NCBI GenBank assembly: GCA_009773375.1
Contig: WRPH01000011.1
Span: 1-64,000 of the forward strand
Direction of reading: 5' to 3'
DNA from: Paracoccaceae bacterium
Lineage (GTDB): Bacteria; Pseudomonadota; Alphaproteobacteria; Rhodobacterales; Rhodobacteraceae
DNA length: 64,000 bases
The translations under genes were made by a program, and so were the position numbers. The notes under the pieces were generated by a model, which saw only the letters and a program-made list of their open reading frames with translations, did no database searches and was not told the DNA's origin. Position 1 is the stretch's first letter. Each line of letters begins with the position of its first letter. Of this stretch, positions 1 to 64,000 are shown one piece after another.

Positions 1-75
1 ACCCGTTACGACAGATGCCCTAAGGTCTTCCTCTCCGCCGTCGCCCTCGCTGCAACCGTAATGTTCTGGCTTTGA
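1..75 (+). CDS. 3' end of an unidentified gene (partial, tentative)
   Basis: The first frame is open from base 1 to a TGA at 73-75 and encodes 24 residues ending in a hydrophobic run (VFLSAVALAATVMFWL), which could be a membrane-spanning tail. The start would lie before the window, so the family cannot be recognised. The codons are only moderately GC3-biased and the piece is very short, so this may be chance. Roughly 100 bases without any visible gene follow before the terminator of the next, opposite-strand gene. Confidence 0.25.
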   Translation, partial: TRYDRCPKVFLSAVALAATVMFWL

Positions 76-177
76 AGATCAATGAGTCTGGACCCTAGCA
101 GGCCGCGCCCGGCTTGCAATCGCTATAGCCAGTTCTGACCCACGGTTCAGGTCAGCAAGCGCCCCGTCCAAAAGCAA

Positions 178-205
178 CTCGCCGGGTCTTTTCGGACCCG
201 GCGAG
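178..205 (-). terminator. Stem-loop terminator after the binding-protein gene
   Basis: A perfect 11-bp stem (CTCGCCGGGTC / GACCCGGCGAG) encloses a 6-base loop. It lies 20 bases beyond the stop codon of the minus-strand binding-protein gene, and on that strand it is followed by TTGCTTTTGG. This fits a rho-independent terminator with an imperfect U-run. It could also be an intercistronic stabilising hairpin if permease genes continue beyond the window edge. Confidence 0.7.
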
Positions 206-224
206 TGCCGTCAAGCGGTTGAAA

Positions 225-1349
225 TCAGGCCGCTTTATACTTGTCAGCATATTCGCCGCGCTTGGCGATGAATTCAGCCGACTGCTCGGGCCACCACCAC
301 AGCTTGCCCAGCGCTTCATCGTTGAAGGTGCCGGAATAATAGGCCGACACTTCCGGGTCCATCAACTCGGCGGCACCCTTGCCCACCGGGTTCGACGAGA
401 ATGCGGTTGCCCAAAGCGACGCACCTTCTGCGGTCGAAACCCACTTGGCGAACTCATGCGCCTGCTCGACGTTCACAGCGTTCTTCATCAGCACAAAACC
501 CTGATGCCACGCGAAGGCCCCCTCGACCGGAGCAACGAACTTGTAGCCGTCGTTGCGCAGATTGAAGCCGGTGGAATCCCAGCACAGGCCAATCGTCGCA
601 CCGTTGGCGACAAAACCGGCATTGGCTTCGTTTTCACCCGACCACCACTGCACCACATTCGCCTTGGCCTTGATCGCCTCGGCAAGCGCGATATCCCAAA
701 GCTCGGTCATCGCGGCCATGTCGGTGTAGCCATCCATCCACGGGCGCGGCAACTTGCCGGTTGCATCCAGCCAGCGCCCCATCGCGGCAAGCGTCGAATG
801 CGGACGCAGCACAGCCTGATTGTCAGGGCTGAACAGATCGCCCAGCGACGGCGGCGTGCTCAGCTTGGCGGCTTCGCTGTTGACAACCAGCGCTTCGGTG
901 CCCCAGACCGAGGGCACATACATCAGCTTGCCTTCCGAACGCGACCGATCACCCGCAGAGCCATCAGCCAGACCCGGAAGATAGTTCGACATTGCCAGCT
1001 TGGTTTCGTCAAACGCACCCAGCAGGCCGTTCGAATGCCAGCCGCCCCAACGGTCAATCGTCGGCTCGATCATGTCGATGCCGCCCGCTTCCAGCGCCAC
1101 TTTGGCCTGGGCGAACATGGTGTCCTGATCGGGCTGTTCGGTGAAGTTCACCTTGATGCCGGTTGCGGCTTCAAACGCCGGGAAGGCCTTTTCGGCCAGC
1201 ACCGGATAGCCCGCCCAGCCGGTGAAGTTCAGCTCGCCCGACGAGGCAAGCGCCTTGGAGGAAATCAGCGCCGGAGCCGCAAGCGCGCCCACGCCGACAG
1301 CCGAGGTTTTCAGAAAGCCGCGGCGGCTGAATGAGGTATGTTTTTTCAC
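225..1349 (-). CDS. Tat-exported extracellular solute-binding protein, polyamine (PotD/PotF) type
   Basis: Periplasmic binding protein of an ABC importer in the spermidine/putrescine (SBP_bac_8/PotD) group, about 374 aa. I chose the GTG at 1349: a GGGAG Shine-Dalgarno sits just upstream, and the resulting N-terminus has a textbook twin-arginine signal (SRRGFLK, residues 8-14, then a hydrophobic stretch and ALA-SS cleavage near residue 35). An upstream in-frame start at 1406 would bury this signal. The mature protein opens with ELNFTGWAGYP and contains the VVNSEA and WWSGEN regions usual in this family. No permease or ATPase is visible beside it; any partners would be at coordinates below 1. 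The ligand (polyamine or another small cation) is inferred from family only. Confidence 0.85.
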   Translation of the reverse strand: MKKHTSFSRRGFLKTSAVGVGALAAPALISSKALASSGELNFTGWAGYPVLAEKAFPAFEAATGIKVNFTEQPDQDTMFAQAKVALEAGGIDMIEPTIDRWGGWHSNGLLGAFDETKLAMSNYLPGLADGSAGDRSRSEGKLMYVPSVWGTEALVVNSEAAKLSTPPSLGDLFSPDNQAVLRPHSTLAAMGRWLDATGKLPRPWMDGYTDMAAMTELWDIALAEAIKAKANVVQWWSGENEANAGFVANGATIGLCWDSTGFNLRNDGYKFVAPVEGAFAWHQGFVLMKNAVNVEQAHEFAKWVSTAEGASLWATAFSSNPVGKGAAELMDPEVSAYYSGTFNDEALGKLWWWPEQSAEFIAKRGEYADKYKAA

Positions 1350-1775
1350 GAAAGTCTCCCATGTTGGTCCGAAAAGGCGGAGTCTTGCAGTGCTTCTGAT
1401 CTGCACTTTTTTTGTTGCAGGCCGGGGCTAAAACAAAACAGCAGCAAAGCATCGCCCCGTCCGACAGCCCGTCCTTGGGGCAAGTTTACGCCTGCGCAGG
1501 GGCGCTCTGTCAACACTTGTTGTTGATCAGCCGGTCAACTTGTGACCGCTGCCAAAGAAAGCGGCAGTCGGGCAGCAGCAAGTGTTGATCACGGGCAATC
1601 TTTGGAAATTCAGCTATGCGGAATTTTCGACGCAGGGTGACTGTTTATTGCGCATAATGAACATTATGCCGAATTTTCTGCGAACTATACTTGCTCTGCA
1701 CGCGTATTTTCCCAAGTCTTCCCGCCAGATCCGGCTATGCTTTGCAGCGAACAGGACTTGCGGCATGAGGCGGAT
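1350..1775. other. Divergent 426-bp intergenic region rich in short repeats
   Basis: This gap separates the 5' ends of the binding-protein gene (minus) and dadA (plus), so it must carry both promoters. It is more AT-rich than its surroundings. Visible structure includes a spaced inverted repeat TCAACACTTG / CAAGTGTTGA (1510-1519 and 1579-1588), a second GTCAACTTGTGACC copy near 1534, and an 18-bp palindrome near 1652 described separately. No credible small ORF or RNA gene was found. Confidence 0.6.
1616..1678. promoter_or_regulatory. Candidate operator upstream of dadA: palindrome between direct repeats
   Basis: A perfect inverted repeat GCATAATG-AA-CATTATGC (1652-1669) lies between two near-identical direct repeats ATGC(G/C)GAATTTTC at 1616-1628 and 1666-1678, spaced exactly 50 bp. 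The cluster ends about 100 bp upstream of the dadA start. Lrp/AsnC proteins often control dadA in other proteobacteria and favour AT-rich cores of this kind, so Lrp-type control is a reasonable inference, not shown. Confidence 0.5.
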
Positions 1776-3032
1776 ATGAAAGTTGTCATTCTGGGTGCGG
1801 GGGTGATCGGGGTCACGTCGGCATGGTATCTGGCGCAGGCGGGCCACGAGGTTGAGGTGATCGACCGCCAGCCCGCCCCGGCGCTGGAAACCTCTTTCGC
1901 CAACGCGGGAGAAATCAGCCCCGGCTACGCCAGCCCTTGGGCCGCGCCGGGCATTCCGGCCAAGGCGATGAAATGGCTGTTCATGCGTCATGCGCCGCTG
2001 ATCATTCAGCCCGCCCCGGATCTGGCCAAGATTTCCTGGGTGATGCGGATGCTGATGAACTGCAACAGCACCGCCTATGCTCGCAACAAAAGCCGAATGG
2101 TGCGGCTGGCGGAATACAGCCGCGATTGCCTGATACAGCTGCGCGCCGATACCGGCATTGGCTATGACGAGCGCAGCCAAGGCACCTTGCAGCTGTTTCG
2201 CACCGAAAAGCAGGTTGCCGGTGCCGCCAAGGATATCGCGGTGTTGCAGGCCGATGGCGTCCCGTTCGAGGTGCTGGACGCCGCAGGCTGCATCGCCGTC
2301 GAACCGGGTCTGGCCAGCAGCCGCGACAAGATCGCAGGCGGCTTGCGGCTGCCTGGCGATGAAACCGGCGATTGCTTCAAATTCACCAATACCCTGGCCG
2401 ACATGGCCGCGGCGGCAGGCGTGACATTCCGCTACGGGGTCAGCATCGACCGGCTGGAAATGGCGCTTGGCAAGGTGGCGGCGGTGCATACCTCGGAAGG
2501 CCGGGTGGTGGCGGATGCCTTCGTGCTGGCCTTGGGCAGCTATTCGCCGATGCTGGCGCGGCCCCTGGGCATCAAGCTGCCGGTCTATCCAGTGAAGGGC
2601 TATTCGATCACCGTGCCGATTGTTGATGCGTCGCGCGCGCCGGAGTCGACGATCATGGATGAAACCTACAAGATCGCCATCACCCGGCTGGGCGACCGCA
2701 TCCGCGTCGGTGGCATGGCCGAGATTGCCGGGTTTGACACCACGCTGCACGCCAAGCGGCGCGAAACGCTGGAACATTCGGTGGAAGACCTGTTCGGTGG
2801 GGCGGGCGATCAGTCGCAGGCAACCTTCTGGTGCGGCCTGCGTCCGATGACGCCAGACGGCACGCCGATTCTGGGGCGGTCACCGATTGCCAACCTGTTC
2901 CTGAACACCGGCCACGGCACTTTGGGCTGGACGATGGCGGCAGGCTCGGGGCGGGTGCTGGCGGATCTGGTGTCGGGCAAGGCGGCGGATATTGAAACCG
3001 GCGATCTGGGCTATGCGCGGTATCAGGCGTAA
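1776..3032 (+). CDS. dadA: D-amino acid dehydrogenase, small subunit
   Basis: FAD-dependent oxidoreductase (DAO fold), 418 aa, that oxidatively deaminates D-amino acids to 2-oxo acids and passes electrons to the respiratory chain at the inner membrane face. The start at 1776 gives the exact dinucleotide-binding N-terminus [20 protein letters not shown] (GxGxxG, residues 7-12); the longer open frame adds 13 unsupported residues. The DadA hallmark [20 protein letters not shown] follows at about 45-65. The C-terminal [17 protein letters not shown] and [17 protein letters not shown] blocks complete the FAD site. Length matches the family. No alanine racemase (dadX) is adjacent. A palindromic candidate operator lies upstream. 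Confidence 0.93.
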
Positions 3033-3052
3033 GTTTGGTTGAAGTGGCGGAC

Positions 3053-3136
3053 GGGGGTTTCACACCCCCGAGGTTTGATTTCCCCGCGGGGAAATCAAAC
3101 CTTCCCCCGTGGGATATTTGCACAGAGAGGATGACC
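3053..3136 (+). repeat. Dispersed structured repeat, copy A
   Basis: GGGGGTTTCACACCCCC (3053-3069) is followed by a perfect 32-bp palindrome (3071-3102), then by TCCCCCGTGGGATATTT and a CACAGAGAGGATGACC tail. The same outer blocks recur in inverse orientation at 53161-53223 around a different palindrome, and the tail recurs at 26303-26327. It lies between dadA and the convergent gntR gene and may act as a bidirectional terminator. Confidence 0.8.
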
Positions 3137-3158
3137 ATTTTAGTCAAATTTTAGCCGT

Positions 3159-3878
3159 TCAGCTGCCCGGCGCGATGATCTGACGAATTTCCGAGTCTAC
3201 CGTGTCGATGATGGTGTTGATCGCGGCCTCTGCAGCATCCGGGTCGGCGGCAGCAATGGCATCGGCCAGATCGCGGTGGGGCGGAAAGCTGGCAAGACCA
3301 AAGCCCGGCACCGAAAACGGCGATTCAGCCGAGCGTTCCAGCGCTTCGTCCATCCGCGCTAGCACCTGCCCGAACATCGGGTTGCCGGTGGCATCGCAAA
3401 TGGCATTGTGAAACGCCGCGTCGGCGGCGCGATAGGGCTGACCAGCCGCGACAATTTTCAACAAAGTGTCGCATAGCCGACTGATCTCTTGCCGCTGGGC
3501 AGCACTTGCGTTCAGCGCGGCACGGCGGACGGTGCCGGTTTCGATCACCCGGCGCATATCCAGCAGCCGCAAGATCGCCTCGCCTTCCAGCTGGATCATC
3601 GTCGGCAGCGGCCCTTGCGAGGTTTGCACCCGTGCGGTCAGATAAGTGCCATCGCCCCGGCGACGGCGGATGATGCCAAGCCCCTCCCAGCGGTTCAGCG
3701 CCTCGCGGATGGTAGACCGCCCCACCCCCAAAGCCGAGGCCAACGAGACCTCGGGCGGCAGCCGGTCGCCCACCTTCAGCCCTGCACGTTCGATCATTTC
3801 GGCCAGCGCCTCCAGCACCGCCACCCCGCGTGACGGCGTGTCGATCGGTTCAAGGTAGTGGATCGCGGCGCGCGTCAT
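3159..3878 (-). CDS. FadR-subfamily GntR transcriptional regulator
   Basis: 239-aa regulator. The N-terminal winged helix-turn-helix (about residues 20-85) contains GDRLPPEVSLASALGVGRSTIREALNRWEGLGII, the GntR signature. The C-terminal part is an all-helical FCD ligand domain with the metal-type residues of that fold (Asp and His in AADAAFHNAICDATGNP and in ASFPPHRDL). It is the last gene of the minus-strand peptide-transport operon, 28 bp after the PLP-enzyme gene, so it is probably a local, ligand-responsive controller. A palindromic TGTCA-N6-TGACA site in front of the operon is a plausible target. The ligand is unknown; an amino or organic acid derived from the imported compound would fit the FCD family. 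Confidence 0.85.
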   Translation of the reverse strand: MTRAAIHYLEPIDTPSRGVAVLEALAEMIERAGLKVGDRLPPEVSLASALGVGRSTIREALNRWEGLGIIRRRRGDGTYLTARVQTSQGPLPTMIQLEGEAILRLLDMRRVIETGTVRRAALNASAAQRQEISRLCDTLLKIVAAGQPYRAADAAFHNAICDATGNPMFGQVLARMDEALERSAESPFSVPGFGLASFPPHRDLADAIAAADPDAAEAAINTIIDTVDSEIRQIIAPGS

Positions 3879-3906
3879 GCTGGTTCCCGTCTGGCGCGGC
3901 AGCGCC

Positions 3907-5097
3907 CTATCCGCTGGCTGATAGCTGCGGCAGGATTTCTGTCAAGGCTGTTACCAGATGGTCCATCTGGGCGTGGGTATTGTAACCCTGCGCCGAGACG
4001 CGGGCGATGGTGTGATCCTGCCAAGCAAAGCAGGGGATTTCGATGCTGTAATCGTCATAAAGACGGCGTTTCAGCTCGACCGGATCGCAGCGCGGCACCG
4101 GCATCGACACCATCTGCGGCGCACAGAACGCCGGGCTGGAAAGTGCGGCCAGGCCGGTGAAGGCGCGCACGCGGGCGGCAGTGGCCTGCACCAGTTGCCG
4201 ACAGCTTTCGGTGATCTTCCACCAGTCATGATCGGCGCGGAATTTCAGCGCCGCTGGCACCGCCAACCACGCCGAAGGGTCGCGGGTGCCCTGCATCTCC
4301 AACCCGTCGATGAAGGGCGTGTTGCCAAACACACCCTTGACGCCGGGCTGCCTGGCGTCTTCGGTCCAGCCGTGGCTGATCACCAACGGGTTGAGCAGGC
4401 TCTGCAATTCTGCCCGCACATGCAGAAAGGCGCTGCCTTTCGGGGCCATCAGCCATTTGTGACAGTTGCCGGCGTAGAAATCCGCCCCCAGCGCATCAAG
4501 GTTCAGCCGAATATGGCCGGGGGTGTGGGCACCGTCGATCACCGAATAGATCCCGCGCGCCCGCGCCGCAGCGACGGCCCGTTCAATCGGGAAGACCAAG
4601 GCCGTGGCAGAGGTGATATGGCTCAGAAACAGCACGCGGGTTTTATCGCTGAACCCATTCAGGATGGCATCGGTGAACTGGGCCTCCTCGGTCAGCGGCA
4701 ACGGAATCTTCACCGTCTTGATCACAGCCCCCGTCTTGCGGCAGACATAGGCCCAAGTCTTTTCCAGCGCGGCATATTCGTGATCGGTGGTCAAAATCTC
4801 ATCGCCCGGCCGCAGGTCCAGCGATTGCGCGACGATGTTCAGCCCGTAGGTGGCATTGGTCAGCCCGACCAGATCATCCGGCGCGGCCCCCAGTTCGGCC
4901 GCCAAAGCCACCCGCGCCGCGCGCATCCAGCCCGACAGGCCGCGCGCCGGGTCAAGGAAGGCAACCGGCTGGCTTTCCAGCTGCAATTGCCAGCGCTGAT
5001 AATCCTCAAACACCGGGCGCGGACAGGCCCCAAAACTGCCGTGGTTCAGAAAGCAGACATCCGGGCGCAGCAGGAAGAAGGCAGACAGGTTTTCCAT
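3907..5097 (-). CDS. Class V PLP-dependent aminotransferase-fold enzyme (isopenicillin N epimerase-like)
   Basis: 396-aa fold-type I PLP enzyme resembling isopenicillin N epimerase/cysteine desulfurase relatives. The N-terminus FLNHGSFGACPRPVFEDYQ is typical of this subgroup. DGAHTPGHIRL carries the PLP-pyridine Asp, and FYAGNCHKWLMAPKGSAFLHV carries the Schiff-base Lys in the NCHKWL motif. The gene begins 1 bp from the stop of the upstream permease gene, so it is translationally linked to a peptide-type importer. It probably acts on the imported compound, as a C-S or C-N lyase, epimerase or aminotransferase; the chemistry cannot be fixed from sequence. Ergothioneine lyase-type EgtE proteins look similar, but no EgtB/EgtD genes are present here. 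Confidence 0.8.
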   Translation of the reverse strand: MENLSAFFLLRPDVCFLNHGSFGACPRPVFEDYQRWQLQLESQPVAFLDPARGLSGWMRAARVALAAELGAAPDDLVGLTNATYGLNIVAQSLDLRPGDEILTTDHEYAALEKTWAYVCRKTGAVIKTVKIPLPLTEEAQFTDAILNGFSDKTRVLFLSHITSATALVFPIERAVAAARARGIYSVIDGAHTPGHIRLNLDALGADFYAGNCHKWLMAPKGSAFLHVRAELQSLLNPLVISHGWTEDARQPGVKGVFGNTPFIDGLEMQGTRDPSAWLAVPAALKFRADHDWWKITESCRQLVQATAARVRAFTGLAALSSPAFCAPQMVSMPVPRCDPVELKRRLYDDYSIEIPCFAWQDHTIARVSAQGYNTHAQMDHLVTALTEILPQLSASG

Positions 5098-5098
5098 C

Positions 5099-5953
5099 TC
5101 AGCGCCCTTTCAGGGTGGGGTCAAGGGCATCACGCAAGCCATCGCCAAACAGGGTGGTGGCCAGCACGGTGATGGCAAGGGCAGCTGTCGGGAAAACCGC
5201 CAAGTGCCAGTAAAAATACATGAAATTCATCCCCACATTGATCATCTGGCCCCAGCTTGGCACCGGCGGCGGCACCCCGATGCCCAGAAAAGACAGCGAC
5301 GCCTCCAGCATCATCGCCAGCGGGATCGCAAGCACAAAGCCGACGATGATAGGTGACAGCGCATTCGGGATCAGGTGGCGGCGGATGATATAGCCGGGGC
5401 TGGCCCCAAGCGCCGCAGCGGCGCGGACGAACTCTTTTTCGCGGAAAGCCTTCACCTGCGCGCGCACCAGCAGACAAACCTGCACCCAGCCAAACAGCGC
5501 CGCGATCAGCACGATGGTCAGAAAACCGCCATTGGTCAGCGCACCCAGCAGCATCGCCGCCAACAACGGCGGCACCACCGAGAACAGCTCGATCAGCCGC
5601 ATCACGCCCCAATCCGCCCAGCCGCCGTAATAGCCCGCAATCGCCCCCAGCGGGATGCCGATCAGCACCGAAAACGCCGCCGCCGCAAAGCCGATGGTCA
5701 GCGACACCCGCGCGCCATACACAATGCGGGTGAAGAAATCGCGGCCCAGATCATCGACGCCGAACCAGAACGCGCCCGACGGGAAAGCATAGGACTGCGC
5801 CAGAAAATCCTGATCGGCATAGCCGGTCTTGCTGATCAGCGGCGCAAAGATTGCCATCAGCAGGATCACCGCCAGCACGATTCCAGACACCACCGCCGCC
5901 TTGTTATCGGCAAAACGGCGCAAGGCAAAATAGAGCGGGCTGCGCTGCGTCAA
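5099..5953 (-). CDS. Peptide/nickel-type ABC transporter permease (DppC-like)
   Basis: 284-aa inner-membrane permease of the oligopeptide importer family. It has a short cytoplasmic N-terminus and an early TM segment (AAVVSGIVLAVILLMAIFAPLI). The characteristic N-terminal OppC region reads FWFGVDDLGRDFFTRIVYGARVSL. An EAA-type loop (EKEFVRAAAALGASPGYIIRRHLIPN) contacts the ATPase. It overlaps the upstream dppB-like gene by 4 bp (ATGA). It pairs with that permease to form the channel for the locus-encoded binding protein. The substrate is probably a short peptide or peptide-like compound. Confidence 0.92.
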   Translation of the reverse strand: MTQRSPLYFALRRFADNKAAVVSGIVLAVILLMAIFAPLISKTGYADQDFLAQSYAFPSGAFWFGVDDLGRDFFTRIVYGARVSLTIGFAAAAFSVLIGIPLGAIAGYYGGWADWGVMRLIELFSVVPPLLAAMLLGALTNGGFLTIVLIAALFGWVQVCLLVRAQVKAFREKEFVRAAAALGASPGYIIRRHLIPNALSPIIVGFVLAIPLAMMLEASLSFLGIGVPPPVPSWGQMINVGMNFMYFYWHLAVFPTAALAITVLATTLFGDGLRDALDPTLKGR

Positions 5954-6879
5954 GACCGCCCCCCGACCCGGATACGCGGGTTCAGCAGGGCATAGACGAT
6001 ATCGGACAGCAGATAGGCGATGCAGAACATCATGGTCACCATCAAGATCAGCGCCATTTCAAGGCTGTAGTCGCGCAGGGTGATCGAGCTTACGAAATAG
6101 GCGCCAAGCCCCGGCACCCGGAACATCGCCTCGACAAAGATCGACCCGGTGGCGGTGCCGATGAACATCGGCAGAAATACCGTCACCATCGGCAGCGCGG
6201 CGTTGCGCAGCACATGCTGGAAGATGATCCGCCGCTCCGACAAGCCCTTGGCGCGCAGTACGGTGACGAACGGCTTGGTCAGCACATCCAGCATGGCGCT
6301 GCGGGTATAGCGGGCATAGGTCGCCATCGGGATCGCGGCATAGGCGGTGATCGGCAAAATCCAAGCGTGCGGCTTGCCCCAACCGCTTGCCGGCAACCAG
6401 TTCAGCCAGACCGCGAACACCATGATCAGCCCCATCGAGATCACAAAGACCGGGATGGTCAGGCCAAGCGTGGCGAAAGCCGAGGCCAGATAGTCGATCC
6501 AGCTGTTGCGCCGCAGCGCAGCCGCCATGCCCAGCAAAATCCCCAAAGGCGCGCCGATCAATACCCCTGCCCCGCCCAGGATCAGGCTGGGCGGCCAGGC
6601 CCGGCTCAGAAGTTGCAGCGTGGTCTCGCCGGGGGATTGGAACGGAATACCGAAATCGAAATGCAGCACCCCCCACATGTATTTGAAATACTGCACATAA
6701 AGCGGCTGATCCAAGCCAAGCGAGGCGTTCAGCTTTGCCTTCACCGCATCCGAGACCGGCATGTCATTGCCATCGAACGGTCCACCGGGAACCGCGTGCA
6801 TCATCAGAAACACGATCACCGAAACCACGGTGAAAGTCAGCGCAATCGAGGCGATGCGGCCAAGGATATAGCGGATCAT
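5950..6879 (-). CDS. Peptide/nickel-type ABC transporter permease (DppB-like)
   Basis: 309-aa partner permease. The N-terminus MIRYILGRIASIALTFTVVSVIVF is the standard DppB first helix, followed by a periplasmic loop and the LLSRAWPPSLILGGAGVLIGAPLGILLGM membrane region. The EAA loop KPFVTVLRAKGLSERRIIFQHVLRNAALP matches the family, as does the C-terminal VPGLGAYFVSSITLRDY segment. Four-base overlaps on both sides (with the ATPase gene upstream and the dppC-like gene downstream) show tight translational coupling. Confidence 0.92.
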   Translation of the reverse strand: MIRYILGRIASIALTFTVVSVIVFLMMHAVPGGPFDGNDMPVSDAVKAKLNASLGLDQPLYVQYFKYMWGVLHFDFGIPFQSPGETTLQLLSRAWPPSLILGGAGVLIGAPLGILLGMAAALRRNSWIDYLASAFATLGLTIPVFVISMGLIMVFAVWLNWLPASGWGKPHAWILPITAYAAIPMATYARYTRSAMLDVLTKPFVTVLRAKGLSERRIIFQHVLRNAALPMVTVFLPMFIGTATGSIFVEAMFRVPGLGAYFVSSITLRDYSLEMALILMVTMMFCIAYLLSDIVYALLNPRIRVGGRS

Positions 6880-7811
6880 TGCAAAATCGCCTCCAACCGA
6901 TGGTCGGGCGCAATCTGGATCAGTTCGGGCTTGCCAGTGCTGACGCCATAGCCCGAAAGACGCGGCGTCGCGGCCTCGATTTCAGCGCGGCTCAGAAACC
7001 GCCGCGCCCGGCGCTCGCGCGGGTTCAACACTGGAATCGCCTGCAGCAGGCTGCGGGTATAGGGGTGGCGGGCGTCGGTGAAGATGGTTTCAGTCGCCGC
7101 CTCTTCAACGATCCGGCCCTGAAACATCACCGCCACCTTGTCGGTCAACGAACGCACCACCGACAGATCATGGCTGATGAACAGGATCGAAAGCCCCATT
7201 TCCGCCTGCAAATCCAGCAGCAGATTGATGATCTGCGCCTTGACGCTGACATCCAGCGCCGAGGTCGGCTCGTCCGCCACCAGCACGGCAGGCCGCAGGA
7301 TCAGCGCGCGGGCAATGGCCACGCGCTGGCGCTGCCCGCCGGAAAGCTCATGCGGATAGCGGCCGCCATAGCTGCGGTCCAGTCCGGTTTTCACCAGCAT
7401 ATCAAGCGCTTGCTCTGCCTGTTCGGCAGCCGTGCCCAGCCCGTGAATATGCAGCGGCTCGGCCACGATCTGTGCCAGCGTCATCATCGGGTCCAGCGCC
7501 GAATAGCTGTCCTGAAACACCACCTGCATCTGGCGGCGGAACGGTTTCAGCGCGGCATGGCCCAAGGCGGTAATATCGTAGCCGCCCACCAAAATCTGCC
7601 CCGAGCTCGGCTCCACCAGCCGCATCGCCATCATGCCGGTGGTGGTCTTGCCCGAACCGGATTCGCCAACCAGCCCAAGGATCTGATTTTTCGGCAAAAT
7701 CAGCGACACATCCCGCACTGCAAGATGATCGCTGTGGCGCGCAAACACCCCACCGCTTTGGCGCAAGTGATAGGTCTTGCACAGGTTGCGCAACTCCAAG
7801 GCCGGGGTCAT
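6876..7811 (-). CDS. Oligopeptide ABC transporter ATP-binding protein (DppF-like)
   Basis: ATPase of the peptide importer, about 311 aa from the chosen start. The ATG at 7811 (MTPALELRNLCKTYHL) overlaps the preceding ATPase stop by ATGA; a longer open frame is unsupported. It shows Walker A GESGSGKTT, a Q-loop (VVFQDSYSALDPMMT), signature LSGGQRQRVAIARAL, Walker B VLVADEPTSALD and H-loop ILFISHDLSVV. The C-terminal region (ARHPYTRSLLQAIPVLNP) is the oligopeptide-ATPase extension. It lacks the terminal Cys-rich Fe-S motif seen in many relatives. Confidence 0.93.
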   Translation of the reverse strand: MTPALELRNLCKTYHLRQSGGVFARHSDHLAVRDVSLILPKNQILGLVGESGSGKTTTGMMAMRLVEPSSGQILVGGYDITALGHAALKPFRRQMQVVFQDSYSALDPMMTLAQIVAEPLHIHGLGTAAEQAEQALDMLVKTGLDRSYGGRYPHELSGGQRQRVAIARALILRPAVLVADEPTSALDVSVKAQIINLLLDLQAEMGLSILFISHDLSVVRSLTDKVAVMFQGRIVEEAATETIFTDARHPYTRSLLQAIPVLNPRERRARRFLSRAEIEAATPRLSGYGVSTGKPELIQIAPDHRLEAILQ

Positions 7812-8770
7812 GGCAATCTCCAGCAGGCCGCCGCACGGGTCGCGGATTGGGATTTGAACGCAGGCACTTGCGCAGCGCATCGGGCCTCGGCCACAGCGCA
7901 GCGCGGATGAAACGGGCAGCCCGATGGCGGATTGCTCGGGTTGGGCGAGGCCCCCGGAATTTCCACCAACCGCTGCTTGCCGGCACTGCGCCCCGGCATC
8001 GAAGCCATCAGCGCCTGCGTATAAGGATGCGCGGGTGCGTCGAAAATATCCTGCACAGGTGCTGTTTCCATCACCCGCCCGCCATACATCACCACAACCC
8101 GGTCAACGGTTTCAGCCACCACGCCCAGATCATGCGTCACCATGATCAGCCCCATGCCGAATTCAGCTTGCAGGTCTTTGATAAGCTGCAGGATTTGCGC
8201 CTGAATCGTCACATCCAGCGCCGTGGTCGGCTCATCGGCAAACAGGATTTGCGGCCGACACGACAGCGCCATCGCAATCATCGCCCGCTGCAACATCCCG
8301 CCAGACAGCTGATGCGGATAACTGTTCAGAATTGCCTCGGGGGTCTTGATTTCCACCCGCGCCAGCAGATTTGCCGCCTCGCCCCGCGCTTCGGATTTCG
8401 ACACCTTGCGATGCGCGCGGATGGTTTCCACGATCTGATGACCAATGGTGAAAACCGGATCAAACGCCGTCATCGGGTCTTGAAACACCATCGCGGCAAC
8501 GCGGCCGCGGCTGGCCGACAGTTGCGCCCGGCTGGCGGTCAGCATGTTGACTCCAGCCAACTCCATCTTGTCCGCCGCAATCCGCGCAGGTGGCTCGCGC
8601 AACAGCCGCAGCACCGCCATGCAGGTCACAGATTTGCCAGAGCCGGATTCGCCAACAATTCCAACGCTTTCGCCCGCCGCAACCGACAGGCTGACCCCAC
8701 GCACCGCCTGCACCACGCCTTCGTGTTGCGGGAAACTGACGGTCAGGTTTTCAATATCCAACAGCGGCAT
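7808..8770 (-). CDS. Oligopeptide ABC transporter ATP-binding protein (DppD-like)
   Basis: Second ATPase of the importer, 320 aa if started at the ATG at 8770 (MPLLDIENLTVSF, the usual family N-terminus). A GTG at 8785 is an alternative and has the better G-rich leader. Motifs are Walker A GESGSGKS, signature LSGGMLQRAMIAMALS, Walker B ILFADEPTTALD and ITHDLGVV-type H-loop (MVTHDLGVV). The C-terminus contains NPSNPPSGCPFHPRCAVAEARC, the Cys cluster diagnostic of the oligopeptide_HPY extension. It follows the binding-protein gene after a stem-loop that probably lowers ATPase expression relative to it. Confidence 0.93.
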   Translation of the reverse strand: MPLLDIENLTVSFPQHEGVVQAVRGVSLSVAAGESVGIVGESGSGKSVTCMAVLRLLREPPARIAADKMELAGVNMLTASRAQLSASRGRVAAMVFQDPMTAFDPVFTIGHQIVETIRAHRKVSKSEARGEAANLLARVEIKTPEAILNSYPHQLSGGMLQRAMIAMALSCRPQILFADEPTTALDVTIQAQILQLIKDLQAEFGMGLIMVTHDLGVVAETVDRVVVMYGGRVMETAPVQDIFDAPAHPYTQALMASMPGRSAGKQRLVEIPGASPNPSNPPSGCPFHPRCAVAEARCAAQVPAFKSQSATRAAACWRLP

Positions 8771-8790
8771 GCGGCATCCGGGCACGGGCC

Positions 8791-8814
8791 GCCCCCCGGC
8801 ATCAACCGGGGGGC
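8791..8814 (-). other. Intercistronic stem-loop between binding protein and ATPase genes
   Basis: A perfect 9-bp GC-only stem (GCCCCCCGG / CCGGGGGGC) with a 6-base loop lies 8 bases after the binding-protein stop. No U-run follows, so it is more likely an mRNA-protecting or partial-termination hairpin than a full terminator. This is the common arrangement for making more periplasmic binding protein than transporter. Confidence 0.7.
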
Positions 8815-8821
8815 AGCGGGT

Positions 8822-10426
8822 TTACTTCTGAACGTGGGTGTAGAAATACAGCGCCAGTTGCCGCAAGGGCGAGAAGCCCAGCTTGTTCGGCAGCGTCGCA
8901 TCGCCCTTCAGATCTTGCGACACCACCGCATTGGTGATCGGATGCACCAGCGGCACGAACGAGGCGTTGTCGATCAGCACCTGCTCGGCCTGCTGATACA
9001 GGTTCACCCGTTCCTCCCAGACCGGATTGCTGTCGGCCTGCGCCACCAGATCGTCATAGGCCTTGATCTTGTGATCATGTCGCCCGCCGTTGAAGAAGAT
9101 GCCGTAGAAGTTCGACGGGTCGATATAGTCGTATTCATAGGGTGCAAGGAACAGGTTGTTCTTCTTCTCCATCATCCCCGCCATCCAGTCTTTCTGCGGC
9201 AGGATCTTGATATTCATGGTAATTCCCAGAATATCCTTAAACTGCGCTTGCAGATATTGCAGCATAGGCGCGGTGATTGCGCCGTTATAGCCGCCCTGAT
9301 CGCGATACCAGATTTCCACCTCTGGAAAGCCCTCGCCGTTCGGATAGCCGGCATCAGCCATGAATTTCCTGGCCTTTTCCGGGTCGAACACCGCCTGCGA
9401 GGTGATCGCGTCGTTGTAGCCAGGATAGCCCGGCGGCAGCAGCGATTTGCCGGGAATGGCAAGGTCTTTCAGCACCGTTGCCGTCATCTCATCTCGGTTG
9501 ATAGCGGCCTGAAACGCCTTGCGGACGTTGATGTTGTCGAACGGCGCCATATCAAGGCCGAACGAGATGTAAGACACCGCAAACACCGCATTCTTGGCGA
9601 TCTGGCCCGGAAAGCGCTGTTCCACAAACGGAATTTGTCCGGCGTTCAGATACGAGAAATCAGACTCCCCCGCCATGAAGGCCGGAAGCCCCACTTCGGG
9701 CGCGCCCAGCGACGGGTCAATCTCCAGCCGGTCCACCTGCGGCTGCCACGGGCCGGTGTATTTCGGGTTCTTCACCAGAACCATGCTGTTGTTGGATTTC
9801 TCCCACGACTCGACAATGAACGGCCCGGAAGACACCAGCGAGTCCACATTCGCCGCGTATTCGTCACCCAGCTTGTCCCAGACATGCTTGGGCACCGGAT
9901 ACCACAGGCTGACCACGCCCGGCAGATAAGGTTTCGGTGCCGAGGTGGTGACTTCGATCGTCACATCATCCACCGCCTTGATGCCAAGCGTTGCCACATC
10001 GGCCTCGCCCTTGGTCACCGGGTCCCAATTGGCGATGCCGCCCGCGTAGCCCCAATACCATGCGAAATCATAGCCGGTCGTCGCCGCACGCTGCAGCGAA
10101 AAGATGTAGTCACTGGCCTTCAGCGGCTCGCCATCCGACCACAGCAGACCGGCGCGCAGCTTGAACGTCCAGGTCAGACCGTCTTCCGATTGCGTCCAGC
10201 TTTCGGCCGCCATCGGGTGCAGATCGTAGTTGTTGTCAAAGCTGGTCAGCGGCAACTGGATGATTTCAGGGTTGCCGGCGCGGGCATAGACCGTCTTCAT
10301 ATAGTCCATATATGTGCCAGAGGTGGTGTCCCCCGCACTATATACGGTGGTCTGCACCGAAATGGGCGCGGTAGACAGCAGCACCGCCGTCACCAGCGCC
10401 CCCGCTGTTCTCAGGAAATGTCGGAT
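8822..10426 (-). CDS. Peptide-type ABC transporter substrate-binding protein (SBP_bac_5), apparent AUC start
   Basis: Family 5 periplasmic binding protein, 534 aa as called. The body shows family features: AAESWTQSEDGLTWTFKLRAGLLWSDGEPLKASDYIFSLQRA near the N-terminus, then NVRKAFQAAINRDEM, FDPEKARKFMADAGYPNGEGFP and an NPVWEERVNLYQQAEQVLIDNASFVPL end. The start is odd. The first conventional in-frame start, a GTG at 10393, leaves half a signal peptide with no basic n-region. Extending upstream gives (M)RHFLRTAGALVTAVLLSTA, a normal signal peptide. It would begin at an ATC (10426) placed 4 bases after a GGAGGA Shine-Dalgarno (10431-10436), so I place the start there. It is the first gene of the operon. 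Confidence 0.85.
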   Translation of the reverse strand: MRHFLRTAGALVTAVLLSTAPISVQTTVYSAGDTTSGTYMDYMKTVYARAGNPEIIQLPLTSFDNNYDLHPMAAESWTQSEDGLTWTFKLRAGLLWSDGEPLKASDYIFSLQRAATTGYDFAWYWGYAGGIANWDPVTKGEADVATLGIKAVDDVTIEVTTSAPKPYLPGVVSLWYPVPKHVWDKLGDEYAANVDSLVSSGPFIVESWEKSNNSMVLVKNPKYTGPWQPQVDRLEIDPSLGAPEVGLPAFMAGESDFSYLNAGQIPFVEQRFPGQIAKNAVFAVSYISFGLDMAPFDNINVRKAFQAAINRDEMTATVLKDLAIPGKSLLPPGYPGYNDAITSQAVFDPEKARKFMADAGYPNGEGFPEVEIWYRDQGGYNGAITAPMLQYLQAQFKDILGITMNIKILPQKDWMAGMMEKKNNLFLAPYEYDYIDPSNFYGIFFNGGRHDHKIKAYDDLVAQADSNPVWEERVNLYQQAEQVLIDNASFVPLVHPITNAVVSQDLKGDATLPNKLGFSPLRQLALYFYTHVQK

Positions 10427-10536
10427 CTGTTCCTCCGTGTTGACGCCAAAGGCGTTTGCGTTGGGATGCCCAAGGTTTCTCCCCGGCGCATTTCATTTGC
10501 TGCATTTGGCCCGCTGCGTCAGATCACAACCGCCAA

Positions 10537-10552
10537 TGTCATATGTCTGACA
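10537..10552. promoter_or_regulatory. Candidate GntR operator in the divergent promoter region
   Basis: TGTCATATGTCTGACA contains the inverted half-sites TGTCA and TGACA with a 6-bp spacer. It sits between the peptide-import operon (minus) and the M29 aminopeptidase gene (plus). Size and symmetry suit a FadR-type GntR dimer, and such a regulator is encoded at the end of the operon. Assignment to that protein is inference. Confidence 0.5.
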
Positions 10553-10681
10553 ATTTTCAACTCTTCGCGCAACAGCGGCGTTGCCCCCACGACTGATTTT
10601 TTACCGGCTGGCAAATCCGGGTCGGTTGACCCTGCCCGGCAGCGGGCTAAGGTCAGGCAAAATTTGCAAAGGATTGCAACG

Positions 10682-11914
10682 ATGAGCACCCCGATTGATC
10701 CGGTGAAGCTGGCGAAACTGGCCGAAGTGGCGGTGAATGTGGGGGTGGCCCTGCAACCCGGTCAGGATCTGATTCTGACCGCGCCGATGGCCGCCCTGCC
10801 CTTGGTGCGCCAGATCGCGGCGGCGGCCTATCGCGCCGGTGCGGGCGTGGTGACGCCGATCTTCGCAGATGAAGAGATCGCGCTTGCCCGCTATGCCCAC
10901 GGCCACGACAACAGCTTCGACCGCGCGCCGAACTGGCTTTACAACGGCATGGCCGAAGCCTTTGCCAATGGTGCCGCACGGATGGCGATTGTCGGCGACA
11001 ACCCGATGCTCTTGGCCACGCAAGACCCGGCGAAGGTGGCACGGGCGGGCAAGGCCAATGCCATCGCCTACCAACCGGCCTTGGCCAAGATCGCGGGCTT
11101 TGACATCAACTGGTCCATCTGCGCCTACCCCGGCGAGGCTTGGGCGCGGCAGATGTTCCCCGATCTGGCCCCGGATGCGGCGGTGCAAAAGCTGGCCGAG
11201 GCGATTTTCGCCGCCTCCCGCGTTGATCAACCCGATCCGGTGGCGGCTTGGGCCGCCCATAATGCTACCTTGCGGGCGCGGACCAACTGGTTGAACGACA
11301 AGCGTTTTTCGGCGCTACGCTTCACCGGGCCCGGCACCGATCTGACGGTGGGGCTAGCCGATGGCCATGCCTGGCAGGGCGGTGCGTCAACCGCCAAGAA
11401 CGGTGTCACCTGCAACGCCAATATCCCGACCGAAGAGGTTTTCACCACCCCCCACGCCGCCCGCGTCGAAGGCCGGGTGCGCGCCACCAAGCCGCTGGCG
11501 CATCAGGGCAGCCTGATTGAAAACATCGAAGTGCGGTTCGAGGCGGGCCGGATCGTTGAAGCCAAGGCCAGCAAGGGCGAGGCGGTGCTGCTGAAACTGC
11601 TCGACAGCGATGACGGCGCGCGCCGCCTGGGCGAGGTGGCGCTGGTGCCACATGGATCACCAATCTCGCAATCGGGTCTGCTGTTCTATAACACCCTGTT
11701 TGACGAAAACGCCGCCTGCCACATCGCTTTGGGCCAGTGCTATGCCAAGTGCTTTGAAGACGGCAGCCTGACGCCCGAGCAGATCGCAGCGCAGGGCGGC
11801 AATTCCAGCATGATCCATGTCGATTGGATGATCGGTTCGGGTGACATTGATATTGACGGTCTGGCCGCCGATGGCAGCGCGACGCCGGTATTCCGCAAGG
11901 GCGAATGGGCCTGA
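10682..11914 (+). CDS. M29-family metallo-aminopeptidase
   Basis: Cytosolic cobalt/zinc-type aminopeptidase (AmpS/PepS/T family), 410 aa, that removes N-terminal residues from short peptides. The start at 10682 follows AAAGGA with 8-base spacing; a very long open frame upstream is a shadow of the opposite-strand genes. Family landmarks are the N-terminal NVGVALQPGQDLILTAP region, FTGPGTDLTVGL, the metal-ligand stretch CNANIPTEEVFTTPHAARVEGRVRATKPL, and the C-terminal NPLF-type motif YNTLFDENAACHIALGQCY with the SSMIHVDWMIGSG ligands. It is divergent from the peptide importer and shares its control region, so it probably digests what that importer brings in. Confidence 0.9.
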   Translation: MSTPIDPVKLAKLAEVAVNVGVALQPGQDLILTAPMAALPLVRQIAAAAYRAGAGVVTPIFADEEIALARYAHGHDNSFDRAPNWLYNGMAEAFANGAARMAIVGDNPMLLATQDPAKVARAGKANAIAYQPALAKIAGFDINWSICAYPGEAWARQMFPDLAPDAAVQKLAEAIFAASRVDQPDPVAAWAAHNATLRARTNWLNDKRFSALRFTGPGTDLTVGLADGHAWQGGASTAKNGVTCNANIPTEEVFTTPHAARVEGRVRATKPLAHQGSLIENIEVRFEAGRIVEAKASKGEAVLLKLLDSDDGARRLGEVALVPHGSPISQSGLLFYNTLFDENAACHIALGQCYAKCFEDGSLTPEQIAAQGGNSSMIHVDWMIGSGDIDIDGLAADGSATPVFRKGEWA

Positions 11915-11996
11915 CGCGCCAGGGTTTCAAGCAAAGCGCGCTTGATGAATGCACGCATGGATCGCAACCTTGCCGCCTCAAACGGGCTGGCCTAAC

Positions 11997-12018
11997 CCCA
12001 CAAGCATAGCCTTGTGGG
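11997..12018. terminator. Hairpin between convergent genes
   Basis: CCCACAAG / CTTGTGGG forms an 8-bp stem with a 6-base loop. It sits between the convergent aminopeptidase and cytochrome genes. A second short hairpin (CTGCGG / CCGCAG) follows near 12040-12057. No clear U-run is present, so termination efficiency is uncertain. Confidence 0.5.
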
Positions 12019-12062
12019 CTTCCCGATCCTGATCTTGCTGCGGCCGCATCGCCGCAGCTAAG

Positions 12063-12497
12063 TCACTTCGCCTGAAGCGTCTTGAGGTATTCCGCAATCT
12101 GCACCAACCGGATCGGCGTGGGCGTCTCGATACCGTCGCCGCCGTCATAGGGCACCGTGTCGCCTTCCAGCAGCGGCCCGAAATCCGGCATGATGCCTTT
12201 GCCCTTCTTGCCGGCATAGCCCCAGATCTGCGCCATCACCTTGGTGGTCGGAAACGCGTCCTTGTTCTTTTTCGACAGCTTGCTCAGATCGGCAGGCGGT
12301 TTGCCAAGTTCTTTTGCAACCTCGCCATCCCCCTTACCCGCAGCGCCATGGCAGGCGGCACAATAGGCCGCGTAATCCTCGGCCCCGGTGGATTTTTCTT
12401 CCGGCGCGTTCGGGAAAGGCCCCAGCGGTATGCAGGCGGCCAAAGCCAGCAGGCCAAGCGCCATGGTGGCGGTCAAAGCGATGGAAAACGGGCGCAT
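12063..12497 (-). CDS. Cytochrome c family lipoprotein
   Basis: 144-aa single-haem cytochrome c predicted to be lipid-anchored on the periplasmic side. The signal peptide ends in a lipobox (LAAC, Cys22), and the haem-binding CAACH motif is at 46-50 in a GAEDYAAYCAACHGAAGKGDG context. The later KGKGIMPDFGPLL supplies the likely axial Met. This is a class I cytochrome fold of the kind found as electron shuttles or oxidase partners. It stands alone, 30 bp after the lolD gene on the same strand. Its redox partner cannot be told from the neighbours. Confidence 0.88.
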   Translation of the reverse strand: MRPFSIALTATMALGLLALAACIPLGPFPNAPEEKSTGAEDYAAYCAACHGAAGKGDGEVAKELGKPPADLSKLSKKNKDAFPTTKVMAQIWGYAGKKGKGIMPDFGPLLEGDTVPYDGGDGIETPTPIRLVQIAEYLKTLQAK

Positions 12498-12527
12498 CGG
12501 GATCTCCTGTCTGGCGAGGTGCCTTGG

Positions 12528-13211
12528 TTAAGGCGTCACCACCCTGCCTTTGTCAAGCCGCACCACCCGGTCCATCCGGGCAGCCAGTTCCATGTTATGC
12601 GTCGCGATCAGCGCCGCCAGCCCGGTCTGCCGCACCAGTTCCATCAGCGCGGCAAAAACCTGATCCGATGTCGCGGGGTCCAGATTGCCGGTCGGTTCAT
12701 CCGCAAGCAGCAGACGCGGCTTGTTGGCCAAGGCCCGGCAGAACGCCACCCGCTGCTGCTCGCCGCCCGACAGCGCCGCCGGACGGTGTTCCGCCCGCGC
12801 CGCAACCCCGACATGCCCCAGCAATTGCAGCGCCCGCGCCTCGGCCTCTGCCTGCGGCACACCATTGGCAAGCTGCGGAATCACCACGTTTTCCAGTGCG
12901 GAAAATTCCGGCAGCAGGTGGTGAAACTGATAGATGAAGCCCACCTCCGCCCGCCGCGCTTCGGTGCGGGCCTTGTCGCCCAGACCCACCATATTGCGCC
13001 CGCCCAAGGCCACCGAGCCTTCGTCCGGCGTATCCAGCAGACCCGCGATGTGCAGCAGCGTCGATTTGCCAGCCCCCGAAGGTGCCACCAAAGCCACCAC
13101 CTCGCCGCGCTTCACCTCCAGCGTCGCACCGCGCAGCACCGCCACCTCCGAAGGCTTGCCCCGGTTGTAGCATTTCTCGATCCCGGCCAGTTCCAGCGCA
13201 AACTCACTCAT
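12528..13211 (-). CDS. lolD: Lipoprotein-releasing ABC transporter ATPase LolD
   Basis: 227-aa ATPase of the MacB/LolD group that powers release of outer-membrane lipoproteins from the inner membrane. Walker A is APSGAGKST, with a Q-loop [18 protein letters not shown] (the FQ.HHLLPEF variant typical of LolD), signature [15 protein letters not shown], Walker [13 protein letters not shown] and H-loop [11 protein letters not shown]. It overlaps the upstream permease gene by 8 bp. Confidence 0.93.
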
Positions 13212-14487
13212 AGCGCAGCGCCTCCACCGGGTTCATCCTTGCCGCGCGCCGCGCCGGGAAAATCGTGACGATGAACGACAGCCCCAAAGACAGCGCAACA
13301 GCCGACATCACATCGCCCAATTGCAGCTTGGCAGGCAGCGCGTAGATGCCCCGGATCGACGGATCCCAGATGCCGCCGCCCGCCACATAGTTCACCAGCG
13401 AGAAGATCGGATCGATGTAAAACGCAAACAGGCAGCCCAGGATCACCCCCATGATGGTGCCAACCACGCCGGTAAACGCGCCACAGATAAAGAAAATCCG
13501 CAGGATCGACCCCTCGGTCAGCCCCATGGTGCGCAAGATGCCAATGTCACGACCCTTGTTCTTCACCAGCATGATCAGCCCGGAAATGATGTTCATCGCC
13601 GCGATCAGCACCAGGATCGACAGGATGATGAACATCACGTTATCCTCGATATCAAGCGCACGCAGGAAACTTCCGGCACTGTCGCGCCATGTCCAGATCA
13701 GCGCATCATCGCCGCCTGCCTGCATCACCTGCACGGTATAATCATCAATCATTTCAGGATTTTGCACCATCACCTCAAATTCGTCGGCAAAGCCTTCGCG
13801 GTTGAAAAAGCTTTGCGCCTCGGTGAAGGGCATATAAATCCGGGTGCGGTCGATATCCCAGCGCCCGGCGGTAAACACATAGACCACGGTATAGGCATTC
13901 ACCCGCGGGCTGGAGCCGAACGCGGTTTTCACCCCCGAAGGCGCGATCACCCGCAGCCGGTCGCCCACCGTCACCCCCAGCTCGCGCGCGATGCCAGAGC
14001 CAATGGCGATGCCGTCGTTGAAATCCTCGATATTGCCGTAAGCATCCGCCCCCAGCCCCACACGCGGGATCGCTTTCAGATCATCCAGCCGGATGCCAAA
14101 CACCTCTGCGCCGTTCGAGCCCTCGCCCGCCGTCACCATCACCTGCCCCTTGATCAGCGGCGCGGCGCGGGTCACGCCGGGAATGGCGGCAATCTGTGCC
14201 GCAATCGGGTCAAAGTCTTGAAATCCCTTCACCATCTGACCTTCATCAGACAGCTGGCCTGCGGAATAAACCGTCACATGCGCGTTCGCACCCAGGATCG
14301 TATCGACAAATTCCGCCCTGAACCCGGCCCGCACCGCCAGAGTGGCGATCAGCGCGAACACCGCAAGCGTGATGCCGATCAGGCTGATCCAGGTCATCAC
14401 CGATACGCCGCCCTCGGCGCGCTTGGCGCGCAGATAGCGCCACGCAATCATCAGCTCAAAGCGCGAGAAGGGGGAGGTCGTTGCCAA
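13204..14487 (-). CDS. Lipoprotein-releasing permease, LolC/LolE family
   Basis: 427-aa membrane subunit with an N-terminal TM helix after [47 protein letters not shown] large periplasmic domain (about 50-270) follows, then three C-terminal helices, ending in the FtsX-type [21 protein letters not shown]. The RYLRAKR and [14 protein letters not shown] stretches are diagnostic for LolC/E. Only one permease gene is present beside lolD, so the complex is presumably a homodimer or LolF-like type, as in other proteobacteria with a single permease. Confidence 0.9.
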
Positions 14488-14592
14488 GGTGCTGCTCTTT
14501 CGTTTTGCGCGCAGGGTGCAACGTTAGGGCGGCAGGGTCAAGGAACGGTTAAGTGACAGCAGCGATCCGGCGCTTGTCCGGCCCCGCCCCGG

Positions 14593-14946
14593 TTAAAGCT
14601 CGGTCTCGCCGCCTTGCAACTCCTCCAGCCTCAACTCGGCCGGAGTTTTGCGCCGGATCAGAATATCACCATTCTCCAACACTTCGGGGGCATGGAAATT
14701 GCGAATGTCATCCACCATCGCCAGCAGCTTCAAAAGCTGCGGCTGCGCCTGTTTCAGCGCCTCGGTCATCTCCTGCAAGGACGGTTCCACCTTGCCCATC
14801 ATATGTCGCAGCAGCATCTGCGCGCCTTGCTCCATCAGGCTCAGCCCCTGCTCAAGGTCTTCGGCAGGCGGCGGATTTGCCGGCGGCTCGGTTTGCGCCA
14901 GCGCGGGCGCGGTCAGCAACAGCAGGGCAAGAAAAACATGTTTCAT
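14593..14946 (-). CDS. Small exported protein of unknown function
   Basis: 117 aa with a clear Sec signal peptide (MKHVFLALLLLTAPALAQ, cleavage after ALA near residue 17), a Pro-rich linker (TEPPANPPPAEDLEQG) and a largely helical body (SLMEQGAQMLLRHMMGKVEPSLQEM). The C-terminus is acidic and looks coiled-coil-forming. Orthologues I recall from Rhodobacterales carry the uninformative label 'AAA+ family ATPase', but no Walker motif is visible. It lies alone between lolC and a hydrolase gene, all on minus. Confidence 0.75.
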   Translation of the reverse strand: MKHVFLALLLLTAPALAQTEPPANPPPAEDLEQGLSLMEQGAQMLLRHMMGKVEPSLQEMTEALKQAQPQLLKLLAMVDDIRNFHAPEVLENGDILIRRKTPAELRLEELQGGETEL

Positions 14947-14982
14947 GCAATCAATATGGTCATGCCGCGACGCTGTTTCAAA

Positions 14983-16023
14983 TCATAAAGTCAGATCAAT
15001 CGTCACCGGAAAGTGGTCAGAGGCGGAAAGCAGCGCATCGGCCAGTTCCGGCACCGCCGTCACCGCCGGATCATCAAACGGGTGCCAGATCCGCCAATCG
15101 GGCTTGGTTTCGGCAAGATCAGGCGAGACCATGATAAAATCCAGCAGCGCCTCAAAGAACCGCTTCTTCGGTTGCAGCCAGAACCGCGCGGTTGTCGGAT
15201 GCAGGCCCGTCGGTTGCGTCAGCGCCATTTCGGCATGCGGATCGGTCATCCGCACCTGATCCGGGCGCAGCCCCATCACGATTTCCACGCCCGAATGGCC
15301 GAACAGCTTTTCATATTCGTCCAGCCCCGGACCGTCGTTGAAATCGCCCAGCACGATCAACCGATCACCGGCCTTCAGTTGCTGGTCAATCCGGGCCCGC
15401 AGCCACAGACATTCAGCCAATTGCTTGCGCCGGTTTTCGATGGAAATCCGGGTGAATTCCTTCGAGCTCATATCGCCATGCGGCACTTTCGATTTCGCAT
15501 GCACCCCGATCAGCCGCAGCTTGTGCCCCGCCGCCGTGGTCAGCGCCAGTTCCAGCGGTGGTTTGGAAAACCGCACCAGATCTTCTTCGCCATCTGCGTT
15601 CAGATCCAGCCGCAGCTGGCTGTCAAAGCGCGGCGCCCCCGGCGCGCCATGGCTTGGGGCGGGATCGCCCTGCGGATCATGCGAAACGCTCAGGCGGTCC
15701 GGGTCATACAGGAACGCGATTTCCTGTTCGGTTTCAGATGCATAGCCGATCAACGCCTTGCGCGCCCGCAGGTCGTATTTCCGCGCAAACCGCTCCAGCG
15801 CCGTCACGGTAGAGCGGCGCGAATTGGTATCAGGCGCCTCGATGATCACCACCGCATCAGCATCCAGCGCGGTAAAGACGATCCCCAAAGCGCCAAGCTG
15901 CTCGCCACGCGTCACCTGATAGCGCGATGACAGCTCGCGGTCCTCGTAAAGCCGCCCGCGATCATCGAACAGCGCGTTGAACCATTCGACATTGTAGGTC
16001 GCCAGCCTAAGCCGTTCGGTCAT
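14983..16023 (-). CDS. Endonuclease/exonuclease/phosphatase (EEP) fold hydrolase
   Basis: 346-aa Mg-dependent hydrolase of the DNase I/inositol phosphatase superfamily. The start at 16023 (MTERLRLATYNVEWFN) overlaps the upstream stop by 4 bp. Family residues visible are ATYNVEWF (metal Asn), VVIIEAPD (metal Glu), LIGVHAKSKVPHG, LIVLGDFNDGPG (catalytic Asp/Asn) and the C-terminal ASDHFPVTIDL (Asp-His pair). It has no signal peptide, so it is cytosolic. The substrate (nucleic acid or a phosphoester) is not determinable. Confidence 0.85.
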   Translation of the reverse strand: MTERLRLATYNVEWFNALFDDRGRLYEDRELSSRYQVTRGEQLGALGIVFTALDADAVVIIEAPDTNSRRSTVTALERFARKYDLRARKALIGYASETEQEIAFLYDPDRLSVSHDPQGDPAPSHGAPGAPRFDSQLRLDLNADGEEDLVRFSKPPLELALTTAAGHKLRLIGVHAKSKVPHGDMSSKEFTRISIENRRKQLAECLWLRARIDQQLKAGDRLIVLGDFNDGPGLDEYEKLFGHSGVEIVMGLRPDQVRMTDPHAEMALTQPTGLHPTTARFWLQPKKRFFEALLDFIMVSPDLAETKPDWRIWHPFDDPAVTAVPELADALLSASDHFPVTIDLTL

Positions 16024-16733
16024 GCTGCCACCTTCGATTGAATTTCTTCCCATGCCGTGTTGATCGCAATCAGCCGCCGCGTTGCAAGCTGCACCGCCTC
16101 GGCGGGCACCCCGCGCGCCACCATCACATCGGGATGGCTGTCTTTTACCGCCGCCCGCCAGGCCTTGCGGGCATCCTCCAGACTTGCCGTCGCCGGCAGC
16201 CCCAGCACATCATAGGGATCGCGCGGCGCACCATCGACAAACCGCCCGCGCAGCACCCGGAAACAGCGGTCATCCAGCCCGAAAATCCGCGCAACCTCGG
16301 TCAGAAAAGCATCCTCGGCGGGGTGATATTTGCCATCCGACATCGCAATCTGGAACAGCCCCTCCAGAATGTCGATCAGCACATTGCGGTCATCCGCGCA
16401 CAGTGGTTGCCCCGGTTTATTGAACAAAGTCGCCACCTTGCGGGCATAGGCATCAAAGCCCGCCACATCCTGCCGCGCCAGGTTGTACACTTGTGCAGCA
16501 TGCATTTCCTCTTCCGGCGGGATCTGGAAAATCCGGCGGAAGGTCGAAACCTCGTCGCGCGTCACCTCGCCATCGGCCTTGGCCATCTTGGCCCCCAGCG
16601 CGATTACCGCAATGGTAAACCCGACCGACCGTTCCGGCACCGCGCCGCCGCGCAGCCGGTCAAAGACAACCGCCAAGCCCTCGCCCGCAGTCAGGGCGGC
16701 AATAGCTTCGGTGATGCGGGTCCAGAGTGACAT
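16020..16733 (-). CDS. TerB-like and J-domain co-chaperone (DjlA-like)
   Basis: 237 aa with two parts. A TerB-type helical domain (about 35-160: IALGAKMAKADGEVTRDEVSTFRRIF and FQIAMSDGKYHPAEDAFLTEVARIFGL, with paired acidic metal-type residues) is followed by a C-terminal J domain (about 170-237). The J domain begins DPYDVLGLPATASLEDARKAWR and contains the HPD tripeptide (KDSHPDVM) that stimulates DnaK ATPase. Unlike DjlA there is no obvious N-terminal TM helix, though the VGFTIAVIALGAKMAK stretch is mildly hydrophobic. It is translationally coupled to the EEP hydrolase. Confidence 0.88.
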   Translation of the reverse strand: MSLWTRITEAIAALTAGEGLAVVFDRLRGGAVPERSVGFTIAVIALGAKMAKADGEVTRDEVSTFRRIFQIPPEEEMHAAQVYNLARQDVAGFDAYARKVATLFNKPGQPLCADDRNVLIDILEGLFQIAMSDGKYHPAEDAFLTEVARIFGLDDRCFRVLRGRFVDGAPRDPYDVLGLPATASLEDARKAWRAAVKDSHPDVMVARGVPAEAVQLATRRLIAINTAWEEIQSKVAA

Positions 16734-16764
16734 GGGATCAGGATAGCCTGTTGCAAAGGGTCTG

Positions 16765-17238
16765 TCAGGACAGGAATTTCTGCATCAGCACAAGATCCAT
16801 AAAGCGGCCGAATTTGAAACCCGCCTCACGAACAAGTGCGATCTGCTGATAACCCATCGCGGCATGAAACGCCCGGCCTTGCGGGTTTTCACCTGATACC
16901 CCGGCGATCATCTGATGCGCCCCCGCCGCCCGCGCATGCGCCTCAACCGCCGCCAGCAGCGCCCGCCCGATACCCCGGCCACGCGCCTCTGGCGACAGGA
17001 TCACCGTATGCTCCATGCAGGTGGCATAGCCGATACCGCCACGAAATTGGCTATAGGTCGCAAAGCCTTGCAGGCCGTTATTCACCCAAACCACAAAGCA
17101 GGGCCGGCTGGCGATCATCGCGGCCAGATCGGCTGCGGACTTCTCATCGGCGTTGAAGGTAATCGCGGTATCGCGGATCCACGGGTTCCACAGCGCCGCC
17201 AAAGCCTCGGCATCGGCAGCGGACGCGGGCCGGATCAT
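16765..17238 (-). CDS. GNAT N-acetyltransferase, phosphinothricin acetyltransferase-like
   Basis: 157-aa acetyl-CoA-dependent N-acyltransferase. The N-terminus MIRPASAADAEALAALWNPWIRDTAITFN and central YATCMEHTVILSPEARGRGIGRALLAAVEAHARA give the GNAT A motif (Q/RxxGxG/A). The PAT-subgroup C-terminus reads GVSGENPQGRAFHAAMGYQQIALVREAGFKFGRFMDLVLMQ. Its stop lies 31 bases from the J-domain gene start and its start overlaps the VOC gene by 4 bp. Relatives acetylate methionine sulfoximine-like or amino-acid amines; the true substrate is unknown. Confidence 0.87.
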   Translation of the reverse strand: MIRPASAADAEALAALWNPWIRDTAITFNADEKSAADLAAMIASRPCFVVWVNNGLQGFATYSQFRGGIGYATCMEHTVILSPEARGRGIGRALLAAVEAHARAAGAHQMIAGVSGENPQGRAFHAAMGYQQIALVREAGFKFGRFMDLVLMQKFLS

Positions 17239-17852
17239 TCCAGCACCCGCGCCCCGTGCGGGGTGGAAAATTCGGCGCGCATCGCCTTGGCCGCGCCTTG
17301 GACAAACGCCACCCGCGGATCAGCAAAGCCCACCCGTGCCAAGGCAGCGCACAAACCAGCAGCCTCGGGATGCGCCACCTCCAACCGGGTCAGCCGCACG
17401 CCGCTTTCCGGCAAGGCCCGGCTGGGGTGCAAATCCCCCTGCCATTGGATCAGCGCTGGAAAGCAGCCGTCGAACGGCAGCTTGCCATCGGCGGGCACCG
17501 CCATCTGCCAGCGGTAGTCACCGCGCTGCAAAGCAACCGGAACGCCGGTTCCATCAGGGCAAACGGCCAGCGCAGCACTTAGACTTTCACAACGCGCAAC
17601 CCAATTGGTCAGCCTCGGAACCCCCAAGAAATTGTCTAAATCGAACCATCGCGGCCAAACCGGGCGCGTGGCAGCAGGGTCGGCGGCGATCAGCTCCAGA
17701 TAAAGATCGCCCAGGCCCAGCAGCCGGTTATGCGTCGCCATATGCCCATGCTGGCCACCGCCCGCCAAGCCCACACCCAGCGCTGCCTCGACCGCAGCCA
17801 CGCCTTCGGCAAGCGTTTCCGCCGAAACTGCAATATGATCGAACGCCAGCAT
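17235..17852 (-). CDS. VOC-superfamily (glyoxalase-like) protein
   Basis: 205 aa, starting at ATG 17852, which overlaps the ppx stop (ATGA). It begins LAFDHIAVSAETLAEGVAAVEAALGVGLAGGGQHGHMATHNRLLGLGDLYLELIA, the beta-alpha-beta-beta-beta module of the vicinal oxygen chelate fold. His and Glu residues suit a metal site. The second half (PFDGCFPALIQWQGDLHPS ... SGVRLTRLEVAHPEAAGL) completes the second module. This is the Glyoxalase_3-like group of unassigned activity. It is co-transcribed with ppx and a GNAT gene. Confidence 0.82.
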   Translation of the reverse strand: MLAFDHIAVSAETLAEGVAAVEAALGVGLAGGGQHGHMATHNRLLGLGDLYLELIAADPAATRPVWPRWFDLDNFLGVPRLTNWVARCESLSAALAVCPDGTGVPVALQRGDYRWQMAVPADGKLPFDGCFPALIQWQGDLHPSRALPESGVRLTRLEVAHPEAAGLCAALARVGFADPRVAFVQGAAKAMRAEFSTPHGARVLE

Positions 17853-19387
17853 CACACCAGATTGCCCAGCTTGGCCTGCGCCTTCAACGCCTGCGCCAGC
17901 GCGGCAAAGCGCGCCTCGGCAACCTCGCCAAACAGCCCGCGACCCTCTTCGGTCAGCAGCAGTTCCAGCAGCTTTTTCTTCGGCGTCCAGACCAGCTTGC
18001 CCGCCCGCGCCGGATCGCCGACCGCAAACATCGCGCCAAACCGCATCGCCTTGCCCAAGACCTCGGCTTCTTGCAACTGATCTTCGCTCAGCAGCCGGAA
18101 CATCGGCTCCAACCGCGACCCCGCCCGGCTGTTCTTGTAGCGGTGCAGCAGCGCCAGCCCCAGAAACACCCGGCCCGGATGATCCAACCCGCCAAGGTTT
18201 GCCCGCGTCGCATTGTCAAAACAGGCCTCGGCCCGGTAATCCGGGTGCGCGCGCCAGGTGGTGTCGTGCAGCAGGCAAGCGGCTTTGGTCAGCCGGATGC
18301 GTTCGTCACTGGCGCCCACAAAAAGCGGCTCCAGAAATTCATACAGCTTCTTGCCAAACCCCGGCATTCGCGCCGAGATCTTCTCCGCCATCCGCGCCGC
18401 CTCGATCAGCGGGTCGCGCGCCCGCAGCCGGTCCGGCATCTGTTCAAACAGCAACCCTTCGCGGATGCCATAGGCCGACACGTCGATTTCCGACGGTTTC
18501 AGCATCTTGATCAACTCGCGCATCACTTCACAGGCCAGCGGCACCAGCTCCATCCGCTCGGGCGAGGTGCCGGTGCGGGCGCGCAGCACTGCCAGATCAC
18601 TGGTCTCGATCCAGTCCAGCGTGTCCATCAGGCTCTTGGGAGTCATACGATATTCGTGCAAAACCGTCAGCGGATAGTTGCGCCGCTCCATATCCAGCCG
18701 CGCGATCACCCGCCACGATCCGCCCACCAGATAGATCCGCTCGCCTTCCGATTTCAACTCGGCCTGACAGTCCTTCAAAATCCGATCAATATGCGCCGCG
18801 CGCTTCTTCGCGGTGTCGCCAACCTGCAAAAGCCGGAACGGCCCCAGCGGCGTCGAAACCCGCTTGCCGACCTTGCCGCCGCCGATCTTTGCCAACTCCA
18901 TCGAGTTGCCGCCGATGTCGCAGACAATCCCCTTCGCCTCGGGCCAGCCCAACAGCACACCCTGCGCCGAAAGCCGCGCCTCTTCGTCGCCGTCCACCAC
19001 CCAGATCTTCAACCCGGTCTGCGCCAGAACTTCCGCCTGAAACGCCGGGCCATCCTTGGCCTCTCGCGCCGCAGCTGTCGCCACCACCGTCAGCGTATCA
19101 ATCCCCATCCCCTTGGCCAGCAAGGAAAATCGCTTCAACGCCGCCAGCGCCCGCCGCCGCCCTTCCGGGTTCAGCATGCCAGTTTCCGCCAGCCCTTTGC
19201 CCAGACCGCACATGATCTTTTCGTTGTAAAAATAGGCCGGGGAACGTGCTGCGCCGTCAAACACCACCATCCGCACCGAGTTTGAGCCGACGTCCACCAC
19301 CCCCACCCGGCTAAGCGCGCGGGCAGACGGGTCGTCAAACAAAGGGCGGCCAAACGGGCCATGGTCGTCTTCAGGATCGTCGGTCAT
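17852..19387 (-). CDS. ppx: Exopolyphosphatase (Ppx/GppA family)
   Basis: 511-aa actin-like-fold phosphatase that hydrolyses terminal phosphates of polyphosphate or pppGpp. The N-terminal VGVVDVGSNSVRMVVFDG is the phosphate-1 motif. VATAAAREAKDGPAF and the GIVCDIGGNSMELAKIGGGKV phosphate-2 block (normally DIGGGS; here the third Gly is Asn) follow. The C-terminal helical region contains ACLLHDTTWRAHPDYRAE, an HD-like segment. It lies directly downstream of ppk on the same strand, separated only by a 109-bp repeat element, so one locus makes and degrades polyphosphate. Confidence 0.9.
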   Translation of the reverse strand: MTDDPEDDHGPFGRPLFDDPSARALSRVGVVDVGSNSVRMVVFDGAARSPAYFYNEKIMCGLGKGLAETGMLNPEGRRRALAALKRFSLLAKGMGIDTLTVVATAAAREAKDGPAFQAEVLAQTGLKIWVVDGDEEARLSAQGVLLGWPEAKGIVCDIGGNSMELAKIGGGKVGKRVSTPLGPFRLLQVGDTAKKRAAHIDRILKDCQAELKSEGERIYLVGGSWRVIARLDMERRNYPLTVLHEYRMTPKSLMDTLDWIETSDLAVLRARTGTSPERMELVPLACEVMRELIKMLKPSEIDVSAYGIREGLLFEQMPDRLRARDPLIEAARMAEKISARMPGFGKKLYEFLEPLFVGASDERIRLTKAACLLHDTTWRAHPDYRAEACFDNATRANLGGLDHPGRVFLGLALLHRYKNSRAGSRLEPMFRLLSEDQLQEAEVLGKAMRFGAMFAVGDPARAGKLVWTPKKKLLELLLTEEGRGLFGEVAEARFAALAQALKAQAKLGNLV

Positions 19388-19403
19388 TGGTCTTCCGTTC
19401 GCT

Positions 19404-19512
19404 TAGAGCGGATTTCCCTCAATCTGAATCAGATTGAGGGAAATCCAAGACAAGATCGGCCTGTGCCTGTTGCGCATGATCGGGTTCAGCCGATCATGCG
19501 CAAGACGCTCTA
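19404..19512. repeat. 109-bp double-palindrome intergenic element (RIME-like)
   Basis: Terminal inverted repeats TAGAGCG / CGCTCTA bound two large palindromes. The first has an 18-bp perfect stem at 19410-19427 / 19429-19446 with a single-base centre. The second is TTGCGCATGATCGG / CCGATCATGCGCAA (14-bp stem, 6-base loop) at about 19469-19502. It fills the ppk-ppx gap, and its right end supplies the ppk stop codon (TAG, 19510-19512 on minus). Length and two-palindrome design resemble rhizobial intergenic mosaic elements (RIME). Confidence 0.8.
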
Positions 19513-21672
19513 GGCGAGTTTCTGGACATCTTTCGCGCCCGCCGTGCCACGGCCCGACAGCGAGGGATTATCCTTGAAGAAACGGTGGCACGAGAATGCC
19601 TTGCCGTCTATCGGCGTAAGGTCGCGCTTGTAGGCCCCGCTCGGTTGCAGCACCCAGGATTGCGCCTCATCGGCCAGATTTGCCGCCATGATCTGGCCGA
19701 CAATCTGCGCCTGCACCGTCGGGTTATGGATTTCCACCAGCGTTTCGACCCGCCGCGTCAGGTTGCGCCCCATCCAGTCCGCCGAGGAAATGAACACCCG
19801 CGCGTTCTTTGATGGCAGGCCGTGGCCATTGCCAAAGCACATGATCCGGCTGTGCTCCAGAAACCGCCCGACGATGGATTTCACCCGGATATTTTCCGAC
19901 AACCCCTTGATACCGGGCCGCACGCCGCAAATGCCGCGAATGATCAGGCTGATCTGCACCCCGGCGTTTGACGCCGCATAAAGCGCGTCGATCACATCGG
20001 GATCAATCAGCGAGTTCAGCTTGACCCAGATTTCCGCCGGACGGCCCGCACGGGCGTGATCGGCTTCGGCTGCGATCAGTTCCAGCAGGCGCGGCTTCAG
20101 CGTGATCGGCGAAATCGCAAGGTTTTCAAGCCCCTGCGGCTGCACATAGCCCGACAGATAGTTGAACACCCGCGTCGCATCACGCCCCAAGGCGGCATCG
20201 CAGGTGAAGAACGACAAGTCAGTATACACCTTGGCGGTGATCGGGTGATAGTTGCCGGTGCCATAATGGGTGTAGGTCACCAGATTTTCGCCCTCGCGCC
20301 GCACCACGGTGCTGATCTTGGCGTGGGTCTTGTAGTTCATGAAGCCGTAAACCACATGCGCGCCAGATCGCTCCAGCCGCCGCGATTGCCGGATATTGGC
20401 GGCCTCGTCAAAGCGGGCTTTCAATTCGACCAGCGCCGTCACCGACTTGCCCGCCTCTGCCGCTTCGCACAGCGCCGAGACGATCGGGCTGTCCCAGCTG
20501 GTGCGATACAGCGTCTGCTTGATCGCCAGCACGTTCGGGTCGCGCGCCGCCTGTTCCAGAAACCGGATCACCAGATCGAAAGTTTCATAGGGGTGATGCA
20601 GCAGAATATCCTTCTGCTTGATCGCGGCAAACATGTCGCCGTCATTGTCCTGCACCCGTTCCGGCACGCGCGGCGTGAACGGCGGCCACAACAGATCAGG
20701 CCGCGCCCCCAGCACCAGTTCCTTCAGGTCGGCCACGCCCAGCAGCCCGCGCACTTCGACCATTTCATCCGGGGTCACCCCCAGCTCATCCATGATCAAC
20801 GCCCGCAACTCGGGCGGTGCGCCAGCCGACAGTTTCAGCCGGATCACCTCGCCGCGCCGCCGCCGCTTCAACGCGGTTTCAAATTCGCGCACCAGATCTT
20901 CGGCCTCGTCCTCCACTTCCAGATCGCTGTCGCGCAGCACCCGGAACAGGCAATGGCCACGGTCGGTATAGCCGGGAAACAGCATGTCCAGATGCAGCAG
21001 CAGCAGTTCTTCCAGCGGCAGGAAGCGATGCTCGCCATCTTTCCCCGGCAGCGGCACAAACCGCGCGATCTGCTGCGGGATCGGCAGCAGCGCTTTCAGC
21101 GTGCGGTGATCGGATTCCCGCTCCAGCTCCAGCGCCAGCGAAAACCCGGTGTTGGGGATGAACGGAAACGGATGCGCCGGGTCAATCGCCAAGGGCGACA
21201 GCACCGGGAACACCTTGTTCAGAAAGTGATCTTCCAGAAATTTCTCGTCCCGCGCCGTCAGCTTGCTGCGGGTCAGCAGGGTAATCCCCTGCGCCTCCAT
21301 CAGCTTTTTCAGCTTGTTGAACACCGCCTGCTGGGTGTGCATCAACCGCCGCGCATTGGCATGGATCAACACCAGCTGTTCCGCCGGGGTGCGGCCATCT
21401 TCCGAGGCGTTGGCATTCTTCGCCCGCACCAAGGCCCGCAACCCCGCCACCCGCACAGTGTAGAATTCATCAAGGTTGGTGGCGGAAATCGACAAAAACC
21501 GCAGCCGCTCCAGCAGCGGCACCGCCGGGTTTGACGCCTCATCCAGCACCCGCCAGTTGAACGCCAACCAGCTGAGTTCGCGGTTGAAAAACCGCCGCGG
21601 GCCAGAGATTTCGGCCTCGGGCAACTCGACCGGGGCAGGAAACGGGGCTTTGAGAAAGTCAGCTTGGGTCAT
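19510..21672 (-). CDS. ppk: Polyphosphate kinase 1
   Basis: About 720-aa enzyme that polymerises the gamma-phosphate of ATP into polyphosphate. The N domain opens [52 protein letters not shown], the family signature. The H1 domain follows ([38 protein letters not shown]). The catalytic phospho-His lies in [23 protein letters not shown], and the [15 protein letters not shown] motif is in the C-terminal PLD-like domain. The start is uncertain: ATGs at 21684 and 21672 both lack a good Shine-Dalgarno, and I take 21672 ([11 protein letters not shown]). The stop codon comes from the end of a repeat element. Confidence 0.93.
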
Positions 21673-21717
21673 GGGGGGCTTCATGCAAGAGGCGTGTAAC
21701 GGCACGGTGACAGTGTT

Positions 21718-22398
21718 TCATTCAGGCGCTGCGAAGTCCAGCAACTCAGCGGCCAAAGCCCGCGTCACCGCGCGGCCGCGTTGCAGCGCGTGCGCGTCCA
21801 ATGTTGCCACCAGATCGTGGGCGGCGGCAAAAGACCGATCCATCCGCTGCACCAGATACGGGATCAGATTGGGCGGCACCGCGATCTGGCGATCGGCAAA
21901 CAGCTTGATCAGCACCGCCGACAGCAGCGCATCATCGGGCGCATGCAGCTGCGCGATGCTGGCCGCCTGCATCCGGCTTAACAGATCGGGCAACCGTAGC
22001 CCCCAATCTCGTGGCGGCGCGCTGGCGGTGATCAACAACCTACCCTGCCCGGCCAGCAGATTATGCAGATGAAACAACGCGGTTTCCGCCTGCGCCACAC
22101 CGGCCACAAGCTCGGCATCCTCGATGCACACCGCGCCACCCGCCGCCAGTTCCGGCAGATCGGCCCCGGCCAGATGGTTGCCCGCCAGCATCCGCGCCCC
22201 CGTCACCTCGGCCCACAGATGCGCCAGATGCGTCTTGCCCGCCCCCCTTGGCCCGATCAACAGCAGCTTGCCGCCCGGCCAATCCTGCCAGCCGTCCATC
22301 GCAGCCAAAGCCTCGGCATTGGCAGGCGAGGTAAAGAAATCCGCCCGCCGATACGCCGCCCGCGCTGGCAGATCAAACGCCAGTTGCCGCGCGGTCAC
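21718..22398 (-). CDS. hdaA: DnaA-like replication regulator HdaA
   Basis: 226-aa AAA+ protein homologous to the DnaA ATPase domain but without the DNA-binding domain, as in Hda. It inactivates DnaA-ATP with the sliding clamp after initiation. The N-terminal QLAFDLP (residues 5-11) is the clamp-binding motif expected in Hda. Walker A is GPRGAGKTHLAHLW, with a degenerate Walker B (GAVCIEDAEL), sensor I (LLITASAPPRDWGLRLPDLLSRM) and sensor II-like MDRSFAAAHDLVATLD. The gene overlaps the AI-2E permease gene by 4 bp and precedes ppk by about 45 bp, an order common in this lineage. Confidence 0.88.
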   Translation of the reverse strand: MTARQLAFDLPARAAYRRADFFTSPANAEALAAMDGWQDWPGGKLLLIGPRGAGKTHLAHLWAEVTGARMLAGNHLAGADLPELAAGGAVCIEDAELVAGVAQAETALFHLHNLLAGQGRLLITASAPPRDWGLRLPDLLSRMQAASIAQLHAPDDALLSAVLIKLFADRQIAVPPNLIPYLVQRMDRSFAAAHDLVATLDAHALQRGRAVTRALAAELLDFAAPE

Positions 22399-23477
22399 GC
22401 CTGATCCTCATCCTCGGGGATGCGGCCCGCGATGCCGATATACAGCAAGCTGCCCTGATACTGCGCGATGCCAAAGCGCGTCAGCACCCCAATCGCCGCC
22501 GCCACCGGCACCGCCACCAGCATGCCGACAAAGCCGAACAAAGACCCGAACACCGACAGCGCAAACATCAGCCAGACCGGGTGCAGCCCGACCGATTTGC
22601 CGACCAGCTTCGGCGTCAGGATATTGCCTTCCAGAAACTGCCCCACCGCGAAGATCGCCGCGACCAGACCAATCGACAACCAGTCACCCCAGAACTGGAA
22701 CAGCGCCAGACCAATCGCCAAAGCCCCCCCCACCAGCGAGCCGACATAGGGAATGAACGTGATCGCCCCGGCAAGCGCCCCCACCACCAGCCCGAATTGC
22801 AGCCCGGCAAACATCAGCGCCACCGAATAGAAACTGCCCAGCAGAAAACACACCGTCAGCTGGCCGCGCACGAAGGCCGACAGCGCGTCGTTGATCTCGC
22901 CCGCGAGCCGCCGGATCGTCGGCGCGTGGTCGCGCGGCAGCATATGGTCGATCCGCGCCACCATATGATCCCAGTCCATCAGCATGTAAAACGCCACCAC
23001 CGGCACCACGACGATGAACACCACCGCCGACAACAGCGACAACGCCGAGGTCAGCACGCCCTGCGCCAGTGCCGCGCCCTTGGCCTGCACCGCCGCGCCA
23101 ATTTCGGCCAGCGTGGTGCGGATGGTCGAGGTGCTGTCGGTCAGTTCGGGGAATTTCTCGACAAGGAACAGCTGCAACCGATGCGCGATTTCCGGGGCCG
23201 CATTGATCAGCGCCGTGGTCTGCTGGATCAGGCTGGGAATCACCGCTAACACCAAAAGCGCTACCGACAGCAGCGCCACCAGGGTGATAAGCGCCGTCGC
23301 CGCCACCCGGCTCAAGCCCGCGCGCTGCAACCGGTCCGCCACCGGGTCAAGGAAATAGGCCAGCGCGCCACCGACCAGAAACGGCAGCATCACAGAGCCC
23401 AGAAACCACAGCGCCACAAAGAACAGCGCCAAGGCGATGCCCCAATATTTCGCCTGTTCCCGCATCGGAAGTGCCAT
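22395..23477 (-). CDS. AI-2E family transporter (PerM/YdgH-type membrane protein)
   Basis: 360-aa polytopic inner-membrane protein. Hydrophobic segments at the N-terminus (WGIALALFFVALWFLGSVMLPFLVGGALAYFLDPVADRLQRAGLSR is the family hallmark) and six or more further helices are visible. The LVGGALAIGLALFQFWGDW and C-terminal EGNILTPKLVGKSVGLHPVWLMFALSVFGSLFGFVGMLVAVPVAAAIGV blocks are typical. Members have been linked to autoinducer export, Na+/H+ antiport or purine transport, so the substrate here is open. It is the first gene of the perM-hdaA(-ppk) run. Confidence 0.87.
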   Translation of the reverse strand: MALPMREQAKYWGIALALFFVALWFLGSVMLPFLVGGALAYFLDPVADRLQRAGLSRVAATALITLVALLSVALLVLAVIPSLIQQTTALINAAPEIAHRLQLFLVEKFPELTDSTSTIRTTLAEIGAAVQAKGAALAQGVLTSALSLLSAVVFIVVVPVVAFYMLMDWDHMVARIDHMLPRDHAPTIRRLAGEINDALSAFVRGQLTVCFLLGSFYSVALMFAGLQFGLVVGALAGAITFIPYVGSLVGGALAIGLALFQFWGDWLSIGLVAAIFAVGQFLEGNILTPKLVGKSVGLHPVWLMFALSVFGSLFGFVGMLVAVPVAAAIGVLTRFGIAQYQGSLLYIGIAGRIPEDEDQA

Positions 23478-23827
23478 CGCCCTGCCCTCTCAAGCTTTTT
23501 CGACATATCGCCCTTGGGGCAAGCCGTTGCAAGGGGCTGCACCTGTTGCCAACAGGATGCCTGCCTGCTGCGAACCTGCGATGCCCCCAAACCGGCCTGT
23601 GCCGCGCACGCACGCCAAAACCGACACAGCGCAGGCCGCGTCCAAAGCCCGCAATCCCTAACAAACCCTTAATTCAGAACACCTAAACCATTGTTTTTTA
23701 ACAGATATAAAAGGTCCCGAGTTGGGACCGCTGCTTTCACCCCGTCAAACCAAGCGCCAAGCCGCCGCTTGCCTGCCTCCCCTCAACCCGCTAGGAAAGC
23801 CCAAACCCCTATCCATGAGGCCAGCGC
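23478..23827 (+). other. 350-bp divergent region upstream of proS with a short hairpin
   Basis: This is the non-coding gap between the AI-2E permease gene and proS. The segment before proS turns AT-rich (around 23660-23712, with TTAATT, GTTTTTTAAC and GATATAAAA) and should hold the proS promoter. A 6-bp hairpin GGTCCC-GAGTT-GGGACC lies at 23713-23729, about 100 bp before the start codon. It could be a leader structure, but no T-box or leader peptide was recognised. Short ORFs here look like chance. Confidence 0.5.
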
Positions 23828-25165
23828 ATGCGTGTTTCCCGTTATTTCCTGCCCGTCCTGAAGGAAAACCCCGCCGAGGCGCAGATCGTCTCGCATCGCT
23901 ACATGCTGCGCGCGGGCATGATCAAACAGCAGGCGGCGGGCATCTATTCCTGGCTGCCGCTGGGCCTGCGGGTGCTGAACCGCATCCAACAGATCGTGCA
24001 TGAAGAGCAGGAACGCGCCGGCCACATCCCGTTGCTGATGCCCACCCTGCAACCGGCAGACCTGTGGCGCGAATCCGGCCGCTACGACGATTACGGTCAG
24101 GAAATGCTGCGCATCAAGGACCGGCAGGACCGCGAGATGCTCTATGGCCCGACCAACGAGGAAATGATCACCGACATCTTCCGGTCACATGTCAACAGCT
24201 ACAAAGACCTGCCGCTGACGCTGTATCACATCCAGTGGAAGTTCCGCGACGAGATGCGCCCCCGTTTCGGCGTGATGCGTGGCCGCGAATTCCTGATGAA
24301 AGACGGCTATAACTTTGACGTCGATAAAGCCGCCGCCCTGCACGCCTATAACCGCCACATGGTCAGCTACCTGCGCACCTACGAACGCATGGGCCTGACC
24401 GCGATTCCGATGCGCGCCGATAGCGGCCCGATCGGCGGCGATGACACCCATGAATTCCTCGTGCTGGCCGCGACGGGCGAATCCGAAGTATTCTTCGATT
24501 CTGCCGTGACCGAACTGAAACTAGGCAACCGCGAGGTCGATTACGACAACCGCGAAGAAGTGGCGGCGGTCTGCAAGGAGTTCACCACCCTTTACGCCCG
24601 CACCGATGAAACCCACGACGCCGCCCTGTTCGACGCTATCCCCGAAGACCGCCGCAAGGTCGCGCGCGGCATCGAGGTTGGCCAGATCTTCTACTTCGGC
24701 ACCAAATATTCCGAGGCGATGGGGGCAACCGTGGTCACCGCTGACGGCAGCAAAGTTCCGGTCGAAATGGGCAGCCACGGCATCGGTGTGTCGCGCCTGC
24801 TGGGTGCGATCATCGAAGCCAGCCACGATGACAAGGGCATCATCTGGCCGGAAGGTGTCACCCCGTTCCCGGTTGGCATCGTCAACCTGAAACAAGGCGA
24901 CGCCGCCGCTGATGCCGCCTGTGAAGGGCTTTACAAGGCGCTGGCCGCCAAGGGTCTGGAAGCGCTGTATGACGACCGCGATGAACGCGCCGGCGCAAAA
25001 TTTGCCACCATGGACCTGATCGGCCTGCCGTGGCGCATCACCGTCGGCCCGCGCGGGTTGGCCAATGGCGTGGTGGAACTGACCTCGCGCCGCAGCGGCG
25101 AAAGCGTTGAAATGACGCCCGAAGCCGCCGTCGCCCGCATCGCCGAGATTTACGCCGCAATCTGA
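23828..25165 (+). CDS. proS: Prolyl-tRNA synthetase (short alphaproteobacterial type)
   Basis: 445-aa class II synthetase that charges tRNA-Pro. The N-terminal [52 protein letters not shown] covers motif 1. Motif 2 is [32 protein letters not shown], and motif 3 is [17 protein letters not shown]. Length and the direct link from the catalytic core to the anticodon domain show that the inserted YbaK-like editing domain of the roughly 570-aa bacterial form is absent, as usual in alphaproteobacteria. The anticodon-binding domain is the last 100 residues ([16 protein letters not shown] onward). Confidence 0.96.
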
Positions 25166-25238
25166 CTAACATTTCAGCGCAAATGCCTTATGACCTGTGC
25201 AGCACGCCTGCGCAGGGCATTTTCAATTGGAGACACGC

Positions 25239-26228
25239 ATGGACTATCGTCGCTTGGGCAAATCCGGCCTGAAGGTTTCTGAATTCTCGTTCGGCTCCTG
25301 GGTCACCTTTGGCAAACAGGTCGATGGCTCGGACGCCAAATCGCTGATGGCGCAGGCCTATGAGGCGGGCGTCAACTTCTTTGACAACGCCGAAGGCTAC
25401 GAAGCGGGCAACTCCGAAACCCTGATGGGCGAGGCCTTTGCGGCGCTGAAATGGAGCCGTGACAGCTATATTGTGTCGTCGAAAGTGTTCTGGGGCGGCG
25501 AGAAACCCACCCAGCGCGGGCTTTCGGCCAAGCACGTCACCGAAGCCTGCCATGCCGCGCTGCGCCGCTTGCAGGTCGATCATCTGGACCTGTATTTCTG
25601 CCACCGCCCCGATATCGACACGCCGATCGAGGAAACCGTGCGGGCGATGCACAACCTGATCACCCAAGGCAAGGTGCTGTATTGGGGCACCTCGGAATGG
25701 TCGGGCCAGCAAATCACCGAAGCGCATGCCGTGGCACGCTGCAATGGCCTGACGCCGCCGACGATGGAACAGCCGCAATACAACCTGTTCGAACGCCAAA
25801 AGGTCGAGGCCGATTATGCCCCGATCTACGACACTTACGGCCTTGGCACCACGATCTGGTCGCCCTTGGCCTCGGGTATTCTGACCGGCAAGTATAACAC
25901 CGCAATCCCGAACGACAGCCGGATGACCCTGCCCGGTTACGAATGGCTGCGCGACATGCTGATGTCGGATGCGGGCCAGCAAAAGCTGGTCAAGACCCGC
26001 GCCTTGGCGGCTTTGGCCGAAACGGCGGGGCTGAGCCTTGCGCATCTGTCGTTGCTGTGGTGCCTGTCCAACCCGCGCGTCTCGACCGTCATTCTTGGCG
26101 CCTCGCGGGCCAGCCAGCTTGCCGACAACCTTGCCGCGCTGGAACACAAGACCAAGCTGACGCCCGAAGTGATGGAGGAAATCGAAATCATCATGGCCAA
26201 CAAACCTGCCGGACCGCAGCGGTTCTGA
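25239..26228 (+). CDS. Aldo/keto reductase, voltage-gated potassium channel beta subunit-like group
   Basis: 329-aa NADPH-dependent TIM-barrel oxidoreductase. The start at 25239 has a GGAGA Shine-Dalgarno and gives MDYRRLGKSGLKVSEFSFGSWVTFGKQ. The catalytic tetrad is visible: Asp in FFDNAEGYEAGNSE (with Tyr), Lys in SYIVSSKVFWGG and His in DLYFCHRPD. VSTVILGASRASQLADNLAAL binds the cofactor phosphate. EYGxG-type spacing and the WSPLASGILTGKYN motif place it with KCNAB/YghZ proteins, which reduce small aldehydes such as methylglyoxal. It is 73 bp downstream of proS and probably has its own promoter. Confidence 0.9.
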   Translation: MDYRRLGKSGLKVSEFSFGSWVTFGKQVDGSDAKSLMAQAYEAGVNFFDNAEGYEAGNSETLMGEAFAALKWSRDSYIVSSKVFWGGEKPTQRGLSAKHVTEACHAALRRLQVDHLDLYFCHRPDIDTPIEETVRAMHNLITQGKVLYWGTSEWSGQQITEAHAVARCNGLTPPTMEQPQYNLFERQKVEADYAPIYDTYGLGTTIWSPLASGILTGKYNTAIPNDSRMTLPGYEWLRDMLMSDAGQQKLVKTRALAALAETAGLSLAHLSLLWCLSNPRVSTVILGASRASQLADNLAALEHKTKLTPEVMEEIEIIMANKPAGPQRF

Positions 26229-26261
26229 GTTGACCAAAGCCTGTGCAGCGGTGAGGCTAAA

Positions 26262-26327
26262 GAGGGGGGCTAGCCCCCCTCGCCCTGCGGGCTCACCCCC
26301 CAGGATATTTGTGCAGAGAGGATGACC
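26262..26327 (+). repeat. Dispersed structured repeat, copy C, ending in a ribosome-binding site
   Basis: A 20-bp palindrome GAGGGGGGCTAGCCCCCCTC (26262-26281) is followed by hairpin GCCC-TGC-GGGC (26282-26292), then ACCCCCCAGGATATTTG and GCAGAGAGGATGACC. The tail matches copy A almost exactly, and the tail's AGAGAGGA is the Shine-Dalgarno of the ThuA-like gene that starts at 26328. The two hairpins correspond to those of copy D (56134-56196) with compensated base changes. Confidence 0.8.
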
Positions 26328-26981
26328 ATGGCGAAAGCACTGATCACATGGGGCGGTTGGGACGGGCATCAGCCGGACAAGGTTGCGGCCCTTTTCGCCA
26401 AGGATCTGACCGCTGCCGGACTGGATGTGACCGTCACCGACAGTCTGGGCTGTTTTGATGATCTGGGCGCCTTGCTGGATCTGAACCTGATCGTGCCGGT
26501 CTGGACAATGTCGACCATCGAAAAGCTGCAATCCGAAAACGTCGCGGCGGCGGTGCAGGCGGGCGTCGGGCTGGCGGGGTGCCATGGCGGTATGTGCGAT
26601 GCCTTTCGCAATGATGTGCTGTGGCAGTTCATGACCGGCGCGCAATGGGTGGCGCATCCGGGCAATGACGGCATCGATTACCGGGTGCGGATGGTGTCGG
26701 ATGACCCGCTTGTCGCCGGGATCGCCGATTTCGATGTGAAGACCGAGCAATATTACCTGCACATCGACCCCGCCGTGCGCGTGCATGCGGTTTGCGATTT
26801 TCCGGTGGTGGCAGGTCCGCACAGCCCGAATGGCCCGGTGGCGATGCCCGTCGTGTTCACCAAGCTTTGGGGCGAGGGCCGGGTTTACTACAACGCCTTG
26901 GGGCATCAGGCCAATGTGATCGACCACGGCCCGGCGCGCGAGTTGCTGCGGCGCGGTATGCTCTGGGCCGCGCGGGTATGA
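26328..26981 (+). CDS. ThuA-like domain protein
   Basis: 217-aa class I glutamine-amidotransferase-like fold of the ThuA group, whose founding members are linked to trehalose/disaccharide utilisation. Of two ATGs (26322, 26328) I take 26328, which is 5 bases after AGAGAGGA. MAKALITWGGWDGHQPDKVAALFAKDLTAAG opens the fold, with GLAGCHGGMCDAFRN at the nucleophile-elbow position and WVAHPGNDGIDYRV, EQYYLHIDPAVRV and RVYYNALGHQANVIDHGPARELLRRGMLWAA following. The ending overlaps the next gene by ATGA. No sugar genes are adjacent, so the function is open. Confidence 0.85.
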   Translation: MAKALITWGGWDGHQPDKVAALFAKDLTAAGLDVTVTDSLGCFDDLGALLDLNLIVPVWTMSTIEKLQSENVAAAVQAGVGLAGCHGGMCDAFRNDVLWQFMTGAQWVAHPGNDGIDYRVRMVSDDPLVAGIADFDVKTEQYYLHIDPAVRVHAVCDFPVVAGPHSPNGPVAMPVVFTKLWGEGRVYYNALGHQANVIDHGPARELLRRGMLWAARV

Positions 26982-27196
26982 GCTTTCAGGCCTATCTGGA
27001 CACTATCGAAGCCAAGACCGGCCAAGCCCTCGCCGCGTTCAGGGCGATGGCGGCGGAGAAGGGCTTTACCTGCGCCGATGGCCTGTTGCCCGGCGTGAAG
27101 GCCCCCCAGATCACCGATTGGCTCAAGGCCGACTTCGGCCTTGGCCACGGCCACGCCATGGCCATTGTCGCCCTGCTGAAGGGCAAAACCAGCTGA
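26978..27196 (+). CDS. Small DUF4287-domain protein
   Basis: 72-aa protein with one DUF4287 module: MSFQAYLDTIEAKTGQALAAFRAMAAEKGF followed by KAPQITDWLKADFGLGHGHAMAIVALLKGK. The pattern (kTGKt..dw..l.....k.....eiv.WLk.ehglghghA.ai) is recognisable, though shortened. The ATGA overlap with the ThuA-like gene implies co-translation. It is basic and soluble, with no assigned activity. A hairpin terminator follows the stop codon directly. Confidence 0.82.
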   Translation: MSFQAYLDTIEAKTGQALAAFRAMAAEKGFTCADGLLPGVKAPQITDWLKADFGLGHGHAMAIVALLKGKTS

Positions 27197-27199
27197 AAT

Positions 27200-27219
27200 G
27201 GCCCGCGACACTGCGGGCC
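27200..27219. terminator. Bidirectional hairpin between DUF4287 gene and mcm
   Basis: GGCCCGC / GCGGGCC forms a 7-bp stem around GACACT, 3 bases after the DUF4287 stop and 10 bases before the mcm end on the other strand. No U-run is present on either side, so its strength is uncertain. Confidence 0.55.
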
Positions 27220-27229
27220 ACCGGCCGCT

Positions 27230-29294
<2,065 letters not shown>

Positions 29295-29363
29295 CTCAAC
29301 CCTCCTGCCCGGGGGCCACCCGGAGTGCTTGGTTTGTCCGATGCCCCGCCCTATATTCAGGGC

Positions 29364-29807
29364 ATGAACAACTGCATAAAATCGTTTCTAGTGGCCACAA
29401 TGGCCTTGGTGTCCTTTGAGGCGCAGGCGCAAGACGCCGCATTTGCCCCGGTTTCGGCCGATCAGGTGGTGATGGCCGATCTTCTCTATCTCAAACGCGC
29501 CGTGGTGGTGTTTGCCGATTCCCCCAACGATCCCAACTACATCCGCCAGCTTGATCTGCTGACCCGCGACACCGCCGCCCTCGTGGAACGCGATGTCATC
29601 GTCATCACCGACACCACGCCGAAACCGCCCTCGGCCTTGCGCCAACAGCTGCGCCCGCGCGGGTTTTCGCTGGTGGTGCTGGATAAGGACGGCCAGCCCG
29701 AACTGCGCAAGCCGCTGCCTTGGGATACCCGCGAAATCACCCACGCCATCGACAAATTCCCCTCCCGCCGCGCCGAGATGCTGCAGCAGATGCCTGCGGG
29801 GCGCTAA
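29364..29807 (+). CDS. Exported DUF4174 family protein
   Basis: 147 aa with a Sec signal peptide ([24 protein letters not shown], cleavage near residue 22-24) and a DUF4174 domain: [44 protein letters not shown], then [40 protein letters not shown]. The fold is thioredoxin-like without active-site cysteines. It is the only plus-strand gene inside the propionate cluster, set between mcm and pccA, and its end overlaps a terminator hairpin shared with pccA. Function unknown; a link to the cluster is not established. Confidence 0.82.
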
Positions 29808-29818
29808 ACCCCGCAGGC
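29792..29818. terminator. Bidirectional terminator overlapping the DUF4174 stop
   Basis: GCCTGCGGGG / CCCCGCAGGC is a perfect 10-bp stem with a 7-base loop that contains the TAA stop of the plus-strand gene. It sits 8 bases past the end of pccA on minus, so one structure can serve both converging genes. Confidence 0.7.
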
Positions 29819-29825
29819 GCTTGGC

Positions 29826-31829
<2,004 letters not shown>

Positions 31830-31885
31830 GGCTCTCTCCCAAGGTCTGACCGGGTTGCAGCCCGGACAGAGACGTCGAAATGCAA

Positions 31886-31918
31886 ACGGCCAGCCGAGGG
31901 GATGCCCCGGCTGGCCGT
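31886..31918 (-). terminator. Terminator after the glycine-rich lipoprotein gene
   Basis: An 11-bp stem ACGGCCAGCCG / CGGCTGGCCGT encloses an 11-base, partly self-complementary loop. On minus it is followed by TTGCATTT. It separates the lipoprotein gene (ends 31953) from pccA downstream. Confidence 0.7.
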
Positions 31919-31952
31919 CAATGAAGCGTGCGCGGCGCGTGCCGCGATCAGA

Positions 31953-32162
31953 TCAGTAGCAGGGCGGCAGGCCCAGATTGACGCCGCAGGTTGCCGCGCC
32001 CGCAAGGCCACCAATGACCGCGCCGGTGACAGCGTTGTTGTCGGTAAGGTCGGCAATGGCCGCGCCTGCAGCAGCGCCCGCAAGCCCGCGCGAGGCGGGG
32101 TCTTGCATGCAGCCAGCCAGCGGCAAGGTAAGAAGGGCGACAAGGATGAGCGATTTCTGCAT
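31953..32162 (-). CDS. Small glycine-rich lipoprotein (glycine-zipper type)
   Basis: 69 aa. The start at 32162 follows AAGAGG; the open frame extends upstream without support. A lipoprotein signal (MQKSLILVALLTLPLAGC, lipobox LAGC at Cys18) precedes a Gly/Ala-rich body GLAGAAAGAAIADLTDNNAVTGAVIGGLAGAATCGVNLGLPPCY with GxxxG-like spacing, as in glycine-zipper outer-membrane lipoproteins. Two extra cysteines near the C-terminus could form a disulfide. It lies within the propionate cluster but between its own terminator and the upstream one, so it is probably an independent unit. Confidence 0.8.
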   Translation of the reverse strand: MQKSLILVALLTLPLAGCMQDPASRGLAGAAAGAAIADLTDNNAVTGAVIGGLAGAATCGVNLGLPPCY

Positions 32163-32493
32163 TTCGAATTGCCTCTTTTGGTTGTTGTTCTGCCGACGGA
32201 TTCTACAGCAACCAGCGCCGAAGCAAACTGAAAAACGCTGTCGTTCACGCATACGGCAACAACCCGCCGCAGTGCAGCAGAGCGGCCAGAAAAAAATGAC
32301 CTGACCCGCAAGGGGTCAGGCCAGGGGGAAGGGAAAGGGTAACAGGCTTGCCCGAAAGCGCGCGAAATATGCGCAGCCACGGGCACAACCATATCATTGC
32401 GCAAGCCCACCCACATCGCAAAGCCGAATTGCGCCCGGCCAAAGCCCTGCGCGAATTCCTGCCAAGATGCCAAGGGCTTGCGCGGATTCATGC
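32163..32493 (-). other. 331-bp intergenic region with lipoprotein promoter
   Basis: Between the small unknown gene (ending 32494) and the lipoprotein gene (starting 32162), both on minus. It contains a rho-independent terminator (listed separately), then about 120 bp that must hold the lipoprotein promoter. No credible ORF was found; the longer open frames crossing it lack coding character. Confidence 0.5.
32290..32320 (-). terminator. Rho-independent terminator with a seven-U run
   Basis: On minus, CCTGACCC and GGGTCAGG pair as an 8-bp stem with a 5-base loop and are followed by TCA and seven T residues. This is one of the clearest terminators in the window and ends the transcript that includes the 32494-32895 gene. 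Confidence 0.85.
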
Positions 32494-32895
32494 CTAGTCC
32501 TCGCCCTCGTCATCATCCCAATCGCCGAAATCCATCGGCTCGGCGTCTTCCGCGAAAATCGCGGGGAAGGACACTTGCGCGACTTTCAGATTGATCTTCA
32601 GCAGCGCGTCATAGGAACACGGATCGAACGGGTCTTCGGCGGCCACCACCTCGCGGCCAAACAGCCACGACAAGCGCCCGGCATCCAGATTGCCGCGCTC
32701 GAACGGCTCTTCGCCGAAATGCGCCCACAGCGCCGCCATGAAGGCTTCATCCGCCTTGCGGTCAGCGTTCTTGCGATCCTTGAAACGCTCCCGTTTGATG
32801 ATCTTGGCGGCGCCCGTCTTCATATTGGCGCGGCGGATCACGAACTGGAAATCAGTGCCGGTCAGGCGGCCGGGAAAACCGCGATGCTTCAGCAT
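32494..32895 (-). CDS. Conserved small acidic-tailed protein of unknown function
   Basis: 133 aa from the ATG at 32895, which follows a GGGAGGTGG Shine-Dalgarno. It begins MLKHRGFPGRLTGTDFQFVIRRANMKTGAAKIIKRERFKDRKNADRKADEAFM (basic) and ends PMDFGDWDDDEGED (very acidic). No signal peptide or TM helix is present, and no known domain was recognised. It is part of the gene run between pccB and pccA and I recall similar unnamed proteins at this place in related genomes. Function unknown. Confidence 0.7.
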   Translation of the reverse strand: MLKHRGFPGRLTGTDFQFVIRRANMKTGAAKIIKRERFKDRKNADRKADEAFMAALWAHFGEEPFERGNLDAGRLSWLFGREVVAAEDPFDPCSYDALLKINLKVAQVSFPAIFAEDAEPMDFGDWDDDEGED

Positions 32896-32924
32896 GATGC
32901 CACCTCCCACAAAGGGGTGGCAGA

Positions 32925-32950
32925 GGCGGGCCGATCAGCCCCGGCCCGCC
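32925..32950 (-). terminator. GC-rich hairpin after micro-lipoprotein 1
   Basis: GGCGGGCC / GGCCCGCC (8-bp stem, 10-base loop) lies 9 bases past the micro-lipoprotein stop and directly upstream of the next gene's Shine-Dalgarno. There is no U-run, so it may act as an intercistronic barrier. Confidence 0.5.
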
Positions 32951-32958
32951 CTGTAAAA

Positions 32959-33081
32959 TTATTTGTATTTGCCGGTTTCGGTCGGCTCGACAGAGATGTC
33001 AGCCGGGATTGCTTCAACGACAGCTTCTTTCTTGGCGCAAGCGGTAAGCGCGATGAAAGCAAGGGTGGTTGCGGAACGCAT
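32959..33081 (-). CDS. Micro-lipoprotein 1 with ISVEP-x-x-TGKYK tail
   Basis: A 40-residue ORF. ATG at 33081 follows GGAGAATTTC. MRSATTLAFIALTAC is a very short lipoprotein signal with lipobox LTAC (Cys15), after which only 26 residues remain, starting AKKEAVV and ending PADISVEPTETGKYK. The next gene on minus but one upstream (33277-33417) encodes a related protein with the same CAKK lipidation context and the same C-terminal ISVEP-xx-TGKYK. The mature chain is a lipid anchor plus a short charged peptide. Function unknown; a Braun-type or regulatory role is speculation. Confidence 0.75.
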   Translation of the reverse strand: MRSATTLAFIALTACAKKEAVVEAIPADISVEPTETGKYK

Positions 33082-33227
33082 GAAATTCTCCAGATTGTGT
33101 CTTTGCAGATGCGCTCAGCACAGGCCAGCCCGGCGGCAGGCACAAAACGGTTGCGCGGCACCAAGAGAAGATTTGGCGACACTTCGTCGACGGCGTGCCC
33201 GACTGCGGCAGCCCGGACGGCAGACAG

Positions 33228-33269
33228 AAAAAGGGCGGGCCGGGCCGTTACGGCCCAAAGCGCCCGCCC
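33228..33269 (-). terminator. Rho-independent terminator after micro-lipoprotein 2
   Basis: On minus, GGGCGGGC pairs with GCCCGCCC across an inner second hairpin (GGGCCGTAACGGCCC), followed by TTTTT and C. It lies 8 bases beyond the micro-lipoprotein 2 stop and would end its transcript. Confidence 0.85.
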
Positions 33270-33276
33270 AATCGAC

Positions 33277-33417
33277 TTACTTGTACTTGCCAGTGTCCGA
33301 CGGCTCGACCGAGATGGCCGGCTGGTCGACGTAAACAACGTCTTCGACTTTCTTGGCGCAAGCTGCCACGAAGGCAACCATGCACAGTGCAAGAACGGTG
33401 ATCTTAGTGCTCGACAT
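33277..33417 (-). CDS. Micro-lipoprotein 2 with ISVEP-x-x-TGKYK tail
   Basis: A 46-residue ORF from ATG 33417, closely preceded by AGAGG. MSSTKITVLALCMVAFVAAC is a lipoprotein signal (lipobox VAAC, Cys20). The mature 27 residues run AKKVEDVVYVD and end AISVEPSDTGKYK. It is a clear paralogue of the 32959-33081 product: same CAKK start and same last ten positions. The hairpin-U terminator after it and the roughly 180-bp gap before it show that it is its own short transcription unit. Confidence 0.78.
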   Translation of the reverse strand: MSSTKITVLALCMVAFVAACAKKVEDVVYVDQPAISVEPSDTGKYK

Positions 33418-33607
33418 CCTCTACTCCATTTATTTTCGGGAAGCGTGCTTTGTGCCGCCCCCTTCTGCGAGGTAAAGGCCGCTTGGGTCCGGCCTGCGTT
33501 AACAATAGCCGATAAAGCGCGGAATTGACACGCAAAACGGGTAAATGCCGTCGCCTGTGGCATAGCTACATCAGCCCCGACACCCTGCGCTAGATTTAGT
33601 GTGCGCA

Positions 33608-34003
33608 TCAGAAAGCCTCCCAAATGCAGGTGTTGCCTTCGATGGTATAGGCCTCGAAAAACTGTGTCGCCTCGGGGGCAGCCTCGCCAAACGGCACATC
33701 ACTGTCCGACAGCGAGATAATCACCTGCGCCGGGGTTGGCCCCAGGTCTGCCAGCTTCGGCAGCGCGAAATTCTGGCACAGATGCGCCATGTCCGCCGCC
33801 GCCGTGTCGAAATCCACCGAGCCGCCGTCTTTCGCAATCGCCGGTGCGATAAAGCGGAACCGCGTCGCCATGCCTTCCGGCCCCGGCGCGTTCAGCACCA
33901 CGTCCAGAAACGTCACCGTCTGCCCCGAAGGCACCGTAACCGCCGCCCCGTCGCCGGGCAGCACCTGCGGCCCCTCGTCTTCGATAAAGATCGGATCGGT
34001 CAT
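33608..34003 (-). CDS. DUF6497-like protein of the pcc cluster
   Basis: 131 aa. Recognisable blocks are VPSGQTVTFLDVVLNAPGPEGMATRFRFIAPAIAKDGGSVDFDTAAADMAHLCQNFALPKL, then PAQVIISLSDSDVPFGEAAPEATQFFEAYTIEGNTCIWEAF. This matches a Rhodobacterales-specific family that I know as DUF6497, usually found next to pccB. No signal peptide is seen with the ATG at 34003, but related proteins seem to be exported, so the true start may be upstream or the protein may be cytosolic. It lies 48 bp after pccB on the same strand. Biochemical role unknown. Confidence 0.75.
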   Translation of the reverse strand: MTDPIFIEDEGPQVLPGDGAAVTVPSGQTVTFLDVVLNAPGPEGMATRFRFIAPAIAKDGGSVDFDTAAADMAHLCQNFALPKLADLGPTPAQVIISLSDSDVPFGEAAPEATQFFEAYTIEGNTCIWEAF

Positions 34004-34051
34004 CGCCGCCCCGCTTTTCCCGTGTTCGCACGCATTCCCATTCTCCTGTGG

Positions 34052-35578
34052 TCAGAGCGGGATGTTATCGTGCTTCTTCCACGGGTTTGCCAGCTTCTTC
34101 CCGCGCAAAGACGCAAAGGCCCGCGCCACCCGACGCCGGGTCGAATGCGGCATGATCACCTCGTCGATGAAGCCCTTTTCCGCCGCCACGAACGGGTTGG
34201 CAAAGCGCGCCTCATATTCGGAGGTCAGCCGCGCAATCTCTTCCGGCGATTTGCCGCGATGGATGATCTCGGTGGCACCCTTGGCCCCCATCACCGCAAT
34301 CTCGGCGGTCGGCCAGGCATAGTTGAAATCGCCGCGCAAATGCTTGCTGGACATCACGTCATAGGCACCACCATAGGCCTTGCGGGTGATCACCGTCACT
34401 TTCGGCACCGTCGCTTCACCGTAAGCAAACAGCAGCTTCGCACCGTGCTTGATCACGCCGCCCAATTCCTGCGCCACCCCCGGCAAGAAGCCCGGCACAT
34501 CCACCAGCGTCAGGATCGGGATTTCAAACGCATCGCAGAACCGCACGAACCGCGCCGCCTTGCGGCTGCTGTCAATATCCAGACAGCCCGCCAGCACCAT
34601 CGGCTGGTTGGCCACCACACCCACCGACTGGCCCTCAATCCGCACAAAGCCGGTGATGATATTGGCGGCAAAATCACGCTGAATTTCAAAGAAATCGCCC
34701 TCATCGGCAATCTTGCCGATCAGCTCTTTCATATCGTAAGGCTGGTTCGGGTTATCCGGGATCAGCGTATCAAGGCTGGCCTCCAGCCGCGCCGGATCAT
34801 CAAAGAACGGCCGCACCGGTGCCTTTTCGCGGTTGTTCAGCGGCAGAAAATCCACCAGACGCCGAATCTCGGCCAGCGCCTCAACGTCGTTCTCAAAAGC
34901 GCCATCCGCCACCGAAGATTTCCTGGTATGGGTCGAAGCCCCGCCCAGCTCTTCCGCCGTCACCACCTCGTTGGTCACGGTTTTCACCACATCCGGCCCG
35001 GTGACGAACATATAGCTGGAGTCCTTCACCATGAAGATGAAGTCAGTCATCGCCGGGCTATACACCGCCCCGCCCGCACACGGCCCCATGATCACCGAAA
35101 TCTGCGGCACCACGCCGCTTGCCATCACATTGCGCTGAAACACCTCGGCATAGCCCGCCAAAGAGGCCACACCTTCCTGAATCCGCGCTCCGCCCGAATC
35201 GTTCATCCCGATCACCGGCGCGCCGTTCTGCATCGCCATATCCATGATCTTGCAGATCTTCTGCGCATGGGTTTCCGACAAAGACCCGCCAAACACGGTG
35301 AAATCCTGACTGAACACATAGACCATCCGGCCATTCACCGTGCCCCAGCCGGTCACCACGCCATCGCCTGCGGGCCGGTCGGCTTCCATGCCGAAATCGG
35401 TGCAGCGATGCGCCACGAACATGTCAAATTCTTCGAACGACCCCTCGTCCAGCAACAACTCGATCCGCTCGCGGGCGGTCAGCTTGCCCTTGGCGTGCTG
35501 CGCGTCAATCCGGCGCTGCCCCCCGCCCATGCGAGCCACATTGCGGCGATCTTCCAGCTGTTGCAGGATATCTTTCAT
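34052..35578 (-). CDS. pccB: Propionyl-CoA carboxylase, carboxyltransferase beta subunit
   Basis: 508-aa subunit that moves the carboxyl group from biotin to propionyl-CoA. The start at 35578 ([20 protein letters not shown]) follows a purine-rich GGGGGGGGACGACG leader; the open frame runs on upstream without support. Two crotonase-like halves are visible: [37 protein letters not shown] ... [22 protein letters not shown], and [62 protein letters not shown]. Both carry the Gly-Gly oxyanion motifs. It is the first gene of the minus-strand cluster. The divergent promoter region contains TTTGCAAA-like sites expected for PccR. Confidence 0.96.
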
Positions 35579-35650
35579 CGTCGTCCCCCCCCCGAAATCG
35601 TCCGCACCATACCGCCCCACCACGTCCGCGCAAAGCGGAACCTCGTAAAT

Positions 35651-35703
35651 ATGCAAATCCTTGGCAGATCGAACATTGCGAATTGCAAATCAGCAAAGTT
35701 TGC
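35651..35703. promoter_or_regulatory. Degenerate PccR-type sites upstream of pccB
   Basis: Within the pccB / DMT-gene divergent gap, ATGCAAAT (35651), ATTGCGAA (35675), ATTGCAAA (35682) and the inverted repeat GCAAAGTTTGC (35693-35703) crowd into 53 bp. They resemble the two perfect CTTTGCAAAG boxes in front of the regulator gene at 37529. Published work on Rhodobacter sphaeroides PccR describes binding to TTTGCAAA-type motifs at pccB and at its own gene; equivalence here is inferred. Confidence 0.6.
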
Positions 35704-35768
35704 CAGCACCACCAATCCGCGCTATCTGCCCCGCTCAAGTCAAATCTGACCAACCCCAGCGAGCCGCC

Positions 35769-36122
35769 ATGCCCAGCCTGCCCATCCCCGTGATCACCAT
35801 CGGCCTGCTGACCCTGTCAAACATCTTCATGACCTTCGCCTGGTATGGCCACCTCAAGCACAAATCCACCGCACTGGTGACAGTGATCCTGATCTCCTGG
35901 GGCATCGCGTTTTTCGAATATTGCCTGATGGTGCCCGCCAACCGCATCGGCTACGGTCACTTCAACGGTGCCGAACTGAAAACCATCCAAGAGGTGATCA
36001 CCCTCTCGGTTTTCGCAATCTTCTCGGTGCTCTACCTAAAAGAACCGCTCACCTGGAACCACATCGTCGGCTTCACCTTCATCGGCCTCGGTGCCTTCTT
36101 CATCTTCCACAAATGGACCTGA
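35769..36122 (+). CDS. DMT-type small membrane protein (DUF486 family)
   Basis: 117-aa integral membrane protein with four hydrophobic segments: VITIGLLTLSNIFMTFAWYGHL, ALVTVILISWGIAFFEYCLMVPANRIGYG, IQEVITLSVFAIFSVLYLKEPL and IVGFTFIGLGAFFIFHKW. The WYGHLK and ANRIGYG motifs are characteristic of the DUF486 family, a single-domain relative of drug/metabolite transporters. It is divergent from pccB. ATG 35769 sits in a weak ribosome-site context (AGCGAGCCGCC). Substrate unknown. Confidence 0.88.
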   Translation: MPSLPIPVITIGLLTLSNIFMTFAWYGHLKHKSTALVTVILISWGIAFFEYCLMVPANRIGYGHFNGAELKTIQEVITLSVFAIFSVLYLKEPLTWNHIVGFTFIGLGAFFIFHKWT

Positions 36123-36127
36123 TCCGC

Positions 36128-36155
36128 TTCATCTTGGCCCAAATACTCCCCGCGG
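36128..36155 (-). repeat. Dispersed repeat, 3' module, copy E
   Basis: TTCATCTTGGCCCAAATACT followed by CCCCGCGG is the same module (read on minus: CCGCGGGGAGTATTTGGG then CCAAGATGAA) that occurs twice head to head at 38964-39019 and once at 56134. It follows the DMT-gene stop by 6 bases. No long palindrome is evident next to it, only GC-rich sequence. Confidence 0.7.
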
Positions 36156-36247
36156 CGCGCGCCGGAGCCGGTTGGCGGCACGCCAGAGGCGACTAAAAAA
36201 CCACGCGCCGCAAGGCGCTCAATTTCCGTCCTGCCCGAAAGCCCAAA

Positions 36248-37480
36248 ATGACCAAACCCGCCGCCGATCTGCCGAAGCCGGTCTTCCTCAACCGCGCCAC
36301 ACCGCCCAAGATCGTCACCCTGACGCTGCTGGCAGGCCTGTCGGCGCTGACGATGAACATCTTCCTGCCCTCGCTGCCCGGCATGGCGGCATGGTTCGAC
36401 GCGCCCTATTCCCTGATGCAACTCTCGGTGGCGCTCTACCTCGCCCTCTCCTCGGTGCTGCAAATCCTGATCGGCCCGATCTCCGACCGCTACGGCCGCC
36501 GCAAGGTCATCCTCGCCGCGCTCATCCTGTTCCTGATCGCCACCGTCGGCACCCTGCTCGCCCCCAACGCCACGGTCTTTCTGATCTTCCGCATGGCCCA
36601 AGCCGTGATCGCCGCCGGCATGGTGCTGTCGCGCGCCGTGGTCCGCGACATGGTCGCCGATGACGAGGCCGCCTCGATGATCGGCTACGTCACCATGGGC
36701 ATGAGCCTGGTGCCGATGATCGGCCCGGTGATCGGCGGCCTGCTGGACGAGGCGTTCGGCTGGCAAGCCAACTTCGGCCTGCTGCTCGGCCTCGGCCTGA
36801 TCGTGCTCGCGCTCACCTGGGCCGACCTCGGTGAAACCGCCACCCTGCAACGGCTGTCCTTCGCCGATCAGCTGCGCACCTACCCCGGCCTGCTGAAATC
36901 CCGCCGCTTCTGGGGCTATTGCGGCGCTGCCGCCTTCGCCTCGGGCTGCTTTTACGCCTACCTCGGCGGCGCGCCCTACGTTGGCAATCAGGTCTACCAG
37001 CTCAGCTCCAGCCATATCGGCCTGCTGTTCGCCATCACCGCCGTCGGCTACATGGCCGGCAACTTCATCGCAGGCCGCTATTCGGTCCGGCTCGGCATGA
37101 ACAAAATGGTGCTGATCGGCACCCTCGTCACCACCGCAGGCCTCGCCCTGCTCGCGGTGGTCACCGCCCTTGGCCAGTCCTCGGCGCTGATCTTCTTCGG
37201 CCTCACCATCACCATGGGCCTTGGCAACGGCATCGCCCTGCCCTCCGCCAACGCAGGCATCCTGTCGGTCCGCCCCGAACTGGCCGGAACCGCCTCCGGC
37301 CTCGGCGGCGCGATCATGATCGGCGGCGGCGCAGGCCTTGCCGCACTGGCGGGCGCGATCCTGCCGCCCGGCTCCACCGAAATGCCGCTGGTCCTGCTGA
37401 TGCTGGCCTCCTCCATCGCCTCCACGCTCTGCATCCTTGCGGTGATCCGCCGCGCCCGCACCTTGGGGATTGGCGCTTGA
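36248..37480 (+). CDS. Bcr/CflA-type multidrug efflux transporter (MFS)
   Basis: 410-aa 12-helix major facilitator. The first helix region FLNRATPPKIVTLTLLAGLSALTMNIFLPSLPGMAAWFD matches Bcr/CflA N-termini. The A motif GPISDRYGRRKVILAALILF follows helix 2, and RMAQAVIAAGMVLSRAVVRDM belongs to helix 4. The C motif-like GPVIGGLLDEAFGWQANF is in helix 5, marking a drug-proton antiporter. It is oriented with pccR, whose start is 49 bp downstream with PccR-type sites in the gap, so read-through or co-regulation is possible but not shown. Confidence 0.9.
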   Translation: MTKPAADLPKPVFLNRATPPKIVTLTLLAGLSALTMNIFLPSLPGMAAWFDAPYSLMQLSVALYLALSSVLQILIGPISDRYGRRKVILAALILFLIATVGTLLAPNATVFLIFRMAQAVIAAGMVLSRAVVRDMVADDEAASMIGYVTMGMSLVPMIGPVIGGLLDEAFGWQANFGLLLGLGLIVLALTWADLGETATLQRLSFADQLRTYPGLLKSRRFWGYCGAAAFASGCFYAYLGGAPYVGNQVYQLSSSHIGLLFAITAVGYMAGNFIAGRYSVRLGMNKMVLIGTLVTTAGLALLAVVTALGQSSALIFFGLTITMGLGNGIALPSANAGILSVRPELAGTASGLGGAIMIGGGAGLAALAGAILPPGSTEMPLVLLMLASSIASTLCILAVIRRARTLGIGA

Positions 37481-37488
37481 CGCGATAA

Positions 37489-37519
37489 CTTTGCAAAGCC
37501 TACCCTTGGCTTTGCAAAG
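37489..37519. promoter_or_regulatory. Paired CTTTGCAAAG palindromes upstream of pccR
   Basis: Two perfect 10-bp palindromes CTTTGCAAAG lie at 37489-37498 and 37510-37519, with centres 21 bp apart, that is two helical turns on the same DNA face. The second ends 9 bases before the pccR start and includes its AAAGGAG Shine-Dalgarno region. This suits autoregulation by an ScfR-family protein blocking initiation of its own gene. Confidence 0.75.
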
Positions 37520-37528
37520 GAGCGCAGA

Positions 37529-38926
37529 ATGGCCATCCAGAAACTCTACGCCGGTGCCAAACTGCGCGAGCTGCGCGGTCGGCTCAGCCTGACCCAACGC
37601 GCCTTCGCCGATAAGCTCGGCGTCTCGCTGCCCTACCTGAACCAGATGGAAAACAACCATCGCCCGGTGTCTGCAACGGTGGTGCTGGCGCTGGCGCAGG
37701 AATTCGGCCTCGACGTCACCGAACTCAACGCGGGCGAAGGCGAACGCCTGGTGTCAGACATGCGCGAGGCTCTGGCCGACCCGGTCTTCGCCAAAACCAC
37801 CCCGCCCCTTGCCGACCTGCGGCTTGCCGCCTCCAACGCCCCCGCGCTGGCCCGCGCCTTCCTCGATCTGCACCGCGCCTACCGCCAAAGCCACGAACGC
37901 CTCGCCTCACTGGACGAGGCTTTGGGCCGCGACGGCGCATCCCTGCGCGCCAGCCCGTGGGAGGAAGTCCGCGATTTTTTTCACTATTGCGATAATTACG
38001 TCGATGCCGTCGACCGCGCCGCCGAACATTTCATATCCAGCGCAGGCCCCGGAAAAGACGCCCTTATCATCGCAACCGAGGCGCTGAACAAACGTGGCAT
38101 CGAGGTGTCATTTTCGAACACTGGCCCGTTGCGCCACTTCGACCCCGCCACCCGCACGCTGGCGCTCTCCGCCCGCGCTGCAAGCCCGACCCAGCGCTTC
38201 CAGCTGCTCTATCAGGTTGCCCTGCAAACCCAGAATGAACTGATCGAGGCCACCCTCGATCTCGCCCGCTTCCAGACCCCCGAGGCGCGCGACATCGCCA
38301 AGATCGGCATGGCCAACTACTTCGCCGGGGCCGCGCTGATGCCTTACCGCGCCTTCCTTGATGCGGCGCAAAAGACCCGCCACGATCTCGAGCGCCTCGC
38401 CGACCTGTTCGGCGCTTCGATTGAACAAGTCGCGCACCGGCTGTCCACCCTGCAACGCCCCGGCGCCAAGGGCATCCCGTTCTTCTTCGTCCGCGTCGAT
38501 CAGGCCGGCACCATCACCAAACGCCACTCCGCCACCCGGCTGCAATTCGCCCGCTTCGGCGGAGCCTGCCCGTTGTGGAACGTCCACCGCGCGTTCGAGA
38601 CCCCCGGCCACTTCCTGCGCCAACTCGCCGAAACCCCCGACGGCGTGCGCTACCTCTGCCTCGCCCGCGATGTCTCCAAACCCGGCGGCGCGTTCCTCGC
38701 CCCGGTGCGCCGCTATGCCATCTGCCTCGGCTGCGAAGTCACCCACGCTTCCAGTCTGGTCTATTCCGACGGGCTGGACCTCAAAGGCCGGTTTGAACCG
38801 ATCGGCATCTCCTGCCGCATCTGCGAGCGCCGCGATTGCCACCAACGCTCGGTGCCCCCGCTCGAACGCCGCCTGAAAGTCGACCCCGACAAGCGCGGCC
38901 TGCTGCCCTACGATATCGCCGATTGA
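37529..38926 (+). CDS. pccR: ScfR-family short-chain acyl-CoA regulator (PccR-like)
   Basis: 465 aa. An N-terminal Cro/CI helix-turn-helix (about 8-65: LYAGAKLRELRGRLSLTQRAFADKLGVSLPYLNQMENNHRPVSATVVLAL) precedes a long middle region where related proteins carry an IrrE-like peptidase fold. No HExxH is seen here (RFQLLYQVALQTQNELIEATL instead), consistent with a non-catalytic acyl-CoA sensor. The C-terminal DUF2083-type part has a Cys cluster, CLGCEV ... SCRICERRDCHQR, probably zinc-binding. Its position next to the pcc cluster and the TTTGCAAA boxes identify it as the likely regulator of propionyl-CoA carboxylase. Confidence 0.9.
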   Translation: MAIQKLYAGAKLRELRGRLSLTQRAFADKLGVSLPYLNQMENNHRPVSATVVLALAQEFGLDVTELNAGEGERLVSDMREALADPVFAKTTPPLADLRLAASNAPALARAFLDLHRAYRQSHERLASLDEALGRDGASLRASPWEEVRDFFHYCDNYVDAVDRAAEHFISSAGPGKDALIIATEALNKRGIEVSFSNTGPLRHFDPATRTLALSARAASPTQRFQLLYQVALQTQNELIEATLDLARFQTPEARDIAKIGMANYFAGAALMPYRAFLDAAQKTRHDLERLADLFGASIEQVAHRLSTLQRPGAKGIPFFFVRVDQAGTITKRHSATRLQFARFGGACPLWNVHRAFETPGHFLRQLAETPDGVRYLCLARDVSKPGGAFLAPVRRYAICLGCEVTHASSLVYSDGLDLKGRFEPIGISCRICERRDCHQRSVPPLERRLKVDPDKRGLLPYDIAD

Positions 38927-38963
38927 CAGCGCCCGCCTGCGGCACGACGCCCGAGCCTCCGGC

Positions 38964-39019
38964 GGGAGTATTTTTACCAAGATGAAGCGCACGATCTTCA
39001 TCTTGGTAAAAATACTCCC
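38964..39019. repeat. Head-to-head pair of the dispersed repeat module (copy F)
   Basis: Two inverted copies form a perfect 24-bp stem: GGGAGTATTTTTACC plus AAGATGAAG at 38964-38987, and its complement at 38996-39019, with an 8-base loop. Both ends continue into CCGCGG-like sequence. It follows the pccR stop by 37 bases and is a strong potential transcript end for pccR. The half-unit matches the module at 36128 and 56134. Confidence 0.85.
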
Positions 39020-39182
39020 CGCGGAGCGTCAGTCAGCCCCGCCGCAGATCTGCCTTGCAGGCCGAGACCGCGACAGCCGCGGTTGCGGCCCCCTCGATGG
39101 GGGCCAAGACCGCCCCGCCACAACGCCCCGCCAAACGAAAAAGACGGGCCAAAGCCCGCCTTTCCCGAAACATCAAAGCCGA

Positions 39183-39419
39183 TCAGCCCTTGATATGCAT
39201 CCAGACGTGATCCTTCAACGCCGCGCGCTTCTTGCGCAGATGCTCTTCTTCTTCCTCGGTCAGCAGATCCAGCCGCGCTTCCGAACGGTGCACCTTCTCG
39301 TTCACCTCGTTATATTCCTGAACCAGCTTGGCGAAATGCGCGTCGTTCTCTTTCATTGCCGAGATTCTCAGCGCCTGTGCCGGGAATTCTTCTGCCAGTC
39401 CGTGCGGGGTATGTGTCAC
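39183..39419 (-). CDS. DUF465 (YdcH-like) small helical protein
   Basis: 78 aa started by GTG at 39419, 7 bases after AAGGAG. The DUF465 core is AKLVQEYNEVNEKVHRSEARLDLLTEEEEEHLRKKRAALKDHVWMHI, a highly charged helical hairpin. The N-terminal FPAQALRISAMKENDAHFAKL also matches. YdcH proteins are soluble and of unknown role. A near-perfect FnrL/FNR site lies 41.5 bp upstream of the inferred transcription start, so expression is probably induced at low oxygen. Confidence 0.85.
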   Translation of the reverse strand: MTHTPHGLAEEFPAQALRISAMKENDAHFAKLVQEYNEVNEKVHRSEARLDLLTEEEEEHLRKKRAALKDHVWMHIKG

Positions 39420-39477
39420 CTTGTGTCTCCTTTTTCCGGTTCGGGGGTCAGATTAGGCGGCGGTTTCCCGACACGCT

Positions 39478-39491
39478 TTGACCTTGATCAA
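39478..39491 (-). promoter_or_regulatory. FnrL/FNR-type site with class II spacing
   Basis: TTGACCTTGATCAA fits TTGAY-N4-RTCAA, the FnrL consensus of Rhodobacter. On minus, a -10-like TAATCT (39450-39455) follows. A start about 7 bases on, near 39443, would put the site centre (39484.5) at about -41.5, the standard class II activator position. The target is the DUF465 gene. Confidence 0.7.
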
Positions 39492-39599
39492 ACCAGGCAG
39501 CCTTGTCGCCAAAAGATTAATCACAGGTAAAAGATTTTAGCTAACCCCTTGAAATTCAGAAATTTCGCCCAATGCCCACATGCGGACACCGGGCATTTC

Positions 39600-41264
39600 T
39601 CAGCGCTGGCTGGTCCGCCAGTTCGGGTTGATCACCGGCTCCAGATTGGATTTCGCCAGCTTGCGCCCCAGAATGTGATCCGCCGCCTTCTCGCCGGTCA
39701 TGATCGACGGCCCGTTCAGATTGCCGTTCGTCACCTGCGGGAAGATAGAGCTGTCGGCCACCCGCAGCCCCTCCACCCCGATCACCCGGCACTCCTGATC
39801 CACCACCGCCAGCGGATCATCGCGGCGCCCCATCCGGCAGGTGCCGCAGGGGTGATAAGCGCTCTCGACATGCTCTTTCAGGAAGGCATCCAGTTCAGCA
39901 TCGCTTTGCAAGCCCACCCCCGGCTGAATCTCGGCCTTCACATGCCCCTTCATCGCCGGCTGCTCGAAAATCTCCCGCGTCAGCCGCACACAAGCGCGGA
40001 AATCCTCCCAATCACTGGGGTCCGACATGTAGTTGAACAGGATCTTCGGCGCATCCTTCGGATCGCCCGACCGCAACGTCACCGCCCCGCGCGACTTGCT
40101 GCGCATTGGCCCGACATGCACCTGAAAGCCATGCCCGCCCGCCGCTGCCTTGCCGTCATAGCGCACCGCAATCGGCAGGAAGTGATATTCGATATCCGGA
40201 TAATCCACCCCGGCCTTGCTGCGAATAAACGCACAAGACTCGAACTGGTTGCTCGCCCCCAGGCCCTTGCCGGTGAACAGCCACTGCGCCCCGATGATCG
40301 CCTTGCCCCACAGGTTCCAGTATTTATACAGCGTGATCGGCTTGGCGGCCTGAAACTGCATGTAAATCTCAAGATGATCCTGCAAGTTCGCGCCCACGCC
40401 CGGCCGGTCCGCCACCACCTCGATGCCATGCGCCCGCAACGCCTCGGCATCGCCGATCCCCGACAGCATCAGAATCTTCGGCGAGTTGATCGACGAAGCC
40501 GCCACGATCACCTCGGATGCGGCGCGGATCACCTCGACCTTGCCGCCGCGTTCGATCTCGACCCCCACCGCGCGGCCCTGCTCGATCAACACCTTGCGGG
40601 CAAAACCCTTGACCAGCGTGACATTCCCCGATTTCAGCGCCGGTTTCAGATAGGCATTCGCCGCAGACCAGCGCACGCCTTTCCAGATCGTCGCCTCCAT
40701 CGCGCCGAAACCTTCCTGCGCCTGGCCGTTGTAATCCGAGGTCACCGGATAACCTGCCTGCCGCCCCGCCTCGATAAAGGCATTGAACAACGGGTTCTTG
40801 CGCGGCCCGCGCGAGATGTGCAGCGGCCCGGAATTGCCGCGATACGCCGCATCGCCCGAGGCCGACCCATCCGGCTCGCCGTGCCAGTTTTCCATCCGCT
40901 GGAAATACGGCAGCACATCGGCATAGGACCAGCCCTGCGCGCCCATTTCCTCCCAAGTGTCATAGTCGCGGGCATGGCCGCGCACATAGACCATGCCATT
41001 GATCGAAGACGACCCGCCAATCACCTTGCCGCGCGGTGTGGCCAGCCGCCGCCCGCCCAGATGCGGCTCAGGTTCCGACTGAAAGCCCCAGTCGTACATC
41101 CCCATGTTCATCGGATAAGACAGCGCCGCCGGCATCTGGATGAACGGGCCACGGTCAGAGCCGCCTTGTTCGATCACCACAACCTTCTTGCCCGCCTCGC
41201 CCAGCCGGTAAGCCATTGCCGACCCTGCCGACCCCGACCCGATGATCACATAATCCGCCGTCAT
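39600..41264 (-). CDS. betA: Choline dehydrogenase
   Basis: 554-aa GMC oxidoreductase that oxidises choline to betaine aldehyde (and on to betaine), feeding electrons to the membrane respiratory chain. Of two close ATGs I take 41264, which has CAGGAG at 6-base spacing. It shows the ADP-binding motif [23 protein letters not shown] signature 1 ([26 protein letters not shown]) and signature 2 ([21 protein letters not shown]). The C-terminal catalytic block [12 protein letters not shown]...[27 protein letters not shown] ends with the FAD-contact [19 protein letters not shown]. It follows betB by 64 bp in the betI-betB-betA unit. Confidence 0.96.
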
Positions 41265-41328
41265 CTTCATCTCCTGCCCGCTTAAACGGGCGCATCTTTT
41301 GCTTCACGATTTCACCAACGAGGCCAGT

Positions 41329-42780
41329 TCAGTAGGGCGCGTCAACTGGCCCCATGCCGACGTAAACGCTCTTGATCTGGCTGTAATGCTCCACCGCCGC
41401 ATGGCCGTTTTCACGCCCCACGCCCGAGGATTTCACCCCGCCAAACGGCGCTTCCACCGGCGTCAGGTTATAGGCGTTGATCCAGCAGGTGCCCGCCTGC
41501 AGCGCGCCAATCACCCGGTGCGCGCGGGTCAGATCGGCGGTGAACACCCCCGCCGCCAGCCCGAATTCCGTGGCATTCGCCCGCGCCACCACCTCGGCTT
41601 CGGTGTCGAAATCCAGCACCGCCATCACCGGGCCGAACACCTCTTCGCGCGCAATCGTCATGGTATCGGTCACATCGGCAAACACTGTTGGCTGCACGAA
41701 ACACTCGCCCGCCGGATCACGCCCGCCACCACAGATCAGCGTCGCGCCCTCGGCTTTCGCCGTCTCGATATAGCCCAGAACCTTGACCATCTGCGCCACC
41801 GACACCAACGGCCCCATCTGCGTCGCCGCGTCCAAAGGATCGCCCAGCACAATCGCCGCCGTCCGTTCTGCCAGCCGTTTCAAGAACTTGGCCTTGATAC
41901 CCTTTTGCACAAAAACCCGCGTGCCATTCGAACACACCTGCCCTGCGGAATAGAAATTCCCCAGCATCGCAGCCCCGACAGCATCCTCCACGCTGGCATC
42001 ATCGAACACCAGAATCGGGGATTTCCCGCCCAATTCCATCGTCACATGCCGCACGCCCGCCGCCGCCGCCGCGTAAACCTTCTGCCCCGTCGGCACCGAT
42101 CCGGTCAGCGATACCTTCGCCACCCGCCGATCCGTCACCAACGAAGCCCCGACCGCACCGCGTCCCTGCACCACGTTGAACAGCCCCGCAGGCAGCCCGG
42201 CTTCGATAAAAATCTCGGCCAGTTTCAACGCGCCCAGCGGCGTAACCTCCGAAGGCTTGAACACCATCGCATTGCCCAAAGCCAAGGCCGGAGCCGACTT
42301 CCAGCAGGCGATCTGGCTGGGGTAATTCCACGCGCCGATGCCAACGCAGACCCCCAAGGCCTCGCGGATAGTATAGACAAAATCGCGGCCCAGCGGGATG
42401 GTCTCGCCGCCCAGCGTGGGCGCAAGCCCGGCGAAATACTCCAGCGCATCCGCCCCCGACGGCCAATCGGCCACCAGCGTTTCCTGGATCGGCTTGCCGG
42501 TATCCAGCGTCTCCAGCCGCGCCAGGTCCGGGTTGCGCTCGCGGATCAGATCCGCCGCGCACCGCAAGATCCGCGCCCGTTCGACCGGCCGCTTCGCAGC
42601 CCAGGCCGCCTGCGCCGCCGCTGCCCCCGCCAAAGCCGCCTCGATCACCGCAGGCGTCGCCTCGTGCAGCCGCGCAATCACCGCGCCGGTGGCAGGGTAA
42701 ATCACCTCGATCACCGCCCCCGCCGTATCTTCCACATAAGCACCATTCACAAAATGGCTCGCTTGCGGTTGTGCGATCAT
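41329..42780 (-). CDS. betB: Betaine aldehyde dehydrogenase
   Basis: 483-aa NAD(P)-dependent aldehyde dehydrogenase that converts betaine aldehyde to glycine betaine. The N-terminus reads [30 protein letters not shown]. Active-site features are the general base Glu in [18 protein letters not shown], the nucleophile Cys in [15 protein letters not shown], and the cofactor loop [18 protein letters not shown]. The C-terminal [16 protein letters not shown] is standard. It overlaps betI by 4 bp, so the pair is co-translated. The product serves as an osmoprotectant or as a carbon and nitrogen source. Confidence 0.96.
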
Positions 42781-43361
42781 AGCACTGCCCTTTCCAGTTT
42801 CGCATTCAGATAGGCCGTGGCCACCGCCACCGCCTCGGCCCCGTCCGGAGCCCCGGTTTTCAGCACTTCGCGCAGGTAAAGCCCGTCAATCAGCGCGCCC
42901 AGACCATCGGCAATCGGCTCTGCCCGGTCCCCCGCCAAGGGCCGCAGCCCTGCCAGCAGGTTTGATCGCAGCCGCCGCTGATAGACCTTCAGCAGCCGCT
43001 TGGCCTCAGGCACCGTCTGCGCCAGCACCCAGAAATTGAGCCAGGCCCCCACCGCCTCGCGCCGGAAATTCGCCGCGCTGAAACTGGCCGCCAAAATTGC
43101 CCGCAACCGCGCCTCCGGCCCATGCGCCAGATGCAGCGCGCCGCGCACTTCCGCCCCGTAAAGCGACAGGATATGCCGCATCGCCGCAAGAAAGATGTCT
43201 TCCTTGCTGCCGAAATAGTGATGCGCCAGCGCGCTCGACATCCCCGCCCGCTTGGCGATCTGGCTGACGGTCACGTCCAACGACCCCGCCCGCCCGATCT
43301 CGACAATCGTGGCTTTGACGAGGGCCGCCTTTCGGATAGGCTCCATTCCAAGCTTCGGCAT
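42777..43361 (-). CDS. betI: Choline-responsive TetR-family repressor BetI
   Basis: 194 aa from ATG 43361 ([19 protein letters not shown], the conserved BetI N-terminus), with an AAGGGCG leader. The TetR helix-turn-helix is [36 protein letters not shown]. The C-terminal ligand domain includes [36 protein letters not shown], where family Trp and Phe residues form the choline pocket. It is the first gene of the betIBA unit and lies divergent from choXWV, with a palindromic operator in the shared gap. Confidence 0.94.
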
Positions 43362-43408
43362 GTGCGCGCCCTTGATAATAATGCTTGCCAAAGGTAGCTA
43401 GCTTGAAG

Positions 43409-43428
43409 TTTATTGACTCGTCAATCAA
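43409..43428. promoter_or_regulatory. BetI-type operator between betIBA and choXWV
   Basis: TTTATTGACTCGTCAATCAA is an inverted repeat: ATTGAC-TC-GTCAAT is perfect and the flanks extend it with one mismatch. BetI operators in other bacteria have this ATTGA...TCAAT form. It lies 19 bases before the choX start and about 48 bases before betI, so one site could control both directions. Confidence 0.75.
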
Positions 43429-43447
43429 CAAAAACAGGGAGCCCTGA

Positions 43448-44377
43448 ATGTCCATCAAAACCGCGCTGCTTGCCTCCGCCGTTACCTTCGCCCTTGCCGG
43501 GTCTGCCTTTGCTGCGGGCTGCGACAAGATCGTGTTCTCGGATGTGGGCTGGACCGACATCACCGCCACCACCGCCGCGACCACGCTGGTTCTGGAAGCA
43601 CTTGGTTACAAAACCGAAACCAAGGTGCTGTCGGTTCCCGTCACCTACACCGGCCTTGCCGGCGGCGATATTGACGTCTTCCTCGGCAACTGGATGCCGA
43701 CGATGGAGGCCGATCTGGCCCCCTACCGCGATGCCAAAACCGTGGAAACCGTGCGCACCAACCTGGAAGGCGCGAAATACACCCTCGCCACCAACGAGGC
43801 AGGTGCGGCGCTTGGCATCAAGGATTTCAAAGACATCGCCACCCAGAAAGACGCGCTGGAAGGCAAGATCTACGGCATCGAGCCGGGCAATGACGGCAAC
43901 CGCCTGATCCTCGACATGATCGCAACCGGCCCGTTCGGTCTGGATGGCTTTGACGTGGTGGAATCCTCGGAACAGGGCATGTTGGCCGAGGTCGCCAAGG
44001 CCAGTGGCGATGCCAAGCCGATCATCTTCCTTGGCTGGGAACCCCACCCGATGAACGCCAACTTCAAGATGACCTATCTGACCGGCGGCGATGACTACTT
44101 CGGCCCGAATTTTGGCGGCGCTGTGGTCGATACCAACGTGCGCGCAGGCTACCTCGCAGAATGCCCGAACACCGGCAAACTGTTGCAAAACCTCGCCTTC
44201 ACCCTGCCGATGGAAAATGAAATCATGGGCGCAATCCTGAACGACGGCGCTGATCCGCGCGATGCCGCCAAGGCATGGCTCGCCGCCAACACCGGCACCT
44301 GGGAAGCCTGGCTTGACGGCGTGACCACCAAGGACGGTGGCGACGCCAAGGCAGCCGTGGCAGCAGCCCTGCAATAA
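43448..44377 (+). CDS. choX: Choline ABC transporter substrate-binding protein
   Basis: 309-aa periplasmic binding protein of the OpuAC/ChoX group. The Sec signal is MSIKTALLASAVTFALAGSAFAAGC (cleavage AFA-AG). The mature protein begins CDKIVFSDVGWTDITATTAATTLVLEALGYKTE; Trp and Tyr residues (DVGWTD, DVFLGNWMPTME, FLGWEPHPMN) form the aromatic box that holds trimethylammonium. AYLxNxxxxxNxW-like ends are replaced by TWEAWLDGV. It is the first gene of choXWV, with a BetI-type operator upstream, and is separated from choW by a hairpin that likely sets the binding protein in excess. Confidence 0.94.
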   Translation: MSIKTALLASAVTFALAGSAFAAGCDKIVFSDVGWTDITATTAATTLVLEALGYKTETKVLSVPVTYTGLAGGDIDVFLGNWMPTMEADLAPYRDAKTVETVRTNLEGAKYTLATNEAGAALGIKDFKDIATQKDALEGKIYGIEPGNDGNRLILDMIATGPFGLDGFDVVESSEQGMLAEVAKASGDAKPIIFLGWEPHPMNANFKMTYLTGGDDYFGPNFGGAVVDTNVRAGYLAECPNTGKLLQNLAFTLPMENEIMGAILNDGADPRDAAKAWLAANTGTWEAWLDGVTTKDGGDAKAAVAAALQ

Positions 44378-44387
44378 TCAAGACTTG

Positions 44388-44410
44388 GGCCCCGGTTCAC
44401 CGCCGGGGCC
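44388..44410 (+). other. Intercistronic stem-loop between choX and choW
   Basis: GGCCCCGG / CCGGGGCC is an 8-bp stem with a 7-base loop followed by TTTCC, 10 bases after the choX stop. It resembles a weak terminator, allowing partial read-through into choWV and more binding protein than permease. Confidence 0.7.
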
Positions 44411-44439
44411 TTTCCTTATCTTGAACCAAGCGGGGGCAC

Positions 44440-45273
44440 ATGGACTGGCTGACCGACTACAAGATCCCCGTCGGCAAGACGGCGAAGATCGTTAATGATT
44501 GGCTGAACGACAATCTGGGCGGATTTTTTGACGCGGTTTCCTTCGTGATGGAAGCCATGATCAATGGCATCCTCTGGCTGCTGCAATCACCACATCCGTT
44601 TGTGATCATTGCGCTTTTCGTAGGCCTGACCTGGTATCTGCAACGCAACTGGAAGGTCTGCCTCGGCGTGACCTTGGGCTTTATGTTCATCCTGAACCAA
44701 GGCTACTGGGAAGAAACCACCGAAAGCCTGACGCTGATCCTGTCGTCCTGCGTGGTCTGCATGGGGCTGGGCGTGCCGATCGGCATCGCCGCCGCGCACC
44801 GCCCGCGGCTTTACACCGCCATGGTGCCGGTGCTGGACCTGATGCAGACCCTGCCGACCTTCGTTTACCTGATCCCGGCCATCGTGTTCTTTGGCCTTGG
44901 CATGGTGCCCGGCCTGATCGCCACGGTGATCTTCGTGCTGCCCGCGCCGATCCGGCTGACGCATCTGGGCGTCTCCACCACCCCCACCGCCTTGCTGGAG
45001 GCCGCAACCGCCTTCGGTGCCACCCCGAAACAACGGCTGTGGAAGGTGGAACTGCCTTTCGCTTTCCCGCAGATCATGGCCGGGTTGAACCAGACCATCA
45101 TGCTGTCGCTGTCGATGGTGGTGATCGCAGCGCTTGTCGGCGCGAACGGGTTGGGCGTGCCGGTGGTGCGGGCGCTGAACTCGGTCAACACCGCACTTGG
45201 CTTTGAATCCGGCTTCATCATCGTGGTGGTGGCCATCCTGTTGGACCGTAGCTTGCGGGTGACGCGCAAATGA
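44440..45273 (+). CDS. choW: Choline ABC transporter permease
   Basis: 277-aa membrane subunit of the OpuAB/ProW group. A cytoplasmic N-terminus (DWLTDYKIPVGKTAKIVNDWLNDNLGGFFDAVSFVMEAM) precedes the helices HPFVIIALFVGLTWYLQRNW, VCLGVTLGFMFILNQGYWEETTESLTLILSSCVVCMGLGVPIGIAA and later ones. The LMQTLPTFVYLIPAIVFFGLGMVPGLIATVIFVLPAPIRLTHLG block and the EAA loop LLEAATAFGATPKQRLWKVELPFAFPQIMAGLNQ are diagnostic. Four-base overlap with choV. Confidence 0.95.
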   Translation: MDWLTDYKIPVGKTAKIVNDWLNDNLGGFFDAVSFVMEAMINGILWLLQSPHPFVIIALFVGLTWYLQRNWKVCLGVTLGFMFILNQGYWEETTESLTLILSSCVVCMGLGVPIGIAAAHRPRLYTAMVPVLDLMQTLPTFVYLIPAIVFFGLGMVPGLIATVIFVLPAPIRLTHLGVSTTPTALLEAATAFGATPKQRLWKVELPFAFPQIMAGLNQTIMLSLSMVVIAALVGANGLGVPVVRALNSVNTALGFESGFIIVVVAILLDRSLRVTRK

Positions 45274-46292
45274 ACGCTGTAGAATTCGATCGCGTCTCCA
45301 TCGTCTTTGGCGACCACCCCGACCGCGCCCTGCCGCTGATGGACAAGGGCATGTCCCGCGGCGACATTCAGGCGCAAACCGGCCAGATTCTGGGCGTGCA
45401 CGACTGCTCGCTTGCGGTGGCCGAGGGCGAGATTCTGGTGCTGATGGGCCTGTCCGGCTCGGGCAAATCCACCCTGCTGCGCGGCGTCAATGCGCTGAAC
45501 CCCGTCGTGCGCGGCGAGGTGCGGGTGGCCGATGGCGGCAAGATGGTCTCAGTCACCAAATCCGACCCCGAAACGCTGCGCAAACTGCGGCTTTCCAAGA
45601 TTGCCATGGTTTTCCAACAGTTTGGCCTGCTGCCCTGGCGCACGGTGCGTGAAAATGTCGGGCTTGGTCTGGAACTGGCGGGGCAATCCCCCGAGCAGCG
45701 CCGCGCCAAGGTCGATGAGCAACTGGCGCTGGTGAACCTGACGCAATGGGCCGACCGCAAGGTGGGCGAGCTTTCCGGCGGCATGCAACAACGCGTCGGC
45801 CTCGCCCGCGCCTTTGTCACCGACGCGCCAATCCTGCTGATGGATGAACCCTTCTCGGCCCTCGATCCGCTGATCCGCTCCAAGCTGCAAGACGAACTGC
45901 TTGATCTGCAAGCGCGGCTGAAACGCACCATCATCTTCGTCAGCCACGATCTGGACGAGGCGTTCAAGCTGGGCAATCGCATCGCCCTGATGGAGGGTGG
46001 CCGCATCGTGCAGATCGGCACCGCCCGCGAAATCATCGCCAATCCGTCTTCGGAATATGTCGCAGATTTCGTCGCCCACATGAATCCGTTGGGCGTGCTG
46101 ACCGCCCGCGATGTGATGGAGCCGGGCGAAACCGCTGCCTCGCACAGTCTCGATGCCGAAACCCCGGTCAAAACCCTGATGGAGGCGATGCGCGACGGCG
46201 CGGGCGAAATCGCCGTCACCGAAAATGGCCGCCGGATCGGCGTGCTGCGCGCGGCTTACGTCATGGGCCGTCTGGTCAACCCGCGCGGCTGA
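45270..46292 (+). CDS. choV: Choline ABC transporter ATP-binding protein
   Basis: 340-aa ATPase of the glycine-betaine/choline (OpuAA/ProV) type. The N-terminal extension VSIVFGDHPDRALPLMDKGMSRGDIQAQTGQILGVHD is typical. Walker A is GLSGSGKSTLLRGVN, with Q-loop MVFQQFGLLPWRTVRENV, signature LSGGMQQRVGLARAF, Walker B ILLMDEPFSALDPLIR and H-loop FVSHDLDEA. A single C-terminal CBS-like segment (LTARDVMEPGETAASHSLDAETPVKTLMEAMRDGAGEIAVTENGRRIGVL) could sense osmolarity or nucleotides. Last gene of choXWV; a strong hairpin follows. Confidence 0.95.
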   Translation: MNAVEFDRVSIVFGDHPDRALPLMDKGMSRGDIQAQTGQILGVHDCSLAVAEGEILVLMGLSGSGKSTLLRGVNALNPVVRGEVRVADGGKMVSVTKSDPETLRKLRLSKIAMVFQQFGLLPWRTVRENVGLGLELAGQSPEQRRAKVDEQLALVNLTQWADRKVGELSGGMQQRVGLARAFVTDAPILLMDEPFSALDPLIRSKLQDELLDLQARLKRTIIFVSHDLDEAFKLGNRIALMEGGRIVQIGTAREIIANPSSEYVADFVAHMNPLGVLTARDVMEPGETAASHSLDAETPVKTLMEAMRDGAGEIAVTENGRRIGVLRAAYVMGRLVNPRG

Positions 46293-46314
46293 AAAACGTC
46301 TGCAAACCGGGCAG

Positions 46315-46342
46315 GCGGCGGGCGGGCAATCCGGCCCGCCGC
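46315..46342 (+). terminator. Hairpin terminator after choV
   Basis: GCGGCGGG / CCCGCCGC (8-bp stem, 12-base loop, partly self-complementary) lies 23 bases after the choV stop, with TTGC following. It ends the choline transport operon. Confidence 0.65.
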
Positions 46343-46430
46343 TTGCACATCGCATCGCCCCGGTTGACAAGCGCCGCCAAAGCCCCACATGGTGCCCCGC
46401 CGCTCATAAGTCTGTTCTCAAGGGAATTTC

Positions 46431-49043
46431 ATGCCCGTCGTTGTCGTCGAATCTCCGGCTAAGGCCAAGACAATCAACAAATATCTTGGCTCCAACTACA
46501 CCGTGCTGGCCTCTTACGGCCATGTGCGCGACCTGCCGGCCAAGGATGGCTCTGTCGATACCGAGAACGGATTCGGCATGTTGTGGGAGGTGGCGGCGGA
46601 TAGCAAAAAGCACATCCGCGCCATCGTCGAAGCCCTGAAAACCGATGACGAACTGATCCTCGCGACCGACCCTGACCGCGAAGGCGAGGCGATTTCCTGG
46701 CACCTGCAAGAGGCGCTGGCCAGCAGCCTGAAGAAGGGCAAGAAGGTATCGCGCGTCACCTTCAACGCCATCACCAAAGATGCGGTGACCGAGGCGATGA
46801 AACACCCGCGTCAGGTCGATCAGCCGCTGGTGGACGCCTATCTTGCCCGCCGCGCGCTGGATTATCTGGTCGGTTTCACCCTGTCGCCGGTGCTGTGGCG
46901 CAAGCTGCCCGGCTCGCGCTCGGCTGGCCGGGTGCAATCGGTCTGCCTGCGTCTGATCGTCGAACGCGAGATGGAGATCGAGGCATTCCGCGCCCGCGAA
47001 TTCTGGTCGGTTGAAGCGATTCTGGCCACCCCGCGCGGGCAGGAATTTGCCGCAAGACTGACCGTGCTTGGCGGCAAGAAGTTGGACAAATTCGACATTC
47101 CGACCGCAGAGGCGGCCGAATTGGCGGTGCAGGCTGTCACTTCCCGAACCTTGACGGTGAAATCGGTCGAAGCCAAGCCCGCCAGCCGCAACCCCTATCC
47201 GCCGTTCATGACCTCCACCCTGCAACAGGAAGCCAGCCGCAAATTCGGCATGGGCGCCAAGGCCTGCATGTCAGCGGCGCAGCGGCTGTATGAGGCCGGC
47301 CACATCACCTACATGCGGACCGACGGCATCGACATGGCCCCGGAAGCCGTCACAGCGGCGCGGGCTGAAATCGGCAAACGCTTCGGTGCGGCCTATGTGC
47401 CGGACGCGCCACGCATCTACAAGAACAAGGCCAAGAACGCGCAGGAAGCCCACGAATGCATCCGCCCGACCGATATGTCGGCCTCGCCTGACGATCTGCA
47501 TCTGGCCGAGGCGGATCAGCGCAAATTATATGACCTGATCTGGAAGCGCACCCTTGCCAGCCAGATGGCCGGCGCACGGCTGGAGCGCACCACGGTTGAG
47601 ATTGGCAGCGCCGATACGCAGGTCGGCCTGCGCGCCACCGGGCAAGTGCTGCTGTTTGATGGCTTCCTCAAGGTCTACGAGGAAGGCCGCGACGACGAGG
47701 ATGAAGACGAAGGCCGCCTGCCGCAGATCATGGCCAACGAGCCGGTTGAAAAGCGTCAGGTGCTGCCGGAACAGCACTTCACCCAAGCCCCGCCACGCTA
47801 TACCGAGGCGACTTTGGTGAAGCGGATGGAAGAATTGGGCATCGGCCGCCCCTCCACCTATGCCTCGGTGCTGACGACGATTGTGGATCGCGAATACGTC
47901 CGCAAAGACAAGAACCGGCTGTTCCCCGAAGACAAGGGGCGGCTGGTCACGGCCTTCCTGACCAACTTTTTCCGCCGCTATGTCGAGTATGATTTCACCG
48001 CCGATCTGGAATCGCAGCTGGATGACGTGTCGGCAGGCGAGCGCGATTACAAGGAAGTTCTGGCCCGGTTCTGGCGGGATTTCTCGGCGGCAATTGCCGA
48101 AACCGCAGATCTGCGTATTGGCGAAGTGCTGGAAAAGATTGACGATTTCCTTAGCCCGCACCTCTATCCGTTGCGCGAAGATGGCTCGGACCCGCGGGTT
48201 TGCACCTCTTGCGGCACGGGTCGGCTGCACCTGAAAACCTCGCGCTCCGGCGGGGCGTTCATCGGCTGCGGCAATTACCCCGAATGCCGCTACACGCGTC
48301 CGATTTCCGGCGAAGAAGGCGGCTCGGTCGATGGCCGGGTGCTGGGCATCGATGCCGATGGCGTCGAAATCAGCCTGCGCGCCGGGCGTTTCGGCCCCTA
48401 TGTGCAGAAGGGCGAGGCGACCACCGAACAGCCGAAACCGCCGCGTGCCAGCCTGCCGAAGGGCTGGGAATCAAGCAGTCTGACGCTGGAACGGGCGATT
48501 GAACTGCTCAGCCTGCCGCGCCAGATCGGCCCGCACCCCGAAGACGGCCAGATGATCGAGGCGGCGATTGGCCGCTTTGGCCCCTATGTCAAGCACGGCG
48601 CGGTCTACGCCAATATCCCCGATGTGGAAGAAGTGTTTACCATCGGCATGAACCGCGCGGTCGAGGTGCTGGCGCAAAAGCTGGCCGGTCGGCGCGGGGC
48701 CACCGTGGCAGAGCCGTTGCGCAATCTGGGCGACCACCCCGACGGCGGGCCAGTGCAGGTGATGCCGGGCAAATACGGGCCCTATGTGAAATGGGCCAAG
48801 GTCAACGCCACCTTGCCGAAAGAACTGACGCCAGAGGCCGTAACGCTGGAAGAAGCGCTGGCTTTGATCGCTGAAAAAGCTGGCAAATCCGGTAAAAAGG
48901 CCCCGGCCAAGAAAGCCGCGCCGAAAAAGGCGGCTCCAAAGGCCGAAAAACCCACTGCCGAAAAAAAACCTGGCGCGAAAAAACCTGCTGCGAAAAAAGC
49001 CGCCGCCAAGAAACCGGCTGTTAAGAAAAACGCTGCAGAATAA
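46431..49043 (+). CDS. topA: DNA topoisomerase I
   Basis: 870-aa type IA topoisomerase that relaxes negative supercoils. The TOPRIM domain begins MPVVVVESPAKAKTINKYLG (catalytic Glu7) and has the DPDREGEA triad at about 80-86. The active-site Tyr294 is in HITYMRTDG. One C-terminal zinc finger has four cysteines (CTSCGTG...IGCGNYPECRYTRP), and it is followed by several topo_C repeats (ISLRAGRFGPYVQKGE, GQMIEAAIGRFGPYVKHGAVYANIP, PVQVMPGKYGPYVKWAKVNATLP). The last 55 residues are a Lys/Ala-rich disordered tail (KKAPAKKAAPKK...), a DNA-binding extension common in alphaproteobacteria. It stands as a single gene. Confidence 0.97.
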   Translation: MPVVVVESPAKAKTINKYLGSNYTVLASYGHVRDLPAKDGSVDTENGFGMLWEVAADSKKHIRAIVEALKTDDELILATDPDREGEAISWHLQEALASSLKKGKKVSRVTFNAITKDAVTEAMKHPRQVDQPLVDAYLARRALDYLVGFTLSPVLWRKLPGSRSAGRVQSVCLRLIVEREMEIEAFRAREFWSVEAILATPRGQEFAARLTVLGGKKLDKFDIPTAEAAELAVQAVTSRTLTVKSVEAKPASRNPYPPFMTSTLQQEASRKFGMGAKACMSAAQRLYEAGHITYMRTDGIDMAPEAVTAARAEIGKRFGAAYVPDAPRIYKNKAKNAQEAHECIRPTDMSASPDDLHLAEADQRKLYDLIWKRTLASQMAGARLERTTVEIGSADTQVGLRATGQVLLFDGFLKVYEEGRDDEDEDEGRLPQIMANEPVEKRQVLPEQHFTQAPPRYTEATLVKRMEELGIGRPSTYASVLTTIVDREYVRKDKNRLFPEDKGRLVTAFLTNFFRRYVEYDFTADLESQLDDVSAGERDYKEVLARFWRDFSAAIAETADLRIGEVLEKIDDFLSPHLYPLREDGSDPRVCTSCGTGRLHLKTSRSGGAFIGCGNYPECRYTRPISGEEGGSVDGRVLGIDADGVEISLRAGRFGPYVQKGEATTEQPKPPRASLPKGWESSSLTLERAIELLSLPRQIGPHPEDGQMIEAAIGRFGPYVKHGAVYANIPDVEEVFTIGMNRAVEVLAQKLAGRRGATVAEPLRNLGDHPDGGPVQVMPGKYGPYVKWAKVNATLPKELTPEAVTLEEALALIAEKAGKSGKKAPAKKAAPKKAAPKAEKPTAEKKPGAKKPAAKKAAAKKPAVKKNAAE

Positions 49044-49099
49044 GGCTTATGCAGGCGCGATAACTTGCTAGGCTTGCCCATCACAGCGCGAGGGTTGGC

Positions 49100-50152
49100 A
49101 TGAAGTTCGGGGTTTTGACGGCGGCGCTCCTGTTGGTCGCGGGTGCGGCACAGGCGGATTTGACGGTGTGCAACCGCTCGGGCAGCGCGCATACTGTGGC
49201 GGTCGCTTATCACGACGGCACTGCATGGGTGTCCGAAGGCTGGTGGGCGATTGATCCGGCGGCCTGCAAGGTGGCGCTGTCGGGCAAGCTGACCCAGCGG
49301 CACTACTACTATACCGTCTCGGGCGAGCCGGATTTCGCGGGCGAAGGCTATGCGTTTTGCACCACGGAAAAGCCGTTCACCCTGAAGGGCGCCGATGGCG
49401 ATTGCGCGGCTTTGGGCGGCAAACAACAGCCCTTTGGCCATATTGATACCGGCCTGACGGCGGAAAGCTTTACCTTTGATCTGACCGATCCCGGCCCGCC
49501 GGTGATCAAATCCGAAACCGAAGCCCCGCAGACCGGCACGCCGGAACTTGCCGCCAATCCTGCCGCCTTTACCGACAGCTTCGCACCCGGCCAGCAAGGC
49601 GAACCCTTTACCGTCACAGCGCTGATGCAGGGCTGCGGCGAGACGGCGGAACTGAACGGCTGCACCTTCTACGCCGAGGGCGCGCGCTGGGTCGCGGCGC
49701 GGGGTGCAGGCAGCAACGAGGCGGCGCTGGATGCGATGGCAGCGATGCCGGTCAATGCGTCGGTGATCGTGGCGGGCGATCTGCTCAGCTTTGGCGACAT
49801 CACCGCCGAGGCGCTGGTTTCGCGCATCGAACTGGCCGAACCGGATGCCTATGCCGACATGCGGGCGGCGATGCAGGGCAAATGGGTGTCGCAAGATGAT
49901 CCGCAATCAACGCTGGATTTCACCGGCTCGGAGGTGACGGACGGCTACGGCGGCGAAACGATGGCGGTTTCGGTGGCGACTTACGCCGATTCCTGCCCCG
50001 GCGGCGCCCCGATTGGCCCGGTGATGTTCAAGCAGGAAATGGGCGGTGATCCGATGGATTTGCCCTGTTTTGCGCTGGTTGATATCACCCCGGAACGGAT
50101 GGAACTGTCTTACGTCGGGCGCGGCAACACGCTGGTTTATGTCCGGCCCTGA
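49100..50152 (+). CDS. Exported DUF1036 protein with a C-terminal lipocalin-like part
   Basis: 350 aa with a Sec signal (MKFGVLTAALLLVAGAAQA, cleavage after AQA at about 19). A DUF1036 domain follows (about 20-130): LTVCNRSGSAHTVAVAYHDGTAWVSEGWWAIDPAACKVALSGKLTQRHYYYTVSGEPDF...YAFCTTEKPFTL, with paired cysteines. The second half, after a Pro/Thr-rich linker, has a region FYAEGARWVAARGAGSNEAALDAMA and a beta-rich module MQGKWVSQDDPQSTLDFTGSEVTDGYGGETMAVSVATYADSC...YVRP that looks like a small barrel. DUF1036 proteins are envelope proteins of unknown function. Confidence 0.85.
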   Translation: MKFGVLTAALLLVAGAAQADLTVCNRSGSAHTVAVAYHDGTAWVSEGWWAIDPAACKVALSGKLTQRHYYYTVSGEPDFAGEGYAFCTTEKPFTLKGADGDCAALGGKQQPFGHIDTGLTAESFTFDLTDPGPPVIKSETEAPQTGTPELAANPAAFTDSFAPGQQGEPFTVTALMQGCGETAELNGCTFYAEGARWVAARGAGSNEAALDAMAAMPVNASVIVAGDLLSFGDITAEALVSRIELAEPDAYADMRAAMQGKWVSQDDPQSTLDFTGSEVTDGYGGETMAVSVATYADSCPGGAPIGPVMFKQEMGGDPMDLPCFALVDITPERMELSYVGRGNTLVYVRP

Positions 50153-50390
50153 TCGTTCAGCCCGGCCTGTCAAAGGGCGGGGCTTGACCGGATTTCCCGC
50201 CTGCGCCGCTTGAAGCCTGCAGTGTCAACGCGGCAAGCAAGGCCCGATAGGGCCGATGCGCCCGGCAGATCACAAAGGCGAAACGCGGAAATTCCGGGCC
50301 ACCGCAAACTTGGCGAAATTTCCGGTGCTTCGGGGCAACTGCCCCCAGCGAAACGCAGCGCAGTCTGCTGTGATTGTCACCCAAGCTGGT

Positions 50391-51554
50391 TCAATCCACG
50401 CGGCTCAGCAGCCCACCCGATTGTCGCAAGATCCGCCCCTCCAGCTCCAACGAGATCAGCGCAGGCGACAGCATCGCAGGCGGTAGCGCCAGATCGCGGA
50501 TCAGCTGATCTTCGGCCAAGGGGCTGGGGCCAAGCCGTGCCAGAATCTGGCTGTGCACCGCCGCAATATCCGCCAGTGGCCTGCGCGGCGGCACCGGGCC
50601 GGGCAGCGGGTCGGGCACCGCAACAGGCTCGACCATAGGCTGGGCCTGCGCCACAAAGCTGCCCTGCACGCCAATCGCCTCCAGCACATCCTGCGCCGAC
50701 CGCACCAGCGTCGCGCCGTCGCGCAGCAAGATATTACAGCCCGCCGCGCGCGCGTCGAACGGATGCCCCGGCACCGCCAGTACCTCGCGCCCCTGATCCA
50801 GCGCGTTCTTCGCGGTGATCAGGCTGCCGGATCGCGCTGCCGCCTCGACCACCACCACCGCGCGCGCCAGCCCCGACACAATGCGGTTGCGTTGCGGGAA
50901 ATGCCGCGCTTGCGGTTCCAGCCCCATCGGCTGTTCCGAAATCCGGCAGCCTTTCGCCGCAATTTCCGCCGCGAGGTCAGCGTTTTCCAGCGGGTAGATC
51001 ACATCGACCCCGCCCGCCTGCACCGCGACCGTGCCCGACTCCAGCGCGGCACGATGCGCCTCGGCATCAATACCGCGTGCCAGCCCCGAAACCACCACCT
51101 GCCCTGCGGTCGCCAGCCCTTCCACCAGCCGCCGCGTCATCCGCAGCCCGAGCGATGAGGCATTGCGCGCGCCCACCAGCGCCACCATCGGCCGGGACAG
51201 CAGGCCAATATCGCCCTGCGCCCACAGGATCGGCGGCGCATCCGGCAAATCCATCAAAGCCGCCGGATAGCCCTTTTGCCCCCACAGCAACAGCCTCGCG
51301 CCTGCAATCCGGCCCAGCGCGAGTTCATGTTTCACCACCTCCAGCGGACAGACCGCGTAATTTTCTACCCCCGAGGCGCGCGCAATTTCTGGCAAGGCCG
51401 CCAGCGCTGCCGCAACCCCGCCCTGTTCGGCCAGCAGCCGATGAAACGTCACCGGCCCGACCCTGCGGGAGCGAATGAGACGAAGCCACAGCAACGGGTC
51501 CGCGTCCAGGGGTGCGGGACTTGGGGTGTGGGGTGTGTTCAGACCCGGTGCCAT
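50391..51554 (-). CDS. dprA: DNA processing protein DprA/Smf
   Basis: 387-aa protein that loads RecA on incoming single-stranded DNA during natural transformation. It has an N-terminal SAM-like part (LLWLRLIRSRRVGPVTFHRLLAEQG). The Rossmann core (about 100-300) holds PPILWAQGDIGLLSRPMVALVGARNASSLGLRMTRRLVEGLATAGQVVVSGLARGIDAEAHRAAL, then GCRISEQPMGLEPQARHFPQRNRIVSGLARAVVVVEAAARSGSLITAKNALDQGREVLAVPGHPFD. The C-terminal winged helix is intact (ILARLGPSPLAEDQLIRDLALPPAMLSPALISLELEGRILRQ). It is monocistronic. The 238 bases after its end hold no recognised feature. Confidence 0.94.
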   Translation of the reverse strand: MAPGLNTPHTPSPAPLDADPLLWLRLIRSRRVGPVTFHRLLAEQGGVAAALAALPEIARASGVENYAVCPLEVVKHELALGRIAGARLLLWGQKGYPAALMDLPDAPPILWAQGDIGLLSRPMVALVGARNASSLGLRMTRRLVEGLATAGQVVVSGLARGIDAEAHRAALESGTVAVQAGGVDVIYPLENADLAAEIAAKGCRISEQPMGLEPQARHFPQRNRIVSGLARAVVVVEAAARSGSLITAKNALDQGREVLAVPGHPFDARAAGCNILLRDGATLVRSAQDVLEAIGVQGSFVAQAQPMVEPVAVPDPLPGPVPPRRPLADIAAVHSQILARLGPSPLAEDQLIRDLALPPAMLSPALISLELEGRILRQSGGLLSRVD

Positions 51555-51777
51555 GCATGCCTCGCCTCATTCACGATTCGCAGTCTGCACCGCGCGAGGT
51601 TAACAACAGATGAATCGAACCGGAGGCGCCAAGAAAATCGCTTGCCTCTGGACTGAAATCGCCCCAAAACTGGACTTATCGAAACCGCGTCTGGGCCGAT
51701 TGCAGCACGCCACTTTCTTTGATCAATTGTTGCGCAATACCAGTCGCAAGCCCACGCGACGCCGCAAAGGAAAAGCC

Positions 51778-53052
51778 ATGAAAAACGCCGAAGTTGCCCG
51801 CCGCCGCGACGAATCCATCTCGCGCGGGGTCGGGGTGCAGACCCAGATTTACGTTGACCGCGCCCTGAACTCCGAAGTCTGGGATATCGAGGGCAACCGC
51901 TACATCGACTTTGCGGCAGGCATCGCCGTGGTCAACACCGGCCATTGCCACCCCAAGGTGATGGATGCGGTCACCAAACAGCTGTCGAAATTCACCCACA
52001 CCTGCCATCAGGTGCTGCCCTATGAAAACTATGTCCGGCTGGCCGAACGGCTGAACGCCGCCGTGCCGGGCGATTTCCCGAAGAAAACCGTCTTCGTCAC
52101 CACCGGCGCGGAAGCGGTTGAAAACGCAGTAAAAGTCGCGCGCATCGCCACCGGTCGCAACGCCATCATCGCCTTTGGCGGTGCCTTCCACGGCCGCACT
52201 CTGCTTGGCATGTCGCTGACCGGCAAGGTTGATCCCTACAAGAAGGGCTTCGGCGCGATGATGCCAGATGTCTACCACGTCCCCTTCCCGCAAGAGATCC
52301 ACAACATCACCACCGAAGACGCGATGGCCGGCATCACCAAGCTGTTCAAGGCCGATCTCGACCCGACCCGCGTCGCCGCGATCATCTTTGAACCCGTGCA
52401 GGGCGAAGGTGGCTTCTACCCCGCACCGAAAGACCTGATCCGCGCCATCCGCAAGCTCTGCGATGACAACGGCATCGTGATGATCGCCGACGAGGTGCAG
52501 ACCGGCTTCGCCCGCACCGGCACCATGTTCGCGATGGAGCAATCCGGTGTCGCCGCCGACATCACCACCATGGCCAAGGGCCTCGCAGGCGGCCTGCCGC
52601 TGGCAGCCCTCACCGGCAAAGCCTCGCTGATGGACGCCGCTCACCCCGGCGGCCTCGGCGGCACCTACGGCGGCAACCCGATCGGCATCGCCGCCGCCAA
52701 TGCTGTGCTGGATGTGATCGAGGAAGAACAGCTCTGCGCCCGCGCCAACGAACTCGGCGGCCGCCTGAAACAGCGGCTAGAGGCGATCCGCTCCACCACC
52801 CCGGAAATCACCGACATCCGCGGCCCCGGCTTCATGGTCGCGGTCGAATTCGCCAACCCGACCAACCACGAGCCCGACGCAGGCTTCACCACCCGCGTCC
52901 GCGTCGAGGCACAAAAGCGCGGCCTGATCCTGCTGACCTGCGGCGTCTACGGCAACGTCGTGCGGTTCTTGGCACCCATCACCATCCCCGACGCCCATTT
53001 CGCCGAAGCGATGGATATCCTTGAGGCGGCAGTGGCGGCAGCGCGCCAGTAA
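51778..53052 (+). CDS. gabT: 4-aminobutyrate aminotransferase
   Basis: 424-aa class III PLP aminotransferase that converts GABA and 2-oxoglutarate to succinate semialdehyde and glutamate. The start at 51778 has AAAGGA upstream; the longer open frame is unsupported. [61 protein letters not shown] is a typical GabT N-terminus. [39 protein letters not shown] and the PLP-Lys segment [47 protein letters not shown] (Lys in [10 protein letters not shown]) identify the enzyme. No gabD is adjacent. A strong terminator follows. Confidence 0.94.
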
Positions 53053-53075
53053 CCGCCCTACCCCTGTTGACAAGG

Positions 53076-53103
53076 AGGCCGGAGCCCACAAGCTCCGGCC
53101 TTT
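53076..53103 (+). terminator. Rho-independent terminator after gabT
   Basis: AGGCCGGAGC / GCTCCGGCCT is a perfect 10-bp stem with a 6-base loop, ending in TTTGCC, 24 bases beyond the gabT stop. Confidence 0.8.
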
Positions 53104-53160
53104 GCCATCCTACTCTGCCCAACCCCGAACAATTTTCTTAAAATTCGTTCATCTGTCCTT

Positions 53161-53223
53161 AAATATCCCACGGGGGAGGCCCGGATTGCCCGGGCAATTC
53201 GGGCTTGGGGGTGTGAAACCCCC
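53161..53223 (-). repeat. Dispersed structured repeat, copy B
   Basis: Read on minus: GGGGGTTTCACACCCCC, a 26-bp palindrome (53179-53204, one G-T wobble), then TCCCCCGTGGGATATTT. The two outer 17-base blocks are identical to copy A (3053-3119), while the enclosed palindrome has a different sequence but keeps its pairing. It lies between gabT and the unassigned region. Confidence 0.8.
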
Positions 53224-54095
53224 ATCCACGCCCACGTCAGGCGCGTTGCTTGCCCGTTTACCCGTGGCGCGTCACCCTTGATATCCCCTCAAACAGATAG
53301 CCTTCCCTGTCTCCGCAGCCAGACTGACCCCGAACAGCAATAAGCTAGCTTGCTCAAAACTTGCCCTGCGCAGCCGATAGCCACGGCTGGAACCAGATGT
53401 TTTCTTCCAGCTATCAACTCGGCGGCATGGCCTTGGCAGCGCTTGGTCACGCAAATGAAACCCCATGGGGCCCACGCCGCGCAGCCCCGCCGCTCCACCC
53501 TGCCGCGCTGGGAGGATATCTGTCTTGCCGTCGCTAGTCTTGCCGAACAACAAGGCAAACCATCTTACCGTTTGGCCGATGCAAGCCTGCCCAAACCCTT
53601 CGCCCGCCGCTCGGATTTCATCTGTCGCCCGCTCAGCCACCCCACCGCCACCCGCCACCAATATTGCCGCCGCCTTTCGTCTCGGCGCAGCCTTTGCCCG
53701 ACCACAGCTCCAATCCGTCCCGCAAGGATTTGGCCTCATCGAAAACGCCCTTTGGACCATCACCGCCGACATCGACGCCACTCTGGCGCAGCACGCGACC
53801 GCCCGCGCCGATTTCTTGCTAGAATATGCCCCAAACGCCCGCCAAAACCCACATCTGACCAAGCACAACAGCGTCTTGTATTTCCACACCGCCCTGATCT
53901 CGACTGGCTGTTTTTCCGCCACTGGCGCTTGCCAAAGCGATGCACAAATCTGTCGCGGGCCGATTTTACCCGGACCTAACCCTGTTCGCAAAATGATCAC
54001 CCGCCTCAGCCTTCCCCCGAAAGCGCCGGTTCCGACCATGCCCCCGCGACTATTAACAAATCCTGAACACCACCCCATAACCCGCTGATTTTATA
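53224..54095 (+). other. About 870 bp without a recognised gene; fragmentary coding signal on plus
   Basis: No protein family was recognised. Two plus-strand frames have coding-like, GC3-rich stretches in succession: LPRWEDICLAVASLAEQQGKPSYRLADASLPKPFARRSDF at about 53508-53630, then FGLIENALWTITADIDATLAQHATARADFLLEYAPNARQ at about 53730-53845. The latter lies in a 207-codon frame ending at 54088. This looks like a frameshifted remnant or a poorly conserved gene. The minus-strand open frame 53272-54078 lacks coding character. The first 45 bases downstream of the repeat and the last 90 hold nothing notable. Confidence 0.35.
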
Positions 54096-54124
54096 TAAAC
54101 CGCTGCATCGTCCACACGCGGACA
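54096..54124 (+). repeat. Direct repeat flanking bioMNY, upstream copy
   Basis: TAAACC, 10 unrelated bases, then CCACACGCGGACA. The same 29-bp pattern with the same spacing recurs at 56292-56320 in the same orientation, 2,196 bp further on, just past bioY. A TTTATATAAA palindrome precedes this copy. It lies 65 bases before the bioM start. Confidence 0.7.
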
Positions 54125-54189
54125 AAACCCACCCCCTTCCCCCCTCGCCCCGCCCGCGCTATCACCTCCCCCAACCGGGGACCGCATCC

Positions 54190-54915
54190 ATGACCACCAC
54201 CGCAGGCATCACCCTCCAGAACGCCACCGTCACCCTCGGCGGCAAACCGATCCTGTCCAACCTCACCCTGCACCTCACCCAGCCCCGCATCGGCATCATC
54301 GGCCGCAACGGCTCGGGCAAGACCACCCTCTTGCGCCTGATGGCGGGCCTGATCCCGCCCACCACCGGCAGCGTCCAGATCGACGGCCTCAACCCCACCG
54401 ACCGCAAGGCGATCCTGCCCCGCCTCGGCATCCTGTTCCAGAACCCCGACCACCAGATCCTGTTCCCCACCGTGGCCGAGGAACTCGCCTTCGGCCTGCG
54501 CCAGCAAGGCCAGAGCCAGGCGGCGGCTGATCAGGCCGTCACCCACCTCCTCGCAACGGAATCCCGCGCACACTGGGCCAAAGCCGCCACCCACACGCTC
54601 AGCCAAGGCCAGCGCCACTACCTTTGCCTGCTGGCCATCCTGCTGATGCAGCCGCAAACCATCTTGCTGGATGAACCTTTCGCGGGCCTCGATCTGCCCA
54701 CCCAAATCCGCCTTGCCCGCCGCCTTGCCGCCCTGCCGCAACGCCTGATCACCATCACCCACGACCCCGCCAGCCTTGCCAGCTGCGACCGGGTGATTTG
54801 GCTGGAGTCCGGCCAGATCCGCGCCGACGGCCCGCCCGCCGCCGTCCTCCCCGCCTTTACCGCCGCCATGACCGAGCTAGGAGAGCGCGATGCTGACACT
54901 CACCTCGCCGATTGA
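54190..54915 (+). CDS. bioM: Biotin ECF transporter ATPase BioM
   Basis: 241-aa ATPase of the energy-coupling module that drives vitamin uptake with BioN and the biotin-binding BioY. Walker A is GRNGSGKTTLLRL (38-50), Q-loop GILFQNPDHQILFPTVAEELAFGL (the FQNPDxQ form typical of ECF ATPases), signature LSQGQRHYLCLLAIL, Walker B ILLDEPFAGLDLPT and H-loop LITITHDPASLA. Length is as usual for BioM. Start ATG 54190 follows a GGGGACCGCATCC leader. It overlaps bioN by 26 bp. Confidence 0.92.
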   Translation: MTTTAGITLQNATVTLGGKPILSNLTLHLTQPRIGIIGRNGSGKTTLLRLMAGLIPPTTGSVQIDGLNPTDRKAILPRLGILFQNPDHQILFPTVAEELAFGLRQQGQSQAAADQAVTHLLATESRAHWAKAATHTLSQGQRHYLCLLAILLMQPQTILLDEPFAGLDLPTQIRLARRLAALPQRLITITHDPASLASCDRVIWLESGQIRADGPPAAVLPAFTAAMTELGERDADTHLAD

Positions 54916-55483
54916 AACCTACGCCCACCGCCTGCCGGCCAGCGTGAAACTCGCGGCCCTCGCGCTGTTCACCGCCACCCTGTTCGCGCTGAAAAGCCCC
55001 AGCGCCCTTGCCCTCGCCGCGCTGATTCCCGCCAGCCTGATCGCCAGCAGTGGCCCCAGCTTCAGCCGCGAGAGTGCGCGAATGCTGCGGCCCTTGCTGC
55101 CCATCGTCATCGTCATCGCCCTCTGGCATCTGATCTTGCGCGATCCGGGCGGCGTGGCGATCCTGCTGCGGCTGATCACCGCCGTCGCCGCCGCCAATTT
55201 CGTCACCATGACCACCCGGCTTGCCGACATGATCAACGTCTTCGAGCGTCTCGCCCGCCCGCTCCGCCCGATCCTGCCGCCGAAAACTCTGGCGCTTGCC
55301 ATCGCGCTGACCATCCGCTTCGTGCCCACCCTGCTGACCCGCGCCGACCAGATCCGGCAAAGCTGGCGGGCGCGCTCGCCCCGCCGCCCCGGCTGGCGCA
55401 CACTGCTGCCCACCACCCTCGCAGCCCTCGACGACGCTGACCATGTCGCCGAGGCCCTGCGCGCCCGTGGCGGCCTGGGGTAA
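54890..55483 (+). CDS. bioN: Biotin ECF transporter transmembrane subunit BioN
   Basis: 197-aa T-component. Helices are visible at SVKLAALALFTATLFAL, ALALAALIPASLIA, LLPIVIVIALWHLIL, VAILLRLITAVAAANFVTMT and PKTLALAIALTIRFVPTLL. The coupling-helix motif typical of T-components (Ala-Arg-Gly) is AEALRARGGLG near the C-terminus; a second such motif is degenerate (RQSWRARSPRR). MLTLTSPIETYAHRLPASVK is a typical BioN start. It is co-translated with bioM by the overlap, with bioY 63 bp downstream. Confidence 0.9.
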   Translation: MLTLTSPIETYAHRLPASVKLAALALFTATLFALKSPSALALAALIPASLIASSGPSFSRESARMLRPLLPIVIVIALWHLILRDPGGVAILLRLITAVAAANFVTMTTRLADMINVFERLARPLRPILPPKTLALAIALTIRFVPTLLTRADQIRQSWRARSPRRPGWRTLLPTTLAALDDADHVAEALRARGGLG

Positions 55484-55546
55484 GCAAAGCCATTGCCAGC
55501 CACCCCCGGCACAGGCTAACTGCCCGCACGCAAACAGGAGTCGCCG

Positions 55547-56089
55547 ATGGAAAAGAACCTCACCCATATCGCCCTTTTCGCCGCGTTGATCGCGGTGCTG
55601 GGTCTTGTGCCGAAGATCGATCTGGCTTCCGGCGTGCCGATCACCGCGCAGTCGCTGGGTATCATGCTATGTGGCACCGTGCTGGGGGCCAAACGCGGCG
55701 CGCTGGCCGTGCTGCTGTTCCTTGGCCTGACGCTGGCCGGTCTGCCGCTGCTGTCGGGCGGGCGTGGCGGTTTGGGCGTGCTGGCCTCGCCGACGGTCGG
55801 CTATATCATCGGCTTCCCGATCGCCGCATTCGTCACCGGCCTGATCGTGCAGGCATGGAAAGCGCCAATCCTGCCCGCCGCCGTGGTCGCGGCCTTCCTC
55901 GGCGGCTTCGTGCTGCTGAACGCCATTGGCATCCTTGGCATGGCTTTCATGCTGGAAAAAACCCTGCCCGAGGCCGCCCTGCTCGCCGCCCCCTACCTGA
56001 TCGGCGACACCATCAAGGCCGTTCTGGCAGGCCTCGTCACCCAGGCCATCGCACAAATGCGCCCCGACGCGCTGCTGTCGCGCAGCTAA
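55547..56089 (+). CDS. bioY: Biotin-binding S component BioY
   Basis: 180-aa membrane protein that binds biotin. The N-terminus LTHIALFAALIAVLGLVPKIDLASGVPITAQSLGIMLCGTVLGAKRGALAVLLFLGLTLAGLPLLSGGRGGLGVLASPTVGYIIGFPIAAFVTGLI contains the conserved BioY features: PxTxQ-like VPITAQ, GAKRGALA, GLPLLSGGRGGLGVLASPTVGYIIG. Six helices are predicted. It has a good GGAG ribosome site (CAGGAGTCGCCG before ATG). It completes bioMNY, on plus, convergent with the thiolase gene. Confidence 0.95.
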   Translation: MEKNLTHIALFAALIAVLGLVPKIDLASGVPITAQSLGIMLCGTVLGAKRGALAVLLFLGLTLAGLPLLSGGRGGLGVLASPTVGYIIGFPIAAFVTGLIVQAWKAPILPAAVVAAFLGGFVLLNAIGILGMAFMLEKTLPEAALLAAPYLIGDTIKAVLAGLVTQAIAQMRPDALLSRS

Positions 56090-56133
56090 GGCAAGCCCAC
56101 CCAGCCGCCCCACACCGGGGCGGCCCCTGCCAT

Positions 56134-56196
56134 TTCATCTTGGCCCAAATATCCTCAGGGGGTGAGGCCGCAGGCCGAGGGGGCAGAAAGCCCCCT
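56134..56196 (-). repeat. Dispersed structured repeat, copy D
   Basis: Read on minus: hairpin GGGGGC-TTTCT-GCCCCC, hairpin GGCC-TGC-GGCC, then TCACCCCCTGAGGATATTTG, GGCC and CCAAGATGAA. The design and most of the linker are those of copy C (26262), but the second stem has exchanged a C-G for a G-C pair. The tail joins the CCAAGATGAA class of copies E and F. It follows bioY by 44 bases. Confidence 0.8.
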
Positions 56197-56291
56197 GATT
56201 TTCGTCTGAAAATCGCGGGTCTCAGCGGCTCAACCAAGAAGCCAAATATTACCAAAATCTGAACGCCTGATTCTAACCCATTGAAATATAG

Positions 56292-56320
56292 TAAACCATC
56301 CCCCTGGCCACACGCGGACA
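56292..56320 (+). repeat. Direct repeat flanking bioMNY, downstream copy
   Basis: TAAACC, 10 bases, CCACACGCGGACA, in the same spacing and orientation as the copy in front of bioM. It ends 4 bases before the stop codon of the minus-strand thiolase gene. No promoter for a plus-strand gene is expected here, so a shared regulatory function is less likely than a repeat. Confidence 0.7.
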
Positions 56321-56324
56321 GACC

Positions 56325-57413
56325 CTAACGAGCCACCAGCAAGGCCGTGCCAATCCCCCCCGCCGCCGCTATCGCCGCCAAGCCCAACCCGGCCTCCAAT
56401 TCATAAAATAGCCGCACCGCCAGCACCGCCCCCGAGGCCCCGATCGGATGCCCGCGCGCCAGCGCCCCGCCGCCCGGATTGACCCGCAAAACCTCCAACC
56501 CCGCCCCCGCCACGCAAGCCATCGCCTGCACCGCATAGGCCTCCATCACCTCGGCCACCGCCAGCTGATCCGCCCGAACCCCGGCCCGATCCAACACCGC
56601 CCGGATCGCCGCGACCGGCGCCAACCCCGGCTCCACCGGATCGCCGCCCAGCGTCACGCCGCCCAAAATCCGCATCCCCCGCCCCGCAGCAGACTGATTT
56701 GCCGCAATCCGATCCGACACCACCAGCACAAACGCCGCCGCATCCGCCGCCACCGCCGCATTCGCCGCCGTGATCGCGCCACACACCACCTTCGCCCGCG
56801 CCGCCACCGCCGCCGTCAGCCCCCGCGCGAAAGCATCGCGCTCCTGCCCGGCAACCTCCACAATCTCGCCGATAGAAACCCGCGCCTTGCGGTGACTTTC
56901 CACCGCCCAGCCGTCCTGATCCGCCCGAGAAATCCCCAGCCGCGCCGCCAAAGCCTGCGCCGCCTCGGCCATGCCCGGATCACGGTCAGGCCAAGGCGTG
57001 AAGGCCGCCTGATCGTAAAACACCGCAGGCCCGCCATCAGGATCAGTCCGCAGCCGCAGCGGCCTGCGCGAATAGCTTTCCACCCCGCCCGCGATCACCG
57101 CCGCCGCCGCCCCACTGTCCACCAAGGCCCGCGCCAGCAAAACCGCATCCAGCCCCCCCGCGCATTGCCGGTCCACCGACAGCCCCGCCACTCGTTCCGG
57201 CAGCCCCGCCGCCAGCGCCACCCGCCGCGCCGGATTGCCGCCCGCCCCCAACGCGTTCGAACAGATCAGCTCATCGACCTGCCCCGGCGCAATCCCCGCC
57301 GCCTCCAGCAAGGCCAGCACCACCGGCGCGCCCAGATCTTCGATCGACAGCCGCGCAAAAGCCCCACCGCGCGGCACCACCGCCGTCCGTTTCGCGGCGA
57401 GGATCACGCTCAC
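56325..57413 (-). CDS. Thiolase-family protein with altered active site (YhfS-like)
   Basis: 362 aa starting at GTG 57413, which overlaps the upstream stop (GTGA). Thiolase features present are the acyl-carrying Cys84 (SVDRQCAGGLDAV), an NPGGGALARGHPIGASGA block with His322, and overall fold and length (slightly short). Features missing: the family NEAF motif reads VMEAYA, with Met290 for Asn. The second catalytic Cys of the C-terminal signature (LCIGGGMG in relatives) is Ala349 (AIAAAGGIG). It may bind or transfer acyl groups without carrying out a normal Claisen condensation. Paired with an AMP-ligase-like gene next to bioMNY, it recalls Bacillus YhfS, a BirA-controlled protein of unknown role. 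Confidence 0.82.
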   Translation of the reverse strand: MSVILAAKRTAVVPRGGAFARLSIEDLGAPVVLALLEAAGIAPGQVDELICSNALGAGGNPARRVALAAGLPERVAGLSVDRQCAGGLDAVLLARALVDSGAAAAVIAGGVESYSRRPLRLRTDPDGGPAVFYDQAAFTPWPDRDPGMAEAAQALAARLGISRADQDGWAVESHRKARVSIGEIVEVAGQERDAFARGLTAAVAARAKVVCGAITAANAAVAADAAAFVLVVSDRIAANQSAAGRGMRILGGVTLGGDPVEPGLAPVAAIRAVLDRAGVRADQLAVAEVMEAYAVQAMACVAGAGLEVLRVNPGGGALARGHPIGASGAVLAVRLFYELEAGLGLAAIAAAGGIGTALLVAR

Positions 57414-58480
57414 AGCCCGACCTCCCGCGCCAGCCGCTGCAGATCGGTCTTGCCAGAGGCGAGCACCGGCCATTCCGCGCGCCAGATCACCGCCCGAGGT
57501 GCCTTCAGCGCCCCCAGATGCGTGCGGCAAGCCGCCAGGATTGCGGCCTCTTGCCCCGGATCGCCCTGCAAAACCGCCAGCATCACCGCCCCGCGCAGCG
57601 CATCGGGGCGCGGCAGCACCGCCACCCGCGCCACCCCGGCCAGCCCGGCGATAAAGCCCTCGATTTCTTCGGGAAACACGTTCTGATCCGCCACCGTCAC
57701 CATTCGCCCGGCGCGCCCCGACAGATACAGCAGCCCGCCCTCCAGTCGCCCCATCTCGCCGACGGAAAGCCAGCCCTGATCCCACTGCGCGCCGCCCCGG
57801 TCCGCCCCGGCATAGCCCTGAAACAGATAGGGGCTGCGCACCCAGATTTCGCCCGCGCGCAGATCAATCTCCACCCCCGGATATGCCGCACCCACCGAAT
57901 CTGCCGGCATTCCCGGCGTGCTGAGGCTGATGAAACTGGCTTCCGCCGCGCCGTAAAACTCGCGCATGTCCGCTCCCGCCAGCGCCGCCCGCAGCCCCGC
58001 GTCCAGTTTGGACCCACCGACCAGAATCAGACCCGCCGCCTGCCAGCCCGCCTCGACCAGCAACCGCAGCTGCGCAGGCGTGGCATAGATTACCGCGGCC
58101 CCGTCCAAGGCTGCGGCCTGCCGGTCCGGCCGCAGCCCGCCCAAAAGCCGCAGTTGCGCGCCCAAATGCAGCGCCTCCAGCGCGCCATACAGAGCCAGCG
58201 AATGCACCAGATCGCCCAAAACCGCCACCTGCCGCCCCGGCCCGATGCCGAACAGGTCCGCGTTCACCGCAAAGCTGGCAATCCATGACGCCATGCTGCG
58301 CCGGATGCGGCGAGGCTGCCCGGATGACCCCGAGGTCAGCGTCTCGAACACCGCCTCGCCTACGGGTTGCGACCCGACGCCACCGATACGAAACGCCTGC
58401 CCCGGCACCGCCAAAGCCGCGCGCAAGGCCCGGTCATCGCCCACCACCTGCGCTTCTGGATGCCACCGAAACACCGTCAT
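57410..58480 (-). CDS. Short AMP-dependent ligase-like protein (YhfT-like)
   Basis: 356 aa from ATG 58480 (MTVFRWHPEAQVVGDDRAL). It is an ANL-superfamily adenylating enzyme that lacks most of the usual N-terminal subdomain. The P-loop LTSGSSGQPRRIRRS is already at 48-62, whereas full-length ligases have it at about 150-190. Downstream motifs are present: ILVGGSKLD, EFYGAAEASFIS, a VGEMGRLEGG block where relatives have TGD (Asp to Glu), YLSGRAGRMVTVADQNVFPEEIE, and the C-terminal catalytic Lys in PVLASGKTDLQRL. It probably activates a carboxylate as adenylate or CoA ester, perhaps handing it to the overlapping thiolase-like partner. A pimelate or biotin-related acid is only a guess. Confidence 0.8.
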   Translation of the reverse strand: MTVFRWHPEAQVVGDDRALRAALAVPGQAFRIGGVGSQPVGEAVFETLTSGSSGQPRRIRRSMASWIASFAVNADLFGIGPGRQVAVLGDLVHSLALYGALEALHLGAQLRLLGGLRPDRQAAALDGAAVIYATPAQLRLLVEAGWQAAGLILVGGSKLDAGLRAALAGADMREFYGAAEASFISLSTPGMPADSVGAAYPGVEIDLRAGEIWVRSPYLFQGYAGADRGGAQWDQGWLSVGEMGRLEGGLLYLSGRAGRMVTVADQNVFPEEIEGFIAGLAGVARVAVLPRPDALRGAVMLAVLQGDPGQEAAILAACRTHLGALKAPRAVIWRAEWPVLASGKTDLQRLAREVGL

Positions 58481-58532
58481 CCGTGACACCACATCGCCGC
58501 CCGTTCGCGATCCATCCGGCCCCGCACCACCT

Positions 58533-58973
58533 TCAAGCTGCCAGCAGCGACACCATCCGCCGCAGCGCCAGCGCATAGCCTTCGGTGCCGAAACCCGCGA
58601 TCACCCCCTCGGCGCGGCTGGACACGAACGAATGATGCCGGAACGCCTCGCGCTTGTGGATGTTGGAGATATGCACCTCCAGCACAGGCCCCTCGAAGGC
58701 GTTCAGCGCATCCAGAATCGCCACCGAGGTATGCGAATAGGCCCCCGGATTGATGATGATCCCTGCCGCCGATTGCCGGGCCTCCTGAATCCAGTCGACC
58801 AGCTGGCCCTCGTGGTTGGATTGCGCGCAATGCACCTGCACCTGCAACTGATCGGCCAGTGCCGCCAGTTGCGCCGCCACATCTGCCAGCGTTTCATGCC
58901 CGTAAATCTCGGGTTGCCGCAGCCCCAGCAGGTTCAGGTTGGGGCCATTCAAGACATAGATCGGCTTGGTCAT
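58533..58973 (-). CDS. aroQ: Type II 3-dehydroquinate dehydratase
   Basis: 146-aa dodecameric flavodoxin-fold enzyme of the shikimate pathway. [30 protein letters not shown] includes the catalytic Tyr24 and the flexible-loop Arg19. [32 protein letters not shown] (Asn and His), [22 protein letters not shown] (His in VHISN, Arg in KREAFR) and [17 protein letters not shown] complete the active site. Length is standard. It is 52 bp upstream of the AMP-ligase-like gene on the same strand and could form a transcript with it, though no functional link is known. Confidence 0.95.
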
Positions 58974-59055
58974 CCGGGGCTTCCTTCGCAGCTTTTCTCA
59001 GACTTAGCGCATCTGACCGCCGCCGCAAAGTGCCGTGGTTTGGCAAGCGCCAATG

Positions 59056-59085
59056 AAAAACGCGCCTCCCGTGGGGGGAGGCGCG
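59056..59085 (-). terminator. Rho-independent terminator after metF
   Basis: On minus, a 10-bp stem CGCGCCTCCC / GGGAGGCGCG with a 5-base loop is followed by TTTTT and C. It lies about 50 bases beyond the metF stop. Confidence 0.85.
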
Positions 59086-59137
59086 CAAGTTAGGCCGCCG
59101 GTCTTGGGGACCAGCCGTCAGGGAGACAGCAACAGGC

Positions 59138-60016
59138 TCAGGCGACCTTTTCCAGTACAACTTCCGGGGCGATTTCCGGGGCAATGCCCAGCGCGCGGAC
59201 GACATCGCGGGTCAGTTCCGGGCGGTTCAGGGTGTAGAAGTGCAGGTCTTCCACACCGCCTTCGAGCAGACGCGAGCACAGCGTGGTGCATTGCGTCAGC
59301 GCCAGCAAGTCTTCGCGGCCATCACGCTTGGCGGCGGCAAAGCCTTCGTCCAGCCGCTGCGGAACGCTGGTGCCGCAGCGGGCGGCGAATTTCTTGGTAC
59401 CGTCCCAGGACTGGATCGGCAAAATACCCGGAATGATCGGCGCGGTGATCCCAGCCTTTACGCAGGCATCGCGGAAGCGGAAGAACGTGTCGGCCTCGAA
59501 GAAAAACTGCGTGATCGCGCTGGTTGCCCCGGCGTCGATCTTACGCTTCAGCCAAGTCACGTCGGCGAATTTGTCGGCGGCATCCGGGTGCGGCTCGGGG
59601 TAGGCACCGACGCGCAGCTTGAATTTGCCGGTTTTCGCCAGCGCTTCGACCAGTTCCACCGACGAGGCAAACCCGTCCTTATGGGCGGTAAAGCGTTCCG
59701 CCCCTTTCGGCGCATCGCCGCGCAGCGCGACGATCTCGGTCACGCCAACATCGGCGTAAGCCTCGGCAATCTCAAGGGTTTCGGCGCGGCTGGCATCAAC
59801 GCATGTCAGATGTGCGGCCACATTCAGCCCGTAATTGCGCTTGATCGCCCCCACCGCTTCGTGCGTCAGTTTGCGGGTGGTGCCGCCTGCGCCATAGGTC
59901 ACCGAGACGAAATTCGGTGCCATAGGAGCCAGCACCTGCACGGTTTCCCACAGCTTGAACGAGGCGTCCAGGGACTGCGGCGGGAAGAATTCGAACGAGA
60001 TGCGCGGTGCGGACAT
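59138..60016 (-). CDS. metF: 5,10-methylenetetrahydrofolate reductase
   Basis: 292-aa FAD-dependent TIM-barrel enzyme that makes 5-methyl-THF for methionine synthesis. The N-terminus RISFEFFPPQSLDASFKLWETVQVLAPMAPNFVSVTYGAGGTTRKLTHEAVGAIKR holds the catalytic Glu (SFEFFPP) and the FAD-contact SVTYGAGG. AAHLTCVDASRAETLEIAEAYADVGVTEIVALRGDAPKG, KFKLRVGAYPEPHPDA and AITQFFFEADTFFRFRDACVKAGI are standard. It is divergent from metR with a MetR consensus site in the gap, so homocysteine-dependent activation is likely. Confidence 0.96.
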   Translation of the reverse strand: MSAPRISFEFFPPQSLDASFKLWETVQVLAPMAPNFVSVTYGAGGTTRKLTHEAVGAIKRNYGLNVAAHLTCVDASRAETLEIAEAYADVGVTEIVALRGDAPKGAERFTAHKDGFASSVELVEALAKTGKFKLRVGAYPEPHPDAADKFADVTWLKRKIDAGATSAITQFFFEADTFFRFRDACVKAGITAPIIPGILPIQSWDGTKKFAARCGTSVPQRLDEGFAAAKRDGREDLLALTQCTTLCSRLLEGGVEDLHFYTLNRPELTRDVVRALGIAPEIAPEVVLEKVA

Positions 60017-60063
60017 GGGGTAGGCTCCTTTTGCTTGACCCGGTTATGCCAGTATCGATAAAA

Positions 60064-60076
60064 TGAATCCAATTCA
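60064..60076. promoter_or_regulatory. MetR-type operator between metF and metR
   Basis: TGAATCCAATTCA matches the MetR consensus TGAA-N5-TTCA exactly and is flanked by A and T to extend the symmetry. It lies 48 bp from metF and 31 bp from metR start codons, so it can serve both activation of metF and repression of metR. Confidence 0.8.
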
Positions 60077-60106
60077 TAGTTTTCAACATAAACATGAGAA
60101 TGGCAC

Positions 60107-61027
60107 ATGTATCTGGAACTCCGCCACCTGCGCACCATCCGCGCCATCCATCAGGCCGGTGGCCTTGCCCGCGCGGCTGACCTGATGAACATGACGCAAT
60201 CGGCGCTGTCGCATCAGGTGGCGGGGCTGGAGGCGCAGGTGGGGATGGAGCTGTTCGTGCGGCGGTCCAAGCCGATGACGCTGTCAGCGGCGGGCATCCG
60301 CATGTTGCGTGCAGCGGAACGCATCTTGCCGGAAATCACCGCACTGGAGGAGGAATTCCGTGCGCTGCAAGCCGGCAAGACTGGCCGCTTGCACATCGCC
60401 ATCCAGTGCCACGCCTGCTTTGACTGGCTGTTCCCGGTGCTGGGACTGTTCCGCCACGCCTGGCCGGAGGTTGATGTCGATATCCGCGCGGGGCTCGCGT
60501 TTGACAGCTTCCCCGCCCTGCTGCGCGAAGAGGTCGATCTGGTGATTTCCTCCAACCCTGAACCGCTGGCGGGCATCACCTTTACCCCACTGTTTGATTA
60601 TCACCCGATGTTCATCGCCTCGGCGCAAAACCCGCTGGCCGCCAAAGCGGTGATCGAGGCGGAAGATTTCCGCGATCAGACCCTGCTGACTTACCCGGTG
60701 CCGCGCGACAAGCTGGACGTATTCACCGAACTGCTGACCCCCGCCAAGATCGAGCCTCGCGCCCAGCGCCAGGTCGAGCTGACGGCGGTGATTCTGATGC
60801 TGGTCGGCAGCAATCGCGGCGTGGCGGTGCTGCCCGATTGGGTGCTGCGCGATGTGAAATCCAACGCCGATTACGTCACCCGCCCGCTGGCCCCGCCGCC
60901 CGGCAAATCGGGCAGCATCACCAAACGGCTTTTCGCCGCCACCCGCGAAGAAGACGAGGCGAAACCCTATATCGCGCATTTTCAGCGGCTGGGCCGGTCC
61001 GAGGCGGTAAAGCTGCAACGCGGCTGA
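60107..61027 (+). CDS. metR: LysR-type methionine regulator MetR
   Basis: 306 aa. The LysR helix-turn-helix spans residues 2-60 (LELRHLRTIRAIHQAGGLARAADLMNMTQSALSHQVAGLEAQVGMELFVRRSKPMTLSAAG). The effector domain (90-295) includes HIAIQCHACFDWLFPVLGLFRHAWPEVDVDIRAGLAFDSFPALLREEVDLVISSNPEPLAGITFTPLFDYHPMF, the MetR-type ligand region for homocysteine. It is divergent from metF with the matching operator between the two genes. Confidence 0.93.
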   Translation: MYLELRHLRTIRAIHQAGGLARAADLMNMTQSALSHQVAGLEAQVGMELFVRRSKPMTLSAAGIRMLRAAERILPEITALEEEFRALQAGKTGRLHIAIQCHACFDWLFPVLGLFRHAWPEVDVDIRAGLAFDSFPALLREEVDLVISSNPEPLAGITFTPLFDYHPMFIASAQNPLAAKAVIEAEDFRDQTLLTYPVPRDKLDVFTELLTPAKIEPRAQRQVELTAVILMLVGSNRGVAVLPDWVLRDVKSNADYVTRPLAPPPGKSGSITKRLFAATREEDEAKPYIAHFQRLGRSEAVKLQRG

Positions 61028-61064
61028 CCGCGATTTGAACTAATCAGTCTGGAATCTGGCTTGA

Positions 61065-61084
61065 ATAGTAAGCAGGCTTATTAT
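61065..61084. promoter_or_regulatory. Candidate MarR operator
   Basis: ATAGTAAGC-AG-GCTTATTAT is an inverted repeat (8 of 9 positions paired) ending 11 bases before the marR start. Position and AT-rich symmetry are typical of an autoregulated MarR-type repressor that also governs the downstream pump genes. Confidence 0.65.
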
Positions 61085-61095
61085 ATCTACCCCCT

Positions 61096-61557
61096 ATGAA
61101 ACACGAACAAGACCAGCTTGGCCCCCTGCTGCACGATGCCGCCCGCTTGGTGCGCAAACGCTTTGCCCAGCGCGCGGCGGCCTATGGGCTTTCGTCCGCA
61201 CAATGGCGGCTGCTGGCCGTGGTGCTGCGCGAAGGTCGCGTGGCGCAGGCCCGCATTGCCGACCGGCTTGAAATCGAACCGATTTCGGTGTCGCGGCTGG
61301 TGGACCGCATGGAGCAGGCAGGCTGGGTCACGCGCCAGGCCGACCCCGATGACCGCCGCGTGCGGGTGATCGTGGCCACCGACCGCACGCTAGCCATCCG
61401 CAATGATCTGAAATCCATGGCCGATTCCGTCTATGCCGAGGCTCTTTCCGCCTTGTCGCCCGATGCGCGACAAGCCCTGCTGACCGGGCTTGCCGCCGTG
61501 AACCAAACGCTTTCAACCGCCGTCTGCGCCGCCGCGACGAATGCCAAGGACGACTGA
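61096..61557 (+). CDS. MarR-family transcriptional regulator
   Basis: 153 aa with the winged helix-turn-helix of MarR/EmrR: AQWRLLAVVLREGRVAQARIADRLEIEPISVSRLVDRMEQAGWVTRQADPDDRRVRVIVATDR, where DPDDRR is the wing motif. N- and C-terminal helices form the dimer. It is followed without a gap by an emrA-like gene (1 base between stop and start), so it is the likely ligand-responsive repressor of the efflux operon. A palindrome lies just upstream. Confidence 0.93.
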   Translation: MKHEQDQLGPLLHDAARLVRKRFAQRAAAYGLSSAQWRLLAVVLREGRVAQARIADRLEIEPISVSRLVDRMEQAGWVTRQADPDDRRVRVIVATDRTLAIRNDLKSMADSVYAEALSALSPDARQALLTGLAAVNQTLSTAVCAAATNAKDD

Positions 61558-61558
61558 C

Positions 61559-62614
61559 ATGACCACGCCTTCCCCCACCCCGCGCAAGAAACGCCGTGGC
61601 CTGATGATCGCCGGGCCGCTGGTGCTGCTGGTCGCGGCGGGCGGCTATTGGCTGATGGGCGGGCGCTATGAGGAAACCGAAAACGCCTATCTGCATCAGG
61701 CGCGGATTTCTGTCGCCTCCTCGGTGGCGGGGCGGATCGACAAGGTACTGATCAGCGAAAACCAGACCATTGCCGCTGGTGATGTGCTGTTTCAGGTCGA
61801 TGCCGTGCCGTTCCGGCTGGCGCTGGCACAGGCGGAAACTGCGGTTGTTGCCGCCCGCATTGGGGTCGAGCAGTTGAAACTGGCGCATCAGACCGCGCTG
61901 GCACAGCTGAAGCTGGCCGAGGATGAGGCCGCCTATCAAAGCGCCGAACGCATCCGGCAGGAAAATCTGGTCGCCAAGGGCGTCACCACCGACACGCAGC
62001 TGGAAGACGCCCGCCACGCCGAAACCCGCGCGCTGGATCAACTGGACCTCGCGCGCCAAAGCGTCGCCATGGCGCTGGCCGCGATTGGCGGCGACCCCGC
62101 CACCCCAACCGACCGCCACCCTGCCGTGCAGGCCGCCAGCATTGCCCGCGATCAGGCCGCCTATCATCTGGCCAATTCGGTGGTGAAGGCCGCCGCCGAT
62201 GGCGTGATCTATCAGGCATCGTCGTTCAAACCGGGGCAAATGGTGGCCGCAGGGCAAAGCCTGTTTGCGCTGGTGCAGACCGGTGATGTCTGGATCGACG
62301 CCAATTTCAAGGAAACCCAGCTGGCCCATATCGCCGCAGGACAGCCCGCCGAAATCAGCTTTGATCAGGATTCAAGCCGCAAGCTGGAAGCCGTGGTCGA
62401 AGCGATTGGCGCAGGCACCGGGTCTGAATTCTCGCTGCTGCCGGCACAGAACGCCACCGGCAACTGGGTCAAAGTCACCCAGCGCGTGCCGGTGCGGCTG
62501 CGGCTGAAGAACCCGGCGGATGCGGCGGGGCTGGCTTCGGGCATTTCGGCGCGGGTGTCGGTTGATACCGGGCAAAGCCGCAGCCTGTCCGATCTGATTC
62601 CGTTCGTGAACTGA
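61559..62614 (+). CDS. emrA: EmrA/HlyD-family membrane fusion protein
   Basis: 351 aa. One N-terminal TM helix (residues 13-33, RGLMIAGPLVLLVAAGGYWLM) precedes the periplasmic part. Features are the YEETENAYLHQARISVASSVAGRIDKVLISENQTIAAGDVLFQVD lipoyl half-motif, a long coiled-coil hairpin (about 80-200), then VKAAADGVIYQASSFKPGQMVAAGQSLFALVQTGDVWIDANFKETQLAHIAAGQPAEISFD. It links an inner-membrane MFS pump to an outer-membrane channel. The start follows the marR stop by 1 base. Confidence 0.93.
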   Translation: MTTPSPTPRKKRRGLMIAGPLVLLVAAGGYWLMGGRYEETENAYLHQARISVASSVAGRIDKVLISENQTIAAGDVLFQVDAVPFRLALAQAETAVVAARIGVEQLKLAHQTALAQLKLAEDEAAYQSAERIRQENLVAKGVTTDTQLEDARHAETRALDQLDLARQSVAMALAAIGGDPATPTDRHPAVQAASIARDQAAYHLANSVVKAAADGVIYQASSFKPGQMVAAGQSLFALVQTGDVWIDANFKETQLAHIAAGQPAEISFDQDSSRKLEAVVEAIGAGTGSEFSLLPAQNATGNWVKVTQRVPVRLRLKNPADAAGLASGISARVSVDTGQSRSLSDLIPFVN

Positions 62615-62618
62615 TCCG

Positions 62619-64000
62619 ATGGCCGCCGCCGCCGCCATCACAGGCACCGAGCCCGACGTGCCGCACAAGGGCCTGATCACGCTGTCGATCATGCTGGCCA
62701 CCATCATGCAGGTGCTCGATACCACCATCGCCAACGTCGCCCTGCCAACGATGACCGGCGATCTGGGGGCCAGTCAGGATACCATCAACTGGGTGCTGAC
62801 CAGCTATATCGTCGCCGCAGCGATCATGACCCCCGCCACCGGCTGGATTTCCGACAAGATCGGCAAGCGCGAGTTCTTTCTGATTTCGATTGCCGGCTTC
62901 ATCGCAACCTCGATGGCCTGCGGCATTGCGTGGAACCTGAACTCCATGGTCGCGTTCCGGCTGCTGCAAGGCGTGTTCGGCGCGGCGATCGTGCCGCTGT
63001 CGCAAACCTTCCTGCTCGATATCAACAGCCGCGAAAAGGCCGGTCAGGCGATGGCGATGTGGGGCGCGGGCATCATGATCGGCCCGATCATCGGCCCGAC
63101 GCTGGGCGGCTGGCTGACCGAAAGCTTCAACTGGCGCTGGGTGTTCTTCATCAACCTGCCGGTCGGCATCATCGCGTTTCTGGGCTGTGCCGCCTACCTG
63201 CCGCGCAGTGAACGCCGTCCGCGCCGCTTTGACGTGTTCGGCTTTTTCATGCTGTCGATGGGCATCGGCGCGCTGCAAATGATGCTGGATCGCGGCGGCG
63301 AGGTCGATTGGTTCGCCGCAACCGAGACCTGGATTTACCTGTTTCTGTGCTTGACCGGGTTCTGGGTGTTTGTGCTGCACATCATCGGCGCTGAAAAACC
63401 CTTTCTCGACCCACAGATGTTCGTGGATCGCAACTATGCCACCGGACTGCTGTTCACCTTCATTGTCGGCGTGATCCTGCTGTCTTCACTGGCGCTGCTG
63501 CCGCCAATGCTGGCGCGAATTTACGGCTATCCCACCATCACCATCGGCCTTGTGATGGGGCCGCGTGGGGTTGGCACGATGATTTCGATGATCATGGTCG
63601 GGCGGCTGATGAAAGTGGTCGATTCGCGCATCCTGATGACGGTCGGACTGCTACTGACCGCCGCCTCGCTGCATTACATGACCGGGTTTTCACCGCAGAT
63701 GGGCTCTGGCCCGATCATCTGGACCGGGGTGCTGCAAGGGCTGGGCCTTGGCCTGGTCTTCGTGCCGATGTCCACCATCGCCTTTGCCACCATGGCCCCG
63801 CATTACCGCGCTGATGCCACCAGCCTGTTCAGCCTTGTGCGCAACATCGGCTCGTCGATCGGGATTTCCGTCGTCTCTGTGATGCTGGCGCGGAATATTC
63901 AGGTCAACCATGCCGATCTGGGGGCGGCGATTTCGCCCTATAACCCCAACCTGCTGGCCGCCACCGCCGGTGCGCGAACCCTGACCACCTTGCAGCAGAT
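62619..64000 (+). CDS. emrB: EmrB-type MFS multidrug transporter (DHA2), partial at window end
   Basis: 460 codons are visible; the stop lies beyond the window. It starts ATG 62619, 4 bases after emrA. The first helix is KGLITLSIMLATIMQVLDTTIANVALPTMTGDLGAS, with the DHA2 motif D1 (LDTTIANVALP). Motif A variant GWISDKIGKREFFLISIAGFI and motif C GIMIGPIIGPTLGGWLTESFNWRWVFFINLPVG follow. The 14-helix arrangement is inferred from family. With EmrA it exports hydrophobic toxic compounds by proton antiport. Confidence 0.93.
   Translation, partial: MAAAAAITGTEPDVPHKGLITLSIMLATIMQVLDTTIANVALPTMTGDLGASQDTINWVLTSYIVAAAIMTPATGWISDKIGKREFFLISIAGFIATSMACGIAWNLNSMVAFRLLQGVFGAAIVPLSQTFLLDINSREKAGQAMAMWGAGIMIGPIIGPTLGGWLTESFNWRWVFFINLPVGIIAFLGCAAYLPRSERRPRRFDVFGFFMLSMGIGALQMMLDRGGEVDWFAATETWIYLFLCLTGFWVFVLHIIGAEKPFLDPQMFVDRNYATGLLFTFIVGVILLSSLALLPPMLARIYGYPTITIGLVMGPRGVGTMISMIMVGRLMKVVDSRILMTVGLLLTAASLHYMTGFSPQMGSGPIIWTGVLQGLGLGLVFVPMSTIAFATMAPHYRADATSLFSLVRNIGSSIGISVVSVMLARNIQVNHADLGAAISPYNPNLLAATAGARTLTTLQQ

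What the first reader, a model, noticed from the sequence alone, without database searches (positions are those of the whole stretch)
3053..56196. Dispersed structured repeat with compensated base changes
At least six copies (A 3053, C 26262, E 36128, F 38964, B 53161, D 56134) share a ...GG(A/G)(G)TATTT module. Copies A and B have identical 17-base outer blocks (GGGGGTTTCACACCCCC and TCCCCCGTGGGATATTT) around palindromes that differ in sequence but stay palindromic. Copies C and D keep both hairpins, while one stem exchanges C-G for G-C (GCCC-TGC-GGGC against GGCC-TGC-GGCC). Pairing is conserved more than sequence, which points to selection on structure rather than mere copying. I do not know a named family that fits.
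Basis: partly seen in the sequence, partly recalled or inferred. Interest (0 to 1): 0.72.

Follow-up and report, generated by a model that had tools for sequence, protein, structure and literature searches.

The report
Tagged gene-end hairpin repeats in Rhodobacteraceae
Many small hairpins, each followed by one of a few short DNA tags that differ from species to species, sit right behind genes in a family of bacteria, which suggests that something not yet known reads the tags.

Summary
The six places are copies of a dispersed element: a G+C-rich hairpin head, GGATATTT or GGAGTATTT, a three-base spacer, then a tag of 10-14 bases. The host genome has 201 hits of a general pattern (reversed control 0). 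Relatives in the family carry it unevenly: 90 of 149 genomes match one form, 16 of them with 10 or more hits. Heads keep pairing while sequence changes (55 of 58 distinct insert hairpins have a stem, mean z 5.2). The tag is nearly invariant in the host (63 of 66) and differs between most genomes compared, though one, G009, is mixed. At several conserved sites species differ in tag and head. Copies lie at gene 3' ends (0 of 199 divergent against 12 of 89 convergent gaps), with no strand preference (27:27; 12:9), against plain terminators. No Y1 transposase was found in the host and no Rfam match. Best reading: a REP-like gene-end repeat whose tag is read by an unknown, lineage-specific factor. 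The factor is inferred, not shown.

The parts
3053..3136 (+). Copy A: G5/C5 hairpin (3053-3069), insert hairpin, second C run, GGATATTT (3112-3119), tag class T3 GCACAGAGAGGATGACC
   Evidence: orthologous site occupied on the same strand in G001, G004, G005, G006
26264..26327 (+). Copy C: G6-CTAG-C6, insert hairpin GCCC-TGC-GGGC, GGATATTT (26303-26310), tag T3 directly before the ThuA-like gene start
   Evidence: element at the same place in 7 of 13 genus loci, own included
36127..36170 (-). Copy E: head, GGAGTATTT (36149-36141), tag T1 GGGCCAAGATGAAG; antisense between two co-directional genes
   Evidence: same strand and site in L096, L098 and L100 with a T3-like tag
38955..38987 (+). Copy F1: GCCTCCGGCGGGAGTATTT and tag T1 CCAAGATGAAG
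   Evidence: tail-to-tail pairs behind the orthologous gene in L096, L098, L100, L117, L126, 5 of 80 loci
38996..39030 (-). Copy F2: partner of F1, tail to tail (GGAGTATTT 39018-39010, tag T1)
53147..53223 (-). Copy B: GGGGGTTTCACACCCCC (53223-53207), insert hairpin, GGATATTT (53168-53161), tag T2 GGACAGATGAAC
56133..56195 (-). Copy D: G5/C5 hairpin, insert hairpin GGCC-TGC-GGCC, GGATATTT (56154-56147), tag T1 CCAAGATGAAA
   Evidence: an element beside bioY on the same strand in G002 with tag CCAGTATGAAA (L193)

Best explanation
This is a REP-like, gene-end repeat family of Rhodobacteraceae. Each copy is a short palindromic head (one or two hairpins), a fixed GGATATTT/GGAGTATTT junction, a 3-base spacer and a sequence tag. 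Shown: the copies sit behind stop codons in either orientation, keep palindromes while head sequences change, share near-identical tags within the host genome, and differ in tag between species at several shared sites. Inferred: the hairpin makes a stable 3' end or intercistronic barrier for the mRNA in front of it (protection from exonucleases, partial termination when it lies in sense). Inferred: the tag is bound as double-stranded DNA by a sequence-specific factor whose specificity differs by lineage, and either that factor or copying between sites keeps the tags of one genome alike.
For: Copy number and control: 149 and 201 hits of two patterns in the own genome, reversed controls 0. Fixed spacing: AGAKGA lies 6 bases after TATTT in 112 of 113 fetched copies (only offsets 5-8 were allowed). 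Few half-decayed copies: 63 of 66 T3 places have the exact 11-base core although 3 mismatches were allowed (copies with more than 3 would be missed). Dialects. Site kept, sequence different. Gene-end placement: 0 of 199 divergent, 12 of 89 convergent, 21 of 490 co-directional gaps in 80 named loci; 3 of 105 own copies with both neighbours called lie in divergent gaps. No strand preference: 27:27, 12:9. Five antisense cases checked by Pfam: 10 of 10 neighbour proteins hit a family on the called strand, including an aminotransferase class III / carbamoyltransferase pair. Palindromes.
Against: No factor that reads the tag was found, and only Y1 transposases were looked for. No RNA data were available. 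Dialects are not clean everywhere: in G009, of 39 listed places of 50, 28 read CAGAGAGG, 8 CACAGAGG and 3 CAAAGAGG. Some sites are empty in relatives (beside bioY only the own genome and G002 among 14 loci), which also fits a merely mobile repeat. Two to four tag classes in the genomes inspected would need several factors or a loose one. 59 of 149 genomes of the order have no match to the pattern used, and most of the 90 others have few. Gene calls come from a simple codon-usage caller made here, checked by Pfam in five cases.
Confidence: 0.5

Rival explanations
1. Ordinary intrinsic terminators: the hairpin plus TATTT ends the transcript of the gene in front, and the downstream bases help release.
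For: In 97 of 111 copies the last predicted stem ends within 3 bases of TATTT (65% for shuffled and 56% for random 50-mers). Enrichment at convergent gene pairs. Head-to-head pairs look like bidirectional terminators.
Against: Single copies between co-directional genes point either way, 27:27 and 12:9. Antisense copies often lie close to the stop codon of the gene they oppose (20 of 33 within 40 bases) and have no more A on the far side of the head than sense copies (2.95 against 3.36 of 12 bases, H2 heads). In copy C the next gene starts 12 or 18 bases after TATTT, which leaves little room for a promoter behind it. A terminator needs no near-invariant tag. Copies B and D lie beside a separate plain hairpin behind the opposite gene (seen by eye).
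Confidence: 0.2
2. A purely mobile, non-autonomous repeat (REP or MITE type) with no cell function: copies look alike because they are young, and gene-end placement is what purifying selection leaves.
For: Families of heads and tags, paired head-to-head and tail-to-tail copies, presence or absence beside bioY, mixed tags in G009, avoidance of promoter gaps.
Against: Sites and strand are shared between species (A, C, E, F) while tags differ. Half-decayed T3 copies are rare. No Y1/RAYT transposase in the own genome (the genome is 92.7% complete). Copies lie close to stop codons on both strands.
Confidence: 0.22
3. DNA uptake sequences, as in Neisseria and Pasteurellaceae, kept by biased uptake of DNA and used in terminators.
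For: Short species-specific sequences in inverted pairs at gene ends are known for uptake sequences (passages of PMC1852404).
Against: About 200 copies of the general pattern rather than 1000 or more. The one tag counted alone hardly occurs without the junction (12 of 14 CCAAGATGAA in 1.54 Mb follow TATTT). Several tag classes per genome.
Confidence: 0.06

Closest known systems
REP / BIME elements (RAYT-associated repetitive extragenic palindromes)
   Same: Short palindromes in many copies, in both orientations, single and in head-to-head or tail-to-tail pairs, several classes per genome (partly recalled), often contiguous with stop codons (PMC3733652, one passage read)
   Different: No GTAG/CGTC foot; instead GGATATTT-N3-tag. 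No Y1 transposase match in the own genome. Heads vary while the tag is fixed.
Rho-independent terminators
   Same: G+C hairpin ending next to a T-rich stretch, enriched between convergent genes
   Different: No strand preference between co-directional genes; weak T tract; near-invariant bases downstream
DNA uptake (signal) sequences at terminators
   Same: Many copies of a short lineage-specific sequence at gene ends, with dialects
   Different: Fewer copies, fixed distance to a separate hairpin, few copies without it
Rhodobacterales structured RNA candidates (SAM/SAH riboswitch, HRC-8-4, uORFC-8-2; passages read)
   Same: Structured motifs found only in this order
   Different: Each is described with one gene or gene cluster; none is described there as a dispersed gene-end repeat

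Membership tests
REP (RAYT-associated) | GTAG/GGAG or CGTC tetranucleotide at the foot of the palindrome (definition partly recalled) | tested here: not met
   The conserved foot is GGATATTT/GGAGTATTT plus tag in the own copies aligned, which were chosen by that junction
REP (RAYT-associated) | A Y1 (PF01797) transposase in the genome | tested here: not met
   0 matches in the own genome; weak matches in 3 of 14 same-genus genomes, one over the cut-off
REP (RAYT-associated) | Dispersed extragenic palindromes in many copies, single and paired | tested here: met
Intrinsic terminator | Stem directly followed by a T-rich tract | tested here: met
   97 of 111 within 3 bases against 65% and 56% in controls; the tract is only TATTT
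Intrinsic terminator | Lies in sense behind the gene it ends | tested here: not met
   27 sense, 27 antisense among single copies between co-directional genes; 12 and 9 in named loci
DNA uptake sequence | About 1000 or more copies per genome | tested here: not met
   201 hits of the general pattern in the own genome; tag classes outside that pattern were not counted
DNA uptake sequence | Raises DNA uptake | not testable with these tools
   needs transformation assays
Rfam families | Match to a covariance model | tested here: not met
   0 at gathering score in the window; 0 at E<=1 in five loci with copies

The most novel reading that the evidence does not exclude
Rhodobacteraceae mark gene ends with hairpins that carry a lineage-specific address tag. 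An undiscovered DNA-binding or DNA-processing system reads the tag, and tag and reader evolve together, so that genomes switch dialect while the sites stay in place.
Probability: 0.35. Interest if true: 0.82.

Novelty: new variant of a known kind. Interest (0 to 1): 0.62.

Why it matters
If the tag has a reader, a large and well-studied bacterial family has a genome-wide gene-end system that none of the titles and abstract starts listed by my literature searches mentions (capped lists, open-access papers only). It would be a clean case of a repeat changing sequence at fixed sites in step with its genome. It also matters in practice: such hairpins lie between many co-directional genes and would affect expression and terminator prediction in Rhodobacter, Ruegeria and their relatives.

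Tried and rejected
Rejected: conserved RNA of a named Rfam family. Rejected: RAYT-driven REP in the own genome. Rejected: tail-to-tail pairing as the reason for tag conservation, because most copies are single and in G007 some head-to-head pairs carry different tags on the same head. Rejected by eye only, without a test: a promoter reading. Left open: cruciform or pseudoknot. In heads with TTT-type and CTTCGCG loops the loop matches the bases before GGATATTT (TTTCACA with GTG, TTTTGCA with GCA, TTTTCCA with GGA, TTTTACA with GTA, CTTCGCG with GCG), with one mismatch (TTTTACA with GCA); the large CTGTCTG/GA class shows no such match in that register. Over 25 loop/spacer types the complementary run is 4.08 against 3.71 shuffled, 0 of 5000 as high, a small difference.

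Led nowhere: blastn of copy A in plasmids and in phages, no match; of F in plasmids, two records with weak matches. A search for printed 9- to 16-mers of the element listed 40 of 603 papers, none about these bacteria by title. The 268-aa reading frame 53272-54078 beside copy B has no Pfam hit and no match in 14 genus genomes, so the gene context of B is uncertain; searches count B as antisense.

Limits: the 113 own copies come from places listed plus the window, not from all copies. Classes T1-T3 are defined by their tags, so exact counts within fetched classes are partly by construction; one search is less biased. In one search only one tag position was free, rows for G009 are 39 of 50 and none was listed for G001. 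In one search the pattern held the last tag positions to V-R-A, so GAA there is partly forced; one search uses the rows listed (24 of 24, 26 of 74, 26 of 50). In one search the stems were picked for good pairing and the swapped control was not refitted, so 93.5% against 32% overstates the contrast; the shuffles were refitted. H2 heads were found by a pattern that already asks for G and C runs. R-scape and a covariance model were not run.
Full report
What is there. The six reported places are confirmed, and F is two copies tail to tail. Reading past the shared TATTT shows that every copy continues with a three-base spacer and a tag: T1 CCAAGATGAA (D, E, F1, F2), T2 GACAGATGAA (B), T3 CAGAGAGGATGACC (A, C). 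The own genome is G000, 3.71 Mb, window = contig C33. The best named relative of its ScfR-like protein is in Cypionkella psychrotolerans, 95% identity. It has 149 hits of GGATATTTGNNNNNAGATGA at up to 2 mismatches and 201 of GGRTATTTN6AGAKGA at up to 1, with 0 for the patterns read backwards.

Anatomy. Two kinds of head precede the junction. H1 is GCCTCCGGCGGG or GCTCCGCGGG. H2 is a G run, a loop, a C run, an optional insert hairpin, a second C run and a 0-3 base spacer. In 93 H2 heads from all loci then held, the three runs have equal length in 64. The insert hairpins differ from copy to copy yet pair: 55 of 58 distinct inserts have a stem, with 468 Watson-Crick pairs, 3 G-T, 9 A-C and 6 other; against refitted mononucleotide shuffles the 55 have mean z 5.2, 49 of them above 2. 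Outer stem arms pair 93.5% with their own partner against 32% when swapped (37 distinct arm pairs), a contrast inflated because the stems were picked for pairing. In 13 copies of the TCG...CTCA type 94.6% of cells pair and 0 of 500 shuffles reach that or the covariation score, while the count of doubly changed pairs (2 of 3) is reached by 204 of 500. The lack of G-T excess means the data do not single out an RNA; DNA hairpins or repeated copying with quasi-palindrome correction remain possible. In TTT-type and CTTCGCG loops the loop also covaries with the bases before GGATATTT, so a pseudoknot-like contact is possible but weakly supported.

The tag. In the own genome, 63 of 66 places found with GGATATTTGNGCAGAGAGGATGACC (up to 3 mismatches) have the exact core CAGAGAGGATG; most variation lies in the spacer and the last three bases. 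In G005 the same class reads CACAGAGGATG in 47 of 52 places, CAGAGAGG in 3 and CATAGAGG in 2. In G004 it reads CAGAGAGG in 54 of 59, CACAGAGG in 4 and CAAAGAGG in 1. G009 is mixed: of 39 listed places of 50, 28 CAGAGAGG, 8 CACAGAGG and 3 CAAAGAGG. The own genome has no CACAGAGG form among the 66. Other genomes use other tags behind the same heads. G007 has AAAGAGCAA, CCA(A/G)TNTGAA, AACAGATGAA and CAGAGAGGATGA; G015 has CCAAGAAGTG and GAAANTCGAA. G060 has mostly CCAGAAAGAA (15 of 24) and CCAAAGTGAA; G102 has CCAGAATGAA (10 of 26 listed of 74); G134 has CAGAGTGAAA (9 of 26 listed of 50). In G007 some head-to-head pairs carry two different tags, so the tag is not kept for pairing with the partner.

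Range. With GGRTATTTN6AGAKGA, 16 sampled genomes of other alphaproteobacterial families have 0-8 hits each, 55 in all against 22 for the reversed pattern; the 14 other genomes of the genus have 5-316 and the 10 of other genera of the family 2-136. Low counts inside the family may mean other tags. In the order, 90 of 149 genomes and 53 of 73 genera match one H2-type pattern, all reversed controls 0; 16 genomes have 10 or more hits and 59 have none. Named loci with copies recognised by eye include Cypionkella, Pseudorhodobacter, Thioclava, Tabrizicola, Frigidibacter, Ruegeria and Rhodobacter capsulatus.

Sites stay, sequences differ. At locus A (between the FAD oxidoreductase and the GntR regulator) G001, G004, G005 and G006 have an element at the same place and on the same strand: tag T1 in G004, CACAGAGGATGAC in G005, CACAGTGGATGAC in G001, CCAAGGTGAGG in G006, with different heads and a shared downstream ATTTTA flank; G003, the most distant ortholog (63% identity), has none in the 190 bases shown. 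Upstream of the ThuA-like gene (C), 7 of 13 loci have it within 150 bases, own included; five read CACAGAGGAT and one CAGCGAGGATG where the own genome reads CAGAGAGGATG; one of the six without it (L183) holds only 44 bases there. E is antisense in the own genome and in L096, L098 and L100, with T1 in the own genome and T3-like tags in the others; L102, L103, L117 and L126 show none in the 200 bases read. Behind the ScfR-like gene a tail-to-tail pair stands in L096, L098, L100, L117 and L126, 5 of 80 loci, with differing tags. Beside bioY (D) an element was found in the own genome and G002 only, tag CCAGTATGAAA in G002; none in the other 12 of 14 loci, one of them a contig end.

Gene context. 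Of 113 fetched own copies, 36 lie in convergent gaps, 66 between co-directional genes (33 per strand), 3 in divergent gaps, 3 inside called genes, and 5 lack a called neighbour on one side. Single copies between co-directional genes are 27 sense and 27 antisense (B is counted as antisense although its context is uncertain). In 1.48 Mb of 80 named loci an element was found in 0 of 199 divergent, 12 of 89 convergent and 21 of 490 co-directional gaps of 60 bases or more, strand 12:9; permuted motifs gave 0, 1 and 4. Of 33 antisense copies 20 have the stop codon of the opposed gene within 40 bases of TATTT. For five antisense cases all ten neighbour proteins match Pfam families on the called strand.

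Mechanism. Placement behind stop codons, strand indifference and presence between genes that may form operons fit an intercistronic or 3' barrier of the REP type better than a terminator, though sense copies have terminator-like geometry. The near-invariant tag needs another reason. The simplest is a sequence-specific reader of double-stranded DNA whose specificity differs between lineages. The alternative is efficient copying between sites. The data do not separate the two: T1 and T3 can be aligned column by column (C..AGA.GA), so stepwise change is conceivable, but head and tag differ together at locus A. I found no Y1 transposase in the own genome.

Literature. In the lists returned by eight full-text searches (most lists capped) no title or abstract start describes this repeat. 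Passages of five papers were read: PMC12306157, PMC3733652, PMC1852404, PMC2864571 and PMC8632094; none of those passages mentions it. Most subscription papers and all bioRxiv preprints are outside the library, so an earlier description cannot be excluded.

Noticed in passing
window 3136-3155 and behind 15 further copies in G000 loci: An AT-rich module ATTTTAG, often twice (TTTTAGTCAAATTTTAG, spacing TTAG-N7-TTAG), follows the tag in 16 of 111 copies (counted by eye) and is shared at locus A across species. The spacing recalls CtrA sites (recalled, untested).
   Followed up: partly
window 36141-36235; L032 minus strand, similar head ends in L041 and L042: Copy E lies in a longer repeat (GCGCCTTGCGGCGCG...GTCGCCTCTGGC...GGCTCCG...) that recurs in L032 and includes a separate plain hairpin with a T run on the same strand.
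   Followed up: no
window 53272-54078 (-): A 268-aa reading frame without Pfam hit and without match in 14 genus genomes; possibly not a gene.
   Followed up: partly
insert hairpins in L010, L064, L065: Some insert hairpins contain CACATTGG...CCAATGTG, the same letters as the tag CCAATGTGAA seen in G007 and L100; heads and tags may exchange pieces.
   Followed up: no
window 26311-26327 and some other T3 copies: The T3 tag (GAGAGGATGACC) directly precedes the next gene's start and could serve as its ribosome binding site; similar letters occur in E. coli 16S rRNA (recalled, not checked).
   Followed up: no
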